Origin: Lysobacterales bacterium 66-474
GTDB lineage: Bacteria; Pseudomonadota; Gammaproteobacteria; Xanthomonadales; Rhodanobacteraceae
Assembly (NCBI GenBank): GCA_001899805.1
Contig: MKWP01000015.1
Coordinates: 434,001 to 498,000, forward strand
Reading direction: 5' to 3'
DNA: 64,000 nt
A program made the position numbers and the translations under genes. The notes under the pieces are model-generated. The model saw only the letters and a program-made list of their open reading frames with translations, did not search any database and was not told the origin of the DNA. Shown piece after piece: positions 1-64,000 of the stretch. The first letter of the stretch is position 1; each line of letters begins with the position of its first letter.

Positions 1-13
1 CAGGGTTCCCTGC

Positions 14-103
14 ATCAAGAAGTCGAAGTCCAGCGAAGAACCGATCGTCCGGATACTGAAAGAAGCCGGCGCGAAGATCATCGAGACAACCTCCTCCGGC
101 GCC
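14..103 (+). pseudogene. IS3-family transposase OrfA remnant (N-terminal scrap)
   Basis: Read in one frame from position 14, the sequence begins IKKSKSSEEPIVRILKEAG, which resembles the first helix region of IS3-family OrfA transposases (typically M-K-K-S-K/R-F-S/T-E-E-Q-I-V). The initiator codon appears as ATC instead of ATG, and similarity fades after about 25 codons, before the helix-turn-helix would be complete. No OrfB or terminal repeats are seen. The call rests on recalled family resemblance over a short stretch. Bases 104-257 show no gene. Confidence 0.5.
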
Positions 104-257
104 GCGCAAACGCGACAGCCACCGTGCCGCGATACCGCGCGCACGGCTAACGCTGTGGCAGCAAGTCGAATCCCCTGCGTCGACGTCTGACGGGCATCGG
201 TGCAATGCCCCGCGTTGCACGCCCTCCGCATTGCGGCCGCAATGCCGGCAAAGGGCC

Positions 258-323
258 ATAACCCTCAGCTATGCCGGGTGCCCGTTTTTTCATTGGTGGT
301 TTTCGTTAGCCGATCGTTATGCT
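258..323 (+). promoter_or_regulatory. LysR-type activated promoter, copy A
   Basis: The inverted repeat ATAACCCTCAGCTAT (258-272) has a T-N11-A core. It is followed by 20 bp that start GCC and end TTTTTTCA, then -35 TTGGTG (293-298), a 19-bp spacer and -10 TATGCT (318-323). Transcription would start near 330, giving a leader of about 157 nt before the receptor gene. The same 66-bp layout occurs five more times in the window. The repeat centre near -65 is the usual recognition site of LysR activators. Confidence 0.8.
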
Positions 324-486
324 CGGGAACGAACCGCGAGCGATGTTCAACAGCGGCTTTGACCGTCGCGCCCGCCGTGATGCTGCCGATCGACCGCTCG
401 GCAGTGTCATTGGGCGTGACGGGGGGAAGCAAAGCCGCGCAGCACAAGCTCACTGTGCCTGCATTCCATCCCAGGAGGGACGTAAC

Positions 487-3400
487 ATGAAGAGCAAGTC
501 TTTGCGTGCGCGTCTTTGCGCCAATGTTTTCCAGCGCAAAGCGCTGGCACTGGCAATCGGCGGAACGATTGCCCTCACCTTCGGCGGCGGCGCGTTCGCG
601 CAGGCCGTGAACGGCACCATTCAGGGCACGGTGCCCGTGGCTCCCAACGAGACCATCCAGATCACGGGTGGCGCCGGATTCAACCGCACCATCGCGGTGG
701 GACCATCCGGCAAGTATTCGCTCACCCTGCCGGTCGGCACCTATACCGTATCGTTGTTGCAGGACGGGAAAGTGGTGCAAAGCCAGACCGACGTGGCCCC
801 GGTCGCTGCGGGCGCGGTGACCGTCAATTTCACGTCCGCGACCGCGAACGCACAGACCCTGAGCACCGTGGACGTCAGGGCGAGCGTACCGGTCATCGAT
901 GTGACCACCACCAACCAGGTCACCACGATCACGCAAAAGCAGTTGCAGCAGTTGCCCCTGGGGCGTACCGCCGAAGACATCGCGATGCTGGCGCCGGGCG
1001 TACAGCCAGGATCAGCCGTATTGGTCGGCGGGCCGCTGGGCACACCGGCCGTGACCTTCGGCGGTGCCTCGACGGCGGAAAACCAGTATTACATCGATGG
1101 TTTCCTCACCAGCGCCGTGCTCGACAACCAGGGCGGCATCGGCTTGCCGTACAACTCGATCGAGCAGCAACAGACCTTCATCAGCGGCTATGGCGCCAAG
1201 TACGGTCGCGCCATCGGCGGTGTAATCAACCAGATCGGCAGGAGCGGCTCCAACGAATGGCACTTCGGCGTCCGCGCCCAGTGGTCGCCGGCGAGTTGGA
1301 CCGACGATCCCGAGAACACCTACTACGCCAATCCACTGGTCACGCGGGCGGGTCACCATGCCGGGGACCTGTACTCGTACAACCAGGACAACCACGGCAT
1401 GAGTACGGTCTATGACGCTTATGTCAGCGGCCCGATCGTCAAGGACAAACTGTTCTTCTTCCTGAGCGCCGAGCAGGACGATTCGGACTACACAAGCGTG
1501 GGTTGCAAGTACTGCGGTGGGTATCAGTATGTTGACAAGACCCACAAGCCCAAGATCTACGCGAAAATCAACTGGAACATCAACGACAGCAACTTCCTGA
1601 CCTTTACCGCCCTCCAGAGCTCCCTGAAAACCTGGGACACGGCTTACAACTACGACTACGACACGCACAAGGCGACGAGCTTTTTCAACCTGGGAATGAC
1701 GGGCAAGAACGTCTACCGGATGGGGGTGCTCAACTACACCTCCTACGTCACCGACAACCTGACCCTGCACGCCATGTTTGGCAAGTCGCGCGAACAGTAC
1801 GGGAGTTTCCAGCCTGGCTACCCCGGGTACGATCCCGACATGGTGTTCGTGGGCGGCATCTCCAACGAAAACCCGGCGTACACGCCGAACGGCCCCATAG
1901 GCAATACACAGAACAACCTGACGGTGACGCCGGACAACCACAAGGTCAACCTCACCGACTACCGCCTGGACCTGGATTACAAGTGGCGCAACCATGATTT
2001 CCAGTTCGGCATCGACAACGACATACAGAGGGACATCAACGACGGCATCGCGACTACCGGGCCGGGTTACGGATGGTCGTACGGCAGTGTCCAGGGCGCG
2101 GAGATCAACCAGCCGCTTGTTTGCGCCGATCCCGCGTGCGACCCGGGCATCCCGCCATACGTGGGGCCAGTGAGTTCCAATCCGGCCGGCGCAAGCGGCT
2201 ACTACGCGATGAAGCTCTTCCAGTCCTACTCTCCGTCCACACGTGTCACCGAACGCGCGCAATACGTCCAGGACAATTGGCAGATCACTCCGAACTTCCT
2301 GTTGACGCTGGGCCTGCGCAACGAGCAATTCGTCAACTACGACGCTGCGGGCAAACCCTACATCAGGCTCACCAAGCCCAACTGGTCACCGCGCATCGGC
2401 TTCAGCTGGGACGTGCACGGTGATTCGACCCTGAAGGTCTTCGGCAACGCCGGGCGCTACTACCTGACCCTGCCGGTGGGCGTCGGCACCACGGTAACCG
2501 CGCCGATCGTCAACATCACCGAATACGGCACCTACACCGGCATCGACCAGACCACCGGCGCACCGACGGGATTCCAGCCGCTGCCGCAGAATCCCGTGGG
2601 GGGAGTCTCGTGCTGCAACCAGTACGGCTACCCGCGCAACAACCTGACCGTGGCGTCGCAGAACATCAAGGCGCCCTACTCCGACAACTTCGTGCTGGGC
2701 ATGCAACAGAAGCTGCATTTCCTGACCACGGACTGGGTTTTCGAGGCCACCGGCACGTACGAGAAACTGGGCACGATGATTGGCGGCACCGACGATTCCC
2801 AGTCGATGTGCGCGGAAGGCGTGCGCGAGGGCTACACCTGGATGACTCCGGGCACCTGCAGCCAATGGATCCAGAGCCCCGTGATGGTCAATCCCGGCGT
2901 CGACCAGAAGATTTACGTGGGCGCGCCGGATGGAACGTTGCGCCTGATCAACTGGACCGCGGCGGACCAGACCTTCCAGATGGGTCCGAAGCGCAACTAT
3001 TACGCGCTGGACCTGTCGCTCACCCACGTCTGGGACGGCAAGTGGTTCGGGAAGATCGATTACGTCTACTCGAAGATGTATGGCAACGATGACGGTCCGG
3101 TCGGACCGATGTACGAATCCAGCGGCGTCGTGGCTTACCTCACCGCGGTATGGGCCTACCCCAGGATCATGGACAATTCGAACGGCGTCCTGGACACCGA
3201 CCGCACGCACTCGCTCAAACTCTACGGCGCCTACGCGATCACCCCGGAATGGATCCTGGGTGCCAACGTGTGGATCGCTTCGGGCACGCCGCGGATGTGC
3301 CGCGGCAGATACGGACCGGATCAGACGCGTTTCGAGGTATCGAGCCAGTACCACTGGTGCGGCGGCGTATCCACCGCACCCGGCTCCGGGGTTCCGCCGT

Positions 3401-3639
3401 ACGGAACCAAGCGCACGCCGTGGATCCACAATGTCAACCTCAGCGTGGACTACAAGCCGGTTTGGGCCGAACACAAGCTGGACTTCAAGTTCCAGGTGTT
3501 CAACGTGTTCAACAAGCAGACGCCCACGTTCTACGGCGACTATTTCGTCTCGACATCCAGTCCTGGCACCAGCTACAACATGATCGAAGCCAGGATGCCG
3601 CCACGCTCCGCGCGGTTCTCGATTGCCTACAATTGGTGA
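487..3639 (+). CDS. TonB-dependent receptor, Oar/carboxypeptidase-regulatory-like type
   Basis: Outer-membrane transporter of about 1050 residues. The start at 487 is chosen because GGAGGG lies 8 nt upstream and a signal peptide follows (basic N-terminus, hydrophobic stretch, cleavage near AFAQ). Next come a short beta-sandwich domain (roughly residues 35-110, with the GPSGKYSLTLPVGTYTVSLL pattern of carboxypeptidase-regulatory-like domains), a plug domain (about 120-260) and a 22-strand-type barrel ending in aromatic W. It is a close paralogue of the receptor at 26794-29919, with long identical blocks. Promoter copy A drives it and a TPR-sulfotransferase gene follows. The substrate is not visible in the sequence; the context suggests peptidoglycan fragments. 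Confidence 0.9.
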   Translation: MKSKSLRARLCANVFQRKALALAIGGTIALTFGGGAFAQAVNGTIQGTVPVAPNETIQITGGAGFNRTIAVGPSGKYSLTLPVGTYTVSLLQDGKVVQSQTDVAPVAAGAVTVNFTSATANAQTLSTVDVRASVPVIDVTTTNQVTTITQKQLQQLPLGRTAEDIAMLAPGVQPGSAVLVGGPLGTPAVTFGGASTAENQYYIDGFLTSAVLDNQGGIGLPYNSIEQQQTFISGYGAKYGRAIGGVINQIGRSGSNEWHFGVRAQWSPASWTDDPENTYYANPLVTRAGHHAGDLYSYNQDNHGMSTVYDAYVSGPIVKDKLFFFLSAEQDDSDYTSVGCKYCGGYQYVDKTHKPKIYAKINWNINDSNFLTFTALQSSLKTWDTAYNYDYDTHKATSFFNLGMTGKNVYRMGVLNYTSYVTDNLTLHAMFGKSREQYGSFQPGYPGYDPDMVFVGGISNENPAYTPNGPIGNTQNNLTVTPDNHKVNLTDYRLDLDYKWRNHDFQFGIDNDIQRDINDGIATTGPGYGWSYGSVQGAEINQPLVCADPACDPGIPPYVGPVSSNPAGASGYYAMKLFQSYSPSTRVTERAQYVQDNWQITPNFLLTLGLRNEQFVNYDAAGKPYIRLTKPNWSPRIGFSWDVHGDSTLKVFGNAGRYYLTLPVGVGTTVTAPIVNITEYGTYTGIDQTTGAPTGFQPLPQNPVGGVSCCNQYGYPRNNLTVASQNIKAPYSDNFVLGMQQKLHFLTTDWVFEATGTYEKLGTMIGGTDDSQSMCAEGVREGYTWMTPGTCSQWIQSPVMVNPGVDQKIYVGAPDGTLRLINWTAADQTFQMGPKRNYYALDLSLTHVWDGKWFGKIDYVYSKMYGNDDGPVGPMYESSGVVAYLTAVWAYPRIMDNSNGVLDTDRTHSLKLYGAYAITPEWILGANVWIASGTPRMCRGRYGPDQTRFEVSSQYHWCGGVSTAPGSGVPPYGTKRTPWIHNVNLSVDYKPVWAEHKLDFKFQVFNVFNKQTPTFYGDYFVSTSSPGTSYNMIEARMPPRSARFSIAYNW

Positions 3640-3654
3640 CTCGGTCGAAGAAGC

Positions 3655-3700
3655 GGACGCGCACCGGTTGCCAGCCAAACCGGTGCGCGTCCCAAGCTTT
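3655..3700 (+). terminator. 15-bp perfect stem-loop after receptor gene
   Basis: GGACGCGCACCGGTT (3655-3669) pairs perfectly with 3678-3692 across an 8-base loop, and is followed by a weak tail ending CTTTT. It lies 15 bp after the receptor stop and 38 bp before the sulfotransferase start. It could terminate, attenuate or protect the receptor mRNA 3' end. The short T run makes full termination uncertain. Confidence 0.6.
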
Positions 3701-3729
3701 TGCGCCGAGGACACTGACCTTGCGATGAC

Positions 3730-5343
3730 GTGAAATCCGGAGCAGAAACAGGCTTGACCCAGACCTTGGCGCGAACTCCGCTTTCGCCCGTCGCCACCCG
3801 GCTGCTGGCGCGGGCGCGCAGTGAATGGGAGGCGCGCCAGTTCGAAGCCGCCGAACGGACACTGTCCAGCGTGCTGGCATTGGCGCCGCGGGATCCACGG
3901 GCGGTCCGGATGTTGGGAATGGTCGCACGCAGCCGCGGCGAGCATGCCAAGGCTGTCGATTGCTATCGCGCGGTGCTTGCGGTGTGGCCCGAGGATTTTT
4001 TCCTGCACAGCGAACTAGGCCTCTCGCTGCTTTCGCTCGGCGAGGCCGAAGACGCCACGGAGCACTTCCGGCACGCCTGCCAACTTGAGCCCGACTCGGC
4101 AGCGGCATGGTTCCATCTTGGTGAAGCGCTGTGGCGGCAGGCGCAGGGGGACGAAGCCGTCCTGGCCTTGCAGCGGGCGCTTGCATTTGAACCCGAACAC
4201 ATCGAGGCACGGCTTTCGCTGGCGCGGGCCCACGCCGGTCTGGGCCGGGTCGAGGCCGCGGTGGCGGAATTTCGCGAGGTGGTGCGGCGCGACCCCGTCA
4301 ACGCCGATGGCTGGTACGGGCTGTCTCTGAATGCGGTTCTGGACACCGCCGATGCTGCATGCCTGCAAAAGATTTTCGCGCGCAATGACCTGCCAGTCCG
4401 CGCGCACTACTTGCTCGGCTTCGCCTTGGCGAAAGCCCTGGAAGACCAAGGTGATCACGCGCGCGCATTCGAAATCTACCGGCAGGCGAACGCGTCGCAA
4501 CGCGCGGGCATGCCGGTGAAATGGGACGCCGCCGAAGAACACCGGCTCGTGGATGCGATCCGCAACGCCTTTGCAGACGCCGCCCCACGGTCACAGGATG
4601 TCGCGGTCGGCAAGGAAGCCATCCTGATCACCGGGATGCCGCGCTCCGGCTCGACCCTGGTCGAGCAGATCCTGGCTTCGCATCCGGATGTCGAAGGAGC
4701 CAACGAAATCAGGGACATGTCGCGACTCGTCAATGCAGAGTCGCGACGCCGCGGGTCGGTATTCCCGCTGTGGGTCCCTGACACCACGACCCGGGATTGG
4801 CAGCGGCTCGGCCAAGAGTATCTCGCGCGAACCGCGCGCTGGCGCGCGGCCAGACCACGCTTCACCGACAAGAACCTCATGGGTTGGCATTTCGTCGGCG
4901 CGGCGCTGGCGATGCTGCCGGCGACGCGCGTGATCATCGTCCGGCGCGATCCCGTGGAGACTTGCCTGGCGTGCTACCGCCACTGTTTCACCGAAGAGGC
5001 CGCTTTCGCCTGCGACCTCGACGACCTGGCCGATTACTGCGCCGGATTCCTGCGCCTGACCCGTTTCTGGTTGGAGAAGTACCCGGCGAATGTGTTCGAT
5101 CTGCGGTACGAAGCGTTGTTGGCCGACCCGGAACGCGTCATTCGCCAGCTTCTGGATTTTTGCGGGTTGTCCTTCGACCCCGCTTGCCTTGAGCCCCACA
5201 AGACGCCGCGCGCGGTGCTGACACCCAGCGCCGCGCAGGTGCGCCAGCCCCTGCGCTCCAACACGGCACGCAGTGACCACTATGGCAGCAAGTTGGACCC
5301 CTTGCGTCAGCGCTTGCAAGACGTTGGAATGATACCGGGGTAG
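3730..5343 (+). CDS. TPR-repeat sulfotransferase family protein
   Basis: 537-residue two-part protein from a GTG start. The N-terminal ~240 residues are tandem tetratricopeptide repeats (repeated A-x3-F/Y, L-x2-G-x2-L and P-x-A patterns). The C-terminal half is a PAPS-dependent sulfotransferase domain: the 5'-phosphosulfate loop PRSGSTL is at residues 304-310, and RRDPVETCLACYRHCF is the 3'-phosphate-binding region. No signal peptide is seen, so it should be cytoplasmic. The acceptor cannot be read from sequence. It follows the TonB receptor in the same direction; the second receptor of this kind has a homologous partner at 30021-31631, and a decayed third copy is at 8795-9097. Confidence 0.85.
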   Translation: MKSGAETGLTQTLARTPLSPVATRLLARARSEWEARQFEAAERTLSSVLALAPRDPRAVRMLGMVARSRGEHAKAVDCYRAVLAVWPEDFFLHSELGLSLLSLGEAEDATEHFRHACQLEPDSAAAWFHLGEALWRQAQGDEAVLALQRALAFEPEHIEARLSLARAHAGLGRVEAAVAEFREVVRRDPVNADGWYGLSLNAVLDTADAACLQKIFARNDLPVRAHYLLGFALAKALEDQGDHARAFEIYRQANASQRAGMPVKWDAAEEHRLVDAIRNAFADAAPRSQDVAVGKEAILITGMPRSGSTLVEQILASHPDVEGANEIRDMSRLVNAESRRRGSVFPLWVPDTTTRDWQRLGQEYLARTARWRAARPRFTDKNLMGWHFVGAALAMLPATRVIIVRRDPVETCLACYRHCFTEEAAFACDLDDLADYCAGFLRLTRFWLEKYPANVFDLRYEALLADPERVIRQLLDFCGLSFDPACLEPHKTPRAVLTPSAAQVRQPLRSNTARSDHYGSKLDPLRQRLQDVGMIPG

Positions 5344-5589
5344 TTTCACGGGTTGCAGCGTGATCTCTCGTCTGCAAGGCGCCTCGCATGCAGCAGTTGA
5401 AATTCCGGCGCAAGGTGAAAATCAAAACTTGGCTGGAAATCTGAACGACTTCGACACGGCGCCGGCAAGTGCGCTGCAGGCCCGATCGGCGAATCCACTC
5501 GGCATGGAATTCGCGATGTGGTGACTGCGGATCGCTTGCTGGGTGAACGGGTACCGCGACGCGGCCAACCCGGGCACCGGCCGCATCCC

Positions 5590-5655
5590 ATAACCCCCAG
5601 CTATGCCGCATGCCTGTTTTTTCATTGGTGGCTGCCACGGGGGGACAAGTACCCT
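5590..5655 (+). promoter_or_regulatory. LysR-type activated promoter, copy B
   Basis: Inverted repeat ATAACCCCCAGCTAT (5590-5604), a 20-bp segment starting GCC and ending TTTTTTCA, -35 TTGGTG (5625-5630), 19-bp spacer, -10 TACCCT (5650-5655). The leader to the receptor at 5785 would be about 120 nt. Apart from this element nothing gene-like was seen in the 440-bp gap 5344-5784. Confidence 0.8.
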
Positions 5656-5784
5656 TGCTCGGCGGCGGGTCAACGGAAGCCTTGACCCTGGGGCCACGCG
5701 GCATGCTGGCGAAAGGATGCGGCAGCAGACGATCGCTGCGTCGAGACCACATCACTTGAATCACATGATTGGGGAGAGGGAATC

Positions 5785-8775
5785 ATGAAGCGCAAGTCGC
5801 ATTCGTTGCATTGCAAAAACGTGTTCCGGCGCAAAGCGCTGGTCCTCGCCATCGGCGCGGTCACTTTCAGCCTGGCGAGTACGGGCTGGGCGCAGGCAAC
5901 CAGCGGCGCCAGTTCCGCCACCGCGCAGGATGCGCCGCAGACTGCCCCACAGGCCACTGCGCAAGACACGACGAAAACCAAGGCGAAAGCCACTACCGGC
6001 TCGTCTCGCGTACAGACGCTCGAGAAAATCACCGTAACCGGTTCGCGCATCAAGCGTGCGCAGATCGAAGGTCCGTCGCCAGTGGTGATCATCACCGCCC
6101 AGGACATCAAGGAGGAAGGCTTCACGACCGTAGCCGAAGCCCTGGGCACCCTCACCCAATACACCGGCGCCGTCGTTGCCGGCGAGTGGAATTTCGGCAA
6201 TCAGCAGCCGGATGCCCAGTACCTCAACCTGCGCGGCCTTGGCGTTGGCTATCAGTTGATCCTGCTCAACGGCAAACGCATGGCGGACTACCCCGCGGCA
6301 TCCACGGCGGGAGACATGGGAATCAGCATCGGCAACATCCCGATGGCAGCCATTGATCGCATCGAAGTGCTCAGCAGCAGTGCATCGGCCGTATACGGCT
6401 CCGACGCCGTGGCCGGTGTGGTCAACATCATCACCAAGGAAAACTGGCAAGGCAACCATGTGCGCCTGCGTGAAGGCGGCTCCACCCTGGGGGGAGGCAA
6501 CACCCTCGATCTTCAGTTCAGCGGGGGCAAGGTCTGGGATCGCGGCAGCATCACCTATGGCTTCGAGCAGTTGTTCCGCAAGCCCCTTTACGCCTGGCAG
6601 CGCGGCGACCAGGGCTTTTACAACCCGAGAACGGCCCCACAACAAAACCCGGACCCCAATCACCCGACCTATACGCCCACCCGAGGCCTGGCGCTCTGGA
6701 CCTACGCCACGCCGGGCGGCTACATGCATTACAACTACTGGCTGGACCAGGCTGGCAATCTGGTTCTGGCGTCTCCCACCTCCCCGGACGCCGGCGGCGC
6801 ACTGGAATACAGCTGCGGCCAGGTGGGCCATGCGCCGTACTACCCGTACAAGGCCGATGGCAATACGCCTTCCAATTGCGGCGCGTTGAACTATTACGAC
6901 TGGGTCACGTTGGCCAACAGATACAACAAGACTTCCGCCTTTGTGTCGGGCAAGTATCACATCACCGACACGGTGGATGCCTATGGCCAGTTGCTGGTGA
7001 CCCGCGCGCGCGACGTGATGACCCAGCGCTCCAACCTGTTCATGTTCAACCAGGGTGACGCCTACGACACGACGCTGGGGCAGTTCGAGTTTCAGCGCGT
7101 CCTGGATGCCACGCAGATCGGCGGCTTGTCGCCGCGAACCTATGAGGATACCGCCATCAACGCCAACGTCGGCGTGAGAGGCAGGCTGTTCGATCGCTTC
7201 GACTGGGATGCCAGCCTCACCTTCTCGCAGGACAAGATGCACAGCTGGTGGCGCGGACCCATCACGAACAAGGTGAACGACTATTTCTTCGGCCCGGCGG
7301 TCGGTTACGTTGCGGCCGACAACAACTCGCCCATCTATGACCTTGGACCTTTGCAGTTCCAGCACATGTTCGGCCCGATGTCGCCGGCCGACTACGCGTC
7401 GGTCACCGACATCCTCAACAACCACAATACCTCACAGGCCGCTTCGGGGCAGTTCGTGTTCGGAGGCCGTTTGTTCACGCTGCCTGCCGGCGATGTGGAA
7501 ATGTCCGTCGTGCTGGAAGGCGAGCATTCGAAGTACTTCCTGGGTCCGGATGTTCGCTCGCGCAACTACTACGACGGACCGGACCACTCCTTCAACTACA
7601 ACGCCACGTGGGGAGGCGGCTCGCGCAATCGCTATGCCGCGGGCATGGAGTTCCGCGTCCCCATCGTGTCGACCCTGACCGCGAGTCTTGCCGCGCGCTA
7701 TGACAAGTACGATGACATCTCGCAGATCGGCGGTGACATGACCTGGGCTGCCGGGCTGGAATGGCGGCCGTTTGACAGCCTGCTGTTGCGCGCCAGCCGC
7801 CAGACGAGTTTTCTCGCTCCCAACCTGATGTGGATCTATGGCGGACCAGTATCGGCCTACGGCACGTTCACCAACGAATACCTGTGCCGCAAGGCCGGTC
7901 TCGATCTGACCAACACCAATGACACCCAGCAATGCTACGCCGGTGCGTACGATGATGGTTTGTGGTACATCTCCGGCGGTGAAAACACGCACCTGAAAGC
8001 GGAGACCGCAGTATCCAATGGCGCCGGCTTTGTCTGGGACGTGGCGGAGAAACTCTCGTTCAGCCTCGACTACTGGGACATCGAACTGAAGAACAAGAGT
8101 GTCTACCTTGACACGGGCGATATATTGAACGTCAACACGGCCTGTCTCCTGGGATCCTATGACAACGGCACGCCGATCGATCCCAACTCGGCCCAGTGCA
8201 AGCTGTACCAAAGCTTTGTAACGCGGGACGCAACAGGTCACATCACGGGTCTGAGTGTCCAGGCGATCAATCAATCCGGTGTGAAAACCCATGGTTTCGA
8301 CGCCAGCTTGCGCTACGCCTGGAGCTGGGGTCGATTCGGCGACTTCAAAGCCGACATCGGCTTTACCCGCGTCATGGGTTATCAGGTGCAGGTCGCCCCC
8401 GGGGACGTCTGGCAAGACGCGATGCACTGGACAGGGGATGTGGCATTTCGCATGCGCACCAATTGGACCCTGGGCTGGATCAAGGACGGCTGGAATGTCT
8501 ATCTGTACGGATTCCGCGACAGTTCACGGCCCAACTTTTACGCGACCCGTGTTCCGGCGGATACCGGCACGATTTACCCATTGCGGCCGTTCATTCAGTG
8601 GAATGCGTCGGTATCGAAAGAGATCGCCCCGGGCTGGAAAGTTGGTCTTGACGTCGTCAACGTGTTCAACAGTTTCGGGCCGAAAGACCCGACCTACACT
8701 TCGCCTCCGTACTACAACGCCATCTACGGCATGATGGGGCGCTCGGTCTACGTCAACCTCGACGTCGATTTGTGA
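5785..8775 (+). CDS. TonB-dependent receptor
   Basis: 996-residue outer-membrane receptor. The N-terminus carries the same extended leader as the two Oar-like receptors here (NVFRRKALVLAIG), then a hydrophobic core and cleavage near GWAQA. An Ala/Thr/Gln-rich linker follows. The TonB-box region ITVTGSRIKRAQIEG is near residue 90, then the plug (LRGLGVGYQLILLNGKR, SSASAVYGSDAVAGVVNIIT). It lacks the N-terminal beta-sandwich of the other two and belongs to the ordinary CirA/FepA-like class. GAGAGGG precedes the ATG. It ends in NLDVDL, without the usual terminal aromatic residue. Promoter copy B drives it. Confidence 0.9.
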   Translation: MKRKSHSLHCKNVFRRKALVLAIGAVTFSLASTGWAQATSGASSATAQDAPQTAPQATAQDTTKTKAKATTGSSRVQTLEKITVTGSRIKRAQIEGPSPVVIITAQDIKEEGFTTVAEALGTLTQYTGAVVAGEWNFGNQQPDAQYLNLRGLGVGYQLILLNGKRMADYPAASTAGDMGISIGNIPMAAIDRIEVLSSSASAVYGSDAVAGVVNIITKENWQGNHVRLREGGSTLGGGNTLDLQFSGGKVWDRGSITYGFEQLFRKPLYAWQRGDQGFYNPRTAPQQNPDPNHPTYTPTRGLALWTYATPGGYMHYNYWLDQAGNLVLASPTSPDAGGALEYSCGQVGHAPYYPYKADGNTPSNCGALNYYDWVTLANRYNKTSAFVSGKYHITDTVDAYGQLLVTRARDVMTQRSNLFMFNQGDAYDTTLGQFEFQRVLDATQIGGLSPRTYEDTAINANVGVRGRLFDRFDWDASLTFSQDKMHSWWRGPITNKVNDYFFGPAVGYVAADNNSPIYDLGPLQFQHMFGPMSPADYASVTDILNNHNTSQAASGQFVFGGRLFTLPAGDVEMSVVLEGEHSKYFLGPDVRSRNYYDGPDHSFNYNATWGGGSRNRYAAGMEFRVPIVSTLTASLAARYDKYDDISQIGGDMTWAAGLEWRPFDSLLLRASRQTSFLAPNLMWIYGGPVSAYGTFTNEYLCRKAGLDLTNTNDTQQCYAGAYDDGLWYISGGENTHLKAETAVSNGAGFVWDVAEKLSFSLDYWDIELKNKSVYLDTGDILNVNTACLLGSYDNGTPIDPNSAQCKLYQSFVTRDATGHITGLSVQAINQSGVKTHGFDASLRYAWSWGRFGDFKADIGFTRVMGYQVQVAPGDVWQDAMHWTGDVAFRMRTNWTLGWIKDGWNVYLYGFRDSSRPNFYATRVPADTGTIYPLRPFIQWNASVSKEIAPGWKVGLDVVNVFNSFGPKDPTYTSPPYYNAIYGMMGRSVYVNLDVDL

Positions 8776-8794
8776 CATCGGCAAAGGTGAAGCA

Positions 8795-9097
8795 GTGGCG
8801 TGCTACCGCCACTGCTTCATCGAAGAGGCCGCTTTCGCCTGCGACCTCGACGACTTGGCCGATGACTGCGCCGGGTTCCTGCGCCTGACCCGTTTCTGGC
8901 TGGACGAATATCCGGCACAGGTGTTCGATCTGCAGTACGAAGCGCTGGTCGCCGATCCAGAGGACGCCATCCGCCGCATGCTGGACTTCTGCGGATTGTT
9001 ATTCGATCCTGCCTGCCTCGAACCCCGCGAGGCCGCGCGCGACGAGCTGGATCGCTTGCGCCGGCGTTTGCGCGGTGCCGGCGTGCCGCTCGAATGA
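8795..9097 (+). pseudogene. Truncated TPR-sulfotransferase (C-terminal fragment)
   Basis: The ~100-codon frame beginning ACYRHCF-EEAAFACDLDDLAD matches about residues 415-537 of the sulfotransferase at 3730-5343. Over the first ~110 bases the DNA is nearly identical, so the copies are recent or have recombined. The TPR region and the phosphosulfate loop are absent, and an internal deletion removes the segment corresponding to TPSAAQVRQPLRSNTARSD. A weak AAGG precedes GTG 8795, so translation is possible but catalysis is not. It sits directly behind a TonB receptor, as the intact copies do, so it marks a third, decayed receptor-sulfotransferase module. Confidence 0.85.
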
Positions 9098-9118
9098 AAG
9101 AACCAGGGCCTACTATTG

Positions 9119-9247
9119 CTCGTCATCCGGCGCGTAGCGCCGCCTTTTCTTTTGCGAAGGCCGGGATCCATGTTGCCGTTGTTGGCATCGAAAGTGGACT
9201 TCTTGTCTACAGTCGTGCGAACACGGCCCGGCTTTCGCCGGAATGAC
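9119..9247 (+). repeat. REP-like palindrome pair
   Basis: Two imperfect palindromic units (CGGCGCGTAGCGCCG; CCCGGCTTTCGCCGGAATGACG) lie in the gap before the hexosaminidase. The CGGAATGAC end is shared with most other intergenic repeats in this window. The upstream reading frame of the hexosaminidase runs through this repeat, which argues against using the far upstream start. Confidence 0.6.
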
Positions 9248-9265
9248 GTGAGGAGATTCCACAAA

Positions 9266-11371
9266 GTGGCGAAACTCATCTTGGTGGTGTTTGCGCTTGC
9301 GTTGTCGCTCGCCTCTGTCCCGGCGTTTGCCGATGGCGTGCCAGCCCCGTTGCAGCAAGCCGGGTTGAACCTGATGCCATGGCCGGCACACGTCCAGCTT
9401 CACGAAGGTCGCCTTGCACTGACGCAGCAATTCGATATCGCGGTCACGGGCCATCCGGGACCGCGCGTCCACGACGCGGCAACCCGATTGCTGCAGCACC
9501 TGCAACGGCGTTCCGGAATCGCCTTCAGTCAACATGCTGTGACGGCCAGTCCCGGCGACAAGCAGGCGCAGCTCGTCATCAACGTGCGCCGCCCCGGTGT
9601 ACTCAAGATCGGGGAGGACGAGTCGTATAGCCTGCACATCGATTCGCGGCAGGCCGTGTTGACCGCGGAAGATGGCCTAGGCGTGCTGCATGGATTGCAG
9701 ACGTTCCAGCAGTTGCTGCAGTCCGACCCAACCGGCTACTACCTGCCCGCCATCGACATCCGGGACAAACCCCGCTTCCAGTGGCGCGGCTTGATGATCG
9801 ACGTGGCCCGCCACTTCCAACCGGTGGACGTCATCGAGCGCAACCTCCGCGGCATGGCGGCGGTCAAGATGAATGTCCTGCACCTGCACCTCAGCGACAA
9901 CCAGGGCTTCCGCATCGAGAGCAAGGTCTTCCCGGAACTGACCGAACAGGGCTCGGACGGGCAGTACTACACCCAGGACCAGATCAAGCAGATCATCCAG
10001 TATGCCGATGAACGCGGCATCATCGTGGTGCCCGAATTCGATCTGCCCGCGCACGCCGTGAGCTTTTTCGTGAGCCACCCGGAACTGGCCAGTGCGCCGG
10101 GCCCGTACCACTTGTACACGCGGTTCGGTGGCAAGAACCCCGCGTTCGATCCGTCCAACCCGGAAACGTACGTGTTCCTCGGCCGTTTCTTCAAGGAGAT
10201 GGCGGGGCTCTTTCCGGCGCCGTACATCCACATCGGCGGCGACGAAAACCCGGGGACGCAGTGGAACAACAATCCCGTGATCCAGGCCTACATGCAGCCA
10301 TCGATCACCTCCAACGAAGCGCTGCAGACACAATTCATCCAGAAGCTCGCGGCGATGATCACGGCCGATGGCAAGCAGATCATCGGTTGGGACGAAATCC
10401 TGCAACCGGGTCTGGAGAAAAGCGCGATCATCCAGAGCTGGCGCGGCAAGGATTCGCTGTATCAGGCTGCGCGCGAAGGCCACCGGACCATCCTGTCGAA
10501 CGGCTACTACATCGACCTGCTTTACCCGACTTCGGACAACTACCTCAACGATCCGATTCCACCGGGTACGCATCTCAAGCGTTCGGTCCGCCGGAACATC
10601 CTCGGCGGTGAAGCCGAAATGTGGAGCGAACTGGTTCGCCCGGGCACGATCGACTCGCGGATCTGGCCGACCACTGCCGCGATCGCCGAACGGCTGTGGT
10701 CGCCGCAAGACGTGCGCGACGTCGCGTGGATGTACAAGCGCCTGTACCTCGTGAACCTGCAGCTGGAAGACCTGGGTCTCACGCAGATCCGCAACCAGGG
10801 GGCGTTGTTGCGCCAACTGGCGGGGCAACACGAAATCGAACCCCTTCAGATGCTGGTCGACGTGATTTCACCGGTGCGCGGCTATCAAAGGATGGCAACC
10901 GGCAACTACACCACGCACTCACCGCTGGCATCGATCGTCGATGCCGCGACCGCGAACCCGTGGGCGGCGATCCGGTTCAACGAATGGGTCGACCGGTTCG
11001 TGGACCACCCTGACGCCGACACGGAGCAGAAGATTCGCCTGCAACTCGAGGGATGGATCGCCAACGATCCGGCGCTGGAGGCATTGATCGACCGTTCGCC
11101 GGACCTGCACTCGGTCAAACCGCTGGCGCAGTCGTTGGTGACGCTGTCGAAGATCGGCCTGCAGGCGCTCGACTACCTCGACCGCAAGCAGGCTGCCCCC
11201 CGTGCATGGGCCCGCGGGACGACGACCGATTTCCTGCAGGCGCGCGAGTCGGCCGCGGAAACGAAACTGCGGATGGTCGACGGCATCGAGCAACTCGTGG
11301 TGATGGCGCTGAAGGGTGAGCGCTCCAGTGGGTCAGGCGTTACGCGGGGCGAAGAAAAAAACGGCGGATAA
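9266..11371 (+). CDS. Beta-N-acetylhexosaminidase, GH20, secreted
   Basis: Hydrolyses terminal beta-linked N-acetylhexosamines (chitobiose, or GlcNAc ends of glycan strands) by substrate-assisted catalysis. About 701 residues from GTG 9266, chosen because GAGGAG lies 10 nt upstream and a clean signal peptide (LILVVFALALSLASVPAFA) follows; the longer frame only adds repeat sequence. It has a GH20b-like N-terminal domain (to ~residue 155) and a TIM barrel with HLHLSDNQGF, PEFDLPAH and the catalytic pair in HIGGDENPG (Asp326-Glu327). The substrate may be chitin oligomers or peptidoglycan; neighbouring murQ and namZ favour the latter. It converges on murQ. Confidence 0.9.
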   Translation: MAKLILVVFALALSLASVPAFADGVPAPLQQAGLNLMPWPAHVQLHEGRLALTQQFDIAVTGHPGPRVHDAATRLLQHLQRRSGIAFSQHAVTASPGDKQAQLVINVRRPGVLKIGEDESYSLHIDSRQAVLTAEDGLGVLHGLQTFQQLLQSDPTGYYLPAIDIRDKPRFQWRGLMIDVARHFQPVDVIERNLRGMAAVKMNVLHLHLSDNQGFRIESKVFPELTEQGSDGQYYTQDQIKQIIQYADERGIIVVPEFDLPAHAVSFFVSHPELASAPGPYHLYTRFGGKNPAFDPSNPETYVFLGRFFKEMAGLFPAPYIHIGGDENPGTQWNNNPVIQAYMQPSITSNEALQTQFIQKLAAMITADGKQIIGWDEILQPGLEKSAIIQSWRGKDSLYQAAREGHRTILSNGYYIDLLYPTSDNYLNDPIPPGTHLKRSVRRNILGGEAEMWSELVRPGTIDSRIWPTTAAIAERLWSPQDVRDVAWMYKRLYLVNLQLEDLGLTQIRNQGALLRQLAGQHEIEPLQMLVDVISPVRGYQRMATGNYTTHSPLASIVDAATANPWAAIRFNEWVDRFVDHPDADTEQKIRLQLEGWIANDPALEALIDRSPDLHSVKPLAQSLVTLSKIGLQALDYLDRKQAAPRAWARGTTTDFLQARESAAETKLRMVDGIEQLVVMALKGERSSGSGVTRGEEKNGG

Positions 11372-11394
11372 CGCGCTGCCGCAACATTCAGGTG

Positions 11395-11434
11395 GTCATT
11401 CCGGGTTCCGGCCTTCGGCCGGCCCCGGAATGAC
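11395..11434 (+). repeat. REP-like palindrome between convergent genes
   Basis: GTCATTCCGGGTTCCGGCC, then TTCGG, then the matching arm ending CCGGAATGAC form a long hairpin. Located in the 158-bp gap between the hexosaminidase and murQ ends, it may serve as a bidirectional transcript end. Confidence 0.65.
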
Positions 11435-11529
11435 GAAGCAAGTGGCGATCGACCGCGGTTCGCTCTCATCAGACCTCGAAGGGCGAACGGCCAAATCGAG
11501 CCAACCTTCCCAGGTTGCTCACGACGCAC

Positions 11530-12462
11530 TCATCCGTTCGCCAGGGCTTCACGCACCCGGCCACCAGCCGCGTCGAGCCTGCACCCGGCTTCTTCCGCAT
11601 CGCAGCCACCGAGCAGCATCACGACTGCGGGCTTCACCCTGCCCTGTGTCGCTTCGAGCGCCGTGATGCTGGCAGCCTCGTCCGCGCCGGTGATCTGCTG
11701 GACCATCCGCAACGCCCGCCGGCGCAGTTTGGCATTGGTCGCGCGCACATCGACCATGTACGGTCCATAGGTCTTGCCGAGCCGCACCATCACCGCGGTC
11801 GACAATGTGCTCAGCGCAATTTTTTGCGCGGTGCCCGCGCACAGCCGGGTGGAACCGGCAATCACTTCCGGCCCCGTCAACAATTCAATCATGTTGTCGG
11901 CGACGTCCGCCAGCGGGCTGCGCGCATTGTTGACGATGGCGGCCGTGTAGCTTCCCCCCTCGCGTGCGTACCGCAGCGCACCGAGCACGTAGGGCGTGCG
12001 TCCCGACGCGGTGATGCCCACCACGGCGTCATTCGATTTGAGTCCCTTTGCCTGCAATTCGGCGGCGCCGGCTTCGACGTCGTCTTCGGCGCCTTCGACG
12101 GCTTCCTGCACTGCCGCCGGCCCCCCGGCAATCAACGCGACCACCAGCTCCGCCGGGGTGTTGAACGTCGGCGGACATTCCGAGGCGTCGAGGATGGCCA
12201 GGCGGCCCGAGGTGCCGGCGCCGACGTAGAACAGCCGCCCGCCCTGCATCAGGCGTGCGGCGATGGCGTCTGCAGCGGCGGCGATCGCGGGAACCGCCTC
12301 CATGACGGCGTTTTGCGCGGCGTTCTGGCCTTCCACGAGCGTGTCGACCAGCTCCTCGGTCGAGCGCCGATCGAGGTCGTCCAGGTCCCGGCGGACGAAT
12401 TCGGTCGCAAGGACATCGAGGGCGACATCCGGCTGCGCAGGCGTGTGCATCGTAGGGTTCAC
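11530..12462 (-). CDS. murQ: N-acetylmuramic acid 6-phosphate etherase
   Basis: Cleaves the lactyl ether of MurNAc-6-P to give GlcNAc-6-P and D-lactate in the cytoplasm. 310 residues, the family length. The SIS-domain phosphosugar loop GAGTSGR is at 81-87, the signature LDASECPPTF holds the catalytic Glu95, and the second acidic site VEGAEDD holds Glu126; AASGRTPYV-like and GSTRLCAGTAQK motifs follow. The start is GTG 12462: AGGAG lies 7 nt upstream and the codon overlaps the kinase stop as GTGA, indicating translational coupling. It is the last gene of the symporter-murA-kinase-murQ operon. The D-lactate would feed the GlcDEF genes across the intergenic region. Confidence 0.95.
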   Translation of the reverse strand: MNPTMHTPAQPDVALDVLATEFVRRDLDDLDRRSTEELVDTLVEGQNAAQNAVMEAVPAIAAAADAIAARLMQGGRLFYVGAGTSGRLAILDASECPPTFNTPAELVVALIAGGPAAVQEAVEGAEDDVEAGAAELQAKGLKSNDAVVGITASGRTPYVLGALRYAREGGSYTAAIVNNARSPLADVADNMIELLTGPEVIAGSTRLCAGTAQKIALSTLSTAVMVRLGKTYGPYMVDVRATNAKLRRRALRMVQQITGADEAASITALEATQGRVKPAVVMLLGGCDAEEAGCRLDAAGGRVREALANG

Positions 12463-13463
12463 GGATGTTCTCCTCTCGCTCGCACGATCCATGGTTCATG
12501 GATGCCGCTTTCGACAAGCGCCAGGTGGCGGGCGCCATCGATCGACGTACCTTCGGCCGGCTGCAGCTGCAGGTTGGCGCCGCTCCGTTCGAGGGCCGCG
12601 TGCAACGGCTCCAGCAGGACCGGACCCAGGTTCACCAGGCCGCCGATGACGACCCCCGCTACCGGTCCCGGAGCATGCAATGCCTCGGCGGCCGCGATCA
12701 TCGAATGGGCCAACGCCGTCGCGCCGGCTTCGAGCAACTGCGCAGCGACCGTGTCGCCGTTGCGCGCCGCGTCGGCAACCGCCGGCGCGAATGCCGCCAT
12801 GCAGCGTGCAGGATTGGGATCGGAACCCAGCTTCATCACGAGTTCGCCGATCGAACCGAACTGCCGGGTCGCGGCTTCCGCCAGCATCGTCGCGGGACCG
12901 CGGCCGTCGCCGGCACGCGCCGCGGCCTGCAGACCGCAGCGACCAAGCCATGCGCCACTGCCTTCGTCACCAATCCAGGGACCCCAGCCATCCACCCGGC
13001 GAAATTGTCCGCCGGCGCCGATCGCCACGGTCACGGCACCGGTTCCGGCAGCCAATACCACACCCGGCTTGCCGCCGAGCGCGCCGGCATGCGAGGTGAT
13101 GGCGTCGCTCATCACCGCCACCCTTCGGGCCGGCAACGAACGGGCAAGCCGCTCCGCCAGCCGATGCGCCAACGCAGGCGCTTCCATGGCGCCTGGCGCA
13201 CCGACACCCACGGCATCGATGCAACCCACATCATGCTCCGCCAGCAATGGCTTGGCGACCGCGAGGATGGCCGCCTCGGCGACAACGGGTCCGTCCACGG
13301 CGCCCAGTCCCAGACTGCCATCGCCCTTGGCGATGGCCTCCGGTTCCAGCGCGTCGCCGTTCCACAATGCCGCGCGGCAGCCGGTTCGGCCGATGTCCAC
13401 GGCCAATACGATTGGCACCTGGTTTTTCCCTTGATCTTCGGAATCGTGATGACGCTTGCTCAC
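12459..13463 (-). CDS. BadF/BadG/BcrA/BcrD-type kinase, probable MurNAc/GlcNAc kinase
   Basis: Predicted cytoplasmic ATP-dependent amino-sugar kinase of about 334 residues. ASKHA-fold signatures: phosphate-1 loop AVDIGRTGCRAAL near the N-terminus, phosphate-2 loop AAGTGAVTVAIG, and WGPWIGDEGSGAWLG, the block typical of N-acetylglucosamine kinases of this family. It overlaps murQ by 4 nt, so its product is probably the etherase substrate MurNAc-6-P; MurK of Clostridium is a BadF-type kinase acting on both MurNAc and GlcNAc. GTG 13463 has no clear Shine-Dalgarno; GTG 13415, just before the first strand and preceded by AAGGG, is a good alternative start. Specificity is inferred from context. Confidence 0.8.
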   Translation of the reverse strand: MSKRHHDSEDQGKNQVPIVLAVDIGRTGCRAALWNGDALEPEAIAKGDGSLGLGAVDGPVVAEAAILAVAKPLLAEHDVGCIDAVGVGAPGAMEAPALAHRLAERLARSLPARRVAVMSDAITSHAGALGGKPGVVLAAGTGAVTVAIGAGGQFRRVDGWGPWIGDEGSGAWLGRCGLQAAARAGDGRGPATMLAEAATRQFGSIGELVMKLGSDPNPARCMAAFAPAVADAARNGDTVAAQLLEAGATALAHSMIAAAEALHAPGPVAGVVIGGLVNLGPVLLEPLHAALERSGANLQLQPAEGTSIDGARHLALVESGIHEPWIVRARGEHP

Positions 13464-13484
13464 GCGACGTAACGGCCGGAAGGC

Positions 13485-14840
<1,356 letters not shown>

Positions 14841-15049
14841 TCAACATCGCGATCGTCGACATGCAACAGCGCTGGCCGGCGCGAAGGCGTGCCAGCAATT
14901 CGAGCGCTGGAAACGACAGGCAGGGAAAACCGCCGATCGCGTATGCGGTTTTCGCGGCGGGAACATCATGCACCGGCTGCCCCGGCATCCTACTGGAGAA
15001 AATCGGGATCTGCGCAGTGATCGACGTCATGGTTTGGCAGCCGTTGGGT

Positions 15050-16603
15050 TCAGCGTGGCCCGGCTACACGTTGCCGCGCGGCAGCGTCATCGGGGGCCAT
15101 CCCCGCGAACACCGACCGTTCATGCGGATGGGTCAGCGACAGGCCGCCGCCGACCAGCAACGTGATCGCGACGCCAATCGGCACGTACCAGGGAAATGCC
15201 AACGGCTGTCCGTCGATTTTCACCGCAAGCACCACCACCGCCATGACAACCACCGTGGCGACGAAGGCGATCGCGCCGTCGCGCTGGTTGGCGCGCTTGA
15301 CCAGCAATCCCAACAGGAACGCACCCAGCAACGCCCCATAGGTGTAGCCGGTGATGCTGAGGCCCAGCACCACGACGGGGCTGTGGGTATCGGTGAACAT
15401 CGACGCGAACCCGACCAGCGCACCGGCCCAGAACAGCGTGGAGATGCGCGAGATGCGCAGCATGGCCTTGTCGCCGTAATCGCGTCGGCCGAACAGGCGG
15501 ATCAGGTCGGTGAGGGTCGAATTGGACATCGAGTTCATCGCCGACGACAGCGAGCCCATGGTCGCGCCGAGGATGCCGGCCACCATCAGGCCGGAGATGC
15601 CCGGCGGCAATCCGCGGATGATGAATTCCGGAAACAGGTCATCGGGGCCGCCCAAGCCCAGTTGCGCCGGCGTGCGGCCGCCGAACTTGATCCACAGCAA
15701 CGTGCCCACCAGCGAGAACAGCGCGAATTGCAACATCACGAACACCGCGCTGCCGATCATGGCCTTGCGGCTGTCGCGCAGGTTCCTGCAGGCGAGGATG
15801 CGCTGCACCATCAGCTGGTCGGCACCGTGCGAGGCCATCGTGAACACGGCGCCGCCGAAGATCGCGGCCACGAACGCGAACGGACTGGTCAGGATCGGCG
15901 CGTGGAAGTCGAAGACCCGGAATTTGCCGGCGGCAAATGCATGATCCAGATCGGCGAGCGAGGTTCCGTGCAACAAAATGACTACGCTCAGCAGCGCGCC
16001 GCCGAGGTAAAGCATCATCTGGATCGCGTCGGTCCACACCACCGCGCGGATGCCGCCGATGTAGGTGTAGGCGACGGTCACGCCGGCCAGCACCACGATG
16101 ATGGCCAGATAGCTCGTGTGCACGCCCATGGCCGCGAGCAATACCGCGATGGGTATCGCACCCGCGAACAACCGCACGCCTTCGGCCAGCAGGCGTGTAA
16201 CCAGGAACGTCGCCGAGGCGAGGCCCTGCACCTTCGGTCCGAAACGCAGTCCCAGGTATTGATAGGCGCTGACCAGGTTGCCGCGCGCATACAACGGCAA
16301 CAGGAAGATCGCGACGAGGGTGCGTCCGAGCAGGTAACCGAACGCGAGTTCGACGAAGCCGTAGGCACCGAGGTAGGCCACGCCCGGCACGCTGATCACG
16401 GTCAGCGTCGAGGTCTCGGTTGCGACGATCGAGAAGCACACCGCCCACCACGACAGGTTGCGTTCGCCGACGAAGTAGTCGGTCGCGGAACGTTGCCTGC
16501 CACTGATGCGCAGCCCGATCGCCGCGATCACGATCAGGTAGATGACGATGATGGCGAGGTCGAGCACCGGATCAGGATACGTGCCGCGTGGCGGGCACGA
16601 CAT
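15050..16603 (-). CDS. Sodium:solute symporter (SSS/SLC5 family)
   Basis: Inner-membrane Na+-coupled importer of about 517 residues with roughly 13 hydrophobic helices. Family marks include RSATDYFVGERNLSWWAV after helix 1, the ATETSTLTVISVPG segment and the helix pair around ATMGSLSSAMNSMSNSTL. First gene of the operon with murA, a BadF-type kinase and murQ, so the inferred cargo is MurNAc or a related amino sugar, replacing the PTS importer used by enteric bacteria. Promoter copy F lies 94 bp upstream. ATG 16603 has a poor ribosome site; GTG 16567 is an alternative. Confidence 0.85.
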   Translation of the reverse strand: MSCPPRGTYPDPVLDLAIIVIYLIVIAAIGLRISGRQRSATDYFVGERNLSWWAVCFSIVATETSTLTVISVPGVAYLGAYGFVELAFGYLLGRTLVAIFLLPLYARGNLVSAYQYLGLRFGPKVQGLASATFLVTRLLAEGVRLFAGAIPIAVLLAAMGVHTSYLAIIVVLAGVTVAYTYIGGIRAVVWTDAIQMMLYLGGALLSVVILLHGTSLADLDHAFAAGKFRVFDFHAPILTSPFAFVAAIFGGAVFTMASHGADQLMVQRILACRNLRDSRKAMIGSAVFVMLQFALFSLVGTLLWIKFGGRTPAQLGLGGPDDLFPEFIIRGLPPGISGLMVAGILGATMGSLSSAMNSMSNSTLTDLIRLFGRRDYGDKAMLRISRISTLFWAGALVGFASMFTDTHSPVVVLGLSITGYTYGALLGAFLLGLLVKRANQRDGAIAFVATVVVMAVVVLAVKIDGQPLAFPWYVPIGVAITLLVGGGLSLTHPHERSVFAGMAPDDAAARQRVAGPR

Positions 16604-16696
16604 CCTCGCGGCGATGCCTCACGCCGACCTTGTGCATCGCATATCGCACTACCTGCTCCTCGCTCCGCGGAACGCCCTGCCCTGCCAATCCTGTCA

Positions 16697-16762
16697 ATCG
16701 TACCCAACCGCCTGCACGGGCCACCAATGAAAAACCCTAAGGGTGGCATAGCCTGAGGCTAT
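16697..16762 (-). promoter_or_regulatory. LysR-type activated promoter, copy F
   Basis: On the minus strand: perfect inverted repeat ATAGC-CTCAG-GCTAT (16748-16762), a 20-bp segment starting GCC and ending TTTTTCA, -35 TTGGTG (16722-16727), 19-bp spacer, -10 TACGAT (16697-16702). It drives the symporter-murA-kinase-murQ operon. Because the box is symmetric it could also act on the divergent aminotransferase gene; a TATGCT sits at 16792-16797 on the plus strand, but no matching -35 is evident there. Confidence 0.8.
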
Positions 16763-16842
16763 GGCAGCGATCGCGGCCTCCACACGCGCGGTATGCTTGC
16801 CGGAGAATATCCACATCAAACATTCCTGAAGGCGAAACAAGC

Positions 16843-18030
16843 GTGGCCATCGACGCCGTTGAAACACCGCTGCATCCACCGACCCGGGTGCTGCTCGCCC
16901 CGGGCCCGAGCGAGCTCGATCCCGAGGTGTTGCGCGCGATGACGCTGCCGCCCCTGGGTTACGTCGACCCGGCGATGCTGCGGATTTTCGACGAGCTCAA
17001 GGCGCTGCTGCGCGAAGCCTTCCAGACGACCAACGAATTCGCGATCGCCCTCTCCGGCACCGGCACCGCCGGCATGCAGGCGGCGCTGTGCAACACGATC
17101 GAGCCCGGCGACGCGGTAGTCATCGGCACCATGGGCTACTTCGGCGAGCGGCTGGCGATGATGGCCGAACGCCTGGGCGCCAAAGTGACGCGGGTCGACG
17201 CGCCATGGGGCACGCCGCTCGACGCGGACCGGATACGCGACACGATCCGCAAGGTTCGCCCGCGCGTGGTCGGCGTGGTGCACGGTGAAACCTCGACCGG
17301 CGTGGTGCAGGACGACATCGCCGACATTGCCGCCGCGGCGCATGAAGTCGATGCGTTGTTGATCGCGGACACGGTCGCCTCGCTCGGCGGACACCCGCTC
17401 GACATCGACGCGGCCAGCATCGACGTCTGCTACAGCGGCAGCCAGAAGGCGCTCGGCGCGCCGTCCGGCATGGCACCGTTGACCTTGAATGAACGCGCGA
17501 TGGAGCGGGTGCGCAAGCGCAAGTCGCCGGTATCGAATTTTTATCTCGACATTCCCGCGCTGGAAAAATACTGGTACCAGGGCCAGTACCACCACACGAT
17601 CTCGGCACCTCTGGTTTACGCGTTGCGCGCGGCGTTGCTCGTTTTGCACCACGAAGGATGCGAACAGCGCTGGGCACGCCACCAACGCAACTTTGCCGCG
17701 TTTCGCGCAGGCATCGAAGCGTTGGGATTGACGATCCTCGCGGCACCCCAACACAGCCTGTACACCGTCGCCGGCGTATTGCTGCCGGACGGCGTGGACG
17801 CCGGCGACGTGCGCAAGGCGCTGCTGGATGACTTCGCCATCGAAGTCGCGACCGGACTCGGCCCGTTCAAGCCACGCATGCTACGCATCGGCTTGATGGC
17901 TTATGGCTCGCAAGTGCACTTCGTCTTGCGTTTGCTGGCTGCGCTGGAAGACGTGTTGCGCGCACGCGGGCACGTGTTCGAAGCCGGCGCCGGCTTGGCG
18001 GCCGCGCAAGCCCGCTGGCAAACACCGTAG
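16843..18030 (+). CDS. Class V aminotransferase, alanine-glyoxylate / serine-pyruvate type
   Basis: PLP-dependent transaminase of about 395 residues. The substrate-loop start TRVLLAPGPSELDPEVL and the PLP lysine Lys202 in YSGSQKALGAPSGM identify the AGT/SPT group of fold-type I class V enzymes. It should move the amino group of alanine or serine to glyoxylate or another 2-oxoacid. It starts at GTG 16843 and is divergent from the MurNAc operon; a glcDEF set follows 93 bp downstream. With glycolate oxidase-like genes behind it, either glyoxylate handling (glycolate to glyoxylate to glycine) or alanine deamination during peptidoglycan breakdown is possible. Confidence 0.85.
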   Translation: MAIDAVETPLHPPTRVLLAPGPSELDPEVLRAMTLPPLGYVDPAMLRIFDELKALLREAFQTTNEFAIALSGTGTAGMQAALCNTIEPGDAVVIGTMGYFGERLAMMAERLGAKVTRVDAPWGTPLDADRIRDTIRKVRPRVVGVVHGETSTGVVQDDIADIAAAAHEVDALLIADTVASLGGHPLDIDAASIDVCYSGSQKALGAPSGMAPLTLNERAMERVRKRKSPVSNFYLDIPALEKYWYQGQYHHTISAPLVYALRAALLVLHHEGCEQRWARHQRNFAAFRAGIEALGLTILAAPQHSLYTVAGVLLPDGVDAGDVRKALLDDFAIEVATGLGPFKPRMLRIGLMAYGSQVHFVLRLLAALEDVLRARGHVFEAGAGLAAAQARWQTP

Positions 18031-18118
18031 GTTGGGGTGAGCGGATCTTCGCGAACCCCAACAGACAACGAACCCTGTTGGGTTTCGCCCAAAGAGCGGG
18101 CTCAACCCAGCCTACAGC
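18028..18118 (+). repeat. 90-bp imperfect palindrome
   Basis: GTAGGTTGGGGTGAGCGGAT at the left and the related arm ending GCTCAACCCAGCCTAC at the right, with an internal AACCCCAAC / GTTGGG pair, form a long stem between the aminotransferase stop and glcD. It is a dispersed intergenic repeat type distinct from the CGGAATGAC family in this window. Confidence 0.65.
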
Positions 18119-18122
18119 ATCC

Positions 18123-19604
18123 ATGATCCTCCCTGCCGCCAAACCAACGACCGACAAGCGTGAACTGATCGCCGCGCTGGGTCGGTTCCTGCCCGACGAT
18201 GCGATCCTGCACGCGACGGAAGACTTGCGTCCCTACGAGTGCGATGGCCTGTCCGCGTTTCGCCAGACACCGATGGTCGTCGTGTTGCCGCGCACCATCG
18301 AGCAAGTCCAGAAAATCATGCGTGTGTGCCACGAACGCGGCGCGCCGGTGGTGGCACGCGGCGCCGGCACCGGTTTGTCGGGCGGGGCGTTGCCGTTGGG
18401 CGACGGCCTGCTGCTGAGCCTCGCGCGTTTCATGTCGATTCTGGACATCGATCCCGCGAACCGCACGATGCGGGTGCAACCCGGCGTGCGCAATCTCGCC
18501 ATTTCCGAAGCGGCGGCGCCATTCGGCTTGTATTACGCACCGGACCCTTCTTCGCAGATCGCCTGCACCATCGGCGGCAACGTGGCCGAGAACGCCGGCG
18601 GCGTGCACTGCCTCAAGTACGGACTGACCGTCCACAACATCCTCAAGCTGAAACTGGTGACGATGGACGGCGAGCTGCTGACCTTCGGCGCCGATGGGCT
18701 GGATGCGCCGGGCTTCGACCTGCTCGCGCTCGCGACCGGATCGGAGGGCATGCTGGGCGTCGTCGTCGAAGTCACCGTCAAGCTGGTGCCGAAACCTGAA
18801 ACCGCGCGCGTGGTGTTGGCCGCGTTCGACGACGTGGAGCACGCGGGCGCCGCGGTGGGCGCCATCATCGCGGCCGGCTGCGTGCCCGCCGGCCTCGAGA
18901 TGATGGACAACCCGGCGATCCGCGCCGCCGAGGCCTTCGTCCACAGCGGCTATCCGGTCGACGCCGCGGCGATCCTGCTGTGCGAACTGGACGGCACCGC
19001 CGAAGCGGTCGCCGACGACATCGAACGGGTGGAATCGATCATGGCGCGGTGCGGCGCCAGCGCGACGCGGGTGTCGCGCGACGAAGCGGAGCGCGCGAGG
19101 TTCTGGGCCGGGCGCAAGATGGCGTTTCCCGCGATGGGCCGGATTTCGCCCGACTACTACTGCACGGACGGCACCATTCCGCGCAAGCACCTGCCGCGCG
19201 TGCTGCGACGCATCGAAGCATTGGGGCGCAAGTACGAACTGCCCGTCGCCAATGTGTTCCACGCCGGCGACGGCAACCTGCACCCGATGATCCTGTACGA
19301 CGCGAACCGGCCGGGCGAACTCGAACGCGTCGAAGGACTCGGCGGCGAGATCCTGAAGTTGTGCGTCGAGGTGGGCGGCACCATCACCGGCGAACACGGC
19401 GTCGGCGTCGAGAAGATCAACCAGATGTGTGACCAGTTTTCGTCCGCCGAACTCACGCAGTTCCACGCGATCAAGGCCGCGTTCGATCCGGAAGGCCTGC
19501 TCAATCCGGGCAAGGCCGTGCCACTGCTGAAACGATGCGCCGAATACGGCGGGCTGCACGTGCACGGTGGCGAACTGCCATTTCCGGAACTGGAACGATT
19601 TTGA
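18123..19604 (+). CDS. glcD: FAD-linked 2-hydroxyacid oxidase subunit GlcD-like (glycolate/D-lactate)
   Basis: Flavoprotein subunit of about 493 residues that oxidises glycolate or D-lactate. FAD-binding-4 (PCMH) domain, residues ~40-220: VVARGAGTGLSGGALP and IGGNVAENAGGVHCLKYG. FAD-oxidase C-terminal domain: VFHAGDGNLHPMI and GEHGVGVEK. Start at ATG 18123, which lies within the end of a repeat and has no strong ribosome site. Its stop overlaps the TTG start of the next gene by 4 nt. D-lactate is the co-product of MurQ, so D-lactate to pyruvate is a reasonable job here; glycolate cannot be excluded. Confidence 0.9.
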   Translation: MILPAAKPTTDKRELIAALGRFLPDDAILHATEDLRPYECDGLSAFRQTPMVVVLPRTIEQVQKIMRVCHERGAPVVARGAGTGLSGGALPLGDGLLLSLARFMSILDIDPANRTMRVQPGVRNLAISEAAAPFGLYYAPDPSSQIACTIGGNVAENAGGVHCLKYGLTVHNILKLKLVTMDGELLTFGADGLDAPGFDLLALATGSEGMLGVVVEVTVKLVPKPETARVVLAAFDDVEHAGAAVGAIIAAGCVPAGLEMMDNPAIRAAEAFVHSGYPVDAAAILLCELDGTAEAVADDIERVESIMARCGASATRVSRDEAERARFWAGRKMAFPAMGRISPDYYCTDGTIPRKHLPRVLRRIEALGRKYELPVANVFHAGDGNLHPMILYDANRPGELERVEGLGGEILKLCVEVGGTITGEHGVGVEKINQMCDQFSSAELTQFHAIKAAFDPEGLLNPGKAVPLLKRCAEYGGLHVHGGELPFPELERF

Positions 19605-20665
19605 CCGCGCCGCATGATGCCAACACGGATATCAAGGCGCGCGTGCTCGACGCGATCAAGCGGCGCGCACCGTTGGCGATCGTCGGCGGCGGCTCCAAGC
19701 ACTTTCTTGGTCGCGAAGCGCAAGGCGAGCCGCTCATCCTCGGCGAGCATCGCGGCGTCATCGACTACCACCCCGAAGAACTGGTCCTGACCGCGCGGGC
19801 CGGCACGCTGCTGTCCGAACTGGAAACACTGCTGGCCGGGCACGACCAGATGTTCGCCTTCGAGCCGCCGCACTTCGGCGCGGCGGCCACGCTCGGCGGC
19901 ACGATCGCGGCGAACATCTCCGGCCCGCGCCGCGCCTACGCAGGATTTGCGCGCGACTTCGTGCTCGGCACCCACATCGTCAACGGCCGTGGCGAAATCC
20001 TGCGCTTCGGCGGCGAGGTGATGAAGAACGTCGCCGGCTACGACCTGTCGCGCCTGGTCACCGGTGCGATGGGCACGCTGGGCGTGATCCTTGACGTCAG
20101 CCTCAAGGTGCTGCCACGGCCACGCGAAACCATCACGTTGATGCAACCGTCGTCGCCGCGCGCAGCCGTGGAAAAACTGTGCCGTTGGGCAGCCGCCCCG
20201 CTGCCGATCTCCGCATCGTATATCGAGGACGAACATCTCTACGTACGCTTGTCGGGGACGCCGAGCGCGCTGGCGGAAGCCCGCGCGACCATCGGCGGCG
20301 ACGTGCTGGACGATGCAGACAAGTTCTGGCTGGAAGTGCGCGAGCAGCGGCGCCCCTTCTTCGGCGGCGACGCGCCACTATGGCGCATCTCGCTGCCGCC
20401 CGCCGCCATTCTGGATCTGCCTGGCGAACAGGTGATCGAATGGGGTGGAGCGCTGCGCTGGCTGAAGACCGACGCGCCAGCCACAACGATCCGCGCCGCC
20501 GCCGCGAAACATGGCGGTCACGCGATGCTGTTTCGCAGTCCGGTTCGCTCGCCAGAGCCATATCATCCGTTGCCCGCACCGTTGATGCAGCTGCACAGGC
20601 GTATCAAGGCCGCGATGGACCCATACGGCATCTTCAATCGCGGGCGCATGTACGCGGAGTTTTGA
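19601..20665 (+). CDS. glcE: FAD-binding subunit GlcE-like of 2-hydroxyacid oxidase
   Basis: Second flavin-binding subunit, about 354 residues, with the half-length PCMH fold: IVGGGSKHFLGRE, HFGAAATLGGTIAANISGP and GEVMKNVAGYDLSRLVTGAMGT. The start is taken as TTG 19601, overlapping the glcD stop as TTGA; the upstream codons of the longer frame lie inside glcD. It ends with PYGIFNRGRMY, the usual C-terminal motif of the family. It acts with GlcD and GlcF as a membrane-associated oxidase passing electrons to the respiratory chain. Confidence 0.9.
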   Translation: MTAPHDANTDIKARVLDAIKRRAPLAIVGGGSKHFLGREAQGEPLILGEHRGVIDYHPEELVLTARAGTLLSELETLLAGHDQMFAFEPPHFGAAATLGGTIAANISGPRRAYAGFARDFVLGTHIVNGRGEILRFGGEVMKNVAGYDLSRLVTGAMGTLGVILDVSLKVLPRPRETITLMQPSSPRAAVEKLCRWAAAPLPISASYIEDEHLYVRLSGTPSALAEARATIGGDVLDDADKFWLEVREQRRPFFGGDAPLWRISLPPAAILDLPGEQVIEWGGALRWLKTDAPATTIRAAAAKHGGHAMLFRSPVRSPEPYHPLPAPLMQLHRRIKAAMDPYGIFNRGRMYAEF

Positions 20666-20674
20666 ACAACCTCG

Positions 20675-21901
20675 ATGCAAACCAACATTGCCGCGCCATT
20701 CAAGGACACCGCCGACGGCCGCGAAGCCGAAGAGATTTTGCGCGCCTGCGTGCATTGCGGTTTTTGCACCGCGACCTGCCCGACGTATCAACTGGTGGGC
20801 GACGAACTGGATGGGCCGCGCGGCCGCATCTACCTGATGAAAATGGTGCTGGAAGGCGAGGCGCCGAGCCGCAGGACCCAACTGCACCTCGACCGTTGCC
20901 TGACTTGCCGCGCCTGCGAGACCACCTGCCCGTCCGGCGTCCGTTACGGACGGCTCGTGGACATCGGCCGTGGCGCCGTGGACGCCCAGGTGCAGCGGCC
21001 GCTGGTTGAACGCGCGATGCGTCGCGCGTTGCGCGCCATCGTGCCGCATCCGAAACGCTTCGGCTTTTTCTACAAGCTCGGACGCATGGTGCCGTCAAGT
21101 TGGTCGGGCGGCATGTGCAAGGCGCCCATGCGTACGCAAGCCGCAACATGGCCTGCGAACCAGGGTCTCGAGCGCAAGATGCTGGCGCTCGACGGTTGCG
21201 TGCAATCGGTGGCCACGCCCGCGACCAATGCGGCGGCAGCGCGCGTGCTGGCGAAACTTGGTGTAGAACTGGTGCGCGCCGAAGGCGCCGGCTGCTGCGG
21301 CGCGATCAGCCACCACCTGACCGCGCCCGGGGAAGCCGGCGCGTTCATGCGCCGCAATATCGATGCGTGGTGGCCGCATATCGAAGCAGGCGCCGAAGCG
21401 CTGGTGATGACGGCGAGCGGCTGCGGCGCGATGGTGCGCGAGTACGGCCACCTGTTGCGCGACGATGCCGGCTATGCCGCCAGGGCGGCGCGGGTTTCGG
21501 AATTGACGCGGGACTTGGGCGAGATACTGGCGCGCGAAAACCTGCAAGCCTTCGCTGGCATCGGCCACGGCCGTCGCATCGCCTGGCATTCTCCCTGCAC
21601 GCTGCAGCACGGGCAGAAAGTCGTTGGCGTAGTGGAACGGATTTTGCGAACAGCGGGATTCGAACTCGTGCCGGTGCGCGACAGCCATCTATGCTGCGGC
21701 TCGGCCGGCACCTATTCGCTGCTGCAGAAGAAGCTTTCCGAACCGCTGCTCCGCAACAAGCTCGGCGCGTTGCAGGAAGGCCATCCGGCCGTCATCGCCA
21801 CCGCGAACATCGGCTGCCAGTTGCACCTGGGCAGTGCGGCGGCGGTGCCGGTGCATCACTGGATCGAGTTGCTGGACGAACCAGGGCTTGCGGATAGCTG
21901 A
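20675..21901 (+). CDS. glcF: Iron-sulfur subunit GlcF-like of 2-hydroxyacid oxidase
   Basis: 408-residue electron-transfer subunit. Two 4Fe-4S ferredoxin clusters are visible: Cys25-x2-Cys28-x2-Cys31-x3-Cys35-Pro and Cys75-x2-Cys78-x2-Cys81-x3-Cys85-Pro. Two CCG domains follow (EGAGCCGAISHH and DSHLCCGSAGTYSLLQ), as in heterodisulfide-reductase-like subunits. It begins 9 bp after glcE. The last three genes thus make a full glcDEF set, with no glcC-type regulator or permease nearby. Confidence 0.92.
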   Translation: MQTNIAAPFKDTADGREAEEILRACVHCGFCTATCPTYQLVGDELDGPRGRIYLMKMVLEGEAPSRRTQLHLDRCLTCRACETTCPSGVRYGRLVDIGRGAVDAQVQRPLVERAMRRALRAIVPHPKRFGFFYKLGRMVPSSWSGGMCKAPMRTQAATWPANQGLERKMLALDGCVQSVATPATNAAAARVLAKLGVELVRAEGAGCCGAISHHLTAPGEAGAFMRRNIDAWWPHIEAGAEALVMTASGCGAMVREYGHLLRDDAGYAARAARVSELTRDLGEILARENLQAFAGIGHGRRIAWHSPCTLQHGQKVVGVVERILRTAGFELVPVRDSHLCCGSAGTYSLLQKKLSEPLLRNKLGALQEGHPAVIATANIGCQLHLGSAAAVPVHHWIELLDEPGLADS

Positions 21902-21906
21902 AACCG

Positions 21907-21984
21907 TCATCCCGGCCATGGATTGGCCGGGATCCAGTGCCACGGATGGCCAAAGAATGGATACCGGCCTGCGCCGGTATGACG
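21907..21984 (+). repeat. REP-like palindromes between convergent genes
   Basis: GTCATCCCGGCCATGGATTG with its matching arm GGCCGGGATCCA, followed by GGATACCGGCCTGCGCCGG ending TATGACGA. The element fills the 97-bp gap between glcF and namZ and may end both transcripts. Confidence 0.65.
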
Positions 21985-21998
21985 AGCTCTCCCAAGAC

Positions 21999-23246
21999 TC
22001 ACTTGTATAGAAGGTATTTCTGCCGAACCTTTTCGAACCGCGACAAGCCTTTTTGCCAGCGCCGGCGCATCTCCGAAACGGGAACGCCTTTTTCGATGTC
22101 CTGCCTTATCCAGTCATTGCCGACCAGGCGATCGAAATCGGAGGCATTGAATGCGAACTTCTGCGGGTAGAGATCGTGGATCGCCGCGATCACGGTGAGC
22201 CCGACGACCACCGGATTGAACGTGTCGCGGTCCATCACGTGCACCTCGACGCCGTTGCACGACTTGCCCTCGTATTTCGAAAAGGTCGGCGTGAAATGCA
22301 CCGGCCGGAATCGCGCGCCGGGCAGGTGTTTGTCGTTGAGCACGCGCGCCAATTGCTCGGCATCGATCCACGGCGCCCCGGTCAGCTCGAACGGACGCGT
22401 GGTGCCGCGGCCTTCGGACACGTTGGTGCCCTCGACCAGGCCCATCCCCGGATACACCAGCGCGGTGGTTTGGGTCGGCATGTTGGGCGACGGCATCACG
22501 AATTGCAGCGGCGTGTCGTCGTAATACATCGACCGCGTCCAGCCGCGCATCTTGACTACCGTGAGGTCGGCGCCGATATGGAACTCGCCATTGAAGAGCC
22601 CGGCCAGTTCGCCGATCGTCATGCCGTAGCGCAACGGTATCGGATATTCGCCGACGAAGGACGCGAACTTCGGATCGAGCACCGGCCCTTGTACCGCAAC
22701 ACCACCAATCGGGTTCGGCCGATCCAGCACGATGATCGGAATGTGCGCCGCCGCAGCGGCCTTCATCGCGTCGGCCATGGTGTACAGATAGGTGTAGAAG
22801 CGCGCGCCGACCGCCTGGATGTCGAACACCAGCACGTCCACGCCCTTCAGCATCTCCGGCGTCGGCTGCCGCGTCTTGCCGTACAGGCTGTACACCGGCA
22901 AGCCGGTCACCGGGTCACGTTCCGACCCGACACTCGCACCCGCCTGGTGCGCGCCACGGATGCCGTGCTCGGGGCCGAACAACGCCACCAGGTGCACGCC
23001 CGGCGTGTGAGCCAACAGGTCGGCGTCGCTCGCGAGTTCGCGGTTGACGCCGGTCGGGTTGGTGATCAGCCCGACGTGCTTTCCGCGGATCAGGTCGAGC
23101 CGGTCGTGCAGCAGGACCTCGATGCCGGTCTGGAAGTCGGCCGCGGAATCCTTGTCCGCCGCGCTCGGCGCTGCCGCGAACGACACGGCGCACGCCAGCA
23201 GCGCAAGCAGCGCGACACCCGCCCGACGGGCACGATCAATAGTCAC
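21999..23246 (-). CDS. namZ: Exo-beta-N-acetylmuramidase NamZ-like (DUF1343, GH171)
   Basis: Releases MurNAc from non-reducing ends of peptidoglycan strands; NamZ of Bacillus subtilis (formerly YbbC) defines the activity. About 415 residues from GTG 23246, which overlaps the stop of the upstream hydrolase by 11 nt and gives a signal peptide (VALLALLACAVSFAAAPSAA). Family blocks: GLITNPTGVNR, LFGPEHGIRG, LYGKTRQPTPEML, DVLVFDIQAVGARFYTY, LDRPNPIGG and PSPNMPT near the middle, then GRGTTRPFELTGAPWID. It is the terminal gene after GH18 and the serine hydrolase. Its product MurNAc is the inferred cargo of the nearby symporter. Confidence 0.9.
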   Translation of the reverse strand: MTIDRARRAGVALLALLACAVSFAAAPSAADKDSAADFQTGIEVLLHDRLDLIRGKHVGLITNPTGVNRELASDADLLAHTPGVHLVALFGPEHGIRGAHQAGASVGSERDPVTGLPVYSLYGKTRQPTPEMLKGVDVLVFDIQAVGARFYTYLYTMADAMKAAAAAHIPIIVLDRPNPIGGVAVQGPVLDPKFASFVGEYPIPLRYGMTIGELAGLFNGEFHIGADLTVVKMRGWTRSMYYDDTPLQFVMPSPNMPTQTTALVYPGMGLVEGTNVSEGRGTTRPFELTGAPWIDAEQLARVLNDKHLPGARFRPVHFTPTFSKYEGKSCNGVEVHVMDRDTFNPVVVGLTVIAAIHDLYPQKFAFNASDFDRLVGNDWIRQDIEKGVPVSEMRRRWQKGLSRFEKVRQKYLLYK

Positions 23247-24903
23247 GCTGCTGCCACTGGTTGTCGGTGATCGTCGGCTGCATCGTCTTGCCGCCTGCGC
23301 GAACCTGGAGATCGTCCACGTACCAGCCGCGACCGTTGATCTTCTCGTCGGTCCGGTAACGGAACTGGATGTAATGCGCATCCGACGGCAACGCCACGGA
23401 TTTGGTTTGCCAACCGTCGCTGGAGCCTGTGAGCAAACCCAGCGTCTGCCAGTGCACGCCATCTGGCGATGCCTCGATGCTGCCGTAATCGTCATCGGGC
23501 TGCAGGCGGTACCAAGTCTGGAACGACAGCATCGCGTCGTTGTGCGGCTCGACTTTGGCCGCCAGCGTCCGGTTCAAGTAATCGCCATAGCCCGAGAACC
23601 ATGCCGCACCGCCGCTCGGCGCAACCACGGGAATGGCGTCCGCGACGTCGGTATTGATGCGATGCAGGGCCGTGACCACCGACGGGCCGTGGCGGTTCGG
23701 ATGCACGCGGTTGGTCAGGATGACCGTGACGATATCGTTGCGGGTGTTGATGGTCAGCGCGGTGCCCGTGAAGCCCTCATGGCCCGCGGTGTGCGGCCCC
23801 GCCAACGCACCCTGGTACCAGGGTTGGTTGATCGACCAGCCGAGGCCAATGTCGTCGCCCGGAAACTTCGGAAGCCAATTGGTGAGGATCAGCTTGACCG
23901 CCTGCTGCGAAAGCACGCGCACGCCATCGTAACTACCACCGTTCAACATCATCTGCCCGAACACGGCCAGGTCGCGCGTGGTGCCAAAAACCCCGGCGTG
24001 ACCGGCGACGCCGTCGAGTGCCCACGCGTTCTCGTCATCGACCGATCCCCACAACATGCCGCGATGCGTCCACGGCTGGTATTCGCTCGCGGCGATGCGC
24101 GGCTTCAGGCTTGCCGGCGGGTCGTACATCGTGTCCGTCATGTGCAACGGGCCGGTGAGGTGCTTGCGGACGAACACGTCTTCGCGCTCGCCGCTCAACT
24201 TCTCGATCAATGCGCCCAACGTGATGAAGTTGATGTCGCTGTAAACGTAATGCGTGCCGGGCGGATGTTCGAGCGGCAACTGCAGCACGTAGTCCATGCG
24301 ATCCTTGCGTGAACCCTTTATTTCGTACAACGGCGTCGGTGGATCGGGCCGGAAACCCGAGGTGTGCGTCAGCAGTTCGCGGATCGTGACGTTGCCTTTG
24401 CCCTGTACGCCGAATTGCGGCAGGTATTTCGCGACCGGATCATCGAGCTTGAACTTGCCTTCGTCCCACAACTGCATGATCGCCACCGCCGTGAACAGCT
24501 TGCTGACCGATGCGAGGTCGAAGATCTCGTCCTTCTGCATCGGCCGCTTGTCGTCTGCGGGCGTGTAGTCGGCGTCCTTGTAGAGCGACGCGTAGCCGTA
24601 AGCCTTCCACTCGGCGATCACGCCACGGCGTGCGACCAGCACGACCGCACCCGGCGCTGCGCGCTTGGCCAGGGCATCGTCGACCGTGCCGTCGATGGAT
24701 TCCAGCCCCTGCGGCACCAGTCCGGCGTCGGCCGCCGAACCTTCGTGCAACACCGTCGCGCATGGGCAGCCGGGATGGTTCCAGGAATATGCAGCGGACG
24801 GACTGGCCGCCTTGGCAGCCAACGCGCCACCGGAGACCAGCATTGCCACGAGAACGACGGACGCCATGGTGCGAACCTGATTGCCTGCAATCATGCTTTT
24901 CAT
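23236..24903 (-). CDS. Secreted beta-lactamase-fold hydrolase, AmiE-like, with C-terminal jelly-roll-like domain
   Basis: Serine hydrolase of about 555 residues from ATG 24903; longer frames run into a repeat. Signal peptide; nucleophile Ser132-x-x-Lys135 (ASVSK), YSDIN as the YxN motif, and HTAGHEGFTGT as the third motif. Residues after ~430 look like a carbohydrate-binding-type beta-domain (SPDGVHWQTLGLLTG). The stop overlaps the namZ start by 11 nt. In B. subtilis the MurNAc operon pairs namZ with AmiE (YbbE), a muramyl-L-alanine amidase of this same fold, so an amidase role removing peptides before NamZ acts is inferred. A D-aminopeptidase or esterase is the alternative. Confidence 0.8.
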   Translation of the reverse strand: MKSMIAGNQVRTMASVVLVAMLVSGGALAAKAASPSAAYSWNHPGCPCATVLHEGSAADAGLVPQGLESIDGTVDDALAKRAAPGAVVLVARRGVIAEWKAYGYASLYKDADYTPADDKRPMQKDEIFDLASVSKLFTAVAIMQLWDEGKFKLDDPVAKYLPQFGVQGKGNVTIRELLTHTSGFRPDPPTPLYEIKGSRKDRMDYVLQLPLEHPPGTHYVYSDINFITLGALIEKLSGEREDVFVRKHLTGPLHMTDTMYDPPASLKPRIAASEYQPWTHRGMLWGSVDDENAWALDGVAGHAGVFGTTRDLAVFGQMMLNGGSYDGVRVLSQQAVKLILTNWLPKFPGDDIGLGWSINQPWYQGALAGPHTAGHEGFTGTALTINTRNDIVTVILTNRVHPNRHGPSVVTALHRINTDVADAIPVVAPSGGAAWFSGYGDYLNRTLAAKVEPHNDAMLSFQTWYRLQPDDDYGSIEASPDGVHWQTLGLLTGSSDGWQTKSVALPSDAHYIQFRYRTDEKINGRGWYVDDLQVRAGGKTMQPTITDNQWQQRDY

Positions 24904-24933
24904 CTTCTCAAGGAATCTCCGATCAACGACCTT

Positions 24934-25034
24934 CATCGTCGCCCCGGCGCAGGCCGGGGCCCAATCCAACTTTGTATTGCAACCCGTAACCGCAATGCCG
25001 CCAATGCTGGATACCGGCCTACGCCGGTATGACG
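24934..25034 (+). repeat. REP-like palindromes
   Basis: CCCCGGCGCAGGCCGGGG near the left end and GGATACCGGCCTACGCCGG ending TATGACGA at the right. It occupies the 171-bp gap between the GH18 gene and the AmiE-like gene, both on the minus strand, and could affect co-transcription. Confidence 0.65.
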
Positions 25035-25074
25035 AGCATAAAACCAGCATCCCCGAGCCACAGGCCGTTTCACC

Positions 25075-26157
25075 TCAATAATGGATCGCCTGGGTTTGCT
25101 GTGCGACTACCTTCCAGATCCCGGGATCCTCGTAACCCAGCACCCAGGCCGAGAAACCGCGGAAGTGGTAGCGGTGGACCAGTTTCAGCTTCTCGGAAAA
25201 CGAACGGGCGTTTTCGAGGAACAACCACTCGAAGACGCCGTTGGGCCCCGGCCAGTAGGCGTAATCGACGCCCATCGAGTCCATCCATTGCGGCGTGGCC
25301 TGATGGCGGTCGAGCAAGTCCCGGGCTTCGCGCCAGGTGATTTCATCGCGTGTCGAATGCGGGCCTTTCTTGTCATTCCAGGCGGCGTACCAGTGATCCG
25401 AATAGGTGGGGATGCCGAAGGAAACCTTGCCGGGATCGATGCCGAGCCTGACCAGGTAATCGGCCATCCGCTGCATCCACGGGATGCCGGCAACGGGACC
25501 GGGCGGCGTCAGGGCGGTGTTCTGGTCGTAGGACATGAACGACATGAAGTCGCCGATCGCGGCCAGCTTCCTGAAGTCGAACGCCCCCTTCCAGTTTTCA
25601 TAGAGGAACTTGCTGAACCCGGAATCGTCCTGTGCCGGTACCGGTTGCTCCGCCTTGATCACCGCCATCGAAATCTTGAAACCGCGGGCGTGCAAGGCCT
25701 TGGCTGCCTCCCGATAAAAGTCGGTGTAGGCCTCGCCATCGGTGACATGGATGTTCTCGAGATCGAATTGCCAGCCGTAGTAGTGATAGTGCCCGGCGTC
25801 GTAAAGCATGATGTCGATCGCACGCGCCCGCGCCTTCGGGTCGTTCAAAAATGTGTGAATACCTTCCTGATCGAAACTCGCGACGATCGGCATGACCTTG
25901 ACGTGGTTGGAAGCCGCAATCTGCAGCACCCGCGGATCGACGCCACCGTAAACCGTCCCGAATTTGTCGATGTGATACGCGGCCGGCACGATGATCGATA
26001 TCTGCGACGCATGCGCCTTGAAACTCTGCAGCGCGTCCAGCGTGTCGGTCATGTAGAACAGGTTTTCCGACTTGACGGATTGGGCCAGCACACAGCCCGA
26101 GGCAAGCACCAGCCCGCAACCGAACAACAGGGCAAGCCGAAAACGTTTCGATGTCAT
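25075..26157 (-). CDS. GH18-family (YaaH/SleL-like) glycoside hydrolase, exported
   Basis: About 360 residues from ATG 26157 (AAGGA 8 nt upstream; an ATG 9 nt earlier overlaps that site). An N-terminal signal is present; ASGC near residue 22 is an imperfect lipobox. The barrel shows GWQFDLENIH at the GH18 catalytic strand: the proton donor Glu134 and Asp132 are kept, while the two earlier aspartates of the chitinase motif are Tyr127 and Gln130. YaaH/SleL-type cortex glucosaminidases vary there too. C-terminal FSAWVLGYEDPGIW matches that subgroup. It is probably an N-acetylglucosaminidase on peptidoglycan, first in a run with the AmiE-like gene and namZ. Confidence 0.75.
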   Translation of the reverse strand: MTSKRFRLALLFGCGLVLASGCVLAQSVKSENLFYMTDTLDALQSFKAHASQISIIVPAAYHIDKFGTVYGGVDPRVLQIAASNHVKVMPIVASFDQEGIHTFLNDPKARARAIDIMLYDAGHYHYYGWQFDLENIHVTDGEAYTDFYREAAKALHARGFKISMAVIKAEQPVPAQDDSGFSKFLYENWKGAFDFRKLAAIGDFMSFMSYDQNTALTPPGPVAGIPWMQRMADYLVRLGIDPGKVSFGIPTYSDHWYAAWNDKKGPHSTRDEITWREARDLLDRHQATPQWMDSMGVDYAYWPGPNGVFEWLFLENARSFSEKLKLVHRYHFRGFSAWVLGYEDPGIWKVVAQQTQAIHY

Positions 26158-26247
26158 TTTTTCCATCCTTCGTTCCGCGGTTTCACATCAATCGGCGTCG
26201 TGCCTCGGCAAGCCTTACACACGGAACCGACCACACCCAACCCTGTC

Positions 26248-26296
26248 GTCATTCCGGGATCGCACGCGCTGTTGGCGAGCTGTCCTCCTGAATGAC
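26248..26296 (+). repeat. REP-like element, degenerate
   Basis: GTCATTCCGGGATCGCACGC at the left and CTCCTGAATGAC at the right, with weak internal pairing. It lies in the 636-bp divergent gap 26158-26793, whose only other recognisable content is promoter copy C. Confidence 0.5.
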
Positions 26297-26537
26297 GAAG
26301 GATTCTGGCTGCTGGACGTTGTTTCATCGGCCATCTGCAGGCCGGACCTCACGGCGCAGCTCGCACGCAGGCGGTGGTGCGATGTTCATGATCGGAGATC
26401 GTAGCGCGCGCCACAGCGGTACAGAGGCAAACTGAACACGTCGCGGCGCGCGTCTGTTGTGGAGGCTGCGCACGCCGGAATGCGCAGCAGACCGCGGGCT
26501 TCAAGGCGTTTCGTCCATTGCCGCACGCAACGAAACC

Positions 26538-26603
26538 ATAACCCGCAGCTATGCCGTGTGTCTGTCTTTTCATTGGTGGTTTTCGCCAACCGGTGAGTAT
26601 GCT
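26538..26603 (+). promoter_or_regulatory. LysR-type activated promoter, copy C
   Basis: Inverted repeat ATAACCCGCAGCTAT (26538-26552), a 20-bp segment starting GCC and ending CTTTTCA, -35 TTGGTG (26573-26578), 19-bp spacer, -10 TATGCT (26598-26603). The expected leader to the receptor ATG at 26794 is about 184 nt. Confidence 0.8.
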
Positions 26604-26793
26604 CGGCACCGCCTGCGAGGGATTGCGCGACGGCATTTGCGACAGCCGTGCCCATCGTGTTGCTGCCCCGCCGCAGGCTTGGCGTTCGCATGTCGAGTGC
26701 ACCGCGATGCAGCAAGAAAACATTGGAATTGCCGCGCCCACCGCACCCGCAAACTCGCCGTACCCGTGAACCACCCACTGGGGAGTACCTAGC

Positions 26794-29700
26794 ATGAAGA
26801 GCCAGCCTCGGCGCAAACCGCACCGCAACAACCTCTTCCAGCGCAAGGCCTTGGCCATCGCCATCGGATCGGTCGCCCTGGGCATCACGGGTACCGCCTG
26901 GGCGCAGGCGACCAACGGCACCATCTACGGCACGGCGCCGGCGGCACCGGGCGAAACCATCCAGATCACAGGCGGCGCGGGCTACAACCGCACCATCACC
27001 GTCGGGCCATCCGGCAAGTATTCGATCACCCTGCCCGTCGGCACCTACACGGTTTCATTGCTGCAGGACGGCAAGGTCGTGCAGACCCGGACCGGCATCA
27101 CGCCGGCCGCGGCCGGCGCGGTCGCGGTGGATTTCGCGGGGGCAACCGCCGAACAGAAAATCCAGACGCTCAACGCGGTCACCGTCACCGCCAATTCGAT
27201 TCCCGCGATCGACGTGACCACCACCAACCAGGTCACCACGATCACGGCCAAGCAGCTCCAGCAATTGCCGCTGCAGCGCACGGCCGAGGACATCGCGATG
27301 CTGGCGCCGGGCGTCAACATGGGTTCGCCGGAACTGGTCGGCGGGCCGTTGGGCACGCCGATCAACGTGTTCGGCGGCGCCACGACGGCCGAGAACGCCT
27401 ACTACCTCGACGGCATGAACACCACCGAGCTGCTCAACAACCAGGGCGGCATCAGCCTGCCCTACGGCGTCATCGAGCAGCAGCAGACCTTCATCAGCGG
27501 TTACGGCGCCGAGTATGGCCGCTCCATCGGCGGCGTGATCAACCAGATCGGCAAGAGCGGCTCCAACGAGTGGCACTTCGGTGTGCGTGCCTTGTGGCAG
27601 CCGGCGGACTGGCGGTCCGACCCCGTCAATTACTACTACGCCAACCCGCTGGTGACGGATCCCGGCCAGCAACCCGGCGATCTGCAGCGTTACCGCAAGG
27701 GCAACCGCTCCAGCGAAACGATCTACGACGCCTACGCCAGCGGCCCCATCATCAAGGACAAGCTGTTTTTCTTCCTGGGAGTCGAGCAGGACAACAGTCA
27801 TTTCAGCACGACGGGTACCAACGTCGGAACGGCTTACAGAAACTTTAATACCGTGCACCAGCCGAAGGTGTACGCGAAGCTGAACTGGAACATCAACGAC
27901 AGCAACATCCTGAGCGTCACGGGTTTGCAGAGCTCCCAAAAGCAATGGGGTTCGTACAACGCTTTTGATTACGATACCAAGCAGGTCGTTCCCGGCACCC
28001 CGGGCCTGAACCTGACCAGCAAGACCACGTTCCGCATGTGGGTGGCCAATTACACGTCGTACCTGACGGACAGCCTGACCCTGAATGCGACGTTCGGGAA
28101 AATGCACGGCCACTATTACACCGACCAGCCGGCGTTCCCGGGGTTCGACCCGGCGTTGCCGTACATCGCCAGCGCGTCCTACCAGGACCCGGCGTTCCTT
28201 CCACCCGGCAGCTCGGGCTTCAACAATCCGCAGGGCAGCTCGACGAAGGCCCTCCCCGACCATCGGGAAACGATAGAGAACTACCGCCTGAGCCTCGACT
28301 ACAAGTGGCGCACCCACGACTTCCGGGTCGGCATCGACAACATCAACTCCTGGGATCTGGAAGACGGCTTCGAGAACACCGGACCGGGTTATCAATGGAT
28401 CTACGGGCAGGTCGGTCCCAACCAGCCGATCTTCGCGGGCAATCCCGCTGTCCCGCCCTATGTCGGCCCCTCGCCCCAGTGCGATGCCGGCCATTGCTAC
28501 TACGTGCAACGACACACTGACCTCAGCATCGCGTCCGTGCATGTTGCCCAACGTGCCCAGTACGTGATGGACAACTGGCAGATCACGCCGAATTTCCTGT
28601 TGAACCTGGGTCTGCGCAACGACCAATTCGTCAACTACGACGCGTCGGGCACCCCCTACATCCGCCTGACCAAGCCGCAGTGGGCGCCCCGCATCGGCTT
28701 CAGCTGGGACGTGCACGGCGATTCCACCATGAAGGTGTTCGGCAATGCCGGGCGCTATTACCTGGCGCTGCCGAACCAGGTGGCGCTCTCGATCGCCAAC
28801 CCGGTGATCAATGCCGGGCAATACGGAACCTACACCGGCATCGACCCGGCGACCGGCGAGCCGATCGGCTTCACCCCACTGCCGCAGAATCCCGCGACGG
28901 GCGTATCGATCGACAGCGAATACGGCCAGGCCAAGGATCCGCGCATCTCCGCGGCCCAGAACATCAAGGCCGAGTTCTCCGACAATTTCGTGATGGGCAT
29001 GCAGCAGCAGTTCGAAATGATGGGAAGCAAGTGGGTGTTCACCGCTGCCGGCACCTACCAGAAGATGGACCGCATCATCGACGACTACGACTCGGTCCAG
29101 AACGAGTGCGCGGCGGGTCGCGCGCAGGGTTACGCCTGGATGACGGAAGCCACCTGCACCGACTGGGCCCAGAGCCTGATCCTGATCAACCCCGGCGAAA
29201 CCAGCCACATCCTGATGAAGGCGCCCGACGGAAGTCTCGTTCCGGTCACCATGACCATGGCCGACCAGGGTTTCACCAAGGGCGCGATCCGCAAATACTA
29301 CGCATTGAACCTGTCGCTGGAACACGCCTGGGACGGCAAATGGTTTGCCAAGTTCGACTACGTGTTCTCGCGCACCTGGGGCAATACGGAAGGCCCGGTG
29401 AGTACCTACTCGCAACAAAGCGGATCCTACGAATCGATCACCACCGCCTGGGACTTCCCGGAAAGGATGGAGTGGTCCTACGGCGAGTTGCCCAACAGCC
29501 GCAGGCACCAGATCAAGATTTTCGGTGCCTACGCGATCAACCCGGATTGGACGGTCGGCGCCAACCTGTACATCGCGTCGGGCACCCCGCGCCTGTGCCG
29601 GGGCTACTACGGTCCCAACCAGATTCGCCTGCACGGTTCACGTACCTACTATTGGTGCGGCGGCGTACCAGTACCTCCGGGTTCGCTGGGAACCACGCCA

Positions 29701-29919
29701 TGGACCAAGCGGGTGGATCTCAGCGTCGATTACAAGCCGGGGTGGGCCGACCACAAGCTCGACTTCAACCTCGCCGTGTTCAACATACTCAACAAGCAGA
29801 CACCGGTGTTCTACAACGACGTGTTTGGTAGCACCTCGAACCCGAACGCGAACTATGGGCAGGTGCAGGACACGCTTGCCCCGCGCAGCATCCGGTTCTC
29901 GGTGTCCTACGATTTCTGA
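26794..29919 (+). CDS. TonB-dependent receptor, Oar/carboxypeptidase-regulatory-like type (paralogue)
   Basis: 1041-residue outer-membrane receptor, start ATG 26794 behind GGGGAG. Extended leader NLFQRKALAIAIG, cleavage near TAWAQA, N-terminal beta-sandwich with GPSGKYSITLPVGTYTVSLL, plug with TTNQVTTITAKQLQQLPLQR, and barrel ending SVSYDF. Long blocks are identical to the receptor at 487-3639, including the whole plug start and the segment NFLL-LGLRN-QFVNYDA. Divergence is mostly in surface-loop stretches, which points to changed ligand preference rather than redundancy. A strong terminator, a TPR-sulfotransferase and an AmiD-type amidase follow. Confidence 0.92.
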   Translation: MKSQPRRKPHRNNLFQRKALAIAIGSVALGITGTAWAQATNGTIYGTAPAAPGETIQITGGAGYNRTITVGPSGKYSITLPVGTYTVSLLQDGKVVQTRTGITPAAAGAVAVDFAGATAEQKIQTLNAVTVTANSIPAIDVTTTNQVTTITAKQLQQLPLQRTAEDIAMLAPGVNMGSPELVGGPLGTPINVFGGATTAENAYYLDGMNTTELLNNQGGISLPYGVIEQQQTFISGYGAEYGRSIGGVINQIGKSGSNEWHFGVRALWQPADWRSDPVNYYYANPLVTDPGQQPGDLQRYRKGNRSSETIYDAYASGPIIKDKLFFFLGVEQDNSHFSTTGTNVGTAYRNFNTVHQPKVYAKLNWNINDSNILSVTGLQSSQKQWGSYNAFDYDTKQVVPGTPGLNLTSKTTFRMWVANYTSYLTDSLTLNATFGKMHGHYYTDQPAFPGFDPALPYIASASYQDPAFLPPGSSGFNNPQGSSTKALPDHRETIENYRLSLDYKWRTHDFRVGIDNINSWDLEDGFENTGPGYQWIYGQVGPNQPIFAGNPAVPPYVGPSPQCDAGHCYYVQRHTDLSIASVHVAQRAQYVMDNWQITPNFLLNLGLRNDQFVNYDASGTPYIRLTKPQWAPRIGFSWDVHGDSTMKVFGNAGRYYLALPNQVALSIANPVINAGQYGTYTGIDPATGEPIGFTPLPQNPATGVSIDSEYGQAKDPRISAAQNIKAEFSDNFVMGMQQQFEMMGSKWVFTAAGTYQKMDRIIDDYDSVQNECAAGRAQGYAWMTEATCTDWAQSLILINPGETSHILMKAPDGSLVPVTMTMADQGFTKGAIRKYYALNLSLEHAWDGKWFAKFDYVFSRTWGNTEGPVSTYSQQSGSYESITTAWDFPERMEWSYGELPNSRRHQIKIFGAYAINPDWTVGANLYIASGTPRLCRGYYGPNQIRLHGSRTYYWCGGVPVPPGSLGTTPWTKRVDLSVDYKPGWADHKLDFNLAVFNILNKQTPVFYNDVFGSTSNPNANYGQVQDTLAPRSIRFSVSYDF

Positions 29920-29942
29920 GCGCTCCCCGCTCTCTCTCCGCC

Positions 29943-29968
29943 GCCGGGCCCATGCCCGGCGTTTTTTT
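29943..29968 (+). terminator. Rho-independent terminator after receptor gene
   Basis: Stem GCCGGGC (29943-29949), loop CCAT, stem GCCCGGC (29954-29960), then G and seven T. It lies 24 bp after the receptor stop and would separate the receptor transcript from the sulfotransferase gene. Confidence 0.9.
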
Positions 29969-30020
29969 AACCGCGGTCGGGCTGCGCTGCGTTTAGTATT
30001 GGCGCCATCCTCACCATGAA

Positions 30021-31631
30021 GTGAACATGCATTCGATGTCGCAACCCGTGCAAGCCCGGCAGCCACTCTCGTCCATGGCCACACGCATGCTGGCGCGGGC
30101 GCGCAGCGAATGGCAGCAACGGCAATTCGACGCAGCCGAGAGGTCGCTCACCAACGTGCTGGCCCTGGCGCCCGATCACCCCGAGGCTGTCAGGCTCATG
30201 GGCATGGTGGCGCAACGCCGCGGCAATCACGCCAAGGCCGCGGACTGCTTCAGGAAGGTTCTTGCCGCCTTTCCGAATGACGACGAGCTGCACGTCGGGC
30301 TCGGCATCGCGCTGTTCGAACTGGCCGAGCCCGAACAGGCGCTCACGCATTTCCGGCTGGCCAGCACACTTGCGCCGGATTCCGCGTCGGCGTGGTTCAA
30401 CCTGGGCGAGGCACTCGGGCGGCACGCGCTGTCGCAGGAGGCGATTGCAGCATTGCGTCGCGCGGTCGAACTCGACCCCTCGCACGTTGCGGCGCGATTG
30501 TCGCTGGCACGCGTACAGGCCAGCCTCGGCCATATCGACGCCGCGGTGAAGGGATACCGTGAAGTGGTGCGTCGCGATCCCGCCAACGCCGAAGGCTGGT
30601 TCGGTTTATCCAACCTCAACACCGTGCGCTTCGACGCTGCCGATGCAGCCCGCATGCAACACGCGCTGGCCCGCCCCGGCCTTGCCGGTCGCGACTACGA
30701 GTTGCTGGCCTTTGGTTACGCGAAAGCACTGGAAAACCAGGGCGAGTACCCGCAGGCCTACGACGTGTTCGCGCGCGCCAACGCCTCGCGCCGCCGACGG
30801 GTGAAGTGGGATGCCGCGGGCGAGCACCGGCGCGTGGCGGCGATCATGGACGTGTTCGCGAAAGAGCCGCCCCCACCGCTCGATCCGCAGCTCGGCCGCG
30901 AGGCCATCCTGATCGTCAGTATCCCGCGTTCCGGCTCGACCCTGGTCGAGCACATCCTCGCGTCGCATCCCGAGGTCGAGGGCGCGAACGAGATCAAGGA
31001 CATGCAACAGGTCGTCGATGCGGAAACGCATCGACGCCAATCCGCGTTTCCGTTGTGGGTGCCGGACGCCGGCGCCGAGGACTGGCAACGACTTGGCCGC
31101 GAATACATCGCGCGCACCGCGCGCTGGCGCGAACGCAAGCCGCGTTTCACCGACAAGAGCCTGATCACCTGGTACCTGGTGGGTGCAGCGGTGGCGATGC
31201 TGCCGGCCGCGCGCATCGTGGTGGTCAGGCGCGATCCGGTCGAAACCTGCCTCGGCTGTTTCCGCCAGTGTTTCAGCGAGAACAGCGGCTTTGCCTGCGA
31301 CATGGACGAGATGGCCGGTTACTGCATCGACTTCCTGCGCCTCACGCGATTCTGGCTGGACAAATACCCGGATCGCGTGATGGACCTCGAATACGAATCG
31401 CTGGTCGCCGATCCGGAAACCGAAGTACGCCGCCTACTGGATTTCTGCGGCCTACCCTTCGATCGGGCATGCATCGATTTCCACAAGACCGCGCGCACCG
31501 TGCAGAGCCTGCCGAGCGCCGCGCAGGTGCGGCAACCGATCCGTCGCGACACCGCACGCAGCGCGCGGTACGGCGACAAGCTGGACCGCTTGCGCCAGCG
31601 TTTGCAGGATGCGGGTGTGATCGCGAAATGA
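30021..31631 (+). CDS. TPR-repeat sulfotransferase family protein (second copy)
   Basis: About 536 residues from GTG 30021 (ATG 30027 is an equal choice). Same layout as the copy at 3730-5343: N-terminal TPR array to about residue 240, then a sulfotransferase domain with PRSGSTL at about 302-308, RRDPVETCLGCFRQCF and the C-terminal SAAQVRQPIRRDTARSARYGDKL block. No export signal. It ends 10 bp before an AmiD-like amidase with a good ribosome site, so the two may be co-transcribed, linking the enzyme to the cell-wall genes. The acceptor substrate is unknown. Confidence 0.85.
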   Translation: MNMHSMSQPVQARQPLSSMATRMLARARSEWQQRQFDAAERSLTNVLALAPDHPEAVRLMGMVAQRRGNHAKAADCFRKVLAAFPNDDELHVGLGIALFELAEPEQALTHFRLASTLAPDSASAWFNLGEALGRHALSQEAIAALRRAVELDPSHVAARLSLARVQASLGHIDAAVKGYREVVRRDPANAEGWFGLSNLNTVRFDAADAARMQHALARPGLAGRDYELLAFGYAKALENQGEYPQAYDVFARANASRRRRVKWDAAGEHRRVAAIMDVFAKEPPPPLDPQLGREAILIVSIPRSGSTLVEHILASHPEVEGANEIKDMQQVVDAETHRRQSAFPLWVPDAGAEDWQRLGREYIARTARWRERKPRFTDKSLITWYLVGAAVAMLPAARIVVVRRDPVETCLGCFRQCFSENSGFACDMDEMAGYCIDFLRLTRFWLDKYPDRVMDLEYESLVADPETEVRRLLDFCGLPFDRACIDFHKTARTVQSLPSAAQVRQPIRRDTARSARYGDKLDRLRQRLQDAGVIAK

Positions 31632-31641
31632 GGAGACCTTG

Positions 31642-32430
31642 ATGTCCAATGCATGCCATGCGCGGATCGCGCGCGCGCCGAAATGGCTTTTCGCATGTCT
31701 TGCACTGGTGATGCTGGCCGCTTGCGCGCCGCTGCCACCGCGCAACCCCATCGCGACGTGGGTGCCGTCGCAGAACCGAGACATCCGCAAGCCGCAGTTG
31801 ATCGTGCTGCATTTCACCGACCAGGATTCGGTGCAGCAGGCGCTGGATACGCTGCGCACCGCCAATCCCGACGGCCCGGTCAGCGCGCATTACCTGATCG
31901 GCCGCGACGGCCACATCTATCAACTGGTCAGCGACGTCGATCGCGCGTGGCACGCGGGCGGTGGGCGCTGGGGCACCATCACCGACGTCAATTCCGCGTC
32001 CATCGGCATCGAGCTCGACAACAACGGCGACGTGCCGTTTCCGCCGCAGCAGATCGACAGCCTGATCCGCTTGCTGACCGACATTTCCGCGCGTTGGCAC
32101 ATCCCGCGCGCGCAGATCATCGGCCATGAGGACATGGCGCCCTCGCGCAAGGTCGATCCCGGCCCGTTGTTTCCGTGGGCGACATTGGCGGCCGATGGTT
32201 TCGGCTTGTGGCCCGATCCGATCGCCACCCTGCCCGACCCGCCAGCCGGTTTCGATCCGTGGATGGCGCTGACCGCGATTGGTTATTCGCTGGACGATCC
32301 GCAAGGCGTGGTGCGTGCGTTCCACCATCATTTCCGCGGCATGGGCGGCGACACGCTGGACGCCGAGGACTCGCGCATCCTCTACAACCTGGTCGGCAAG
32401 ATCGAGCGCGGGGATACCGAAAAGCCATGA
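31642..32430 (+). CDS. amiD: N-acetylmuramoyl-L-alanine amidase, AmiD-like lipoprotein
   Basis: Zinc amidase of the amidase_2 (AmpD/PGRP) fold, splitting MurNAc or anhydro-MurNAc from the stem peptide. 262 residues from ATG 31642 with GAGGAG 6 nt upstream. Lipobox LAAC with Cys28 predicts a lipoprotein, probably on the outer membrane as for AmiD; the cytoplasmic AmpD has no such signal. Zinc ligands His57 (IVLHFT), His162 (IIGHED) and Asp172 (KVDPGPLFPW) are in place. A C-terminal ~70-residue region resembles the AmiD peptidoglycan-binding tail. It supplies free peptides and sugars to the uptake genes around it. Confidence 0.9.
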   Translation: MSNACHARIARAPKWLFACLALVMLAACAPLPPRNPIATWVPSQNRDIRKPQLIVLHFTDQDSVQQALDTLRTANPDGPVSAHYLIGRDGHIYQLVSDVDRAWHAGGGRWGTITDVNSASIGIELDNNGDVPFPPQQIDSLIRLLTDISARWHIPRAQIIGHEDMAPSRKVDPGPLFPWATLAADGFGLWPDPIATLPDPPAGFDPWMALTAIGYSLDDPQGVVRAFHHHFRGMGGDTLDAEDSRILYNLVGKIERGDTEKP

Positions 32431-32527
32431 TCCGTTTGCGTGTGACGGCCGACCGGCAACGCTTCGGCGCAGTGCAAGGTGCCACGCGGGTCCCTCGCAA
32501 CACCCAGCTTGACGCAGGGATACTGCA

Positions 32528-33754
32528 ATGAACAGGGTCTCGAAATGGCGCATACCGGCAGGTTGCATCCTCGGGCTGCTGCTGGCGTCGGGTGTTGCCG
32601 CCGCGAGCCCGCCGATCGCCAGCGTGCGCATCGCCTTCGATCGCACCGGCGTCACGTCGGTCGAGACCCGTGGTTTTGCCGACACCGCCACGCACCGCGC
32701 CGTCACGGCCAACGATCCCGTGCGCGTGGCCTCGATTTCCAAGCTGGTCACGGCCATCGGCGTGATGCGCCTGGTCGAGGCGGGCAAGCTCGACCTCGAC
32801 ACCGATGTCTCGACCTACCTCGGATGGAAACTGCGCAATCCCGCATTTCCGGCGGTGCCCATCACGCTGCGCCTGCTGATGTCGCATCGGTCCAGCCTGA
32901 CCGACCACGCGGGATATTGGCAGACGCCATTGGGGTCACCGCTGCGCGACCTGCTCGACAACCCGAAGGCGTGGGATGCGCAGCACCAGCCGGGTACCTG
33001 GTTCCATTACACCAACCTCAATTACCCGGTCGTGGCGCAGGTGATGGAGCGCGTCACCGGTGAGCGCTTCGACCTGCTGATGCAACGACTGGTCCTGAAG
33101 CCGCTGGGTATCGACGGGTGTTTCAGCCTTGCAACCTGTTCCGACGCGACCGCCGCGCGCGTCGTGGTCCAGTACGACGGGCAAGGCAAGCCATCCGCCG
33201 ATGACAACCACGGCAAGAAGCCTGCGTGTCCGGTGCGACCCGCCGTGGACGGCAGCTGCGATCTCGCGCGCTACCGGCCGGGCGAGAACGGCGCACTGTT
33301 CGGTCCCCAGGGCGGGCTGCGGATTTCGGCGCTCGGCCTTGCGCGGATCGGAATGCTGCTGCTCGGGGATGGAACCTTCGCGCTGAACGGCGAGCAGTTG
33401 TTGACGCCGGCATCGTTGCGCATGATGGAGACGCCCGTCTGGCAATACGACGGCCACAACGGCATGACGTACGAGCAGGACGGCAATCCATCCGGTTCCG
33501 AGCGCGGCATGTTCTGCCATTGGGGCCTGGGCATGCAGATCCTTGCGACGAAGGTCGATGGCTGCCGCGACGACCCGTTCGGCGACGGCATCACGCGCGT
33601 CGGACATTCCGGCTCCGCGTACGGCCTGCAATCCGGACTATGGCTCGACCGCGCAAGCGGCACGGGCGTCGCCTGGTTCCTGACCGGGATGCCCGACAGC
33701 CGCGAGGGCGGCCGCTCGGCATTCAGTGCGGCGGAAGAACAACTCGCGCACTGA
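32528..33754 (+). CDS. Exported SxxK serine hydrolase (beta-lactamase-related)
   Basis: 408-residue protein with signal peptide (GCILGLLLASGVAAAS). Nucleophile Ser69-x-x-Lys72 (ASISK), YTNLN as the YxN motif, and GHSGSAYG in place of KTG. This is the class C beta-lactamase / D-aminopeptidase / esterase fold; the substrate cannot be assigned from sequence. Several Cys residues in the second half (ACPV, GSCDL, MFCHW, GCRDD) suggest periplasmic disulfides. It lies 97 bp after the amidase in the same direction and converges on the permease gene. D-Ala- or D-amino-acid-specific peptidase activity would fit the surroundings. Confidence 0.8.
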   Translation: MNRVSKWRIPAGCILGLLLASGVAAASPPIASVRIAFDRTGVTSVETRGFADTATHRAVTANDPVRVASISKLVTAIGVMRLVEAGKLDLDTDVSTYLGWKLRNPAFPAVPITLRLLMSHRSSLTDHAGYWQTPLGSPLRDLLDNPKAWDAQHQPGTWFHYTNLNYPVVAQVMERVTGERFDLLMQRLVLKPLGIDGCFSLATCSDATAARVVVQYDGQGKPSADDNHGKKPACPVRPAVDGSCDLARYRPGENGALFGPQGGLRISALGLARIGMLLLGDGTFALNGEQLLTPASLRMMETPVWQYDGHNGMTYEQDGNPSGSERGMFCHWGLGMQILATKVDGCRDDPFGDGITRVGHSGSAYGLQSGLWLDRASGTGVAWFLTGMPDSREGGRSAFSAAEEQLAH

Positions 33755-33835
33755 AGAAACCACCCACGGCGAATACGCCTCGTCGCGACAACCCCAGCGG
33801 CGCACCTCCCGACGCCACGCCCGTATTCGGCGCGC

Positions 33836-35515
33836 TTACTCGTGGTCGCCGGATGCCGGGTGTGCCCGTTGATCCAGTTGTTCGAGCACCCGCTCTCCGC
33901 GCAGGCGCAGCGCGTGTGCCAGCGCCATGATCGCCGCCGAGAAGATCACGATCACCACCAGCCCTGACACCATGTCGAGGTAGCCGAGGTTGCCGGCGTG
34001 CTTGTCGAGGCCGGGATAACGGCCGAACCAACTGATCAATGTGACGCCGCCCAGCCACGGCAGCATCCAGAAACCCGCGCGCATGTCGAGCTTCGGGGTG
34101 TGCCTGCCCCAACCGGTTTCGTGGATCGCCAGCAGCACGAAACCGAGCAGCACCGCGACCATCAATTTCCAGACGACGTCCCAGCCCGACCAGAACACGA
34201 TCAGGTTGGACGACAGGAACGCGAGGTACGGAATGATCCAGCCGCCACCCAACCGGAACGGCCGTTTGTAGCCAGGCAGTTCGCGACGCAACGCCATCAT
34301 CGTGAGCGGACCCGAGCCGAACGACATCACCATCGCCGAGGTGTGGAAGCCGACGAGTTTCTGCCAACCCGGGAACGGCAGGAAGAACAGCAAGCCCACG
34401 AAGAACGCCAGCATCACGCTGACCCACGGCACGCCCTTGTCGTTGACGCGCGACAAGGCTTTCGGTGCGTTGCCGTTGCGGCCCATCGCATAGGTCAGCC
34501 GTGCGGACAGGATGGTGTAGATCAGGCCGGTATCCGACGGCGACACGAACGCGTCGACATACAAGAGGATCGCAAGCCAGCTGAGCCCCAGCGCCGCCGC
34601 CAGCGCCGCCAGCGGCCCGAACGCCATCGAGTGCTCGCCGATGCCGGCGATGAAGCTGGTGCCGATGTTGGCCCAGCCGTTCGCCAGCGCCGATTCCGGC
34701 AATGCGCCGATGAAAGCCACTTGCAGGCCGACGTAGATCACGGTGCACAACGCCAGCGACCCGAGGATCGCGATCGGCACGTTGCGTTGCGGATTGCTGG
34801 TTTCGCCGGCCAGTTCCACGCCCTGCCTGAAACCGAGGTACGAAAACACCACGCCGGCGGTCGCCACCGCCGAGAACACGCCGTGCCAGCCCATCGGCAT
34901 GAAGCCGCCGTATTGCGCATGGAAGAAGTGGCTCGGCTCGAACCGCACCACCAGGAACGCGACGATCGCGATGATGATGATCCCGACCTTCCACACCACC
35001 AGCGTGTTGTTGATGCGCGCGAACCAGCGCACGCCCAGCATGTTGATGAGGACGAACACCAGCAGCAGCGCGCAGGCAATGCCGAGGCCCGGCGTGGTCA
35101 GCACCGGCGAGCCATCCTTCAGCGTTTGCAGCCACGGAATGTAGTTGGCCGCGTACTGCAGCACCGCCAGCACTTCCAGCGGGGGGACTGCGACGGTCGC
35201 AATCCAGGTGATCCAGCCGGAAATGTAGCTCGCGAACGAGCCGAACGCGAAGTGCGGGAAACGCACCACGCCGCCCGACACCGGGAACATCGTGCCGAGC
35301 TCGGCGTAGGTGAGTCCGATCAACAGGATCATCACCGCGCCCACCAGCCACGACAGGATCGACGCCGGCCCGGCCTGCTGCGCCGCGTTCATCGCGCCGA
35401 ACAGCCAGCCCGAACCGATGATCGAGCCGACCGCGGTGAACAACAGCCCGACCGTGCCGATGTGGCGTTTCAGGCGGTGGTCGTCACCGGCGGATTGGAT
35501 CGTCGTTGACGACAT
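33836..35515 (-). CDS. APC-superfamily amino acid permease
   Basis: 559-residue inner-membrane permease with 12-14 hydrophobic helices. Helix 1 has the APC glycine motif VGSIIGSGWLFG, and helix 6 carries GVVFSYLGFRQGVELAGET, the usual consensus of amino acid transporters. It is the last gene of the minus-strand run receptor - amidohydrolase - D-amino-acid dehydrogenase - permease, with 57 bp to the dehydrogenase stop. Uptake of D-alanine or other amino acids released outside the cytoplasm is inferred. Confidence 0.88.
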   Translation of the reverse strand: MSSTTIQSAGDDHRLKRHIGTVGLLFTAVGSIIGSGWLFGAMNAAQQAGPASILSWLVGAVMILLIGLTYAELGTMFPVSGGVVRFPHFAFGSFASYISGWITWIATVAVPPLEVLAVLQYAANYIPWLQTLKDGSPVLTTPGLGIACALLLVFVLINMLGVRWFARINNTLVVWKVGIIIIAIVAFLVVRFEPSHFFHAQYGGFMPMGWHGVFSAVATAGVVFSYLGFRQGVELAGETSNPQRNVPIAILGSLALCTVIYVGLQVAFIGALPESALANGWANIGTSFIAGIGEHSMAFGPLAALAAALGLSWLAILLYVDAFVSPSDTGLIYTILSARLTYAMGRNGNAPKALSRVNDKGVPWVSVMLAFFVGLLFFLPFPGWQKLVGFHTSAMVMSFGSGPLTMMALRRELPGYKRPFRLGGGWIIPYLAFLSSNLIVFWSGWDVVWKLMVAVLLGFVLLAIHETGWGRHTPKLDMRAGFWMLPWLGGVTLISWFGRYPGLDKHAGNLGYLDMVSGLVVIVIFSAAIMALAHALRLRGERVLEQLDQRAHPASGDHE

Positions 35516-35572
35516 GGAAGCATCTCCTCACCCGTTGTGAATGGCGCGTGCCACACGCATTCGTCGATTTCG

Positions 35573-36898
35573 TTATCCCGAAACGGCAAAGCCGTTCGCG
35601 GCATCGTGTTGGTGCGATGGCATGCGCGGCGCGCTGCCGCGGTGCCATCCGTACCTCGAAACATCCAATCCCTCGCTTCTTATGTGCGGCATCGCGCCCG
35701 CCATCAGGTCGGCGAGGTAACGCCCGGAGCCGCAGGCCATCGTCCAGCCCAAGGTGCCGTGGCCGGTGTTGAGGAAAAGGTTCTTGTACTTCGTACTCCC
35801 GATCACCGGCGTGCCGTCCGGTGTCGCGGGTCTCAGTCCCGTCCAGAATTCACCCTGCTTCGGATCACCGCCGCGCGGAAACAAGCCTGCGACGACCTTC
35901 TCGAGCGTCGCGCGACGCCGCGCCGGCAACGACAGGTCGTAGCCGCACACGCCCGCGGTGCCGCCGGCGCGGATGCGCCGGTCGAATCGGGTGACCGCGA
36001 CCTTGTACGTTTCATCGAGCAGCGTGGATACGGGCGCCATCGCCGCATCGGTGATCGGCACCGTCAATGAATAACCCTTCAACGGATACACCGGCAGCCG
36101 GATTCCCAGCGGCGCGAGCAGGCGCGGCGTGTAACTGCCCAGTGCAAGCACGTATTGGTCCGCACGCTCGGCCTTGCCGTCGATGCGCACGCCGGCAATG
36201 CGATCGCCGGATGCCTCGATGGCTTCCACCGTCGCGTTGAAGCGGAATTCGACGCCCGCGTTTCGCGCACGTTCGGCCAGCAACCGGGTGAACAGTTCGC
36301 AATCGCCCGTCTGGTCGTTCGGCAGGCGCAGCGCGCCGATGAACTGGTCGACGACATCCGCCAACGCGGGCTCGACACCCAGGATCCCGGCGCGGTCGAG
36401 CAACTCGTACGACACGCCGTATTGATCCAGCACCGCGATGTCGCTGGCGGCGGCATCCAGTTGCGCTTGCGTCCGGAACAATTGCAGCGTGCCGAGCTTG
36501 CGGGCTTCGTAATCGATGCCGAACTCGTCGGCGAGCTCATTGAGGCATTCGGCGCTGTAGCGGGCCAGCCGCAGCATGCGCGCCTTGTTGACCGCGTAGC
36601 GCGCGGCCGTGCAGTTGCGCAGCATCTGCAGCAACCAGATGTATTGGTGCGGATCGAGGCCCGGCTTGATGACCAGCGGCGCATGCCGCGAGAACAGCCA
36701 TTTCAATGCCTTCAGCGGCACGCCGGGCGCGGCCCACGGCGCCGCGTAACCGGGCGAGATCTGGCCGGCGTTGGCGAAACTGGTTTCCCGCGCCGGACCG
36801 GGTTCGCGATCCACCACCGTCACCTCGAAACCCGCGCGCGAGAGATACCACGCACTGCTGGTGCCGATGACGCCGCTGCCGAGGACGAGTGCACGCAT
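35573..36898 (-). CDS. dadA: D-amino acid dehydrogenase (DadA family)
   Basis: FAD-dependent oxidative deaminase of D-amino acids, mainly D-alanine to pyruvate and ammonia, attached to the inner face of the membrane. About 441 residues from ATG 36898 with AAGGA 8 nt upstream. N-terminal dinucleotide fold [19 protein letters not shown], then [22 protein letters not shown] and [13 protein letters not shown], both typical of DadA, and C-terminal [14 protein letters not shown] and [17 protein letters not shown]. It begins 17 bp after the amidohydrolase. No alanine racemase dadX is adjacent, unlike the classical dadAX operon. Confidence 0.93.
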
Positions 36899-36915
36899 GA
36901 CCGATTCCTTGTCGA

Positions 36916-38739
36916 TCACTCGGCGTGGTCGAACTCGGGCATCGCGTCGAACTGCTGGCCCTTGCGCCACTTGTCCGCACCGGGCCGCGTGTAGACGACC
37001 TTGCCGCCGATGATGGTGTAGAGCACCCGCGTACGCAGGATGTCGGTCGACGGCATGGTCAGGAGGTCACCGGAAAACACGTCGATATCGGCCAGCTTGC
37101 CGGGCGTGAGCGAACCCAATTCATGATCCTCGAACATCGCGTAGGCGTTGTTCCAGGTGTAGGACTTCAGTTCCTGCATCGGCGTCTTGGCCTCGGCCGG
37201 GAAGAACGTCTTCCTGCCGTGGTCGTAGGCACGGGTGACCCCGCAATAGAACACCGGGATGGGGTTGGTGTCCTCGACCGGCGTGTCGGTGCCGTCCAGC
37301 ACGATCGCGCCGCTGTCGATCAGCTTCTTCCAGACATACGCGCCCTCCTCCGCACGCTGCTCGCCGAGGCGCGGCACCACCATGGGCGCATCCGAACAGG
37401 CGTGGATGGACTGCATCGACGCGATCACGCCCATCTGGGCGAAGCGCGCGATGTCGGCGGGATTCAAATGCTGCGCGTGCTCGACGCGGAAGCGCAGCGC
37501 GTGCGCCGCGGGATCCTCCTCGAAAACCTGCTGGTACATGTCCAGCACTTCGCGGTTGGCGCGGTCACCGATCGCGTGGATCGCGACCTGGAAACCGTCG
37601 CGTGCGGCGATGCGCGCGATCTGCGCAAGATCGGCCATCGGCGTGACGTTCTTGCCGGTGATGCCGGGCGCGTCGCTGTAGGGCTTGAGGAACCACGCGC
37701 TGCGCGTGCCCAGCGCGCCATCGGAAACATCCTCGCCCACGCCGCGCACGGTGAAATGGTTGTCGGCGTAGCCGATGGTCTTGTATTTGGCGAGGTTCTT
37801 GTCGAGGCTCGCGACATCCGTGACGCCAACGTAGACGTACAGCCGCAGCGGGAAGGTGCCGTCCGCGACGCCCTTCGCAACCTGCTGCTTCAGCCAGTCG
37901 ATGGTTTCGAAGCTTTCACCCTGGTCCACGAAACTGGTGATGCCCTTGCTGACCTCGTTCTGCACCGCGAGTTGCAGCGCCTTTTCGCGCCGCGCCGCCT
38001 GTTCGGCCGGCGGCAATTCCTTGAGGTATTTCTGGTACGCGGCGTACACCGGATCGGCGGCGGTGTCCTTCAGCATGCCGATCGCGTGGCCTTGCGCGTC
38101 GCGCACGATGGTGCCGCCGACCGGGTCGGGCGTCTTGTCGTTGATGCCTGCGAGTTTCAGCGCCGACGCGTTGGCGTAGAGGCCGTGGTAACTGGCGGTG
38201 GTCAGCAGCACCGGATTGTTCGGCGACGCGGCGTCCAGGCTTGCCGGCAGCGGCAGGCCATCCAGGTTCGGCTGCGGCGCGCGATCCCATTTGCTCTCCA
38301 GCCAGCCGAAGCCCACGATCCATTCGCCGGGTTTGGCCTTGGCGGCTGCGGCTTTCACCATCGCGACCACGCCGTCCCAGTTCTTCGCCTTGCCGACGTT
38401 GATCTGCATCAGCGATTCGCCGGTGTCCAGCAGATGGCCGTGGCCCTCGATGAATCCCGGCGTCACGAACGCGCCGTGCAGGTCCATCACCCTGGTCTGC
38501 TTGCCAATGTAACGCGAAATCGACTCGTCGCTACCGACCGCCAGGATCCTGCCGTCGCGTATCGCGAGCGCCTGCGCTTGCGGCTGCAACGGATCGAGCG
38601 TGGCAATGGTCGCGTCGCGCAGCACCAGGTCGGCGGGTTGCAACGCCGGCGGAAAACCCGGAACCGGCGCGCTGGCCGCGAAGGCGGTGGCGACGACCGC
38701 CAGCGCGACCCCAACCAACAGCACCTGCAACGATTTCAT
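36916..38739 (-). CDS. Exported YtcJ-like amidohydrolase
   Basis: Metal-dependent amidohydrolase of the amidohydrolase_3/YtcJ group, about 607 residues from ATG 38739 (GGAGG upstream). The signal peptide [18 protein letters not shown] places it in the periplasm. First-strand metal motif [12 protein letters not shown], later [10 protein letters not shown] and VEHAQHL, and C-terminal [17 protein letters not shown]. Members hydrolyse N-substituted formamides and N-acyl amino acids, and most are uncharacterised. Lying between a receptor gene and dadA, it may deacylate or cleave an imported D-amino-acid derivative; this is inference. Confidence 0.8.
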
Positions 38740-38786
38740 CGATCCTCCATTCGGCGAGCGGGGTCGCCACCCGCGCCGGCAGCCCG

Positions 38787-41261
38787 TCACCAGCGATAGG
38801 CAATTTTGCCGTAAATGAAGGAGCCTTCAAACCCGAACGGCGAACTGCTCGAGTAAGGGAACACGCCATTGGTGTCGTCACCCACCGGCACGCGCTTCGG
38901 GTAGGTGTTGAACACGTTGTCCGATCCCAGCGTGAACGTCCAGCGATCCCTGTAGTAGTTCACCGCGAGGTCGAAGATCCATTTGGGCGGATAGGTGACG
39001 TCATCGAGATAGCTGGTCGAGCCGTAGCTGGTGAACCGTCCGTAGCGGGTCGCCGTGCCGGTGAGGCCCCAGTCACCTTGCCGGTAGGTGGAAGTCAGGA
39101 TCACCTTGCTGCGCGGCATGGTGTCGGCGAGCAGGCCCAGGATGGCGGAACGGTTGAGGCGCTGGAAGATGGCGCCCAGGTCGTTCAGCACCTGCGGGTT
39201 CGGACGCACCCCGGAAACCTTGTTCTTGTGGTAGGTGGCGCCCAGCGTCGTCAGCAGCGAGCCACCGTTGTCGAAGGACGTGCGATACGTCGACACGATG
39301 TCGATGCCCTGGCTTTTCACGTTGCCGGCATTGGTGAAATAGGAAAGGCCGCTGTATTGCAGGTTGGTGATGCCGTTGGCCGCGAGGTAGTTGATGACCG
39401 AGGGCAGCGCCAGCGAGATCTGGCTGGACAGCGCGATGCGGTTGCGCAGCATGATCTGGTAGATGTCCACCGTGGTGTCAAAGGACTCATTGGGTCGCCA
39501 CACGAAGCCGGTCGTCACGCTGCGCGAGGTCTCGGGTCGCAACGCTTCGGCGCCCAGCAACTGCGCGATCGGGTTGGTCACGGGCACCAGGCCGCGCAGG
39601 TAGATCCCCGGCGGCAACCCCAGTGAATTGCCCACCCCCTGCGCCGCCGACGTCGTTTCCGAGTAATGCTGCTGCCCGAGGGTCGGCGCGCGGAACCCGC
39701 TGGAGACGCTGCCGCGGATCGCGAATTCGGGCGTGAAGTCGTAACGTGCCGAAACCGCGTACGAAGTCGTGGAACCGAAATCCGAATAATTCTCGTGGCG
39801 CACCGCGAGCGACGTGCTCAGCTTCTCGGTGAGGTTGCCTTCCAGTTGCAGGTATTCGGAGAACGCGTGCCGGGAAACCGAAACGGCGTCCTGCGGACCC
39901 CAGCCGGCAAACCCTTGTGCACCGCCACGCACGCCCGACGTGCCCACGTACCACGAACCGAAATCGCCGGCTTCCACCTTGAAGGACTGGTGCAGCCACT
40001 GGGTGCCGAACGACAGGGTCCAGTTGTCGTTGAGCTCCCGGGAGATGTCGATGTCGAAGGTGTCCTGCTTTGAACCCAGGGTGCCGTCGTGGAAGCCCAG
40101 TGGACTGCTGCCGAAGTCATTGAGCAGCGCGTAGTTCACGGTGTTGAGGGTGCTGTAGTACACCGTGTTGTCGCCATGGTTGGCGCTGACGTCCCAATGC
40201 CAGACGCCGCCGAGGTTCCCGCGCAGCCCCGCGGTCAGCGCACGGTCGATCGAATCGCCGTGCTCCTTGGGCAGGAAGCCCTCGGGATACACCAGCCCGA
40301 TCAGCGGATTGTTGGGGATGGGCGTGTTGGTGCCGTACCGGAAGAAGCCGCGCGGCTCGCCCACGCGCCGTCCGTAGTGGCCGAACGCGTAGAACTGCAC
40401 GCTCGGCGAAAAATCGTACTCGGAGTTGAGCATCAGGTTCTGGTTGCGGAAGAATATCTGTCCGAACTGGAATTGCTGCCCCAGCCAGGGCACCCGCCGG
40501 TCAACGCCCGCGCGGTTGGTCGGATCCTGGTTGTGGATGTCCACGGCCACCCGAACCCAGCCCTTGTCGCCGCCCAACGGCATGCCGACGTCGCCGTCGC
40601 CCTGCCACATCTGGCCGTCGCCGGCGGAATACTTGCCGCTGACCAATTGCACATCGCCGCCGTGCGCGCCCTTCTTCAGGATGATGTTGATGACGCCCGC
40701 GATCGCGTCGGAGCCGTATTGCGCCGAAGCACCGTCGCGCAGCACTTCGATGTGGTCGATCGCGGCGAGCGGGATCGTGTTGAGGTCCACCGCCTGAGAA
40801 CCCTGGCCGACCTGGCCGAGGCTCAGCAGCAGCGCGCCGGAGTGCCAACGCTTGCCATTGACGAGCACCAGGACTTCGTCCGGCGACAAGCCGCGCAGCT
40901 CGAACGGCCGCTGGAAAGCGAACGTGTCCGATGCCGGCGCGAGCGGGAAGTTCAGCGACGGCACCGCGCGCTGCAGCGCTTCGCCGAGGGTCGGGGCACC
41001 AGTTTGCGTCAGCACCGCGGCGGGGATCACGTCGACCGGCGTCAGCGAATCGCCCTCGGTACGGTTGCCCGCACGCGTGCCGGTCACGATCACCGTCGAC
41101 AATGTTGCCGGCCCCTTGGCCTCCTTCGATTGCGTGGCCGGCTTCTGCTGGTCCTGGCTGCCGGTTTGCTGCGCATCCTGTGCGGCAGCCGTACCAGCCA
41201 ACCCCAGCAACACCGCCGCGGCCAGCGCGGTCGGAATGAAATGCGCGAAACGCTTGTTCAT
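38787..41261 (-). CDS. TonB-dependent receptor, first gene of the dadA operon
   Basis: About 824 residues from ATG 41261 with GGGGAG upstream; signal peptide AAAVLLGLAGTAAAQ. A low-complexity Gln/Lys-rich linker leads to TLSTVIVTGTRAGNRTEGDS at the TonB-box position, then the plug (PFELRGLSPDEVLVLVNGKR, DGASAQYGSDAIAGVINIIL) and a barrel ending IAYRW. Shorter than the Oar-like receptors and lacking the N-terminal beta-sandwich and the FxRKAL leader. The 47-bp distance to the amidohydrolase supports one operon. Promoter copy D lies about 250 bp upstream. Confidence 0.92.
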   Translation of the reverse strand: MNKRFAHFIPTALAAAVLLGLAGTAAAQDAQQTGSQDQQKPATQSKEAKGPATLSTVIVTGTRAGNRTEGDSLTPVDVIPAAVLTQTGAPTLGEALQRAVPSLNFPLAPASDTFAFQRPFELRGLSPDEVLVLVNGKRWHSGALLLSLGQVGQGSQAVDLNTIPLAAIDHIEVLRDGASAQYGSDAIAGVINIILKKGAHGGDVQLVSGKYSAGDGQMWQGDGDVGMPLGGDKGWVRVAVDIHNQDPTNRAGVDRRVPWLGQQFQFGQIFFRNQNLMLNSEYDFSPSVQFYAFGHYGRRVGEPRGFFRYGTNTPIPNNPLIGLVYPEGFLPKEHGDSIDRALTAGLRGNLGGVWHWDVSANHGDNTVYYSTLNTVNYALLNDFGSSPLGFHDGTLGSKQDTFDIDISRELNDNWTLSFGTQWLHQSFKVEAGDFGSWYVGTSGVRGGAQGFAGWGPQDAVSVSRHAFSEYLQLEGNLTEKLSTSLAVRHENYSDFGSTTSYAVSARYDFTPEFAIRGSVSSGFRAPTLGQQHYSETTSAAQGVGNSLGLPPGIYLRGLVPVTNPIAQLLGAEALRPETSRSVTTGFVWRPNESFDTTVDIYQIMLRNRIALSSQISLALPSVINYLAANGITNLQYSGLSYFTNAGNVKSQGIDIVSTYRTSFDNGGSLLTTLGATYHKNKVSGVRPNPQVLNDLGAIFQRLNRSAILGLLADTMPRSKVILTSTYRQGDWGLTGTATRYGRFTSYGSTSYLDDVTYPPKWIFDLAVNYYRDRWTFTLGSDNVFNTYPKRVPVGDDTNGVFPYSSSSPFGFEGSFIYGKIAYRW

Positions 41262-41509
41262 TGGATATCTCCCCATGAGATGGTTTTCTGCGGAGTGGTC
41301 TCGATGCAAAGCGGCGCCGCGACGCCCGCGGTTGCTCGCCGCGGCGTAGGGACCGACAGGGAACTCGCGAAACGAAAAGACCCGGGTACTGCCACAACGC
41401 GCAACGCCGACCACGCTCCATGCGAGCGTCCGTTGACCAGCCCGGCGTTCCTGACCCCCGAAAGTGGCATGTCCGGATCGAACATCCGTACTCCTGCGGC
41501 GTGACTTCG

Positions 41510-41575
41510 AGCATAGTCACGGGCGCGGCCGGGCTGCCAATGAAAAGGCGGGCACCAGGCATAACTGGAAGTTGT
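41510..41575 (-). promoter_or_regulatory. LysR-type activated promoter, copy D
   Basis: On the minus strand: inverted repeat ACAAC-TTCCA-GTTAT (41561-41575), a 20-bp segment starting GCC and ending CTTTTCA, -35 TTGGCA (41535-41540), 19-bp spacer, -10 TATGCT (41510-41515). Start near 41503 gives a leader of about 242 nt; 41262-41503 shows no other gene. The box is 35 bp from the stop of the LysR gene, which points in the same direction. Confidence 0.8.
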
Positions 41576-41610
41576 GGTAGCTCCGCCCCGAGGCTGCCGA
41601 CAAAGCGCCC

Positions 41611-42513
41611 TCAGGCGCCTGCCAGCATCCGCTGCGCGAGTTGCTTCACCAGGTCGAGGAAACGCTTCTGCACCGGATTCAACGGACTGTCGGGTCGGTA
41701 CATCGCGTACAGCACGACATCGAGGTGCGGTTTCAACGGACGCATCTGCACGCTGTTCGCGCTGCCGCAGCGCGCAGTGAACGGATCGACCATGGCCAGG
41801 CCCTCGCCCTTCGCGACCAGCGAATGGGCCAACTGGTAGGTTTGCACCGACACCGTGATCTGCGGCGTGGGGGAAACCTGCGAAAGATGGGTTTGCAGCA
41901 TGCTCCCCAACGCGTCGCGCACGGCGATGCCGATCATGGGCTGGCTGGCCAGCGCATTGATCGGCAGCGGTTGCGCCAGCTCCGCTTCCGGCCACCAACC
42001 GGGCGGCGCGATCACCATGACCTGCCCACGGCAGAGCACCTTCTGGCGCAAGGTCTGGTGCCCGGTGTCCTGCAGGGTGAGGCCGATGTCCGTTTCGCGC
42101 AGGGTCAGCGACTCGCACATCACCGCCGAGTGCTGGGTGGACAACTCGACGGTCACGTCCGTGAACGCCTTGCGCAACAGCACGCTCGCCGCGGGCAACA
42201 GCACCTGGGCCAGCGTCGGGGTGCAGGTCACCCGCAACGGACAGCTTCCCGGCTGGCCCATGTTGGTGGTGAGGCGCTGCAGCTCGTGCACGTCCTGGAT
42301 GATTTTCTCGATGCGGTCGCGCAGCTGCAGCGCCTGCTGGGTCGGCTGCAGGCGCCCGCGGACGCGGCTGAACAAGGCGAAGCCGAGCTTGTCCTCGGCG
42401 TGTTGCAATGCCTTGCTGGCCGCAGGCTGCGAGATGTTGAGCAACTTCGCCGCCCCGGTCAGGCTGCCCGTGGTGAGTACGGCATGGAAGAGTTCGATGT
42501 AGCGCAAACGCAT
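41611..42513 (-). CDS. LysR-family transcriptional regulator
   Basis: 300-residue regulator. N-terminal winged helix-turn-helix: LRYIELFHAVLTTGSLTGAA, then LNISQPAASKALQHAEDKLG, the classical LysR recognition helix. The remainder is a type-2 periplasmic-binding fold for effector sensing. Start at ATG 42513 (internal Met of a longer frame). It lies immediately upstream of, and co-oriented with, the receptor-dadA operon and back-to-back with the P1 peptidase gene. Being the only LysR gene among six LysR-type promoters, it is the best candidate activator; the inducer would be a cell-wall amino acid or fragment. Binding is not shown by sequence alone. Confidence 0.9.
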   Translation of the reverse strand: MRLRYIELFHAVLTTGSLTGAAKLLNISQPAASKALQHAEDKLGFALFSRVRGRLQPTQQALQLRDRIEKIIQDVHELQRLTTNMGQPGSCPLRVTCTPTLAQVLLPAASVLLRKAFTDVTVELSTQHSAVMCESLTLRETDIGLTLQDTGHQTLRQKVLCRGQVMVIAPPGWWPEAELAQPLPINALASQPMIGIAVRDALGSMLQTHLSQVSPTPQITVSVQTYQLAHSLVAKGEGLAMVDPFTARCGSANSVQMRPLKPHLDVVLYAMYRPDSPLNPVQKRFLDLVKQLAQRMLAGA

Positions 42514-42666
42514 GCTGGGCTTGCCCCTCCGCAAGGCCGGGTCGGGGTGGCTACCCCTTTCGCTGGTTACGACTGCCTCGCATCATCGCATGTCCGCGCG
42601 ACAAGTGTCTCGGACCGAAAGTCGGGGCTGGTCGCTACACTCTCCCGAACAGCCCTGGGATCAAGC

Positions 42667-43848
42667 ATGCCCGCACGCCTCCTCACCATCGCCGTCCTCC
42701 TGCTGGCCTGCCTGCCGGCCTGCGCGCAGCAGCGCAGGAACCTGCGCGATTACGGCGTCGCGATCGGCGTGCTGCAACCCGGAAAGTGGAACGCGATTAC
42801 CGATGTGCCGGGCGTGCTGGTCGGCCAGAAGACCCTGGTCGAGGGCGAAGACGTGCGCACCGGGGTCACGGCCATCCTTCCCTACGCGGGAAACATCTTC
42901 CGGGACAAGGTGCCTGCCGCGGTGTACGTCGGCAACGGCTTCGGCAAATTGACGGGCACCACGCAAATCGCCGAACTCGGCAACATCGAAACACCGATCG
43001 TGCTGACCAACACGCTCAGCGTGCCCACGGCCGCGGATGCGTTGATCGACTACACGTTTTCATTCCCCGCCAATGCCGATGTCATGTCGGTGAATCCGGT
43101 GGTGGGCGAAACCAACGACGGCTGGTTGAACGACATCCGCGGCCGCCACGTGACGAAACAAGATGTGCTGGATGCCATCCGATCGGCGCAAGGCGGCCCG
43201 GTGGCACAAGGCAATGTCGGCGCGGGCACCGGCACCGTGGCGTTCGGCTTCAAGGGCGGCATCGGCACCTCGTCGCGCAAGCTGCCGGCGTCGCTGGGCG
43301 GTTACACCGTGGGCGTGCTGGTGCAGACCAATTTCGGTGGCGTGCTGGACATCGACGGTGTGCCGGTCGGCAAACTGCTGCACAAGTACTACCTGAGCGA
43401 CAAGTTGAACGACTCACCCGACGGTTCATGCATGATCGTGGTGGCGACCGATGCCCCGTTGGGTTCGCGCAACCTTGGGCGGCTCGCCAAGCGGGCCATG
43501 CTTGGCCTCGGCAAGACGGGCGGCATCGAATCCAACGGCAGCGGCGATTACGCGATCGCGTTTTCCACCGACCAGGCCTTGCGGGTGCCTCACGAATCGA
43601 AGAGCCCGCTGCAGCCCATGACCGTCGTGCGCAACGACGACATGTCGCCGCTGTTCATGGCCGCGATCGAAGCCACCGAGGAGGCCATCCTCAATTCGCT
43701 GTTCCACGCCGAAACCACGGCCGGCCGCGACCATCATCGGATCGACGCCCTGCCGATCGACGAAGTCCTGGGGATCATGCGGCAGCGTGGCTACGGCGTG
43801 GCCAATCCCGCCAAGGCCGTTCCGGCCCACGCTATCCGCCACGACTGA
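42667..43848 (+). CDS. P1-family aminopeptidase (DmpA-like), exported
   Basis: Self-cleaving N-terminal-nucleophile peptidase of about 393 residues; family members remove N-terminal L- or D-residues, including beta-peptides. Signal peptide LLTIAVLLLACLPACAQ from ATG 42667; the much longer upstream frame overlaps the LysR gene and is not used. The nucleophile Ser254 is in DGSCMIVVATDAPLG, where DmpA cleaves between Gly and Ser. GVLVGQKTLVEGEDVRTGVTA and VVGETNDGWLND are family blocks. It is divergent from lysR; a TACACT at 42636-42641 may be its -10. It would trim stem peptides. Confidence 0.88.
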   Translation: MPARLLTIAVLLLACLPACAQQRRNLRDYGVAIGVLQPGKWNAITDVPGVLVGQKTLVEGEDVRTGVTAILPYAGNIFRDKVPAAVYVGNGFGKLTGTTQIAELGNIETPIVLTNTLSVPTAADALIDYTFSFPANADVMSVNPVVGETNDGWLNDIRGRHVTKQDVLDAIRSAQGGPVAQGNVGAGTGTVAFGFKGGIGTSSRKLPASLGGYTVGVLVQTNFGGVLDIDGVPVGKLLHKYYLSDKLNDSPDGSCMIVVATDAPLGSRNLGRLAKRAMLGLGKTGGIESNGSGDYAIAFSTDQALRVPHESKSPLQPMTVVRNDDMSPLFMAAIEATEEAILNSLFHAETTAGRDHHRIDALPIDEVLGIMRQRGYGVANPAKAVPAHAIRHD

Positions 43849-43941
43849 GGCCCCGGTCGTCCGCCGCCTGGGGCGACCGCCATCGCCAAGCCAGCCCCGC
43901 CCGGGCTGGCTTTTGGCCGCCAGCTGGTGGCAGCGTCGTTC

Positions 43942-44007
43942 ACAACTCCCGGTTATGCCTTGTACCCGTCTTTTCATTGGCGGCCGGCGCACGCCGACGG
44001 CTACCCT
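43942..44007 (+). promoter_or_regulatory. LysR-type activated promoter, copy E
   Basis: Inverted repeat ACAACTCCCGGTTAT (43942-43956), a 20-bp segment starting GCC and ending CTTTTCA, -35 TTGGCG (43977-43982), 19-bp spacer, -10 TACCCT (44002-44007). Start near 44014 leaves a leader of about 41 nt before the DUF1611 gene, the shortest of the six. Confidence 0.8.
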
Positions 44008-44054
44008 GCAGCTTGCATCCGGGTAGAACAATGGACATCCGAAGGAAGGATTGC

Positions 44055-45098
44055 ATGTCTGACCATGGCAACGCGGCCGGCCACGGACAGTGGGGCCCGC
44101 CTTACCTCTTGTACCTCGGGACGGCGGCCGACGATTTGGCTATCAAAACGGCCAGGGGCCTGGCGTATTGGCGTCCCGACTGGTGCGTGGGCCAGCATCG
44201 ACACCCGAGTTGCCAGTTCACGCTGGGCTTGCCCGAGCTGGGTTTTGCCGAGGCCAAGGCCGCCGGCGCGGACACCATGGTGGTGGGCAACGCCAATGCG
44301 GGCGGCGTGATGTCGCCCGAGACCGTCACCGACGTGGTCGCCGCGCTCGACGCCGGCCTCAACGTGGTCGCCGGCCTTCATCAGAAATTGCGTGACAACC
44401 CCGATATCGTGGCCGCGGCCAGGCGCAACGGCCGCACCCTGTTCGACGCCCGCGAACCGGTCGGGCAGATTCCCGTCGGCAACGGCCGCAAGCGCGCCGG
44501 CCGACGCCTGCTCACCGTGGGCACCGACTGTTCGGTCGGCAAGATGTACACCACGCTGGCGCTCGAGCGCAGCATGCGCAAGCGCGGCATCAAGGCGGAT
44601 TTCCGGGCCACCGGCCAGACCGGCATCTTCGTCGCCGGCGGCGGCATCCCGATCGACTCGGTGATCGCCGATTTCATTTCCGGCGCCGCCGAATTGATTT
44701 CGCCGGCCCGCGAAGACGGCGGCTGGGACCTCATCGAAGGCCAGGGTTCGCTGTTCCATCCTTCCTATGCCGGGGTGTCGCTGGGCCTGCTGCATGGCTC
44801 CCAGCCCGATGCCCTGGTGTACTGCCACGAACCGAAGCGGTCTTGCATGCGCGGGCTGCCGGGTTTTCCACAACCCGACATCAAGACCTGCCTGGATGCC
44901 AACCTCGCCGCCGCGCGCCTGACCAATCCCGCGGTCAAGGCGGTCGGCGTGGCGCTGAACACATCGAAGCTCACCGAACGCGAAGCACTGGTGATGTGCC
45001 GGGAGATCAGCGGCCGGCTGGAGCTTCCCTGCCTGGACCCGGTCAGCATGGGCGTCGAAGCGATCGTCGACAACCTGCTCGCATGCTGCGCGAACTGA
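44055..45098 (+). CDS. dgcN: DUF1611 protein, DgcN-like N-acetyltransferase candidate
   Basis: About 347 residues from ATG 44055 (GAAGGAAGG just upstream). An N-terminal Rossmann-like domain (~1-135) is followed by a P-loop NTPase-like domain with LLTVGTDCSVGKMYTTLAL and DLIEGQGSLFHPSY. No signal, so cytoplasmic. DUF1611 proteins occur beside dipeptide epimerases; in marine Pseudoalteromonas the DUF1611 protein DgcN was reported to N-acetylate D-glutamate and DgcA to racemise the product. The 16-bp overlap with an enolase-superfamily gene here reproduces that pair. The symbol is by analogy. Confidence 0.75.
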   Translation: MSDHGNAAGHGQWGPPYLLYLGTAADDLAIKTARGLAYWRPDWCVGQHRHPSCQFTLGLPELGFAEAKAAGADTMVVGNANAGGVMSPETVTDVVAALDAGLNVVAGLHQKLRDNPDIVAAARRNGRTLFDAREPVGQIPVGNGRKRAGRRLLTVGTDCSVGKMYTTLALERSMRKRGIKADFRATGQTGIFVAGGGIPIDSVIADFISGAAELISPAREDGGWDLIEGQGSLFHPSYAGVSLGLLHGSQPDALVYCHEPKRSCMRGLPGFPQPDIKTCLDANLAAARLTNPAVKAVGVALNTSKLTEREALVMCREISGRLELPCLDPVSMGVEAIVDNLLACCAN

Positions 45099-46069
45099 AC
45101 ATCCGGCACCTCAGCCTGCCGCTCAACGCCCCGTTCCGAATCTCCCGCGGCGTCAAGCATGCGGCGGAGGTGGTGACCGTCGAATTGCGCCAGGGCGACC
45201 GGATCGGCCGCGGCGAATCCGTACCCTACCCGCGCTACCGCGAATCCGTGGCCTCGGTGCTGGACGAAATGGAGTCGCTGCGCGAAGACCTGTGCGCAGG
45301 CATGGGACGCGACGAACTGCAGGCGCGCTTGACGCCGGGTGCCGCGCGCAATGCACTGGACGCGGCGTTGTGGGACCTGGAAGCGAAACTCACCGGCGTG
45401 CCGGTATGGGCAGGGCTGGCGCGGCCGCCGCGCGCACCCGTCACGACCGCGTTGACGGTCAGCCTCGACACGCCGCAGGCGATGGAGCAGGCGGCGGCGC
45501 GCATCGCGGGCGCCAGGCTCATCAAGATCAAGGTCGATGCCGACGACCCGGCCGCACGCATCGAAGCGGTGCGGCGCGCGGCGCCCGCGGCGAAGCTGAT
45601 CGTGGACCCCAACGAAAGCTGGACGATGGACATCCTGCACGACCTGCAGCCCGTGCTCGAACGCGCGGCCGTGGACCTCGTCGAACAGCCGTTGCCGGCT
45701 GCGGCCGACGTGGACTTGCGGGGTTTTTCCAGCCGCATCCCGATCTGCGCCGACGAAGCCTGCCACACCGCCGCGGATTTGCCGCGGCTGCTCGAACGCT
45801 ACCAGGCCATCAACATCAAGCTCGACAAGACCGGCGGCCTGACCGAAGCCTGGCGCCTGCTGCGCGCGGCACGCGACTCGGGATTCCGCATCATGGTCGG
45901 CTGCATGGTGGGTTCGTCGCTGGGCATCGCGCCGGCGTTGGAAGTCGCGCGCGAAGCGGAGTTCATCGACCTCGATGGCCCGCTGTGGCTGGCCAACGAT
46001 CACGCAGGCGGCGTCAGGCTGCAGGACGGTCTGCTGGCACCGCCGGCGCCGGGATTCTGGGGTGAATGA
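45083..46069 (+). CDS. dgcA: Enolase-superfamily epimerase/racemase (L-Ala-D/L-Glu epimerase or DgcA-like)
   Basis: 328-residue muconate-cycloisomerase-subgroup enzyme. Acid-base lysines Lys148-x-Lys150 (LIKIKVD) and Lys246 (NIKLDKTGG); metal ligands Asp175 (VDPNE), Glu201 (VEQPLP) and Asp224 (CADEACH). Two jobs fit: epimerising L-Ala-D-Glu from stem peptides (YcjG type), or racemising N-acetyl-D-Glu made by the overlapping DUF1611 protein (DgcA type). Both turn D-Glu into the usable L-form. It starts inside the DUF1611 gene (16-bp overlap), so it is co-translated from promoter E. Confidence 0.85.
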   Translation: MLRELNIRHLSLPLNAPFRISRGVKHAAEVVTVELRQGDRIGRGESVPYPRYRESVASVLDEMESLREDLCAGMGRDELQARLTPGAARNALDAALWDLEAKLTGVPVWAGLARPPRAPVTTALTVSLDTPQAMEQAAARIAGARLIKIKVDADDPAARIEAVRRAAPAAKLIVDPNESWTMDILHDLQPVLERAAVDLVEQPLPAAADVDLRGFSSRIPICADEACHTAADLPRLLERYQAINIKLDKTGGLTEAWRLLRAARDSGFRIMVGCMVGSSLGIAPALEVAREAEFIDLDGPLWLANDHAGGVRLQDGLLAPPAPGFWGE

Positions 46070-46101
46070 TGTCGCGCCGTGGATGCGCATTGTCGCGTCG
46101 C

Positions 46102-46167
46102 CCGCGCGCCGGTCATGCCACACGCCGCTCTTTTCGGTGGTACCGACGACCCACGACCATTTTCGAT
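46102..46167 (+). promoter_or_regulatory. Degenerate seventh copy of the LysR-type promoter (tentative)
   Basis: In register with the six clear copies, the right half of the box reads GTCAT (46112-46116), followed by GCC and, at the right distance, CTTTTC (46130-46135). The -10 position holds TTCGAT (46162-46167). The left half-site and TTGG of the -35 are missing. It lies just before the gamma-glutamyltransferase start and could be a weak or decayed site, or chance. Confidence 0.3.
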
Positions 46168-46176
46168 TCGACAACC

Positions 46177-48009
46177 ATGAAGGTGAAAGCGATGTTCCAG
46201 CCTGACACGATGCGTTGGCTTGCCAAGGAATCCATCCACCCGGCGACGCGGCAACGCATCCGCTGGTCCCGCGCCGCACTGGCGGTGGCGGTTGCCGCGT
46301 GCTGCGCCACGGCTTTCGCGAAGGACAACCGCCCCGCCGCGCCCGCGTTCCCGCACGCGCCCGCCGCCACCCAGGCGATGCTGGCCAAGGCCAGGCCGGT
46401 CACGGCGAAACATGCGATGGTCGTCTCGGACCAGCACTACGCCACCGACGCCGGCGTGCAAATCCTCAAGGAAGGCGGCAACGCGATCGACGCGGCGGTC
46501 GCGGTCGGCTATGCGCTCGCGGTGACGCAACCGTGTTGCGGCAACATCGGCGGCGGCGGCTTCATGACCATCCATCTGAAGGATGGCCGGAACCTGTTCC
46601 TGAACTTCCGCGAAAAGGCGCCGCTGAAGGCGACCCCGAACATGTTCCTCGACGCCAAGGGCGACGTGGTCGAGGGCCGCAGCACCGACACCTACCTCGG
46701 CGTGGGCGTGCCGGGCACCGTGATGGGCCTGGATACCGCGCTGAAGACGTACGGCACGATGAGCGTCGCGCAAGTCATCGCGCCCGCGATCAAGCTGGCC
46801 CGCGAAGGTTTCGTGCTGGAGGAAGGCGACGCCAGGATCATCAACAACGACCTCGAAGCGCTCAACAAGTACCCGGAATCCGCGGCTGTCTTCGGCCACG
46901 GCGGCAAGCCGTGGAAGGCCGGCGACCTGCTGGTGCAGAAGGATCTTGCCAACACCCTGGAAAAGATCGCCAAGGGTGGTACCGACGCGTTCTACAAAGG
47001 GTCGATCGCCGAGGCCGTGGTCAAGGCCAGCGAGGCCCACGGCGGCATCCTCAGCATGAAGGATTTCGCTTCGTACAACGTGGAATGGAAGAAACCGCTG
47101 CAATGCGAATACCGCGGCTACACCATCCTGTCCGCGCCGCCGCCCAGTTCCGGCGGCACCACCATGTGCCTGGCCCTGAACATCCTGAAACCCTACCCGG
47201 TCGCCGAGTGGGGCTATGCCTCGGTTCCGTTCGTGCACACCTTCGCGGAAGCCGAACGGCGTGCGTTCGCGACCCGCAACACCTACCTCGGCGATCCGGA
47301 TTTCGTGAAGATCCCGATGCAGAAGCTGATGTCGGCGTCCTATGCGGCATCGCTGCGCGCGACGATCCAGCCGGACAAGGCCACGCCGTCGTCGCAGATC
47401 GAAAGCTTCCTGCCCTCAAGCGAGGGCAACAACACCACGCATTACTCCGTGATGGACGCGCACGGCAACGCCGTCGCCGTCACCTACACCATCAACCTCC
47501 TGTTCGGCATCAAGCAGATCGCCGGCGACACCGGCTTCTACCTCAATGACGAAATGGACGATTTCACCGCCAAGCCGGGCGCGTCCAACGACGCCGGACT
47601 CGTGCAGGGCAAGGCCGATGGAGTCGAGCCCGGCAAGCGCCCGCTGAGTTCGATGACGCCGACCGTGGTGCTGAAGGACGGCAAGCCGTTCATCCTGACC
47701 GGGAGCCCCGGCAGCGCCACCATCATTTCGACCACGATGCAAAGCATCATCAACGTGGTCGACTTCGGCATGAACATGCAGCAGGCCGTGAACGCGCCGC
47801 ACATCCACATGCAGTGGTACCCGGATGTCGTGTACGTGGGGCCGGGCCTGCTGACGCCCGAATCGAAGCAGCAACTGGAAGCGATGGGCTACACGCTCAA
47901 GGAACGCCACCTGGGCGTGCTCGAATCCATCCTGGTCAACCCGAAGACCGGCCTGCTGGAAGGCGCGAGCGACCCGCACCGCTCGGCCGGGTCGGCGGCG
48001 GGGTATTAG
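46177..48009 (+). CDS. ggt: Gamma-glutamyltransferase
   Basis: Periplasmic N-terminal-nucleophile enzyme that cleaves gamma-glutamyl bonds; it matures by self-cleavage into two subunits. About 610 residues from ATG 46177 (an internal Met of a longer frame; the skipped part carries promoter-like sequence), with signal peptide AALAVAVAACCATAFAK. The large subunit begins AMVVSDQHYATDAGVQILKEGGNAIDAAVA. The cleavage site and nucleophile Thr420 are in GNNTTHYSVMD; SSMTPTVV and LTGSPGSATII shape the gamma-glutamyl pocket. Stem peptides contain gamma-linked D-Glu to DAP, but whether this enzyme accepts D-Glu is open; glutathione is the default substrate. Confidence 0.93.
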   Translation: MKVKAMFQPDTMRWLAKESIHPATRQRIRWSRAALAVAVAACCATAFAKDNRPAAPAFPHAPAATQAMLAKARPVTAKHAMVVSDQHYATDAGVQILKEGGNAIDAAVAVGYALAVTQPCCGNIGGGGFMTIHLKDGRNLFLNFREKAPLKATPNMFLDAKGDVVEGRSTDTYLGVGVPGTVMGLDTALKTYGTMSVAQVIAPAIKLAREGFVLEEGDARIINNDLEALNKYPESAAVFGHGGKPWKAGDLLVQKDLANTLEKIAKGGTDAFYKGSIAEAVVKASEAHGGILSMKDFASYNVEWKKPLQCEYRGYTILSAPPPSSGGTTMCLALNILKPYPVAEWGYASVPFVHTFAEAERRAFATRNTYLGDPDFVKIPMQKLMSASYAASLRATIQPDKATPSSQIESFLPSSEGNNTTHYSVMDAHGNAVAVTYTINLLFGIKQIAGDTGFYLNDEMDDFTAKPGASNDAGLVQGKADGVEPGKRPLSSMTPTVVLKDGKPFILTGSPGSATIISTTMQSIINVVDFGMNMQQAVNAPHIHMQWYPDVVYVGPGLLTPESKQQLEAMGYTLKERHLGVLESILVNPKTGLLEGASDPHRSAGSAAGY

Positions 48010-48048
48010 CTGGAAAGTGTCACGGAATACGAGGGTTTGTTTTTGCTC

Positions 48049-48119
48049 GTCATTCCGGACGCCGCGCAGTGGCGATCCGGAATCGGTCTGCGATGAAGCC
48101 GCAGCCGGCCCGGAATGAC
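48049..48119 (+). repeat. REP-like palindrome
   Basis: GTCATTCCGGACGCCGCGCA at the left, internal GGCGATCCGGAATCGG, and CCGGCCCGGAATGAC at the right. It lies in the 166-bp gap between ggt and the decarboxylase gene. Confidence 0.65.
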
Positions 48120-48175
48120 AAGATTTCGGGGACGTTGCCAGACTCGCCGGGACTCAACGCCAAGCAGGACGAAAG

Positions 48176-49459
48176 ATGACCGCAACGACTGCCCACACCG
48201 CCCCTGCATCCGCTGACACGGCGTGCCGGGACGGTGTCGATCTCCCCGCTGTGGCGCGGCGCGTGGGCACGCCGTGCCACGTCTATTCCGCATCCGCCAT
48301 CCACGCGCGCATCGACGCGCTGCAAACGGCGCTGCACGGGTTGGATGCGCTGGTCTGCTACGCGGCCAAGGCCAATTCCAACGTCGCGGTCCTGCAATTG
48401 ATCGCGAACGCCGGCCTGGGCGCCGACATCGTTTCGGGTGGCGAACTGTGGCGCTGCCTGTACGCCGGCATTCCGGCCGACCGCATCGTGTTTTCCGGCG
48501 TCGGCAAGACCGCGGAGGAAATTGCGGACGCGCTGGATGCAGGCGTCGCGCGCTTCAACGTGGAGTCGGCGGACGAGTTGCAACTGCTGCAACACGTCGC
48601 GGCGGCACGCAACGTGGTTGCCAATGCATCGGCGCGCATCAACCCGGACGTCGACGCCCTCACCCACGCGAAGATTTCCACCGGCAAGTCGGAAAACAAG
48701 TTCGGCGTGAGCATCGATGAAGCTCGCCAATGGTTCGCGAGCAGCGCAGCGTTGACGCACGTGCGCCTGGACGGCCTGCACGTGCACATCGGTTCGCAGA
48801 TGCTGAGCCTCGATCCGATCCGCGCGGCCCTGCAGCGCGTGGCCGCTTTCTGGCGCGAACTGACCGCTGCGGGACACACGATCCGCAGCATCGACGTCGG
48901 CGGCGGCCTCGGCGTGTGCTATCGCGCAGGCCACGATCATCCGGTGCCGGTCAATGACTACGCCGGCGCGATCCGCGAGGCACTGGCAGGTTTCGAGGGC
49001 CGCATCCTGCTGGAACCGGGACGCTGGCTGGTCGCCGAAGCGGGCGTGCTGCTGACGCGCGTGGTCCGCATCAAGCACGGCCGCGAGCGCAAGTTCCTGA
49101 TCCTCGATGCCGCAATGAACGACCTGCTGCGGCCGAGCCTGTACGACGCCTGGCACGACATCGTGCCGCTGGTGGATGCAACACGTCCGTCGCAAACCTA
49201 CGACGTCGTGGGGCCGGTCTGCGAAACCGGCGATACCTTCGCGCGCGGGCGCGAACTGCCCGAATGCAGGGCCGGCGACCTCGTAATGATCAAGGCCACG
49301 GGTGCCTATGGTGCGTCGATGGCATCGACCTACAACTCGCGGCCGCTCGCCGCCGAAGTATTGCTCGACCGCGGGCGATATGCGGTGGTGCGCGAGCGCC
49401 AGACCTTCGAAGAAATGGTTGCGGGCGAGCAATCCGCCGACCAATGGGAGACCGCATGA
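48176..49459 (+). CDS. lysA: Diaminopimelate decarboxylase
   Basis: PLP fold-type III decarboxylase turning meso-DAP into L-lysine, about 427 residues. PLP lysine Lys65 in CYAAKANSN; HVHIGSQ; the glycine loop DVGGGLGV; the DAP-specific helix LEPGRWLVAEAG; the partner-subunit cysteine in CETGDTFA; GAYGASMASTYNSRP. AGGACGAAAG precedes the ATG. Its stop overlaps the next gene as ATGA. Placement among peptidase and D-amino-acid genes suggests a catabolic role on DAP from muropeptides, although it could be the biosynthetic lysA. Xanthomonas uses a fused LysAC for biosynthesis, which makes a stand-alone copy notable. Confidence 0.92.
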   Translation: MTATTAHTAPASADTACRDGVDLPAVARRVGTPCHVYSASAIHARIDALQTALHGLDALVCYAAKANSNVAVLQLIANAGLGADIVSGGELWRCLYAGIPADRIVFSGVGKTAEEIADALDAGVARFNVESADELQLLQHVAAARNVVANASARINPDVDALTHAKISTGKSENKFGVSIDEARQWFASSAALTHVRLDGLHVHIGSQMLSLDPIRAALQRVAAFWRELTAAGHTIRSIDVGGGLGVCYRAGHDHPVPVNDYAGAIREALAGFEGRILLEPGRWLVAEAGVLLTRVVRIKHGRERKFLILDAAMNDLLRPSLYDAWHDIVPLVDATRPSQTYDVVGPVCETGDTFARGRELPECRAGDLVMIKATGAYGASMASTYNSRPLAAEVLLDRGRYAVVRERQTFEEMVAGEQSADQWETA

Positions 49460-51009
49460 AATCCTGCGCGCGTATCGTGGTGGCGTCCCTGGCACTGGCA
49501 TTCTGCGCGACCACTGCGCAGGCCGCCGCGCCTGCAACGAAACAAGGCACCGGCTTCGATCGCGTGGTCGATGCCGTGGTCGCGTATTACCACCTGCCGG
49601 GCCTTGCGGTCGGCGTGATCGACCACGGCAAGGTGGTGTACACGCGCGAGGTCGGCACGCTCGCATCCGGCAAACCCATCGACGCCGACACGCTGTTCCT
49701 GATCGCGTCCAACAGCAAGGCGATGACCTCCACCCTGCTGGCGCGCCTGGTGCAACAGGGCAAACTGCGCTGGGACGATCCGGTCACGAAATACCTGCCG
49801 ACATTTCGGATGTACGACCCGTGGGTGACGCAGAACATGCAGGTCGGCGACCTGCTGGTGCACCACAGCGGCCTGCCCGAAGGCGCCGGCGACCTGATGC
49901 TGTGGCCGACGCCCAACGATTTCACGCCGCAGGACGTCATCCATGGCCTGCGATACCTGAAACCCGCCTACAGTTTCCGCGCGGGTTACGCCTACGACAA
50001 CACGCTGTACATCGTCGCCGGCCAGGTCGCCGCCGCGGCCGGCGGCGCACCGTATCCGACGCTGATGCGCCGCGAGGTGTTCGATCCGCTCGGCATGACC
50101 CGCTGCCAGATCGGCACCTGGAATCGAGACGAAGTGGGCAACGTCGCCGACCCGCACGTCATCGAAGGAGGTCAGTACGTCGCGATTTCCGCGCACGGCG
50201 CCATCGTCCACGCCACCACCATGGAGGCGGCCGGCGGCGTGCGCTGCAGCCTGCACGACATGCTGACCTGGGCCGGGAACTGGCTGGTACCGACGCCACA
50301 ACAGTTGCAATGGTTGTCGCCGCAGCAGCGGCATGCAGAGTGGACGCCCTACAACCCGATGCCGATCTCGAAACTCAAGCGCGAATGGGATGGCACGCTG
50401 TTCTGGGGCTATGGCTACGGCTGGCGCATCGGCGATGTCGACGGCGAGATGACGGTATCGCACACCGGCACGCTGGAAGGCATGTACTCCGCGATGACGT
50501 TGCTGCCGTTCAAGAAGAGTGGTTTCGTGATCCTCATCAATGCCGAGGCGGATAACGCGCGCAGCGTGCTCATCGAAATGTTGACCAAGCATTTCACCGC
50601 GCCGGACAAGGCGCGCAGCGTCCAGAGTTACGCCGACGAACTGAAGCGCGACGACGAGCAGCGCCGCATCTCGCGCGTGCCCGACACCTCATCGCGCAAA
50701 CCCGCCACGCCAGCCGAGCTGAAAAATGAACTCGGCGTGTGGCGCGACCCGTGGTTCGGCGAAGTGCATCTCTGCGCCAAGGGCAACGAAGTGCAACTTG
50801 CTTCAGCGAAATCGCCGACGCTGACCGGCAAAGTGATGCGCGTCGGCGACAAGTACCTCGTGCACTGGGCCCATGGCGATGCCGAAGCGTGGCTGCGCTT
50901 CCCGCAACAGGCCGGCGGCACGCTGCACATGGCCAAGGTCGATCCGGATGCCGATTTCAGCTATGACTACGAAGACCTGGCCTTCACGCGGAAAGGTGCG
51001 TGTGAATAA
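49456..51009 (+). CDS. Exported SxxK serine hydrolase with C-terminal lipocalin-like domain
   Basis: About 517 residues from ATG 49456, overlapping the lysA stop (ATGA). Signal peptide VVASLALAFCATTAQAAA. Nucleophile Ser85-x-x-Lys88 (ASNSK), YAYDNTLY as the YxN motif, HTGTLEGMYSAM as the third motif. After residue ~400 a small beta-rich domain (LGVWRDPWFGEVHLCAK to the end) resembles the DUF3471-type domain often fused to such hydrolases. Translational coupling to a DAP decarboxylase suggests it acts on DAP- or D-Ala-containing peptides, but the substrate is not determined. Confidence 0.82.
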   Translation: MKSCARIVVASLALAFCATTAQAAAPATKQGTGFDRVVDAVVAYYHLPGLAVGVIDHGKVVYTREVGTLASGKPIDADTLFLIASNSKAMTSTLLARLVQQGKLRWDDPVTKYLPTFRMYDPWVTQNMQVGDLLVHHSGLPEGAGDLMLWPTPNDFTPQDVIHGLRYLKPAYSFRAGYAYDNTLYIVAGQVAAAAGGAPYPTLMRREVFDPLGMTRCQIGTWNRDEVGNVADPHVIEGGQYVAISAHGAIVHATTMEAAGGVRCSLHDMLTWAGNWLVPTPQQLQWLSPQQRHAEWTPYNPMPISKLKREWDGTLFWGYGYGWRIGDVDGEMTVSHTGTLEGMYSAMTLLPFKKSGFVILINAEADNARSVLIEMLTKHFTAPDKARSVQSYADELKRDDEQRRISRVPDTSSRKPATPAELKNELGVWRDPWFGEVHLCAKGNEVQLASAKSPTLTGKVMRVGDKYLVHWAHGDAEAWLRFPQQAGGTLHMAKVDPDADFSYDYEDLAFTRKGACE

Positions 51010-51023
51010 AACCTGCCCCAAAG

Positions 51024-51136
51024 TCCCTCTCCCTTCGGGAGAGGGTGCCCAAAGGGCGGGTGAGGGTTCGGCAATATCACGGCGCTCCTTCATTCCCGAA
51101 CCCTCACCCCTACGCCTCTCCCGAGGGGAGAGGGGT
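51024..51136 (+). repeat. Paired CCCTCTCCC / GGGAGAGGG palindromic repeat
   Basis: Left unit CCCTCTCCCTTCGGGAGAGG with a following GTGAGGGTTCGG; right unit CCGAACCCTCACCC with CCTCTCCCGAGGGGAGAGG. The two halves are also inverted relative to each other, so the whole can fold into one long structure. The purine-rich end supplies the apparent ribosome site of the next gene. Confidence 0.75.
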
Positions 51137-51139
51137 TCA

Positions 51140-51874
51140 TTGCATTTCTGGAAAGGTTCCAAGCACACCGCCTGTGTTCTTGGTTTCGTCCTCGCGACGA
51201 TCACCACCGTCGCAAACGCCGATGCACCGCCGACGATCTCGCCTGCGAAAACCATGGCCGAAGCAGGCATGGTCGACATCCGCACTTTGGTGCCGGACAT
51301 GGCCGAGAACATCCACTACGCCGGCAGCGACAACTTCACCGGCGCGCCGGTGCCGGGTTACAAGGCCGCCAGGTGTTTCCTGCTGAAGCCGGCCGCCGAA
51401 GCGCTGGCGCGGGTCGAACATTCATTGCGCGAACAACACCTGCGCCTGAAGATCTGGGACTGCTATCGCCCTGCCCGCGCGGTCGCCGCGTTCGTGCGCT
51501 GGGCGCATGACCTTTCCGACACCCGCACCAAGGCCGCACACTACCCCAACGTCGACAAGGGCAAGTTGCTGGGTGAATACATCGCGCCGGTGTCGGGTCA
51601 CAGCCGCGGCGCGACCGTCGACCTGACCATGCTGCAATGCGACGTCCACGACCGGCACTGCAAGCCGCTGGACATGGGCACGCACTTCGACCTATTCGAC
51701 CCGCTGGCCCACACCGATTCGCCCGGCGCCACCGCGGCGCAACACGCGAACCGCGAACGGCTGCTGCACGCGATGGCCGCGCAGGGTTTCGAAAACTACG
51801 CAGCCGAATGGTGGCATTACACCCTCACCATGCACCCACAGCCGACCATGCTCTACGATGTACCCGTGCAATAA
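51140..51874 (+). CDS. ddpX: D-Ala-D-Ala dipeptidase (VanX/DdpX family)
   Basis: Zinc dipeptidase (peptidase M15D) that hydrolyses free D-Ala-D-Ala. About 244 residues. Zinc ligands His154 and Asp161 in SGHSRGATVDLTM, then Glu223 and His226 in AEWWHYTL, exactly the SxHxxGxxxD...ExxH order of VanX. Signal peptide CVLGFVLATITTVANA. The best start is TTG 51140, because AGAGG lies 6 nt upstream; both come from the end of a dispersed repeat. In this setting it should recycle D-Ala-D-Ala for DadA; without VanH/VanA neighbours a resistance role is unlikely. Confidence 0.9.
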   Translation: MHFWKGSKHTACVLGFVLATITTVANADAPPTISPAKTMAEAGMVDIRTLVPDMAENIHYAGSDNFTGAPVPGYKAARCFLLKPAAEALARVEHSLREQHLRLKIWDCYRPARAVAAFVRWAHDLSDTRTKAAHYPNVDKGKLLGEYIAPVSGHSRGATVDLTMLQCDVHDRHCKPLDMGTHFDLFDPLAHTDSPGATAAQHANRERLLHAMAAQGFENYAAEWWHYTLTMHPQPTMLYDVPVQ

Positions 51875-51909
51875 GAGAAACCATCCAGATTTACCCAAAG
51901 AAATATTTC

Positions 51910-52061
51910 GTCATTCCGGACGCCGCGCCACAGGAACATCTCGTCATTCGGACGCCGCGCAGCGGCGATCCGGAATCGGTTTCTTTTGTGATTGACGGCA
52001 CTGGATAAACTCACACCGTCCCTGGCGCTCGTGCGGCGCGCCACTTGCGCGGGAATGACGT
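51910..52061 (+). repeat. Tandem REP-like units
   Basis: The unit GTCATTCCGGACGCCGCGC recurs 38 bp later as GTCATTCGGACGCCGCGC, followed by GGCGATCCGGAATCGG; a further GCGCGGGAATGACG closes the element. It fills most of the 225-bp gap before the next hydrolase gene. Confidence 0.65.
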
Positions 52062-52099
52062 CCGTTCTGGAAGGGTTCGGCCCACTCGGAGATTCGACC

Positions 52100-53161
52100 A
52101 TGACACGCAAACCATTTGTCTTCCTCGCACTCGCATGGCTGTCGTTCGCGGCCGCCGCCGCGCAAACGCCGGCCCCGCACCAGGCCCAAATCGACGCGCT
52201 GATGAGCCGCTACGCGGGCGACGTGCCCGGCGCTTCGCTGCTGGTGGTGAAGGACGGCAAGACGGTGATCGCGCGCGGCTACGGCTACGCCAACATGGAA
52301 GAACATACCAAGGCCGGACCGGAAACCAACTATCGCCTCGCCTCGGTGACCAAGCAATTCACCGCGGCCAGCATCCTGCTGCTGAAGCAGGACGGCAAGC
52401 TCAAACTGACTGACCCGGTGCGCAAGTACCTGCCGGAACTTCCGGCCAGCGACGACAAGATCACCATCGAAAACCTGCTGACCCACACCAGCGGCCTGGT
52501 CGACTACGAAGACCTGATTCCATCAACGCAGACTGCGCAGATCGACGACAACGACGTGCTGCGCATGATCGCGTCGCAGGATCGCCTGTATTTCCAGCCC
52601 GGCAGCGCGCATCGCTACAGCAACGGCGGCTATGTGCTGCTGGGCCTGATCGTGCAGCGCGTGTCGGGCATGGACCTGGCCGACTTCATGAAGCAGCGCA
52701 TCTTCAAGCCGCTGGGCATGAACCACACGCTGATGTACGAACACCACCGCGGGCCGAAGCCCGCGAACCGCGCCTACGGCTACAGCCTGATCGACGGCAA
52801 GTGGACGCGCACCGACCAGAGCGTCACCAGCGCCACCCGCGGCGACGGCGGCATCTATTCGAACATCGAGGATTTCGCGAAGTGGGATGCGGCGCTTTAC
52901 ACCGACAAGCTGCTCGACGCCGACTCACGCAAGCTCGCGTTCACGCCCAAGGACCCCATCGCCGACCCCGATACCGACTACGGTTTCGGCTGGCGCCTCA
53001 GCGGCGACACGGAATGGCACTCGGGAGAAAGTCAGGGCTTCCGCAACGTGATCATCCGCTGGCCCAAGCAACACGTCACCGTGGTGATCCTGAGCAACCG
53101 CAACCACTTCAAGCCCTATCCGCTCGCGCTCACCATCGGGGAGTTGTTCCTGGCGCACTGA
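52100..53161 (+). CDS. Exported SxxK serine hydrolase (beta-lactamase-related)
   Basis: About 353 residues from ATG 52100 with GGAG upstream; the frame further 5' runs through a repeat. Signal peptide ALAWLSFAAAAAQ. Nucleophile Ser82-x-x-Lys85 (ASVTK), HRYSNGGYVLLG as the YxN motif, HSGESQGF as the third. Compact single-domain member with the class C beta-lactamase/DD-peptidase fold. It is the last of four such enzymes in the window and the last gene of the wall-degradation stretch. Substrate not assigned. Confidence 0.82.
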   Translation: MTRKPFVFLALAWLSFAAAAAQTPAPHQAQIDALMSRYAGDVPGASLLVVKDGKTVIARGYGYANMEEHTKAGPETNYRLASVTKQFTAASILLLKQDGKLKLTDPVRKYLPELPASDDKITIENLLTHTSGLVDYEDLIPSTQTAQIDDNDVLRMIASQDRLYFQPGSAHRYSNGGYVLLGLIVQRVSGMDLADFMKQRIFKPLGMNHTLMYEHHRGPKPANRAYGYSLIDGKWTRTDQSVTSATRGDGGIYSNIEDFAKWDAALYTDKLLDADSRKLAFTPKDPIADPDTDYGFGWRLSGDTEWHSGESQGFRNVIIRWPKQHVTVVILSNRNHFKPYPLALTIGELFLAH

Positions 53162-53266
53162 GCGGAGAATCGCGCCACGAGCAGCGGGTCGCGCCGCGCC
53201 CGGGGCGAGTCGGGTTTGCGTCGCCGATGCTGGAACCTTTGGGCGGCGCCATGCGACACTTCGCGC

Positions 53267-54082
53267 ATGCCTGCCCACTCCACCACGATGGAACTGCTGG
53301 CGATCCTCGCGATCGCGCTCTATTTCACTGCGGCCGCGGCTTTGGCGCGCCCGCTGCTGGACCAGCGCGCCACGCCGCGTCGCGCGGCGCTGGTGATAGG
53401 CACCATTGCGGTGCTGATGCACTTCGGGGTGTTGTTCGGCATCCACCGCGGCGCCGTCGACCTGCATTTCTACGCGGCGCTGTCGCTGGTCTCGGCGGTG
53501 ATCGCGGCGCTGACCCTGATCGTGAACCTCGCGCGCCCGGTGGCGGCGCTCGGCATCATCCTGTTTCCATTGGCCGCATTGTTCCTCGCCATCGACGAAT
53601 TCCTCGCGCCACCCACCGCACCGTTTCCCATCGATTGGCAAATAGGCCTGCACGTGATCATCGCGCTGCTGGCGTACAGCCTGCTCGCGATCGCCGCGGT
53701 GCTCGCGTTGCTGCTGGCGACCCAGGAACGCGCCTTGCGCAGCCGCCAGTTGAGTGCGTGGGCCGGCGCGTTGCCGCCGTTGACCCAGACCGAGGCGCTG
53801 ATGTTCAGGCTGATCGGCGCGGGCTTCGCGCTGCTGACGCTCACGTTGCTGTCCGGCGTGCTGTTCGTGCACAACCTGCGCGCGCAGCACCAGGCCCACA
53901 CCGCGGTCCTGTCGCTGGTGGCGTGGATCATCTTCGGAGTGTTGCTGTTCGGCCGCCGGCGCTGGGGCTGGCGCGGCAACCGTGCGGTGCGCATGACGCT
54001 GACCGGCATGGCGATCCTGCTGCTGGCGTTCTTCGGATCGAAATTCGTGCTGGAGATGATCCTGCACCGGCCCGGCATGTGA
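53267..54082 (+). CDS. CcsA/YpjD-like inner membrane protein
   Basis: About 271 residues, eight hydrophobic helices, resembling the cytochrome c assembly family (CcsA/HemX/YpjD). Start uncertain: ATG 53267 or ATG 53288 (MELLAILAIALYF), neither with a good ribosome site. In many gammaproteobacteria the homologue sits beside ffh; here the next gene is an unrelated protease. Function in haem handling is known only for other family members. Confidence 0.75.
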   Translation: MPAHSTTMELLAILAIALYFTAAAALARPLLDQRATPRRAALVIGTIAVLMHFGVLFGIHRGAVDLHFYAALSLVSAVIAALTLIVNLARPVAALGIILFPLAALFLAIDEFLAPPTAPFPIDWQIGLHVIIALLAYSLLAIAAVLALLLATQERALRSRQLSAWAGALPPLTQTEALMFRLIGAGFALLTLTLLSGVLFVHNLRAQHQAHTAVLSLVAWIIFGVLLFGRRRWGWRGNRAVRMTLTGMAILLLAFFGSKFVLEMILHRPGM

Positions 54083-54175
54083 CCATGCGGCAGGCACGAC
54101 GACCGTGCAGTCCTTGCGCGGTTGTGCAAATATCCGCGGCGTTTGCAGCTTGAGCCTTCTCGTTCGGGAGCTTCC

Positions 54176-56203
54176 ATGACGTCATCGACCGGTTCCACGC
54201 AGGTGTGGGGCACGAGTGCGCCGCGGCTCGTCCGCACCGCGGTCTTCTGCCTGTTGGCGTGCGTCGCGTGGTTCGCGATCGGCGCGGCGCGTGCCGACAG
54301 CACGCTCGATCCATCGCTGTTGCCGAAGATCCAGTCGGCGACGTTCGAGGTGGTCGCGGCCAAGCCGAAGGACACGTTGACGTACGAAAAACCGTTGCCG
54401 ATGGAGCTGTTGCCGTACCAGGACCGCACCGACAAGTATTACTCCATCGGCACCGCCTTCGCGATCGGCCCGAACACCTACGTCACCGCCGCGCACGTGT
54501 TGATGGTCGGCTACCAGACCCTGTGGGGTCTGCCGGAACTGCGTGACGCTTCGGGCAAGGTCTACGCGATCGACAGGATCGAGAAGTTCGCGCTGCGCCG
54601 CGACTTCGTGGTTTTCACGCTCAAGGATCCGCCGAATATCGCGCCGCTCGCCGTCGACACCAGGCCCGGCTTGAACCAGGTGGTGTATTCGGTCGGCAAC
54701 GCGCTCGGCACCGGCGTGGTGATCAGGAACGGCCTGTACACCTCCAACACGCCCGAGGACCAGGATGGCCAATGGAAGTGGATCCGTTTTTCGGCCGCCG
54801 CTTCGCCCGGGAACAGCGGCGGTCCGCTGCTCGACCAGAACGGCAAGGTGATCGGCATCGTGCTGATGAAGTCGCCGAACGAGAACCTCAACTACGCGCT
54901 GCCGATGGGCGAAGTGCTGGATGCGCCCGGGGACCTCGCGCGTTTCGACCGGCGCATGGCCTACCAGTTCGACGTGTTCGACTCCACGCTTTCCGGGACC
55001 TTCAAGGGCGATTTCAAGTTGCCGCTGTCGGTCCCCGGGTTCTTCGCGGCCTACGCCAAGGCGTTCCATCCATATCTCGACTCGCAGCTCAAGGCCTTGC
55101 TGGACCAGCAATCGGCCGACCTGTTCCCGGACGGCACCGGCGCACACCAGTTGCTGTACAGCGGACCGTCGATGGACGATTTTCCGCAACTGGTCACCCG
55201 CAACAGCGACGGCGTGTGGGTGAACTCGGGAAGCTCGAGCATCAAGATCACGCTGCCCGCGAACGGTTACATCTCGGGCGGCACGCTCGGCGGCAACATC
55301 CTGTTCCACCTGCGCAAGCCCGACAACATTCCTGGCGCGGCTTTCCACCACGACCCCAAGGGCGTGATGGACATGCTGCTGAAAACCGGGTTCCTCAAGC
55401 GGCCGATCGGCCCCGAACGCATCCTGGTCACCTCGCTCGGCGAGCCGGGCGATACCGGCACGTCGACCGACCGCTGGGGCCGCACCTGGCAAACCTGGTC
55501 GTGGCCGGTGCCCTACGCGGACGGCTACGTCCACTTGTACGCGCTGCCGACGCCGGATGGTTACGCGATCCTGATGCGGATCGGACCGGCGACCACGCGC
55601 CACGACACCGTGATCAACATGCGCGCGCTCACCGATTTCATCAGCCTTCCCTACGACGGCACCCTCGCGCAGTGGAAGGAGTTCCTCGCCGACGGCAAGC
55701 TGCTGCCTGCCGCCTTCAGGAACATCAAGATCGCCTTCGAGTACGGCAAGGATTTCCGTTACGACTCGCAACGGCTGGCCTTTTCGTTCACGCCCGAACT
55801 GCAGCAGATCGACGCCGACAGCATGCTGACGCTGGGTTTCACGTTCTTCCCGGATGCCCACGGCAAGGTCGTGTGGGATGCGGGTCAGGTCTGGCTGGCC
55901 GCGGACAACCACGATCGCCACTGGATCAGCCTGTTGCGCAACGCGGCGCCGCCGGCCGACCTCGATGACAGCTACCAGAGCTTCTGGAAGAAGGTGTCGG
56001 GCCGACAGCACCCCTACGACGGCTTGGCCTACACCGATGGCGACACCAGCAAGATCAACGCAGTCGTGCCGCCATCGCGCGGCGACGACAAACCTTCCGT
56101 GCTCTACACCGCCTACGTCTACCAGCCCGGCACGCAGCCACAGGCGGAGATGAAGCAGAAACTCGATGCGCTGTTGAAGAGCGTGAAAGTGAAGGAGCAA
56201 TAG
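54176..56203 (+). CDS. Secreted trypsin-like serine protease with large C-terminal region
   Basis: About 675 residues from ATG 54176 (GGGAG 5 nt upstream). The N-terminal signal includes VFCLLACVAWFAIGAARA. Chymotrypsin-fold protease domain (~60-260) with His107 in VTAAHVL, Asp143 in RRDFVVF and Ser214 in SPGNSGGPLL. The remaining ~400 residues match no family I recognise; they contain repeated beta-rich segments (GTLGGNILFHLRKPDN, TWQTWSWPVPYADGYVH). No PDZ domain is visible, so this is not a DegP/HtrA protein. No clear operon partners. Confidence 0.8.
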   Translation: MTSSTGSTQVWGTSAPRLVRTAVFCLLACVAWFAIGAARADSTLDPSLLPKIQSATFEVVAAKPKDTLTYEKPLPMELLPYQDRTDKYYSIGTAFAIGPNTYVTAAHVLMVGYQTLWGLPELRDASGKVYAIDRIEKFALRRDFVVFTLKDPPNIAPLAVDTRPGLNQVVYSVGNALGTGVVIRNGLYTSNTPEDQDGQWKWIRFSAAASPGNSGGPLLDQNGKVIGIVLMKSPNENLNYALPMGEVLDAPGDLARFDRRMAYQFDVFDSTLSGTFKGDFKLPLSVPGFFAAYAKAFHPYLDSQLKALLDQQSADLFPDGTGAHQLLYSGPSMDDFPQLVTRNSDGVWVNSGSSSIKITLPANGYISGGTLGGNILFHLRKPDNIPGAAFHHDPKGVMDMLLKTGFLKRPIGPERILVTSLGEPGDTGTSTDRWGRTWQTWSWPVPYADGYVHLYALPTPDGYAILMRIGPATTRHDTVINMRALTDFISLPYDGTLAQWKEFLADGKLLPAAFRNIKIAFEYGKDFRYDSQRLAFSFTPELQQIDADSMLTLGFTFFPDAHGKVVWDAGQVWLAADNHDRHWISLLRNAAPPADLDDSYQSFWKKVSGRQHPYDGLAYTDGDTSKINAVVPPSRGDDKPSVLYTAYVYQPGTQPQAEMKQKLDALLKSVKVKEQ

Positions 56204-56275
56204 CGGACACCAGCCGACGCGTGGGCAAGTCTCACGACCGCCGCGTCGCGTTGGTCGGAAGATGCAATCCCCCTA

Positions 56276-56303
56276 TTGCATCTTTCTATCGCGATAGTAA
56301 GAT
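56276..56303 (+). promoter_or_regulatory. Promoter with palindromic operator over the spacer
   Basis: TTGCAT (56276-56281) and TAAGAT (56298-56303) are 16 bp apart. A near-perfect 22-bp palindrome TCTTTCTATCG/CGATAGTAAGA (56281-56302; core CTATCGCGATAG) covers the spacer and overlaps both hexamers, the classic position for a repressor. No regulator gene is adjacent. The 258-bp gap 56204-56461 otherwise holds no convincing gene; a 53-codon frame from 56304 ends by overlapping the next start (ATGA), but it would begin upstream of the predicted transcript start. Confidence 0.5.
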
Positions 56304-56461
56304 ATGCCAGCCGCCGAGTTGAGCTTCCAGCTTGCAGGGCGGGATAGAAATGCTGCTAAAGCGGACACTCCTCGGGCAACCGGGCGAGCCATGCTTTGCG
56401 GCTTTCCATCCGCTCCGCAAACGGCCGACCGGCACTCCAACACCCACCGAGGAGTGATCCC

Positions 56462-56707
56462 ATGAGCAATCCACGCATATTCCCCGCCCGCTGGCCCGGC
56501 GACGGCGACCCCTTGCCGTTTGCCGACGACGCCGAATTTTTCGCCAGCCTCTCGCACGACCAGCGCAGATACCTGCTGCAACGATGGCGCGAGCGCCAGA
56601 CCGATTTGCAGACGGCCATGCGAAACGTCGCTGTCGGGCTTGGTACCGTCAATGAACTCCACGATGGCGCGGTGCGCGCCGTGGATCACCTCGCGGGAGG
56701 CCCATGA
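56462..56707 (+). CDS. Small hypothetical protein
   Basis: 81 residues, not recognised. The start is supported by GAGGAG 7 nt upstream of ATG 56462. The middle is amphipathic and charged (SHDQRRYLLQRWRERQTDLQ), likely one long helix; no membrane segment or signal. It lies 160 bp downstream of the palindrome-covered promoter in a patch of lower GC than the flanks, so it may be acquired DNA. Confidence 0.5.
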   Translation: MSNPRIFPARWPGDGDPLPFADDAEFFASLSHDQRRYLLQRWRERQTDLQTAMRNVAVGLGTVNELHDGAVRAVDHLAGGP

Positions 56708-56891
56708 CATGCCTTGGGCCGACGGACCATCCGCTGAAGATTCGGTCGTGCTGAAGCTCTTGCCAAAAGCAGCGGGCCGCCCAGGGACATTGGAAAGGCC
56801 GCCCAGTTGCGGCGGCGCTGGATGCACCCGCCTCTGAGCGGTAAACCCACTGCACACGGTGAAACTGACTACGATTTCGTCGGAGGAAACT

Positions 56892-57188
56892 ATGACTGTT
56901 ACATGGCATCCGTACACGGGCAAGGCGGGGGCTCTTTCAAAGAACGGGCCATCAATTCACTTCAATTACATTCCTACGCGGCCATCCGTGCAGGCACCAG
57001 AGAGGGCCTTGCACTTGATCAACAGGCTGCAGAAGGGCTCGTTGCTCCGGGAAGCGCTGGAGTACAAGTACGGGCTGATAGATTCCGCGCCATTGCACGC
57101 CTCACGCGGGACAAACCTTCCCTTGCAGATGTCCGGGCTGCCAAAGCCTCCATTGCCGAAACCGAAAAAAGGTACGCCGGAGACCTGA
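56892..57188 (+). CDS. Small hypothetical protein, possibly frameshifted
   Basis: 98 residues from ATG 56892, preceded by GGAGGAAACT. Begins MTVTWHPYTGKAG and ends in a Pro/Lys-rich tail (PKPPLPKPKKGTPET). In another frame, the last ~45 codons to 57214 read as a more ordinary charged helix (LADVRAAKASIAETEKRY), so a frameshift joining the two is possible. Not recognised. It is adjacent to and convergent with transketolase. Confidence 0.4.
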   Translation: MTVTWHPYTGKAGALSKNGPSIHFNYIPTRPSVQAPERALHLINRLQKGSLLREALEYKYGLIDSAPLHASRGTNLPLQMSGLPKPPLPKPKKGTPET

Positions 57189-57217
57189 GGGCACACTGCT
57201 TCGGGAGCGCATGAGGC

Positions 57218-59257
57218 TCAGCGCAGCAACGCCTTCGCCTTCGCCACCACGTTGTCGACGGTGAAGCCGTATTTCTCAAGCACCAGCTCGCCGGGGGCGG
57301 AAGCGCCGTAGCGGTTCACGCCGATGCCGGAACCGCGATCTCCGACCCAGCGCTCCCAGCCTTCGCGGCAACCAGCTTCCACGGCGAGGCGCGCGTGCAC
57401 GTTCGGCGGCAACACCGAATCGCGGTACGCCTGATCCTGCGCCGCGAACAATTCCCAGCTCGGCATCGACACCGCGCGCGCCCTGATGCCTTCGGCTTGC
57501 AATTTCTCGACCGCCTTCGCGACGAGATCGGTTTCGGCGCCGGTGCCGATCAGGATCAATTCCGGTGATCCGCCGGGCGCATCCAGCAACACGTAGGCGC
57601 CCTTGCGCAAACCTTCCGCGCTGGCGAACTTGTTGCGGTCCAACGTCGGCACATTCTGGCGCGACAGGATGATCGCAGTGGGGTTCTTCGCGCTTTCGAT
57701 CGCGACCTTCCATGCCACTGCTGTTTCGTTGGCGTCGCCCGGACGGATCACGTCGAGGTTCGGCACCGAACGCAGGCCGGCGAGCTGCTCGACCGGCTCG
57801 TGGGTCGGGCCGTCTTCGCCCACCGCGATCGAGTCGTGGGTGAACACGTTGATGACGCGCAGGCCCATGATCGCGGCGAGGCGCATCGGCGGGCGCATGT
57901 AGTCGGAAAACACCATGAAGGTGGCGGTGTACGGGATGAACCCGCCGTGCGCGGCCATGCCGTTGGCGATCGCGCCCATCGCGTGCTCGCGCACGCCGAA
58001 GTGCAGGTTCCGGCCGGCGTAGCTCCAGACTTCATCGGTATCGCCCTGCTCGTCAGGTTCCTTGCCGGGCGAGAACACGCCCAGCCCCTTGACCGCGGTA
58101 TGGGTGGACGGATCGAGGTCGGCCGAACCGCCGCTGATGGCAGGCAGCTTCGGTGCGATCGCCGACAGCACCTTGCCGCCGGCGACACGGGTGGCCATGC
58201 CCTTGGCATCGGCAGGGAACACCGGCACGTCGGCATCCCATCCGGCCGGCAACTTGCCGTCGAGCGAACCTTGCAATTCCGCTGCAAGTTGCGGAAATTC
58301 CTTGGCATATTTGTTCCAGCGACGCTTCCAGCCGGATTCCGCACCCTTGCCCTTCTTTTCGGCTTCGCGGAAGTGCGCCAGCGCTGCGTCGGGCACAAGG
58401 AACGCCGGCTGCTCGGGCCAGCCCAGCTTCTGCTTGGTCCTGGCGACATTGTCGGCACCCAGCGGCGAACCATGCGCCTTGTAGCTGTCCTGCAGCGGCG
58501 AACCGTACCCGATGTGGGTGCGCACCAGGATCAGCGAGGGCTGGTCCTTCTTGCCCTTGGCGCGCTTGATGGCTTTTTCGATCGCGTCGAGGTCGTTGCC
58601 GTTCTCGATCGTCTGCACGTGCCAGCCATAGGCCTTGAAGCGCGCGGCGCGGTTCTCGGTGAAGGTGATGTCGGTGCCGGCCGCCAGCGTCACGTAGTTG
58701 TCGTCGTACAGGCAGATCAGCTTGCCGAGCTTCAGGTGCCCGGCCAGTGAAGCGGCTTCCGAGGCCACGCCTTCCATCAGGTCGCCGTCGCTGACGATTG
58801 CCCAGGTGTGGTGATCGACCACCTTGTGGCCGTCGCGGTTGTAGCGCGCGGCGAGCTGCGCCTCGGCCATCGCCATGCCGACCGCGTTGGCCATGCCCTG
58901 CCCCAGCGGGCCGGTGGTGGTCTCGACGCCGGGTGTGTGGCCGCGTTCGGGATGCCCCGGGGTCTTGCTGCCCCACTGCCGGAACTGCTTGATGTCGTCC
59001 AGCGAAAGGTCGTAGCCGGTCAGGTACAGCAAGCTGTATTGCAGTGCCGAGCCATGTCCCGCCGACAACACGAAGCGGTCGCGATCGGCCCAGTGGGGAT
59101 TCGAGGGGTGGTGCTTCAGGAACTTCGTCCACAGCACGTAGGCCATCGGCGCCGCGCCCAACGGCAGGCCGGGATGGCCGCTGTTGGCCTTCTGCACCAT
59201 GTCCACCGACAGGAAGCGGATGGTGTTGACGCAAGTCTGGTCGAGGTCGGCTGCCAC
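57218..59257 (-). CDS. tktA: Transketolase
   Basis: Thiamine-diphosphate enzyme moving two-carbon units in the non-oxidative pentose phosphate pathway. 679 residues from GTG 59257 (GGGAG 9 nt upstream); the long upstream frame crosses the L36 gene on the other strand. Marks: [18 protein letters not shown] at the N-terminus; the thiamine-binding GDGDLMEG-type segment [26 protein letters not shown]; the pyrimidine-domain segment [16 protein letters not shown]; and [20 protein letters not shown]. Divergent from the L36 gene. Housekeeping; it would also take pentose and hexose carbon from amino-sugar breakdown. Confidence 0.96.
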
Positions 59258-59333
59258 GGCGGTATGCTCCCGAGCGGATTCTTGAAGGGGGAAACGCCAA
59301 GGATAACGGCACGCTTTCGGCATGTCCCGAGGC

Positions 59334-59362
59334 TTGCGGCAAGTGTCTGGGCACGCTACACT
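59334..59362 (+). promoter_or_regulatory. Sigma-70-like promoter for L36
   Basis: TTGCGG (59334-59339), 17-bp spacer, TACACT (59357-59362). The predicted start near 59369 gives a short leader to GTG 59405. It does not carry the LysR-type box. Confidence 0.6.
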
Positions 59363-59404
59363 TTCCCGCTTTGTTTCGGCCGAATTTATCTCGAGGAGTC
59401 CGCC

Positions 59405-59530
59405 GTGAAGGTGCTTTCGTCCCTGAAGTCCGCCAAGCAGCGGCACCGCGACTGCAAGGTCGTGCGCCGGCGCGGCAAGGTGTTCGTGATTTGCAAGAGT
59501 AACCCGCGTTTCAAGGCCCGCCAAAGATAA
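59405..59530 (+). CDS. rpmJ: Ribosomal protein L36, zinc-independent (C-minus) form
   Basis: 41 residues from GTG 59405, GAGGAG 6 nt upstream. Begins [14 protein letters not shown] and ends NPRFKARQR. The zinc-binding Cys-Cys-Cys-His set of ordinary L36 is broken: only two Cys remain and the His is Phe (PRFK). It is therefore the alternative, Zn-independent paralogue type that replaces L36 under zinc limitation in some bacteria, or the sole form, as seems common in this bacterial group. It has its own promoter and terminator. Confidence 0.93.
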
Positions 59531-59536
59531 TGAAAA

Positions 59537-59558
59537 GGCCGCTTCAGCGGCCTTTTTC
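59537..59558 (+). terminator. Rho-independent terminator after rpmJ
   Basis: Stem GGCCGC, loop TTCA, stem GCGGCC, then five T, preceded by a run of A. It lies seven bases past the rpmJ stop. Confidence 0.92.
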
Positions 59559-59638
59559 GTGACCGTATTCGCTGGCGCACAAGGGCGGTTTTTGCTACAA
59601 AGGCGCATCGGCGCAGCGCGCCTGGGGAAGCCACCGTC

Positions 59639-59962
59639 ATGAAACGTATCGCCACCAGCCTGATCGTCGCGACGCTTGCACTGGCCGCCGCCCCGTTGCT
59701 GTTCCCCGCACCGGCCCACGCGGAAAGCCTGCGCATGAAGGTCAAGCAGGAACAACGCATGAACCTGCCCAAGCGCGGCATGACGATGGACCAGGTGAAA
59801 CGCGAATACGGCGCGCCGCTGAAAGTGCTGGCGACCCGTGGCGGCAGTTCCAAACGCCAGCCACCGATCCACCGCTGGGAATACTCGAAGTACGTCGTGT
59901 ATTTCGAGTACAGCCACGTGATCCATGCCGTGCTGCGCACCCCCGGCCCGCAAGCTTTGTAA
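59639..59962 (+). CDS. Small periplasmic protein, conserved hypothetical
   Basis: 107 residues with a signal peptide ([21 protein letters not shown]). The mature part has [14 protein letters not shown], like the start of the SmpA/OmlA (BamE) fold, then a basic loop and [21 protein letters not shown], two predicted beta-strands. It is too short and lacks a lipobox, so it is not BamE. Function unknown; it may be a small outer-membrane-associated accessory protein. Confidence 0.7.
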
Positions 59963-60125
59963 GTGCGATCATCCCTGATCGCGGCGTCGGCCAACGATCC
60001 AGCGAGTACGTTTGCTACGCGATCTCGGCCGCCAGAACGGACATCAAAGCCGCCATCCGTGGCCAAGGGCTCCGTGCACTGACCTTTCACGACAACCGCT
60101 CCGAATGGGGCGGAAGTTTTGCCAA

Positions 60126-60190
60126 CGCCCGGGCGAAAGCCGGGATCCATTTTTTGCACTCGCTGGATTCCGGCCTGCGCCGGAATGACG
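60126..60190 (+). repeat. REP-like palindromes
   Basis: GCCCGGGCGAAAGCCGGG followed by GGATTCCGGCCTGCGCCGG and AATGACG. It lies in the 249-bp gap 59963-60211, which otherwise holds nothing gene-like. Confidence 0.65.
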
Positions 60191-60211
60191 GAATCCGCAG
60201 GTTCATCTGTC

Positions 60212-61357
60212 ATGACGCCTCCTGAATTGCGACTGCCTGCCGAATGGGAGCCGCAGTCCGCGGTGTTGCTGGCGTGGCCGCACGCCGGCACCGACTGGGC
60301 GGCGCGGCTAGACAGCGTCGAAGACACCTGTGCCGCGTTGACCGCCGCGATCTCGCGCTTCGAAGCCGCGATCGTTTGTGTGCCCGACGCCGAGATCGGC
60401 GCGCACGCAAACGAGTGCCTGCGCGATGCGGGCGCCGACTTGTCCCGCGTGCGCTTCGTCGAGATTCCCTACGACGACACCTGGCTGCGCGACTCGGGTC
60501 CGATCATTCTGAAGTCCGGGACCGGGCATCCAGCCACGGCCCGGACACGGCAAGTTCGGCACATGTCCGAACTTGCCTCCGACGAATCTGTCGATTCGCG
60601 ATCGGCACATCCATGTGCCGATGCGCAAGAACAGTTCGTGTTGCTGGATTTCCGTTTCACCGGCTGGGGCGGCAAGTTCGAGGCGTCGCAGGACGACGCA
60701 CTGGTCGCCGGCCTGATCGAACACGGCGTGTTCCGCCGCGGCGTGCAGCACCAGCGCATCGATTGGGCGCTGGAAGGCGGCGCGATCGAGTCCGATGGTC
60801 GCGGCACCATCCTTACCACCTGGCGCTGCCTGCAGCAGCGCCATCCCGACCAATCACGCGAACAGATCGAACTCACCCTGCGCAACGCGTTGTCCGCGCA
60901 ACGTGTGCTGTGGCTGGATCGCGGCTACCTGCAGGGCGACGACACCGACGCACACATCGACACCCTCGCCCGCTTCGCGCCGGACGACGCGATCGTGTAC
61001 CAGGCCTGCAGCGACCCCGACGACCTGCACTACGTGGAACTCACCGCAATGCGCCGCGAAATCGAGGCCCTGCGCACCATCGACGGCAAGCCCTATCGCC
61101 TGTTCGACCTGCCCTGGCCCAAACCGATTCTTGACGAAGGCCGCCGGCTCGCGGCGTCCTACGCCAATTACCTGATCGTCAATGGCGCGGTCCTGGTGCC
61201 GGCCTACGGCGACGTGGTCGATGACGCCGCCGCCAGCACCATTGCCCTCGCCCACCCCGGCCGCGACGTCATCCAGATCCCCTGCCGGCCGCTGATCTGG
61301 CAGAACGGTAGCCTGCATTGCATGACGATGCAACTTCCTGCGGACGTCATCGCGTAA
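60212..61357 (+). CDS. aguA: Agmatine deiminase (peptidylarginine-deiminase family)
   Basis: Converts agmatine to N-carbamoylputrescine. 381 residues from ATG 60212; the upstream frame is only repeat. Marks: LPAEWEPQSAVLLAWPH at the N-terminus; DDTWLRDSGP; FTGWGGKF; WALEGGAIESDG; LQGDDTDAHIDTLARF; and the nucleophile Cys370 in NGSLHCMTMQ. An extra ~38 residues (about 101-139) between the first aspartate loop and the FTGWGG motif coincide with three palindromes in the DNA. All catalytic motifs are intact, so the protein may still work. aguB lies 175 bp downstream. Confidence 0.93.
   Translation: MTPPELRLPAEWEPQSAVLLAWPHAGTDWAARLDSVEDTCAALTAAISRFEAAIVCVPDAEIGAHANECLRDAGADLSRVRFVEIPYDDTWLRDSGPIILKSGTGHPATARTRQVRHMSELASDESVDSRSAHPCADAQEQFVLLDFRFTGWGGKFEASQDDALVAGLIEHGVFRRGVQHQRIDWALEGGAIESDGRGTILTTWRCLQQRHPDQSREQIELTLRNALSAQRVLWLDRGYLQGDDTDAHIDTLARFAPDDAIVYQACSDPDDLHYVELTAMRREIEALRTIDGKPYRLFDLPWPKPILDEGRRLAASYANYLIVNGAVLVPAYGDVVDDAAASTIALAHPGRDVIQIPCRPLIWQNGSLHCMTMQLPADVIA
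60514..60622 (+). repeat. Three palindromes inserted in frame within aguA
   Basis: GTCCGGG (60514-60520) pairs with CCCGGAC (60540-60546). GGCAAGTTCGG (60549-60559) pairs perfectly with CCGAACTTGCC (60567-60577). ATCGGCACAT (60601-60610) pairs perfectly with ATGTGCCGAT (60613-60622). The stretch keeps the reading frame and encodes the extra segment of the deiminase. Confidence 0.8.
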
Positions 61358-61382
61358 GCCGGGCAATCCCCCCCCTTTTTTC

Positions 61383-61500
61383 GTCATTCCGGGGCCGTTG
61401 CCGGCTTGTCCGGCAATGGAACCCGGAATCGGTAACCGGGCGCAAGCCCGGGTTACCAACCGATTCCGGATTCGGGCCTGCGGCCCGCTCCGGAATGACG
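61383..61500 (+). repeat. Long composite REP-like element
   Basis: Starts GTCATTCCGGGGCC, contains GGAATCGGTAACCGGGCGCA pairing with GCCCGGGTTACCAACCGATT, and ends CTCCGGAATGACG. It fills the gap between aguA and aguB and could fold into one cruciform. Confidence 0.7.
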
Positions 61501-61532
61501 ACACTGATGTGCACGGCTAAACTGCAGACGCC

Positions 61533-62423
61533 ATGACGAACACCACCCTCAAGGTCGCACTGCTGCAGGAACGCGATCGCGGCAGCGTCAGCGCCAACCT
61601 CGACGCGATCGAGGCCGGCTTGCGCGAAGCCGGGCAAGCCGGTGCGCAGCTTGTGCTGCTGCAGGAACTGCACAACGGCCCGTATTTCTGCCAGCACGAA
61701 TCGGTGGACGAATTCGATCGCGCCGAACCGGTTCCCGGCCCGTCCACCGAACGAATCGGCAAACTCGCCGCCGAGCTCAAGCTGGTCGTGGTGGCCTCGC
61801 TGTTCGAACGCCGCACGGCCGGGCTGTACCACAACACCGCGGTGGTGTTCGATCGCTCGGAGGCCATCGCGGGCAAATACCGCAAGATGCACATCCCCGA
61901 CGACCCGGCCTACTACGAGAAGTTCTACTTCACGCCCGGCGACCTTGGCTTTCATCCCATCGACACGTCGGTCGGCAAGCTGGGCGTGCTGGTGTGCTGG
62001 GACCAGTGGTACCCCGAAGCCGCGCGCCTGATGGCGTTGGCCGGCGCGGAATTGCTGTTGTATCCCACAGCCATCGGTTGGGATCCCGCCGACTCCCAGG
62101 ACGAAAAAGACCGCCAGCGCGAAGCCTGGATCACGGTGCAGCGCGGCCACGCCGTCGCCAATGGCTTGCCGCTGCTCGCCTGCAACCGGGTCGGCTTCGA
62201 ACCCGCACCGGATGGCGAAGGCCGCGGCGCGCAGTTCTGGGGTTCCAGTTTCGTCGCGGGGCCGCAAGGCGAAATCCTTGCCCGCGCCAACGACGATTCA
62301 CGCGAACTGCTGATCGCCGACATCGACATGGCGCGCAGCGAAGCCGTGCGCCGCATCTGGCCGTTCCTGCGCGATCGCCGCATCGATGCGTACGACGACC
62401 TCTTGAAAAGATTCCGCGATTGA
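61533..62423 (+). CDS. aguB: N-carbamoylputrescine amidase
   Basis: Nitrilase-superfamily amidase of 296 residues that releases putrescine, CO2 and ammonia from N-carbamoylputrescine. Catalytic Glu in LLQELHNGPYF, Lys in KYRKMHIPDD, Cys in GVLVCWDQWYPEAARL; the acidic PYFCQHE and GWDP segments are typical of this subgroup. It works directly after agmatine deiminase. Its stop overlaps the TTG start of the next gene as TTGA. Confidence 0.95.
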   Translation: MTNTTLKVALLQERDRGSVSANLDAIEAGLREAGQAGAQLVLLQELHNGPYFCQHESVDEFDRAEPVPGPSTERIGKLAAELKLVVVASLFERRTAGLYHNTAVVFDRSEAIAGKYRKMHIPDDPAYYEKFYFTPGDLGFHPIDTSVGKLGVLVCWDQWYPEAARLMALAGAELLLYPTAIGWDPADSQDEKDRQREAWITVQRGHAVANGLPLLACNRVGFEPAPDGEGRGAQFWGSSFVAGPQGEILARANDDSRELLIADIDMARSEAVRRIWPFLRDRRIDAYDDLLKRFRD

Positions 62424-63661
62424 ACACTCCGCCCGATTCCCCCGCCCAACAACCGGCGGCACCCGATCCGTTGCACGACCAGCCGCTGTCGCGTGTCGAA
62501 CGCGACGGCATCGAATATGTGCTGCTCGGCACCGCGCACGTGTCGCGCGCCAGCGTCGACGCAGTCAAGGCGCTGATCGAGCGCGAATCGTTCGATGCGA
62601 TCGCGGTGGAACTATGCGAATCGCGCGCACGCGGCATTCGCGATCCCGACGCGTTCGCGAAGATGGACCTGTTCCAGGTGATCCGCACCGGCAAGGCCGG
62701 CATGGTGTTCGCATCGCTCGCGCTGTCGTCGTTCCAGCAGCGCATCGCCGAACAGTACGGCATCGAACCCGGCGCGGAAATGAAGGCGGCGATGGCCGCG
62801 GCCGACGCGCGCGGCCTGCCGCTATGGCTGGTGGATCGCGAGATCGGCATCACGCTCAACCATGCCTATCGCGGCGTGCCCTTCCGCGACCGCATGGGCA
62901 TCCTGGGCAGCCTGATCGCCAGCGTGTTCTCGCATGAGAATATCGACGAGGCCGAAATCGAAAAGCTGAAACAGGGCGACATCCTGGAGAGCGCGTTCGG
63001 CGAGTTCGCGCGCAATTCCAAGCCGCTTTACGAAGCCCTGATCGGGGAACGCGACCGCTTCATGGCTGCGCGCCTGCGCGAGGAGTCGGCGCAAAACCCG
63101 GCCGCCAAACGCGTGCTGGTGGTCATCGGTGCGGGCCACCTGGCCGGTATCGGACGCGAGCTCGGCGCGCAGACCGAACCGTCGCGCACCATCATCGAAC
63201 CGCTGGCGGCGAAACTGCCGGCGCCGAAATGGCCGAAGTACGTCGCGGTCGGGGTGATGCTGGCGATCTTCATCGCAATCGGCTTCCTGTTCTACCGCAA
63301 CGCCACCATGGGTTGGCACGCCCTGCGCGACTGGGTGATCTACACCGCGGTACTGAGCGGGATCGGCGCGGCCATCGCGGGCGGCCACCCGCTGTCCGTG
63401 CTCACCGCGGCGGTGATGGGACCGCTGAAGCCGTTGCGACCGCCGGGACTGTCTTCCGGCGTGTTCGCGGGCATGGTGGAAGCCTGGTTGCGCAAACCGC
63501 GCGTCGCCGACTTCCAGTCGTTGCGCAAGGACCTGCTGCAGGTTTCCGGCTGGTGGCGCAACCGCGTCGCGCGCACGCTGCTGGTGTTCATGCTCACCAA
63601 CCTCGGCACCATCGCCGGCGAATACCTCGCCGGCATCCGCATCTTCAGCCGGTTGCTGTGA
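62420..63661 (+). CDS. TraB/TrbF-family membrane protein
   Basis: 413 residues from TTG 62420, overlapping the aguB stop by 4 nt. N-terminal TraB/GumN-like domain: YVLLGTAHVSRASVDAV, AVELCESRA, VVIGAGHLAGIG with conserved His/Glu. The C-terminal ~150 residues hold four hydrophobic helices. Related to archaeal and bacterial TraB (PrgY) proteins, proposed peptidase-like but unproven in this subfamily. Coupling to a polyamine gene may be chance. Confidence 0.8.
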   Translation: MNTPPDSPAQQPAAPDPLHDQPLSRVERDGIEYVLLGTAHVSRASVDAVKALIERESFDAIAVELCESRARGIRDPDAFAKMDLFQVIRTGKAGMVFASLALSSFQQRIAEQYGIEPGAEMKAAMAAADARGLPLWLVDREIGITLNHAYRGVPFRDRMGILGSLIASVFSHENIDEAEIEKLKQGDILESAFGEFARNSKPLYEALIGERDRFMAARLREESAQNPAAKRVLVVIGAGHLAGIGRELGAQTEPSRTIIEPLAAKLPAPKWPKYVAVGVMLAIFIAIGFLFYRNATMGWHALRDWVIYTAVLSGIGAAIAGGHPLSVLTAAVMGPLKPLRPPGLSSGVFAGMVEAWLRKPRVADFQSLRKDLLQVSGWWRNRVARTLLVFMLTNLGTIAGEYLAGIRIFSRLL

Positions 63662-63781
63662 GATCGAGCGTGCCGTATCTTCGTACCGTCGGGCCTGAAG
63701 CAGGCAATGCGGCCGCGCAACCAAGCGCGCGTGCGCGGACGCTCTGGTAGCATGCCGCGCTCTCGCGACAAGGACTCGCCG

Positions 63782-64000
63782 ATGCCCGCGCACAAACCCG
63801 CCGCACACAATGCCGTATCGCCTTTCCTGCTGGTTTCGAGCGCCGGCCGCATGCTGGCGTTCCTCAAAGCCACCTTCGACGCGGTCGAGTTGTACAAGCG
63901 GGAACTGCCGGACGGCACGATCAAGCACGCCGAAGTGCGCATCGACGATTCCGTGATCATGCTGGGTGAGCGCCCCAATGGCCCTGATGGTGGGATACGT
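63782..64000 (+). CDS. VOC-family (PhnB/glyoxalase-like) protein, 3' end outside window
   Basis: The first 73 codons are visible from ATG 63782 (AAGGA 8 nt upstream). The pattern VSPFLLVSSAGRMLAFLKAT, then KHAEVRIDDSVIMLGER, is that of PhnB-like members of the vicinal oxygen chelate superfamily. Metal or substrate residues further on cannot be seen. Confidence 0.75.
   Translation, partial: MPAHKPAAHNAVSPFLLVSSAGRMLAFLKATFDAVELYKRELPDGTIKHAEVRIDDSVIMLGERPNGPDGGIR

Follow-up and report, generated by a model that had tools for sequence, protein, structure and literature searches.

Background

In Escherichia coli, LysR activates lysA, its one known target, located beside lysR, in response to diaminopimelate (DAP). 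For Pseudoalteromonas, Yu and colleagues reportedly described DgcR in 2023 (ISME J) as a positive regulator of the DgcN-DgcA pathway of D-glutamate. The analysis presented here yields a sharply defined DNA element, together with a probable regulator, for peptidoglycan scavenging in the Rhodanobacteraceae and some relatives. A regulon of this composition was not found in a literature search whose coverage leaves out most subscription journals.

Results

An earlier note on the window (the whole stretch of DNA that was analysed, 64,000 nucleotides) had described six copies of a 66-bp element. A direct sequence check bears out all six copies at the following positions and on the following strands, listed together with the genes around them:

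258..323, +, element before a TonB receptor (487-3639) and a TPR/sulfotransferase gene (3754-5343)
5590..5655, +, element before a TonB receptor (5785-8775), a 100-aa sulfotransferase-like fragment and the GH20 gene
9266..11371, +, GH20 beta-hexosaminidase family
11530-12462 and 12459-13463, -, murQ and BadF/NagK-like kinase
13485-14825 and 15050-16603, -, second murA copy and sodium/solute symporter
16697..16762, -, element before symporter-murA-kinase-murQ; on its other side divergent aminotransferase-glcDEF-like genes
21999-23246, 23236-24903 and 25075-26166, -, NamZ exo-muramidase family, PBP4B-like serine hydrolase and GH18
26538..26603, +, element before a TonB receptor (26794-29919), a TPR/sulfotransferase gene, the AmpD-like amidase and a serine hydrolase; on its other side the divergent GH18/PBP4B-like/NamZ genes
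31642-32430 and 32528-33754, +, AmpD-like amidase and beta-lactamase-family serine hydrolase
33836-35515, 35573-36919 and 36916-38739, -, APC permease, DadA and amidohydrolase
41510..41575, -, element before a TonB receptor (38787-41261), amidohydrolase, DadA and APC permease
41611..42513, -, LysR-type regulator, assigned by family matches, co-occurrence and fold
42667..43848, +, S58 peptidase family
43942..44007, +, element before dgcN-dgcA-GGT-lysA-serine hydrolase-VanX-like-serine hydrolase
44055-45098 and 45083-46069, +, dgcN and dgcA, both above the curated cut-off
46177-48009, 48251-49459 and 49456-51009, +, GGT, LysA and serine hydrolase
51140-51874 and 52100-53161, +, VanX-like dipeptidase and serine hydrolase

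All parts attributed to the element are present in the six copies, namely a 15-bp inverted repeat (A-Y-A-R-C, N5, G-Y-T-A-T), a segment beginning with GCC and ending with TTTTCA, a TTGGYG or TTGGCA hexamer, a 19-bp spacer and TA-Y-S-M-T. The spacing, which had been called invariant, is exact in these six but not in a wider set of 62 aligned sites (eight from the own genome and 54 from named relatives), where the TA...T hexamer has the same place in 56 sites, lies 1 bp nearer in five and is unrecognised in one. The exceptions include both extra sites of the own genome on contig C15 (C15:430646, 1 bp nearer; C15:426778, hexamer unrecognised). In this alignment, the repeat occupies positions 1-15 and a conserved block positions 30-39, and conservation extends slightly beyond the 66 bp (CC before, CG after). 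The T-N11-A box of the earlier description is present only in the variant of the AYAAC-N5-GYTAT repeat with a T at position 2. From the sequence alone, the elements have the layout of LysR-activated promoters, an inverted repeat near -65 and a conserved block toward -35, where the figure of -65 presupposes a transcript start 7 bp past the -10.

As had been proposed, a copy precedes all four TonB receptor genes of the window, and a fifth receptor, just left of the window, likewise has one. The copy at 16697-16762 (-) does precede the symporter-murA-kinase-murQ operon, and the copy at 43942-44007 (+) precedes a pair which had been named DUF1611-epimerase and which is dgcN-dgcA according to curated families (514.4 bits against a cut-off of 480 for dgcN, 439.6 against 400 for dgcA). 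We take the glcDEF-like genes to serve D-lactate use. A decayed copy (46108..46140, +, 13 bits, E 0.011) lies between dgcA and GGT, where three relatives of the same genus (L058, L060 and L170) carry an intact one.

The own genome (3.73 Mb in 16 contigs) was searched with a profile built from the six copies, and matches were listed to E 10. The profile gave ten matches, eight of them at E 2.1e-17 to 7.5e-7 and the next at E 0.039 and 1.04, and the number of copies is therefore eight instead of six. The two strong sites that were absent from profile building, C15:426778 and C15:430646, are located to the left of the window, at distances of 7.2 and 3.4 kb; a ninth strong site was not found on any of the 16 contigs. 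All eight are located within 51 kb, in one cluster for peptidoglycan uptake and breakdown. The core TTTTCATTGGYRG occurs nine times in the own genome versus zero times in a reversed control; eight of these occurrences are the element sites and one, on contig C14, lacks the palindrome. The own copies given by this genome scan, which the earlier note had suggested, are intergenic and aimed at coherent genes.

The sole transcription factor among the 42 called cluster genes scanned is the LysR-type regulator at 41611-42513. Its N-terminal LysR HTH domain (PF00126) and its C-terminal LysR substrate-binding domain (PF03466) both score above cut-off, its predicted structure (mean pLDDT 85.1) has a LysR-type fold, and the matches listed by Foldseek (best 50) are LysR-type regulators. 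The stretch S28-K34, which we take to be the recognition helix, is invariant in all 25 aligned regulators.

Among 197 genomes of the family, the element was detected in 42, the regulator in 40 and both in 40, whereby shared ancestry inflates these counts. No genome with the regulator lacked the element (0/40), and the two with the element but no regulator match, G006 and G312, are fragmented assemblies (220 and 520 contigs). The element was present in 27 of the 28 named loci around the regulator, while the loci of distantly related LysR-type proteins (35 of 52) gave a best element score of 9.5 bits (E 0.66). The element was absent from eight genomes that lack the regulator and have a dgcN homologue; these homologues are not the same orthologue, since their scores are below the curated cut-off. 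Altogether, seven of the 26 sampled genera of the family possess the element, and within the order it also occurs in three genera of a second family. Six genomes of this second family contributed eight elements, each in front of a group led by dgcN, GGT or a receptor, and the regulator was not seen within the fetched stretches of two of the six (G492 and G617). Since locus L077 of G592 went into building R2, the R2 matches in G592 do not count as independent, nor probably do those in G569, a near relative of G592. G028, from another family, encodes a 38% identical regulator and has no element at E 0.1.

The relatives provided 86 placements (85 distinct; L160:2621 and L074:11312 are the same place, as are L186 and L077), of which 81 have a downstream gene by our own codon-model gene calls; four or five of the other five lie near a contig or locus end. 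The commonest targets, often with gltS, are TonB receptors (34 first genes, one of which, L169:6191, is a 75-residue fragment), dgcN (24) and GGT (12), besides 11 others. In 17 of the 27 named element-bearing loci (18 with the truncated L084), lysR and dgcN are divergent and flank the element directly, whereas lysR of the window lies upstream of a receptor-led element. The amidohydrolase at L003:11870-13597 we take to be a D-aminoacylase. The earlier note had named many hits inside unrelated genes as evidence against a regulon; in one pass over the named relatives, none of 54 elements lay wholly within a called gene. Exceptions to a clean intergenic position are L073:1369, with a 53-base overlap at a called start, L170:3225, which reaches into the end region of a called gene, and the element of L189, which is inside a called frame. 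We suspect wrong start calls behind these overlaps.

The neighbours of dgcN were also inspected in four loci from three other Gammaproteobacteria, drawn from 143 sampled genomes, the own one among them. An Lrp/AsnC-like frame lies beside one copy, and no LysR-type neighbour was seen by eye among the translated frames of the short flanks of these four loci. The D-glutamate core of the regulon seems to have been widened in the genus of the window.

Discussion

The cell-wall regulon under a LysR-type activator that had been postulated for the window is supported by the intergenic copies, their coherent targets, the occurrence in several genera of two families and the almost perfect co-occurrence with a LysR-type gene of the same cluster, and "cell wall" is scavenging and breakdown in this case. 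Since the elements co-occur with one regulator gene, one protein probably switches on the whole scavenging programme. Taking the computed features together (the element with its positions, targets, conservation and co-occurrence), we assign a probability of roughly 80% to the joint reading that the regulator at 41611-42513 activates the 66-bp element, which is a promoter module, that the regulon has a D-glutamate-salvage core which was widened, and that the signal is of the D-Glu type.

Binding, activation, operon limits, transcript starts and the inducer are what we infer from these features. The regulator would bind the 15-bp inverted repeat (AYAAC-N5-GYTAT), centred near -65. With its effector bound, it would also contact the TTTTCATTGG block, which adjoins the -35 on the upstream side and extends over it, and would thereby aid RNA polymerase at a promoter whose -35 is poor and whose spacer, at 19 bp, is long. 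Eight gene groups for import (five TonB receptors, symporter, permease) and for the digestion of peptidoglycan fragments would be turned on in this way. The older core of the regulon would be D-glutamate salvage, with dgcN-dgcA, often gltS, GGT and a TonB receptor, and in the genus of the window the regulon would have grown to cover most of the wall.

The signal would most likely be D-Glu, N-acetyl-D-Glu or a gamma-D-Glu peptide. The MurL route of wall synthesis avoids free D-Glu. The own genome encodes MurL (753.7 against a cut-off of 700), adjoining a MurD-family gene, and gave no match for MurI at E 0.001; free D-Glu could therefore be a clean sign of wall breakdown. As the own wall would be built via MurL, cytoplasmic D-Glu would come almost solely from degraded peptidoglycan. 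It is conceivable, and we suggest this tentatively, that free D-glutamate (or N-acetyl-D-glutamate) acts on the regulator as a broken-wall alarm and that a switch for D-Glu salvage became, in the genus of the window, the master switch of a programme that uses other bacteria's walls as food.

However, the regulator is nearest to the DAP-responsive E. coli LysR family, and this points to a signal other than D-Glu. The same regulator could control the same regulon in response to DAP, as an expanded relative of the lysA activator, which we regard as rather unlikely. E. coli LysR (PRK11013, NF008239) is its best curated family, with 30% identity over 284 residues, lysA and dapF both fall within the predicted regulon of the own genome, and the site predicted for E. 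coli, ATATC-n5-GATAT, is laid out in the same way at -64 (PMC5002191). On the other hand, the family score of 146.2 bits is below the cut-off of 288, the element model has no match above chance in the E. coli lysA-lysR region, and lysA is found in only 10 of the 86 element-led groups of relatives, as compared to 30 for dgcN.

It is improbable that the sites, though real, are bound by a DNA-binding protein encoded elsewhere, with the LysR-type gene as a mere passenger of the cluster. G006 and G312, with their element and no regulator match, would fit such a protein, but the regulator never occurs without the element, dispersed elements accompany it even when unlinked, and the 15-bp symmetry and its place near -65 are the LysR-type layout described in PMC5002191.

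That the copies are dispersed repeats, or were left behind by segmental duplication, and carry no regulatory meaning is very improbable: copies 258 and 26538 are indeed not independent, since both head one duplicated receptor-TPR/sulfotransferase unit, but the flanks of the other copies are near background, as the earlier note had claimed (pairwise identity of the eight own sites 0.50-0.82 within the 66 bp, 0.17-0.45 upstream and 0.17-0.44 downstream), the genes behind the element are non-homologous, conservation is block-wise over many genera, and the own genome has no strong copy outside the cluster. Moreover, the kinds of gene behind the element in relatives stay the same where it lies on another contig or 215 kb away from lysR, which speaks for a regulon and not a repeat. 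A transcribed RNA leader or riboswitch, suggested by the constant length and the conserved blocks before transport and catabolic genes, is just as hard to reconcile with conservation that fades about 2 bp past the promoter-like -10 hexamer in which the element ends, and Rfam gave no match at gathering scores in window positions 1-64000.

An ECF-type promoter was rejected, as the -10 reads TATGCT-like when compared by eye with the consensus. A sigma-70 consensus scan of window positions 1-20000 yielded no promoter versus 3.5 expected from shuffles; because it accepts spacers of 16-18 bp only, it is blind to these elements and counts neither for nor against them.

The element, with its probable regulator, points to likely substrates for receptors, transporters and hydrolases whose names otherwise come from fold alone. 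It also leads to the prediction of a nutrient signal in the form of a D-amino acid specific to the wall, tied to an unusual wall synthesis that avoids free D-Glu. Both sides of this prediction, nutrient signal and wall synthesis, are open to testing in the cultured Rudaea cellulosilytica DSM 22992 or in Dyella species.

Among the known systems, the GlcNAc clusters of Caulobacter also combine a TonB receptor with genes of amino-sugar catabolism under local control, but they concern GlcNAc only and probably have GntR-type regulators (PMC13046382). AmpR is likewise a LysR-type regulator with a peptidoglycan-derived signal, muropeptides, according to the same source (PMC13046382); it is set apart by description, as its target is a beta-lactamase gene and the targets found here serve uptake and catabolism. 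The E. coli LysR-lysA system shares the LysR-type regulator, lysA as a likely target and a predicted ANANC-like 15-bp inverted repeat with N5 near -64 (PMC5002191). It differs in that the own genome has eight sites, the family cut-off is not reached, the element is absent from the E. coli region, and the constant neighbour in relatives is dgcN and not lysA. The DgcN-DgcA pathway of Pseudoalteromonas, which converts D-Glu to L-Glu, is matched by dgcN and dgcA above their cut-offs and by dgcN-dgcA as the commonest non-receptor target, and to this pathway the regulon described here adds TonB receptors and peptidoglycan enzymes.

The element and its copies

The six copies proposed in the earlier note were all recovered at their places, but their number was too low, since a scan of the organism's genome (16 contigs, 3.73 Mb) with a profile built from them yields eight strong sites (E 7.5e-7 or better), followed by matches at E 0.039 and 1.04. 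The additional two, which were absent from the profile training set, lie just left of the window, as this covers positions 434001-498000 of its contig, C15:

C15:426778, profile match before genes for an amidohydrolase (in our reading a D-aminoacylase), for DapF and for a D-amino-acid transaminase
C15:430646, profile match before a fifth TonB receptor gene

Outside of the element, the sequence around the organism's own copies is near background, as had been proposed, with the exception of copies 258 and 26538, both of which head a duplicated receptor unit. The TonB receptor and TPR/sulfotransferase units concerned are:

487-5343
5785-9097, in which the 100 aa of 8795-9097 are what remains of the sulfotransferase end
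26794-31631

The copies are 70-83% identical over long stretches at an offset of about 26.3 kb, and the pairing of receptor and TPR/sulfotransferase is found again in many relatives.

An alignment of 62 sites (8 own and 54 of named relatives) gives the consensus CC-AYAAC-C-N4-R-GYTAT-GCC, then T at position 22 and GTY-TTTTCATTGG-YGG. After this, the sequence is mostly free up to a TATGCTCG-like end. The spacing, described as invariant from six copies, is less strict in this wider set: the TA...T hexamer stands at the same distance in 56 sites, 1 bp nearer in five and is unrecognised in one. Since the repeat is located at about -65, a conserved block covers and precedes a poor -35 and the spacer measures 19 bp, the element looks like an activator-dependent LysR-type promoter, as predicted from its layout.

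At positions 2 and 12 of the repeat, most of the 62 sites show exactly one departure from a perfect palindrome (C/T 39, T/C 14, T/T 7, A/T 1, G/T 1, C/C 0). These positions are anti-correlated, perfect palindromes and double departures both being mostly avoided, which may reflect affinity tuning.

Genes of the cluster

The gene content agrees with the proposed cell-wall regulon, as it comprises families for peptidoglycan uptake and breakdown. There are five TonB receptors and a symporter (in the symporter-murA-kinase-murQ operon), the GH20, GH18 and NamZ families, an AmpD-like amidase ("-like" denotes a family match below the curated cut-off), four serine hydrolases (one of them PBP4B-like), and a VanX-like dipeptidase, an S58 peptidase and GGT. 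DgcN-DgcA, LysA, DapF and DadA are also encoded, together with a transaminase close to the D-amino-acid transaminase family (score below the cut-off). Jointly, these products could convert peptidoglycan to amino sugars, D-Glu, DAP and D-Ala. Further features are:

13485-14825 (-), second full-length murA, between symporter and kinase
16843-21901 (+), aminotransferase and glcDEF-like genes, separated by one element from the murQ operon, which diverges from them
41611-42513 (-), lysR, encoding the LysR-type protein

The aminotransferase and glcDEF-like genes might serve the use of D-lactate freed by MurQ, which the glcDEF products could consume. The murA copy, which exists beside another at C15:955644-956891, is a biosynthetic gene within a catabolic operon; an SSS-MurA pair and SSS-MurA-kinase occur in one further locus each of the same genus (L158 and L164).

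Association with the regulator

The LysR-type protein is the only transcription factor among all 42 called genes scanned, which extend from a transglutaminase-like gene on the window's left to an HtrA-like gene at 54176. Within the genus (16 genomes), 11 possess the element and 10 the regulator. Among 197 genomes of the family, the element is present in 42, the regulator in 40 and both in 40, a co-occurrence inflated by shared ancestry. None of the 197 has the regulator without the element; the reverse applies only to G006 and G312, fragmented assemblies of 220 and 520 contigs. The element is also absent from eight genomes with a dgcN homologue (below the family cut-off) and no regulator. Among named records (Dyella, Rhodanobacter, Frateuria, Rudaea, Fulvimonas, Luteimonas and MAGs), 27 of 28 regulator loci carry the element, and the exception, L085, holds a regulator fragment. 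Around distant LysR-type proteins, the best element score was 9.5 bits (35 of 52 loci).

In relatives' genomes, the same kinds of gene also follow elements that lie on another contig than lysR or at a great distance from it:

G024:C12, G290:C2 and G009:C8, other contig, before receptors
G282:C22, other contig, before an amidohydrolase
G242:C2, 215 kb from lysR, between divergent receptor and GGT genes

The association therefore appears to be more than linkage. Relatives contribute 86 placements, 85 of them distinct. By our own gene calls and groupings, a downstream gene could be called for 81 of the 86, the first being a receptor (34), dgcN (24), GGT (12) or another (11).

Order-wide, a second profile, R2, has matches in 28 of the 398 genomes searched. 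Six of these genomes belong to a second family, where eight elements precede dgcN-led (4), GGT-led (2) or receptor-led (2) groups. The match in G592 is not independent, since this is the Luteimonas locus L077 used to build R2. Across seven second-family loci, the regulator is 53-70% identical in three and 31% in a fourth; the fetched stretches of the other three contain none.

The literature searched, which covered few subscription journals, yielded no described regulon of this composition. The regulon and the role of its regulator are computational predictions throughout.

Probable core function and candidate signal

In 17 of the 27 named loci, lysR and dgcN are divergent, with the element directly between them. 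In many, a gene of about 400 residues that comes after these encodes the sodium/glutamate symporter GltS (three copies scanned), a homologue of which occurs in 12 of the 86 element-led groups. The oldest shared function therefore looks like D-glutamate salvage, while the branches for MurNAc, NamZ and DAP seem to have been added in the window's genus. The window also shows the loss of one site, which is intact in three relatives of the genus:

46108-46140 (+), decayed element between dgcA and GGT, 13 bits

In another gammaproteobacterium (locus L142, G056:C3), an Lrp/AsnC-like open frame, read by eye, adjoins the dgcN-dgcA pair, so the pathway may be under different regulators in other organisms.

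Since dgcN constantly accompanies the element, D-Glu or one of its derivatives is favoured over DAP as the signal. In the organism's own genome, glutamate racemase MurI was undetected and MurL, whose gene adjoins a MurD-family gene, exceeds its curated cut-off; free D-Glu would thus signify a broken wall. A caveat for D-Glu as a clean signal is the D-amino-acid transaminase in this regulon, as such enzymes are named as a D-Glu source in a review.

DAP is a serious rival because of the regulator's kinship to E. coli LysR, to which it is 30% identical and whose family is its best curated match, yet with a score of 146 bits where the cut-off is 288, so that membership is not claimed. For E. coli LysR, PMC5002191 describes predicted repeats of the form ATATC-n5-GATAT, which lie at -64 and -43 relative to lysA.
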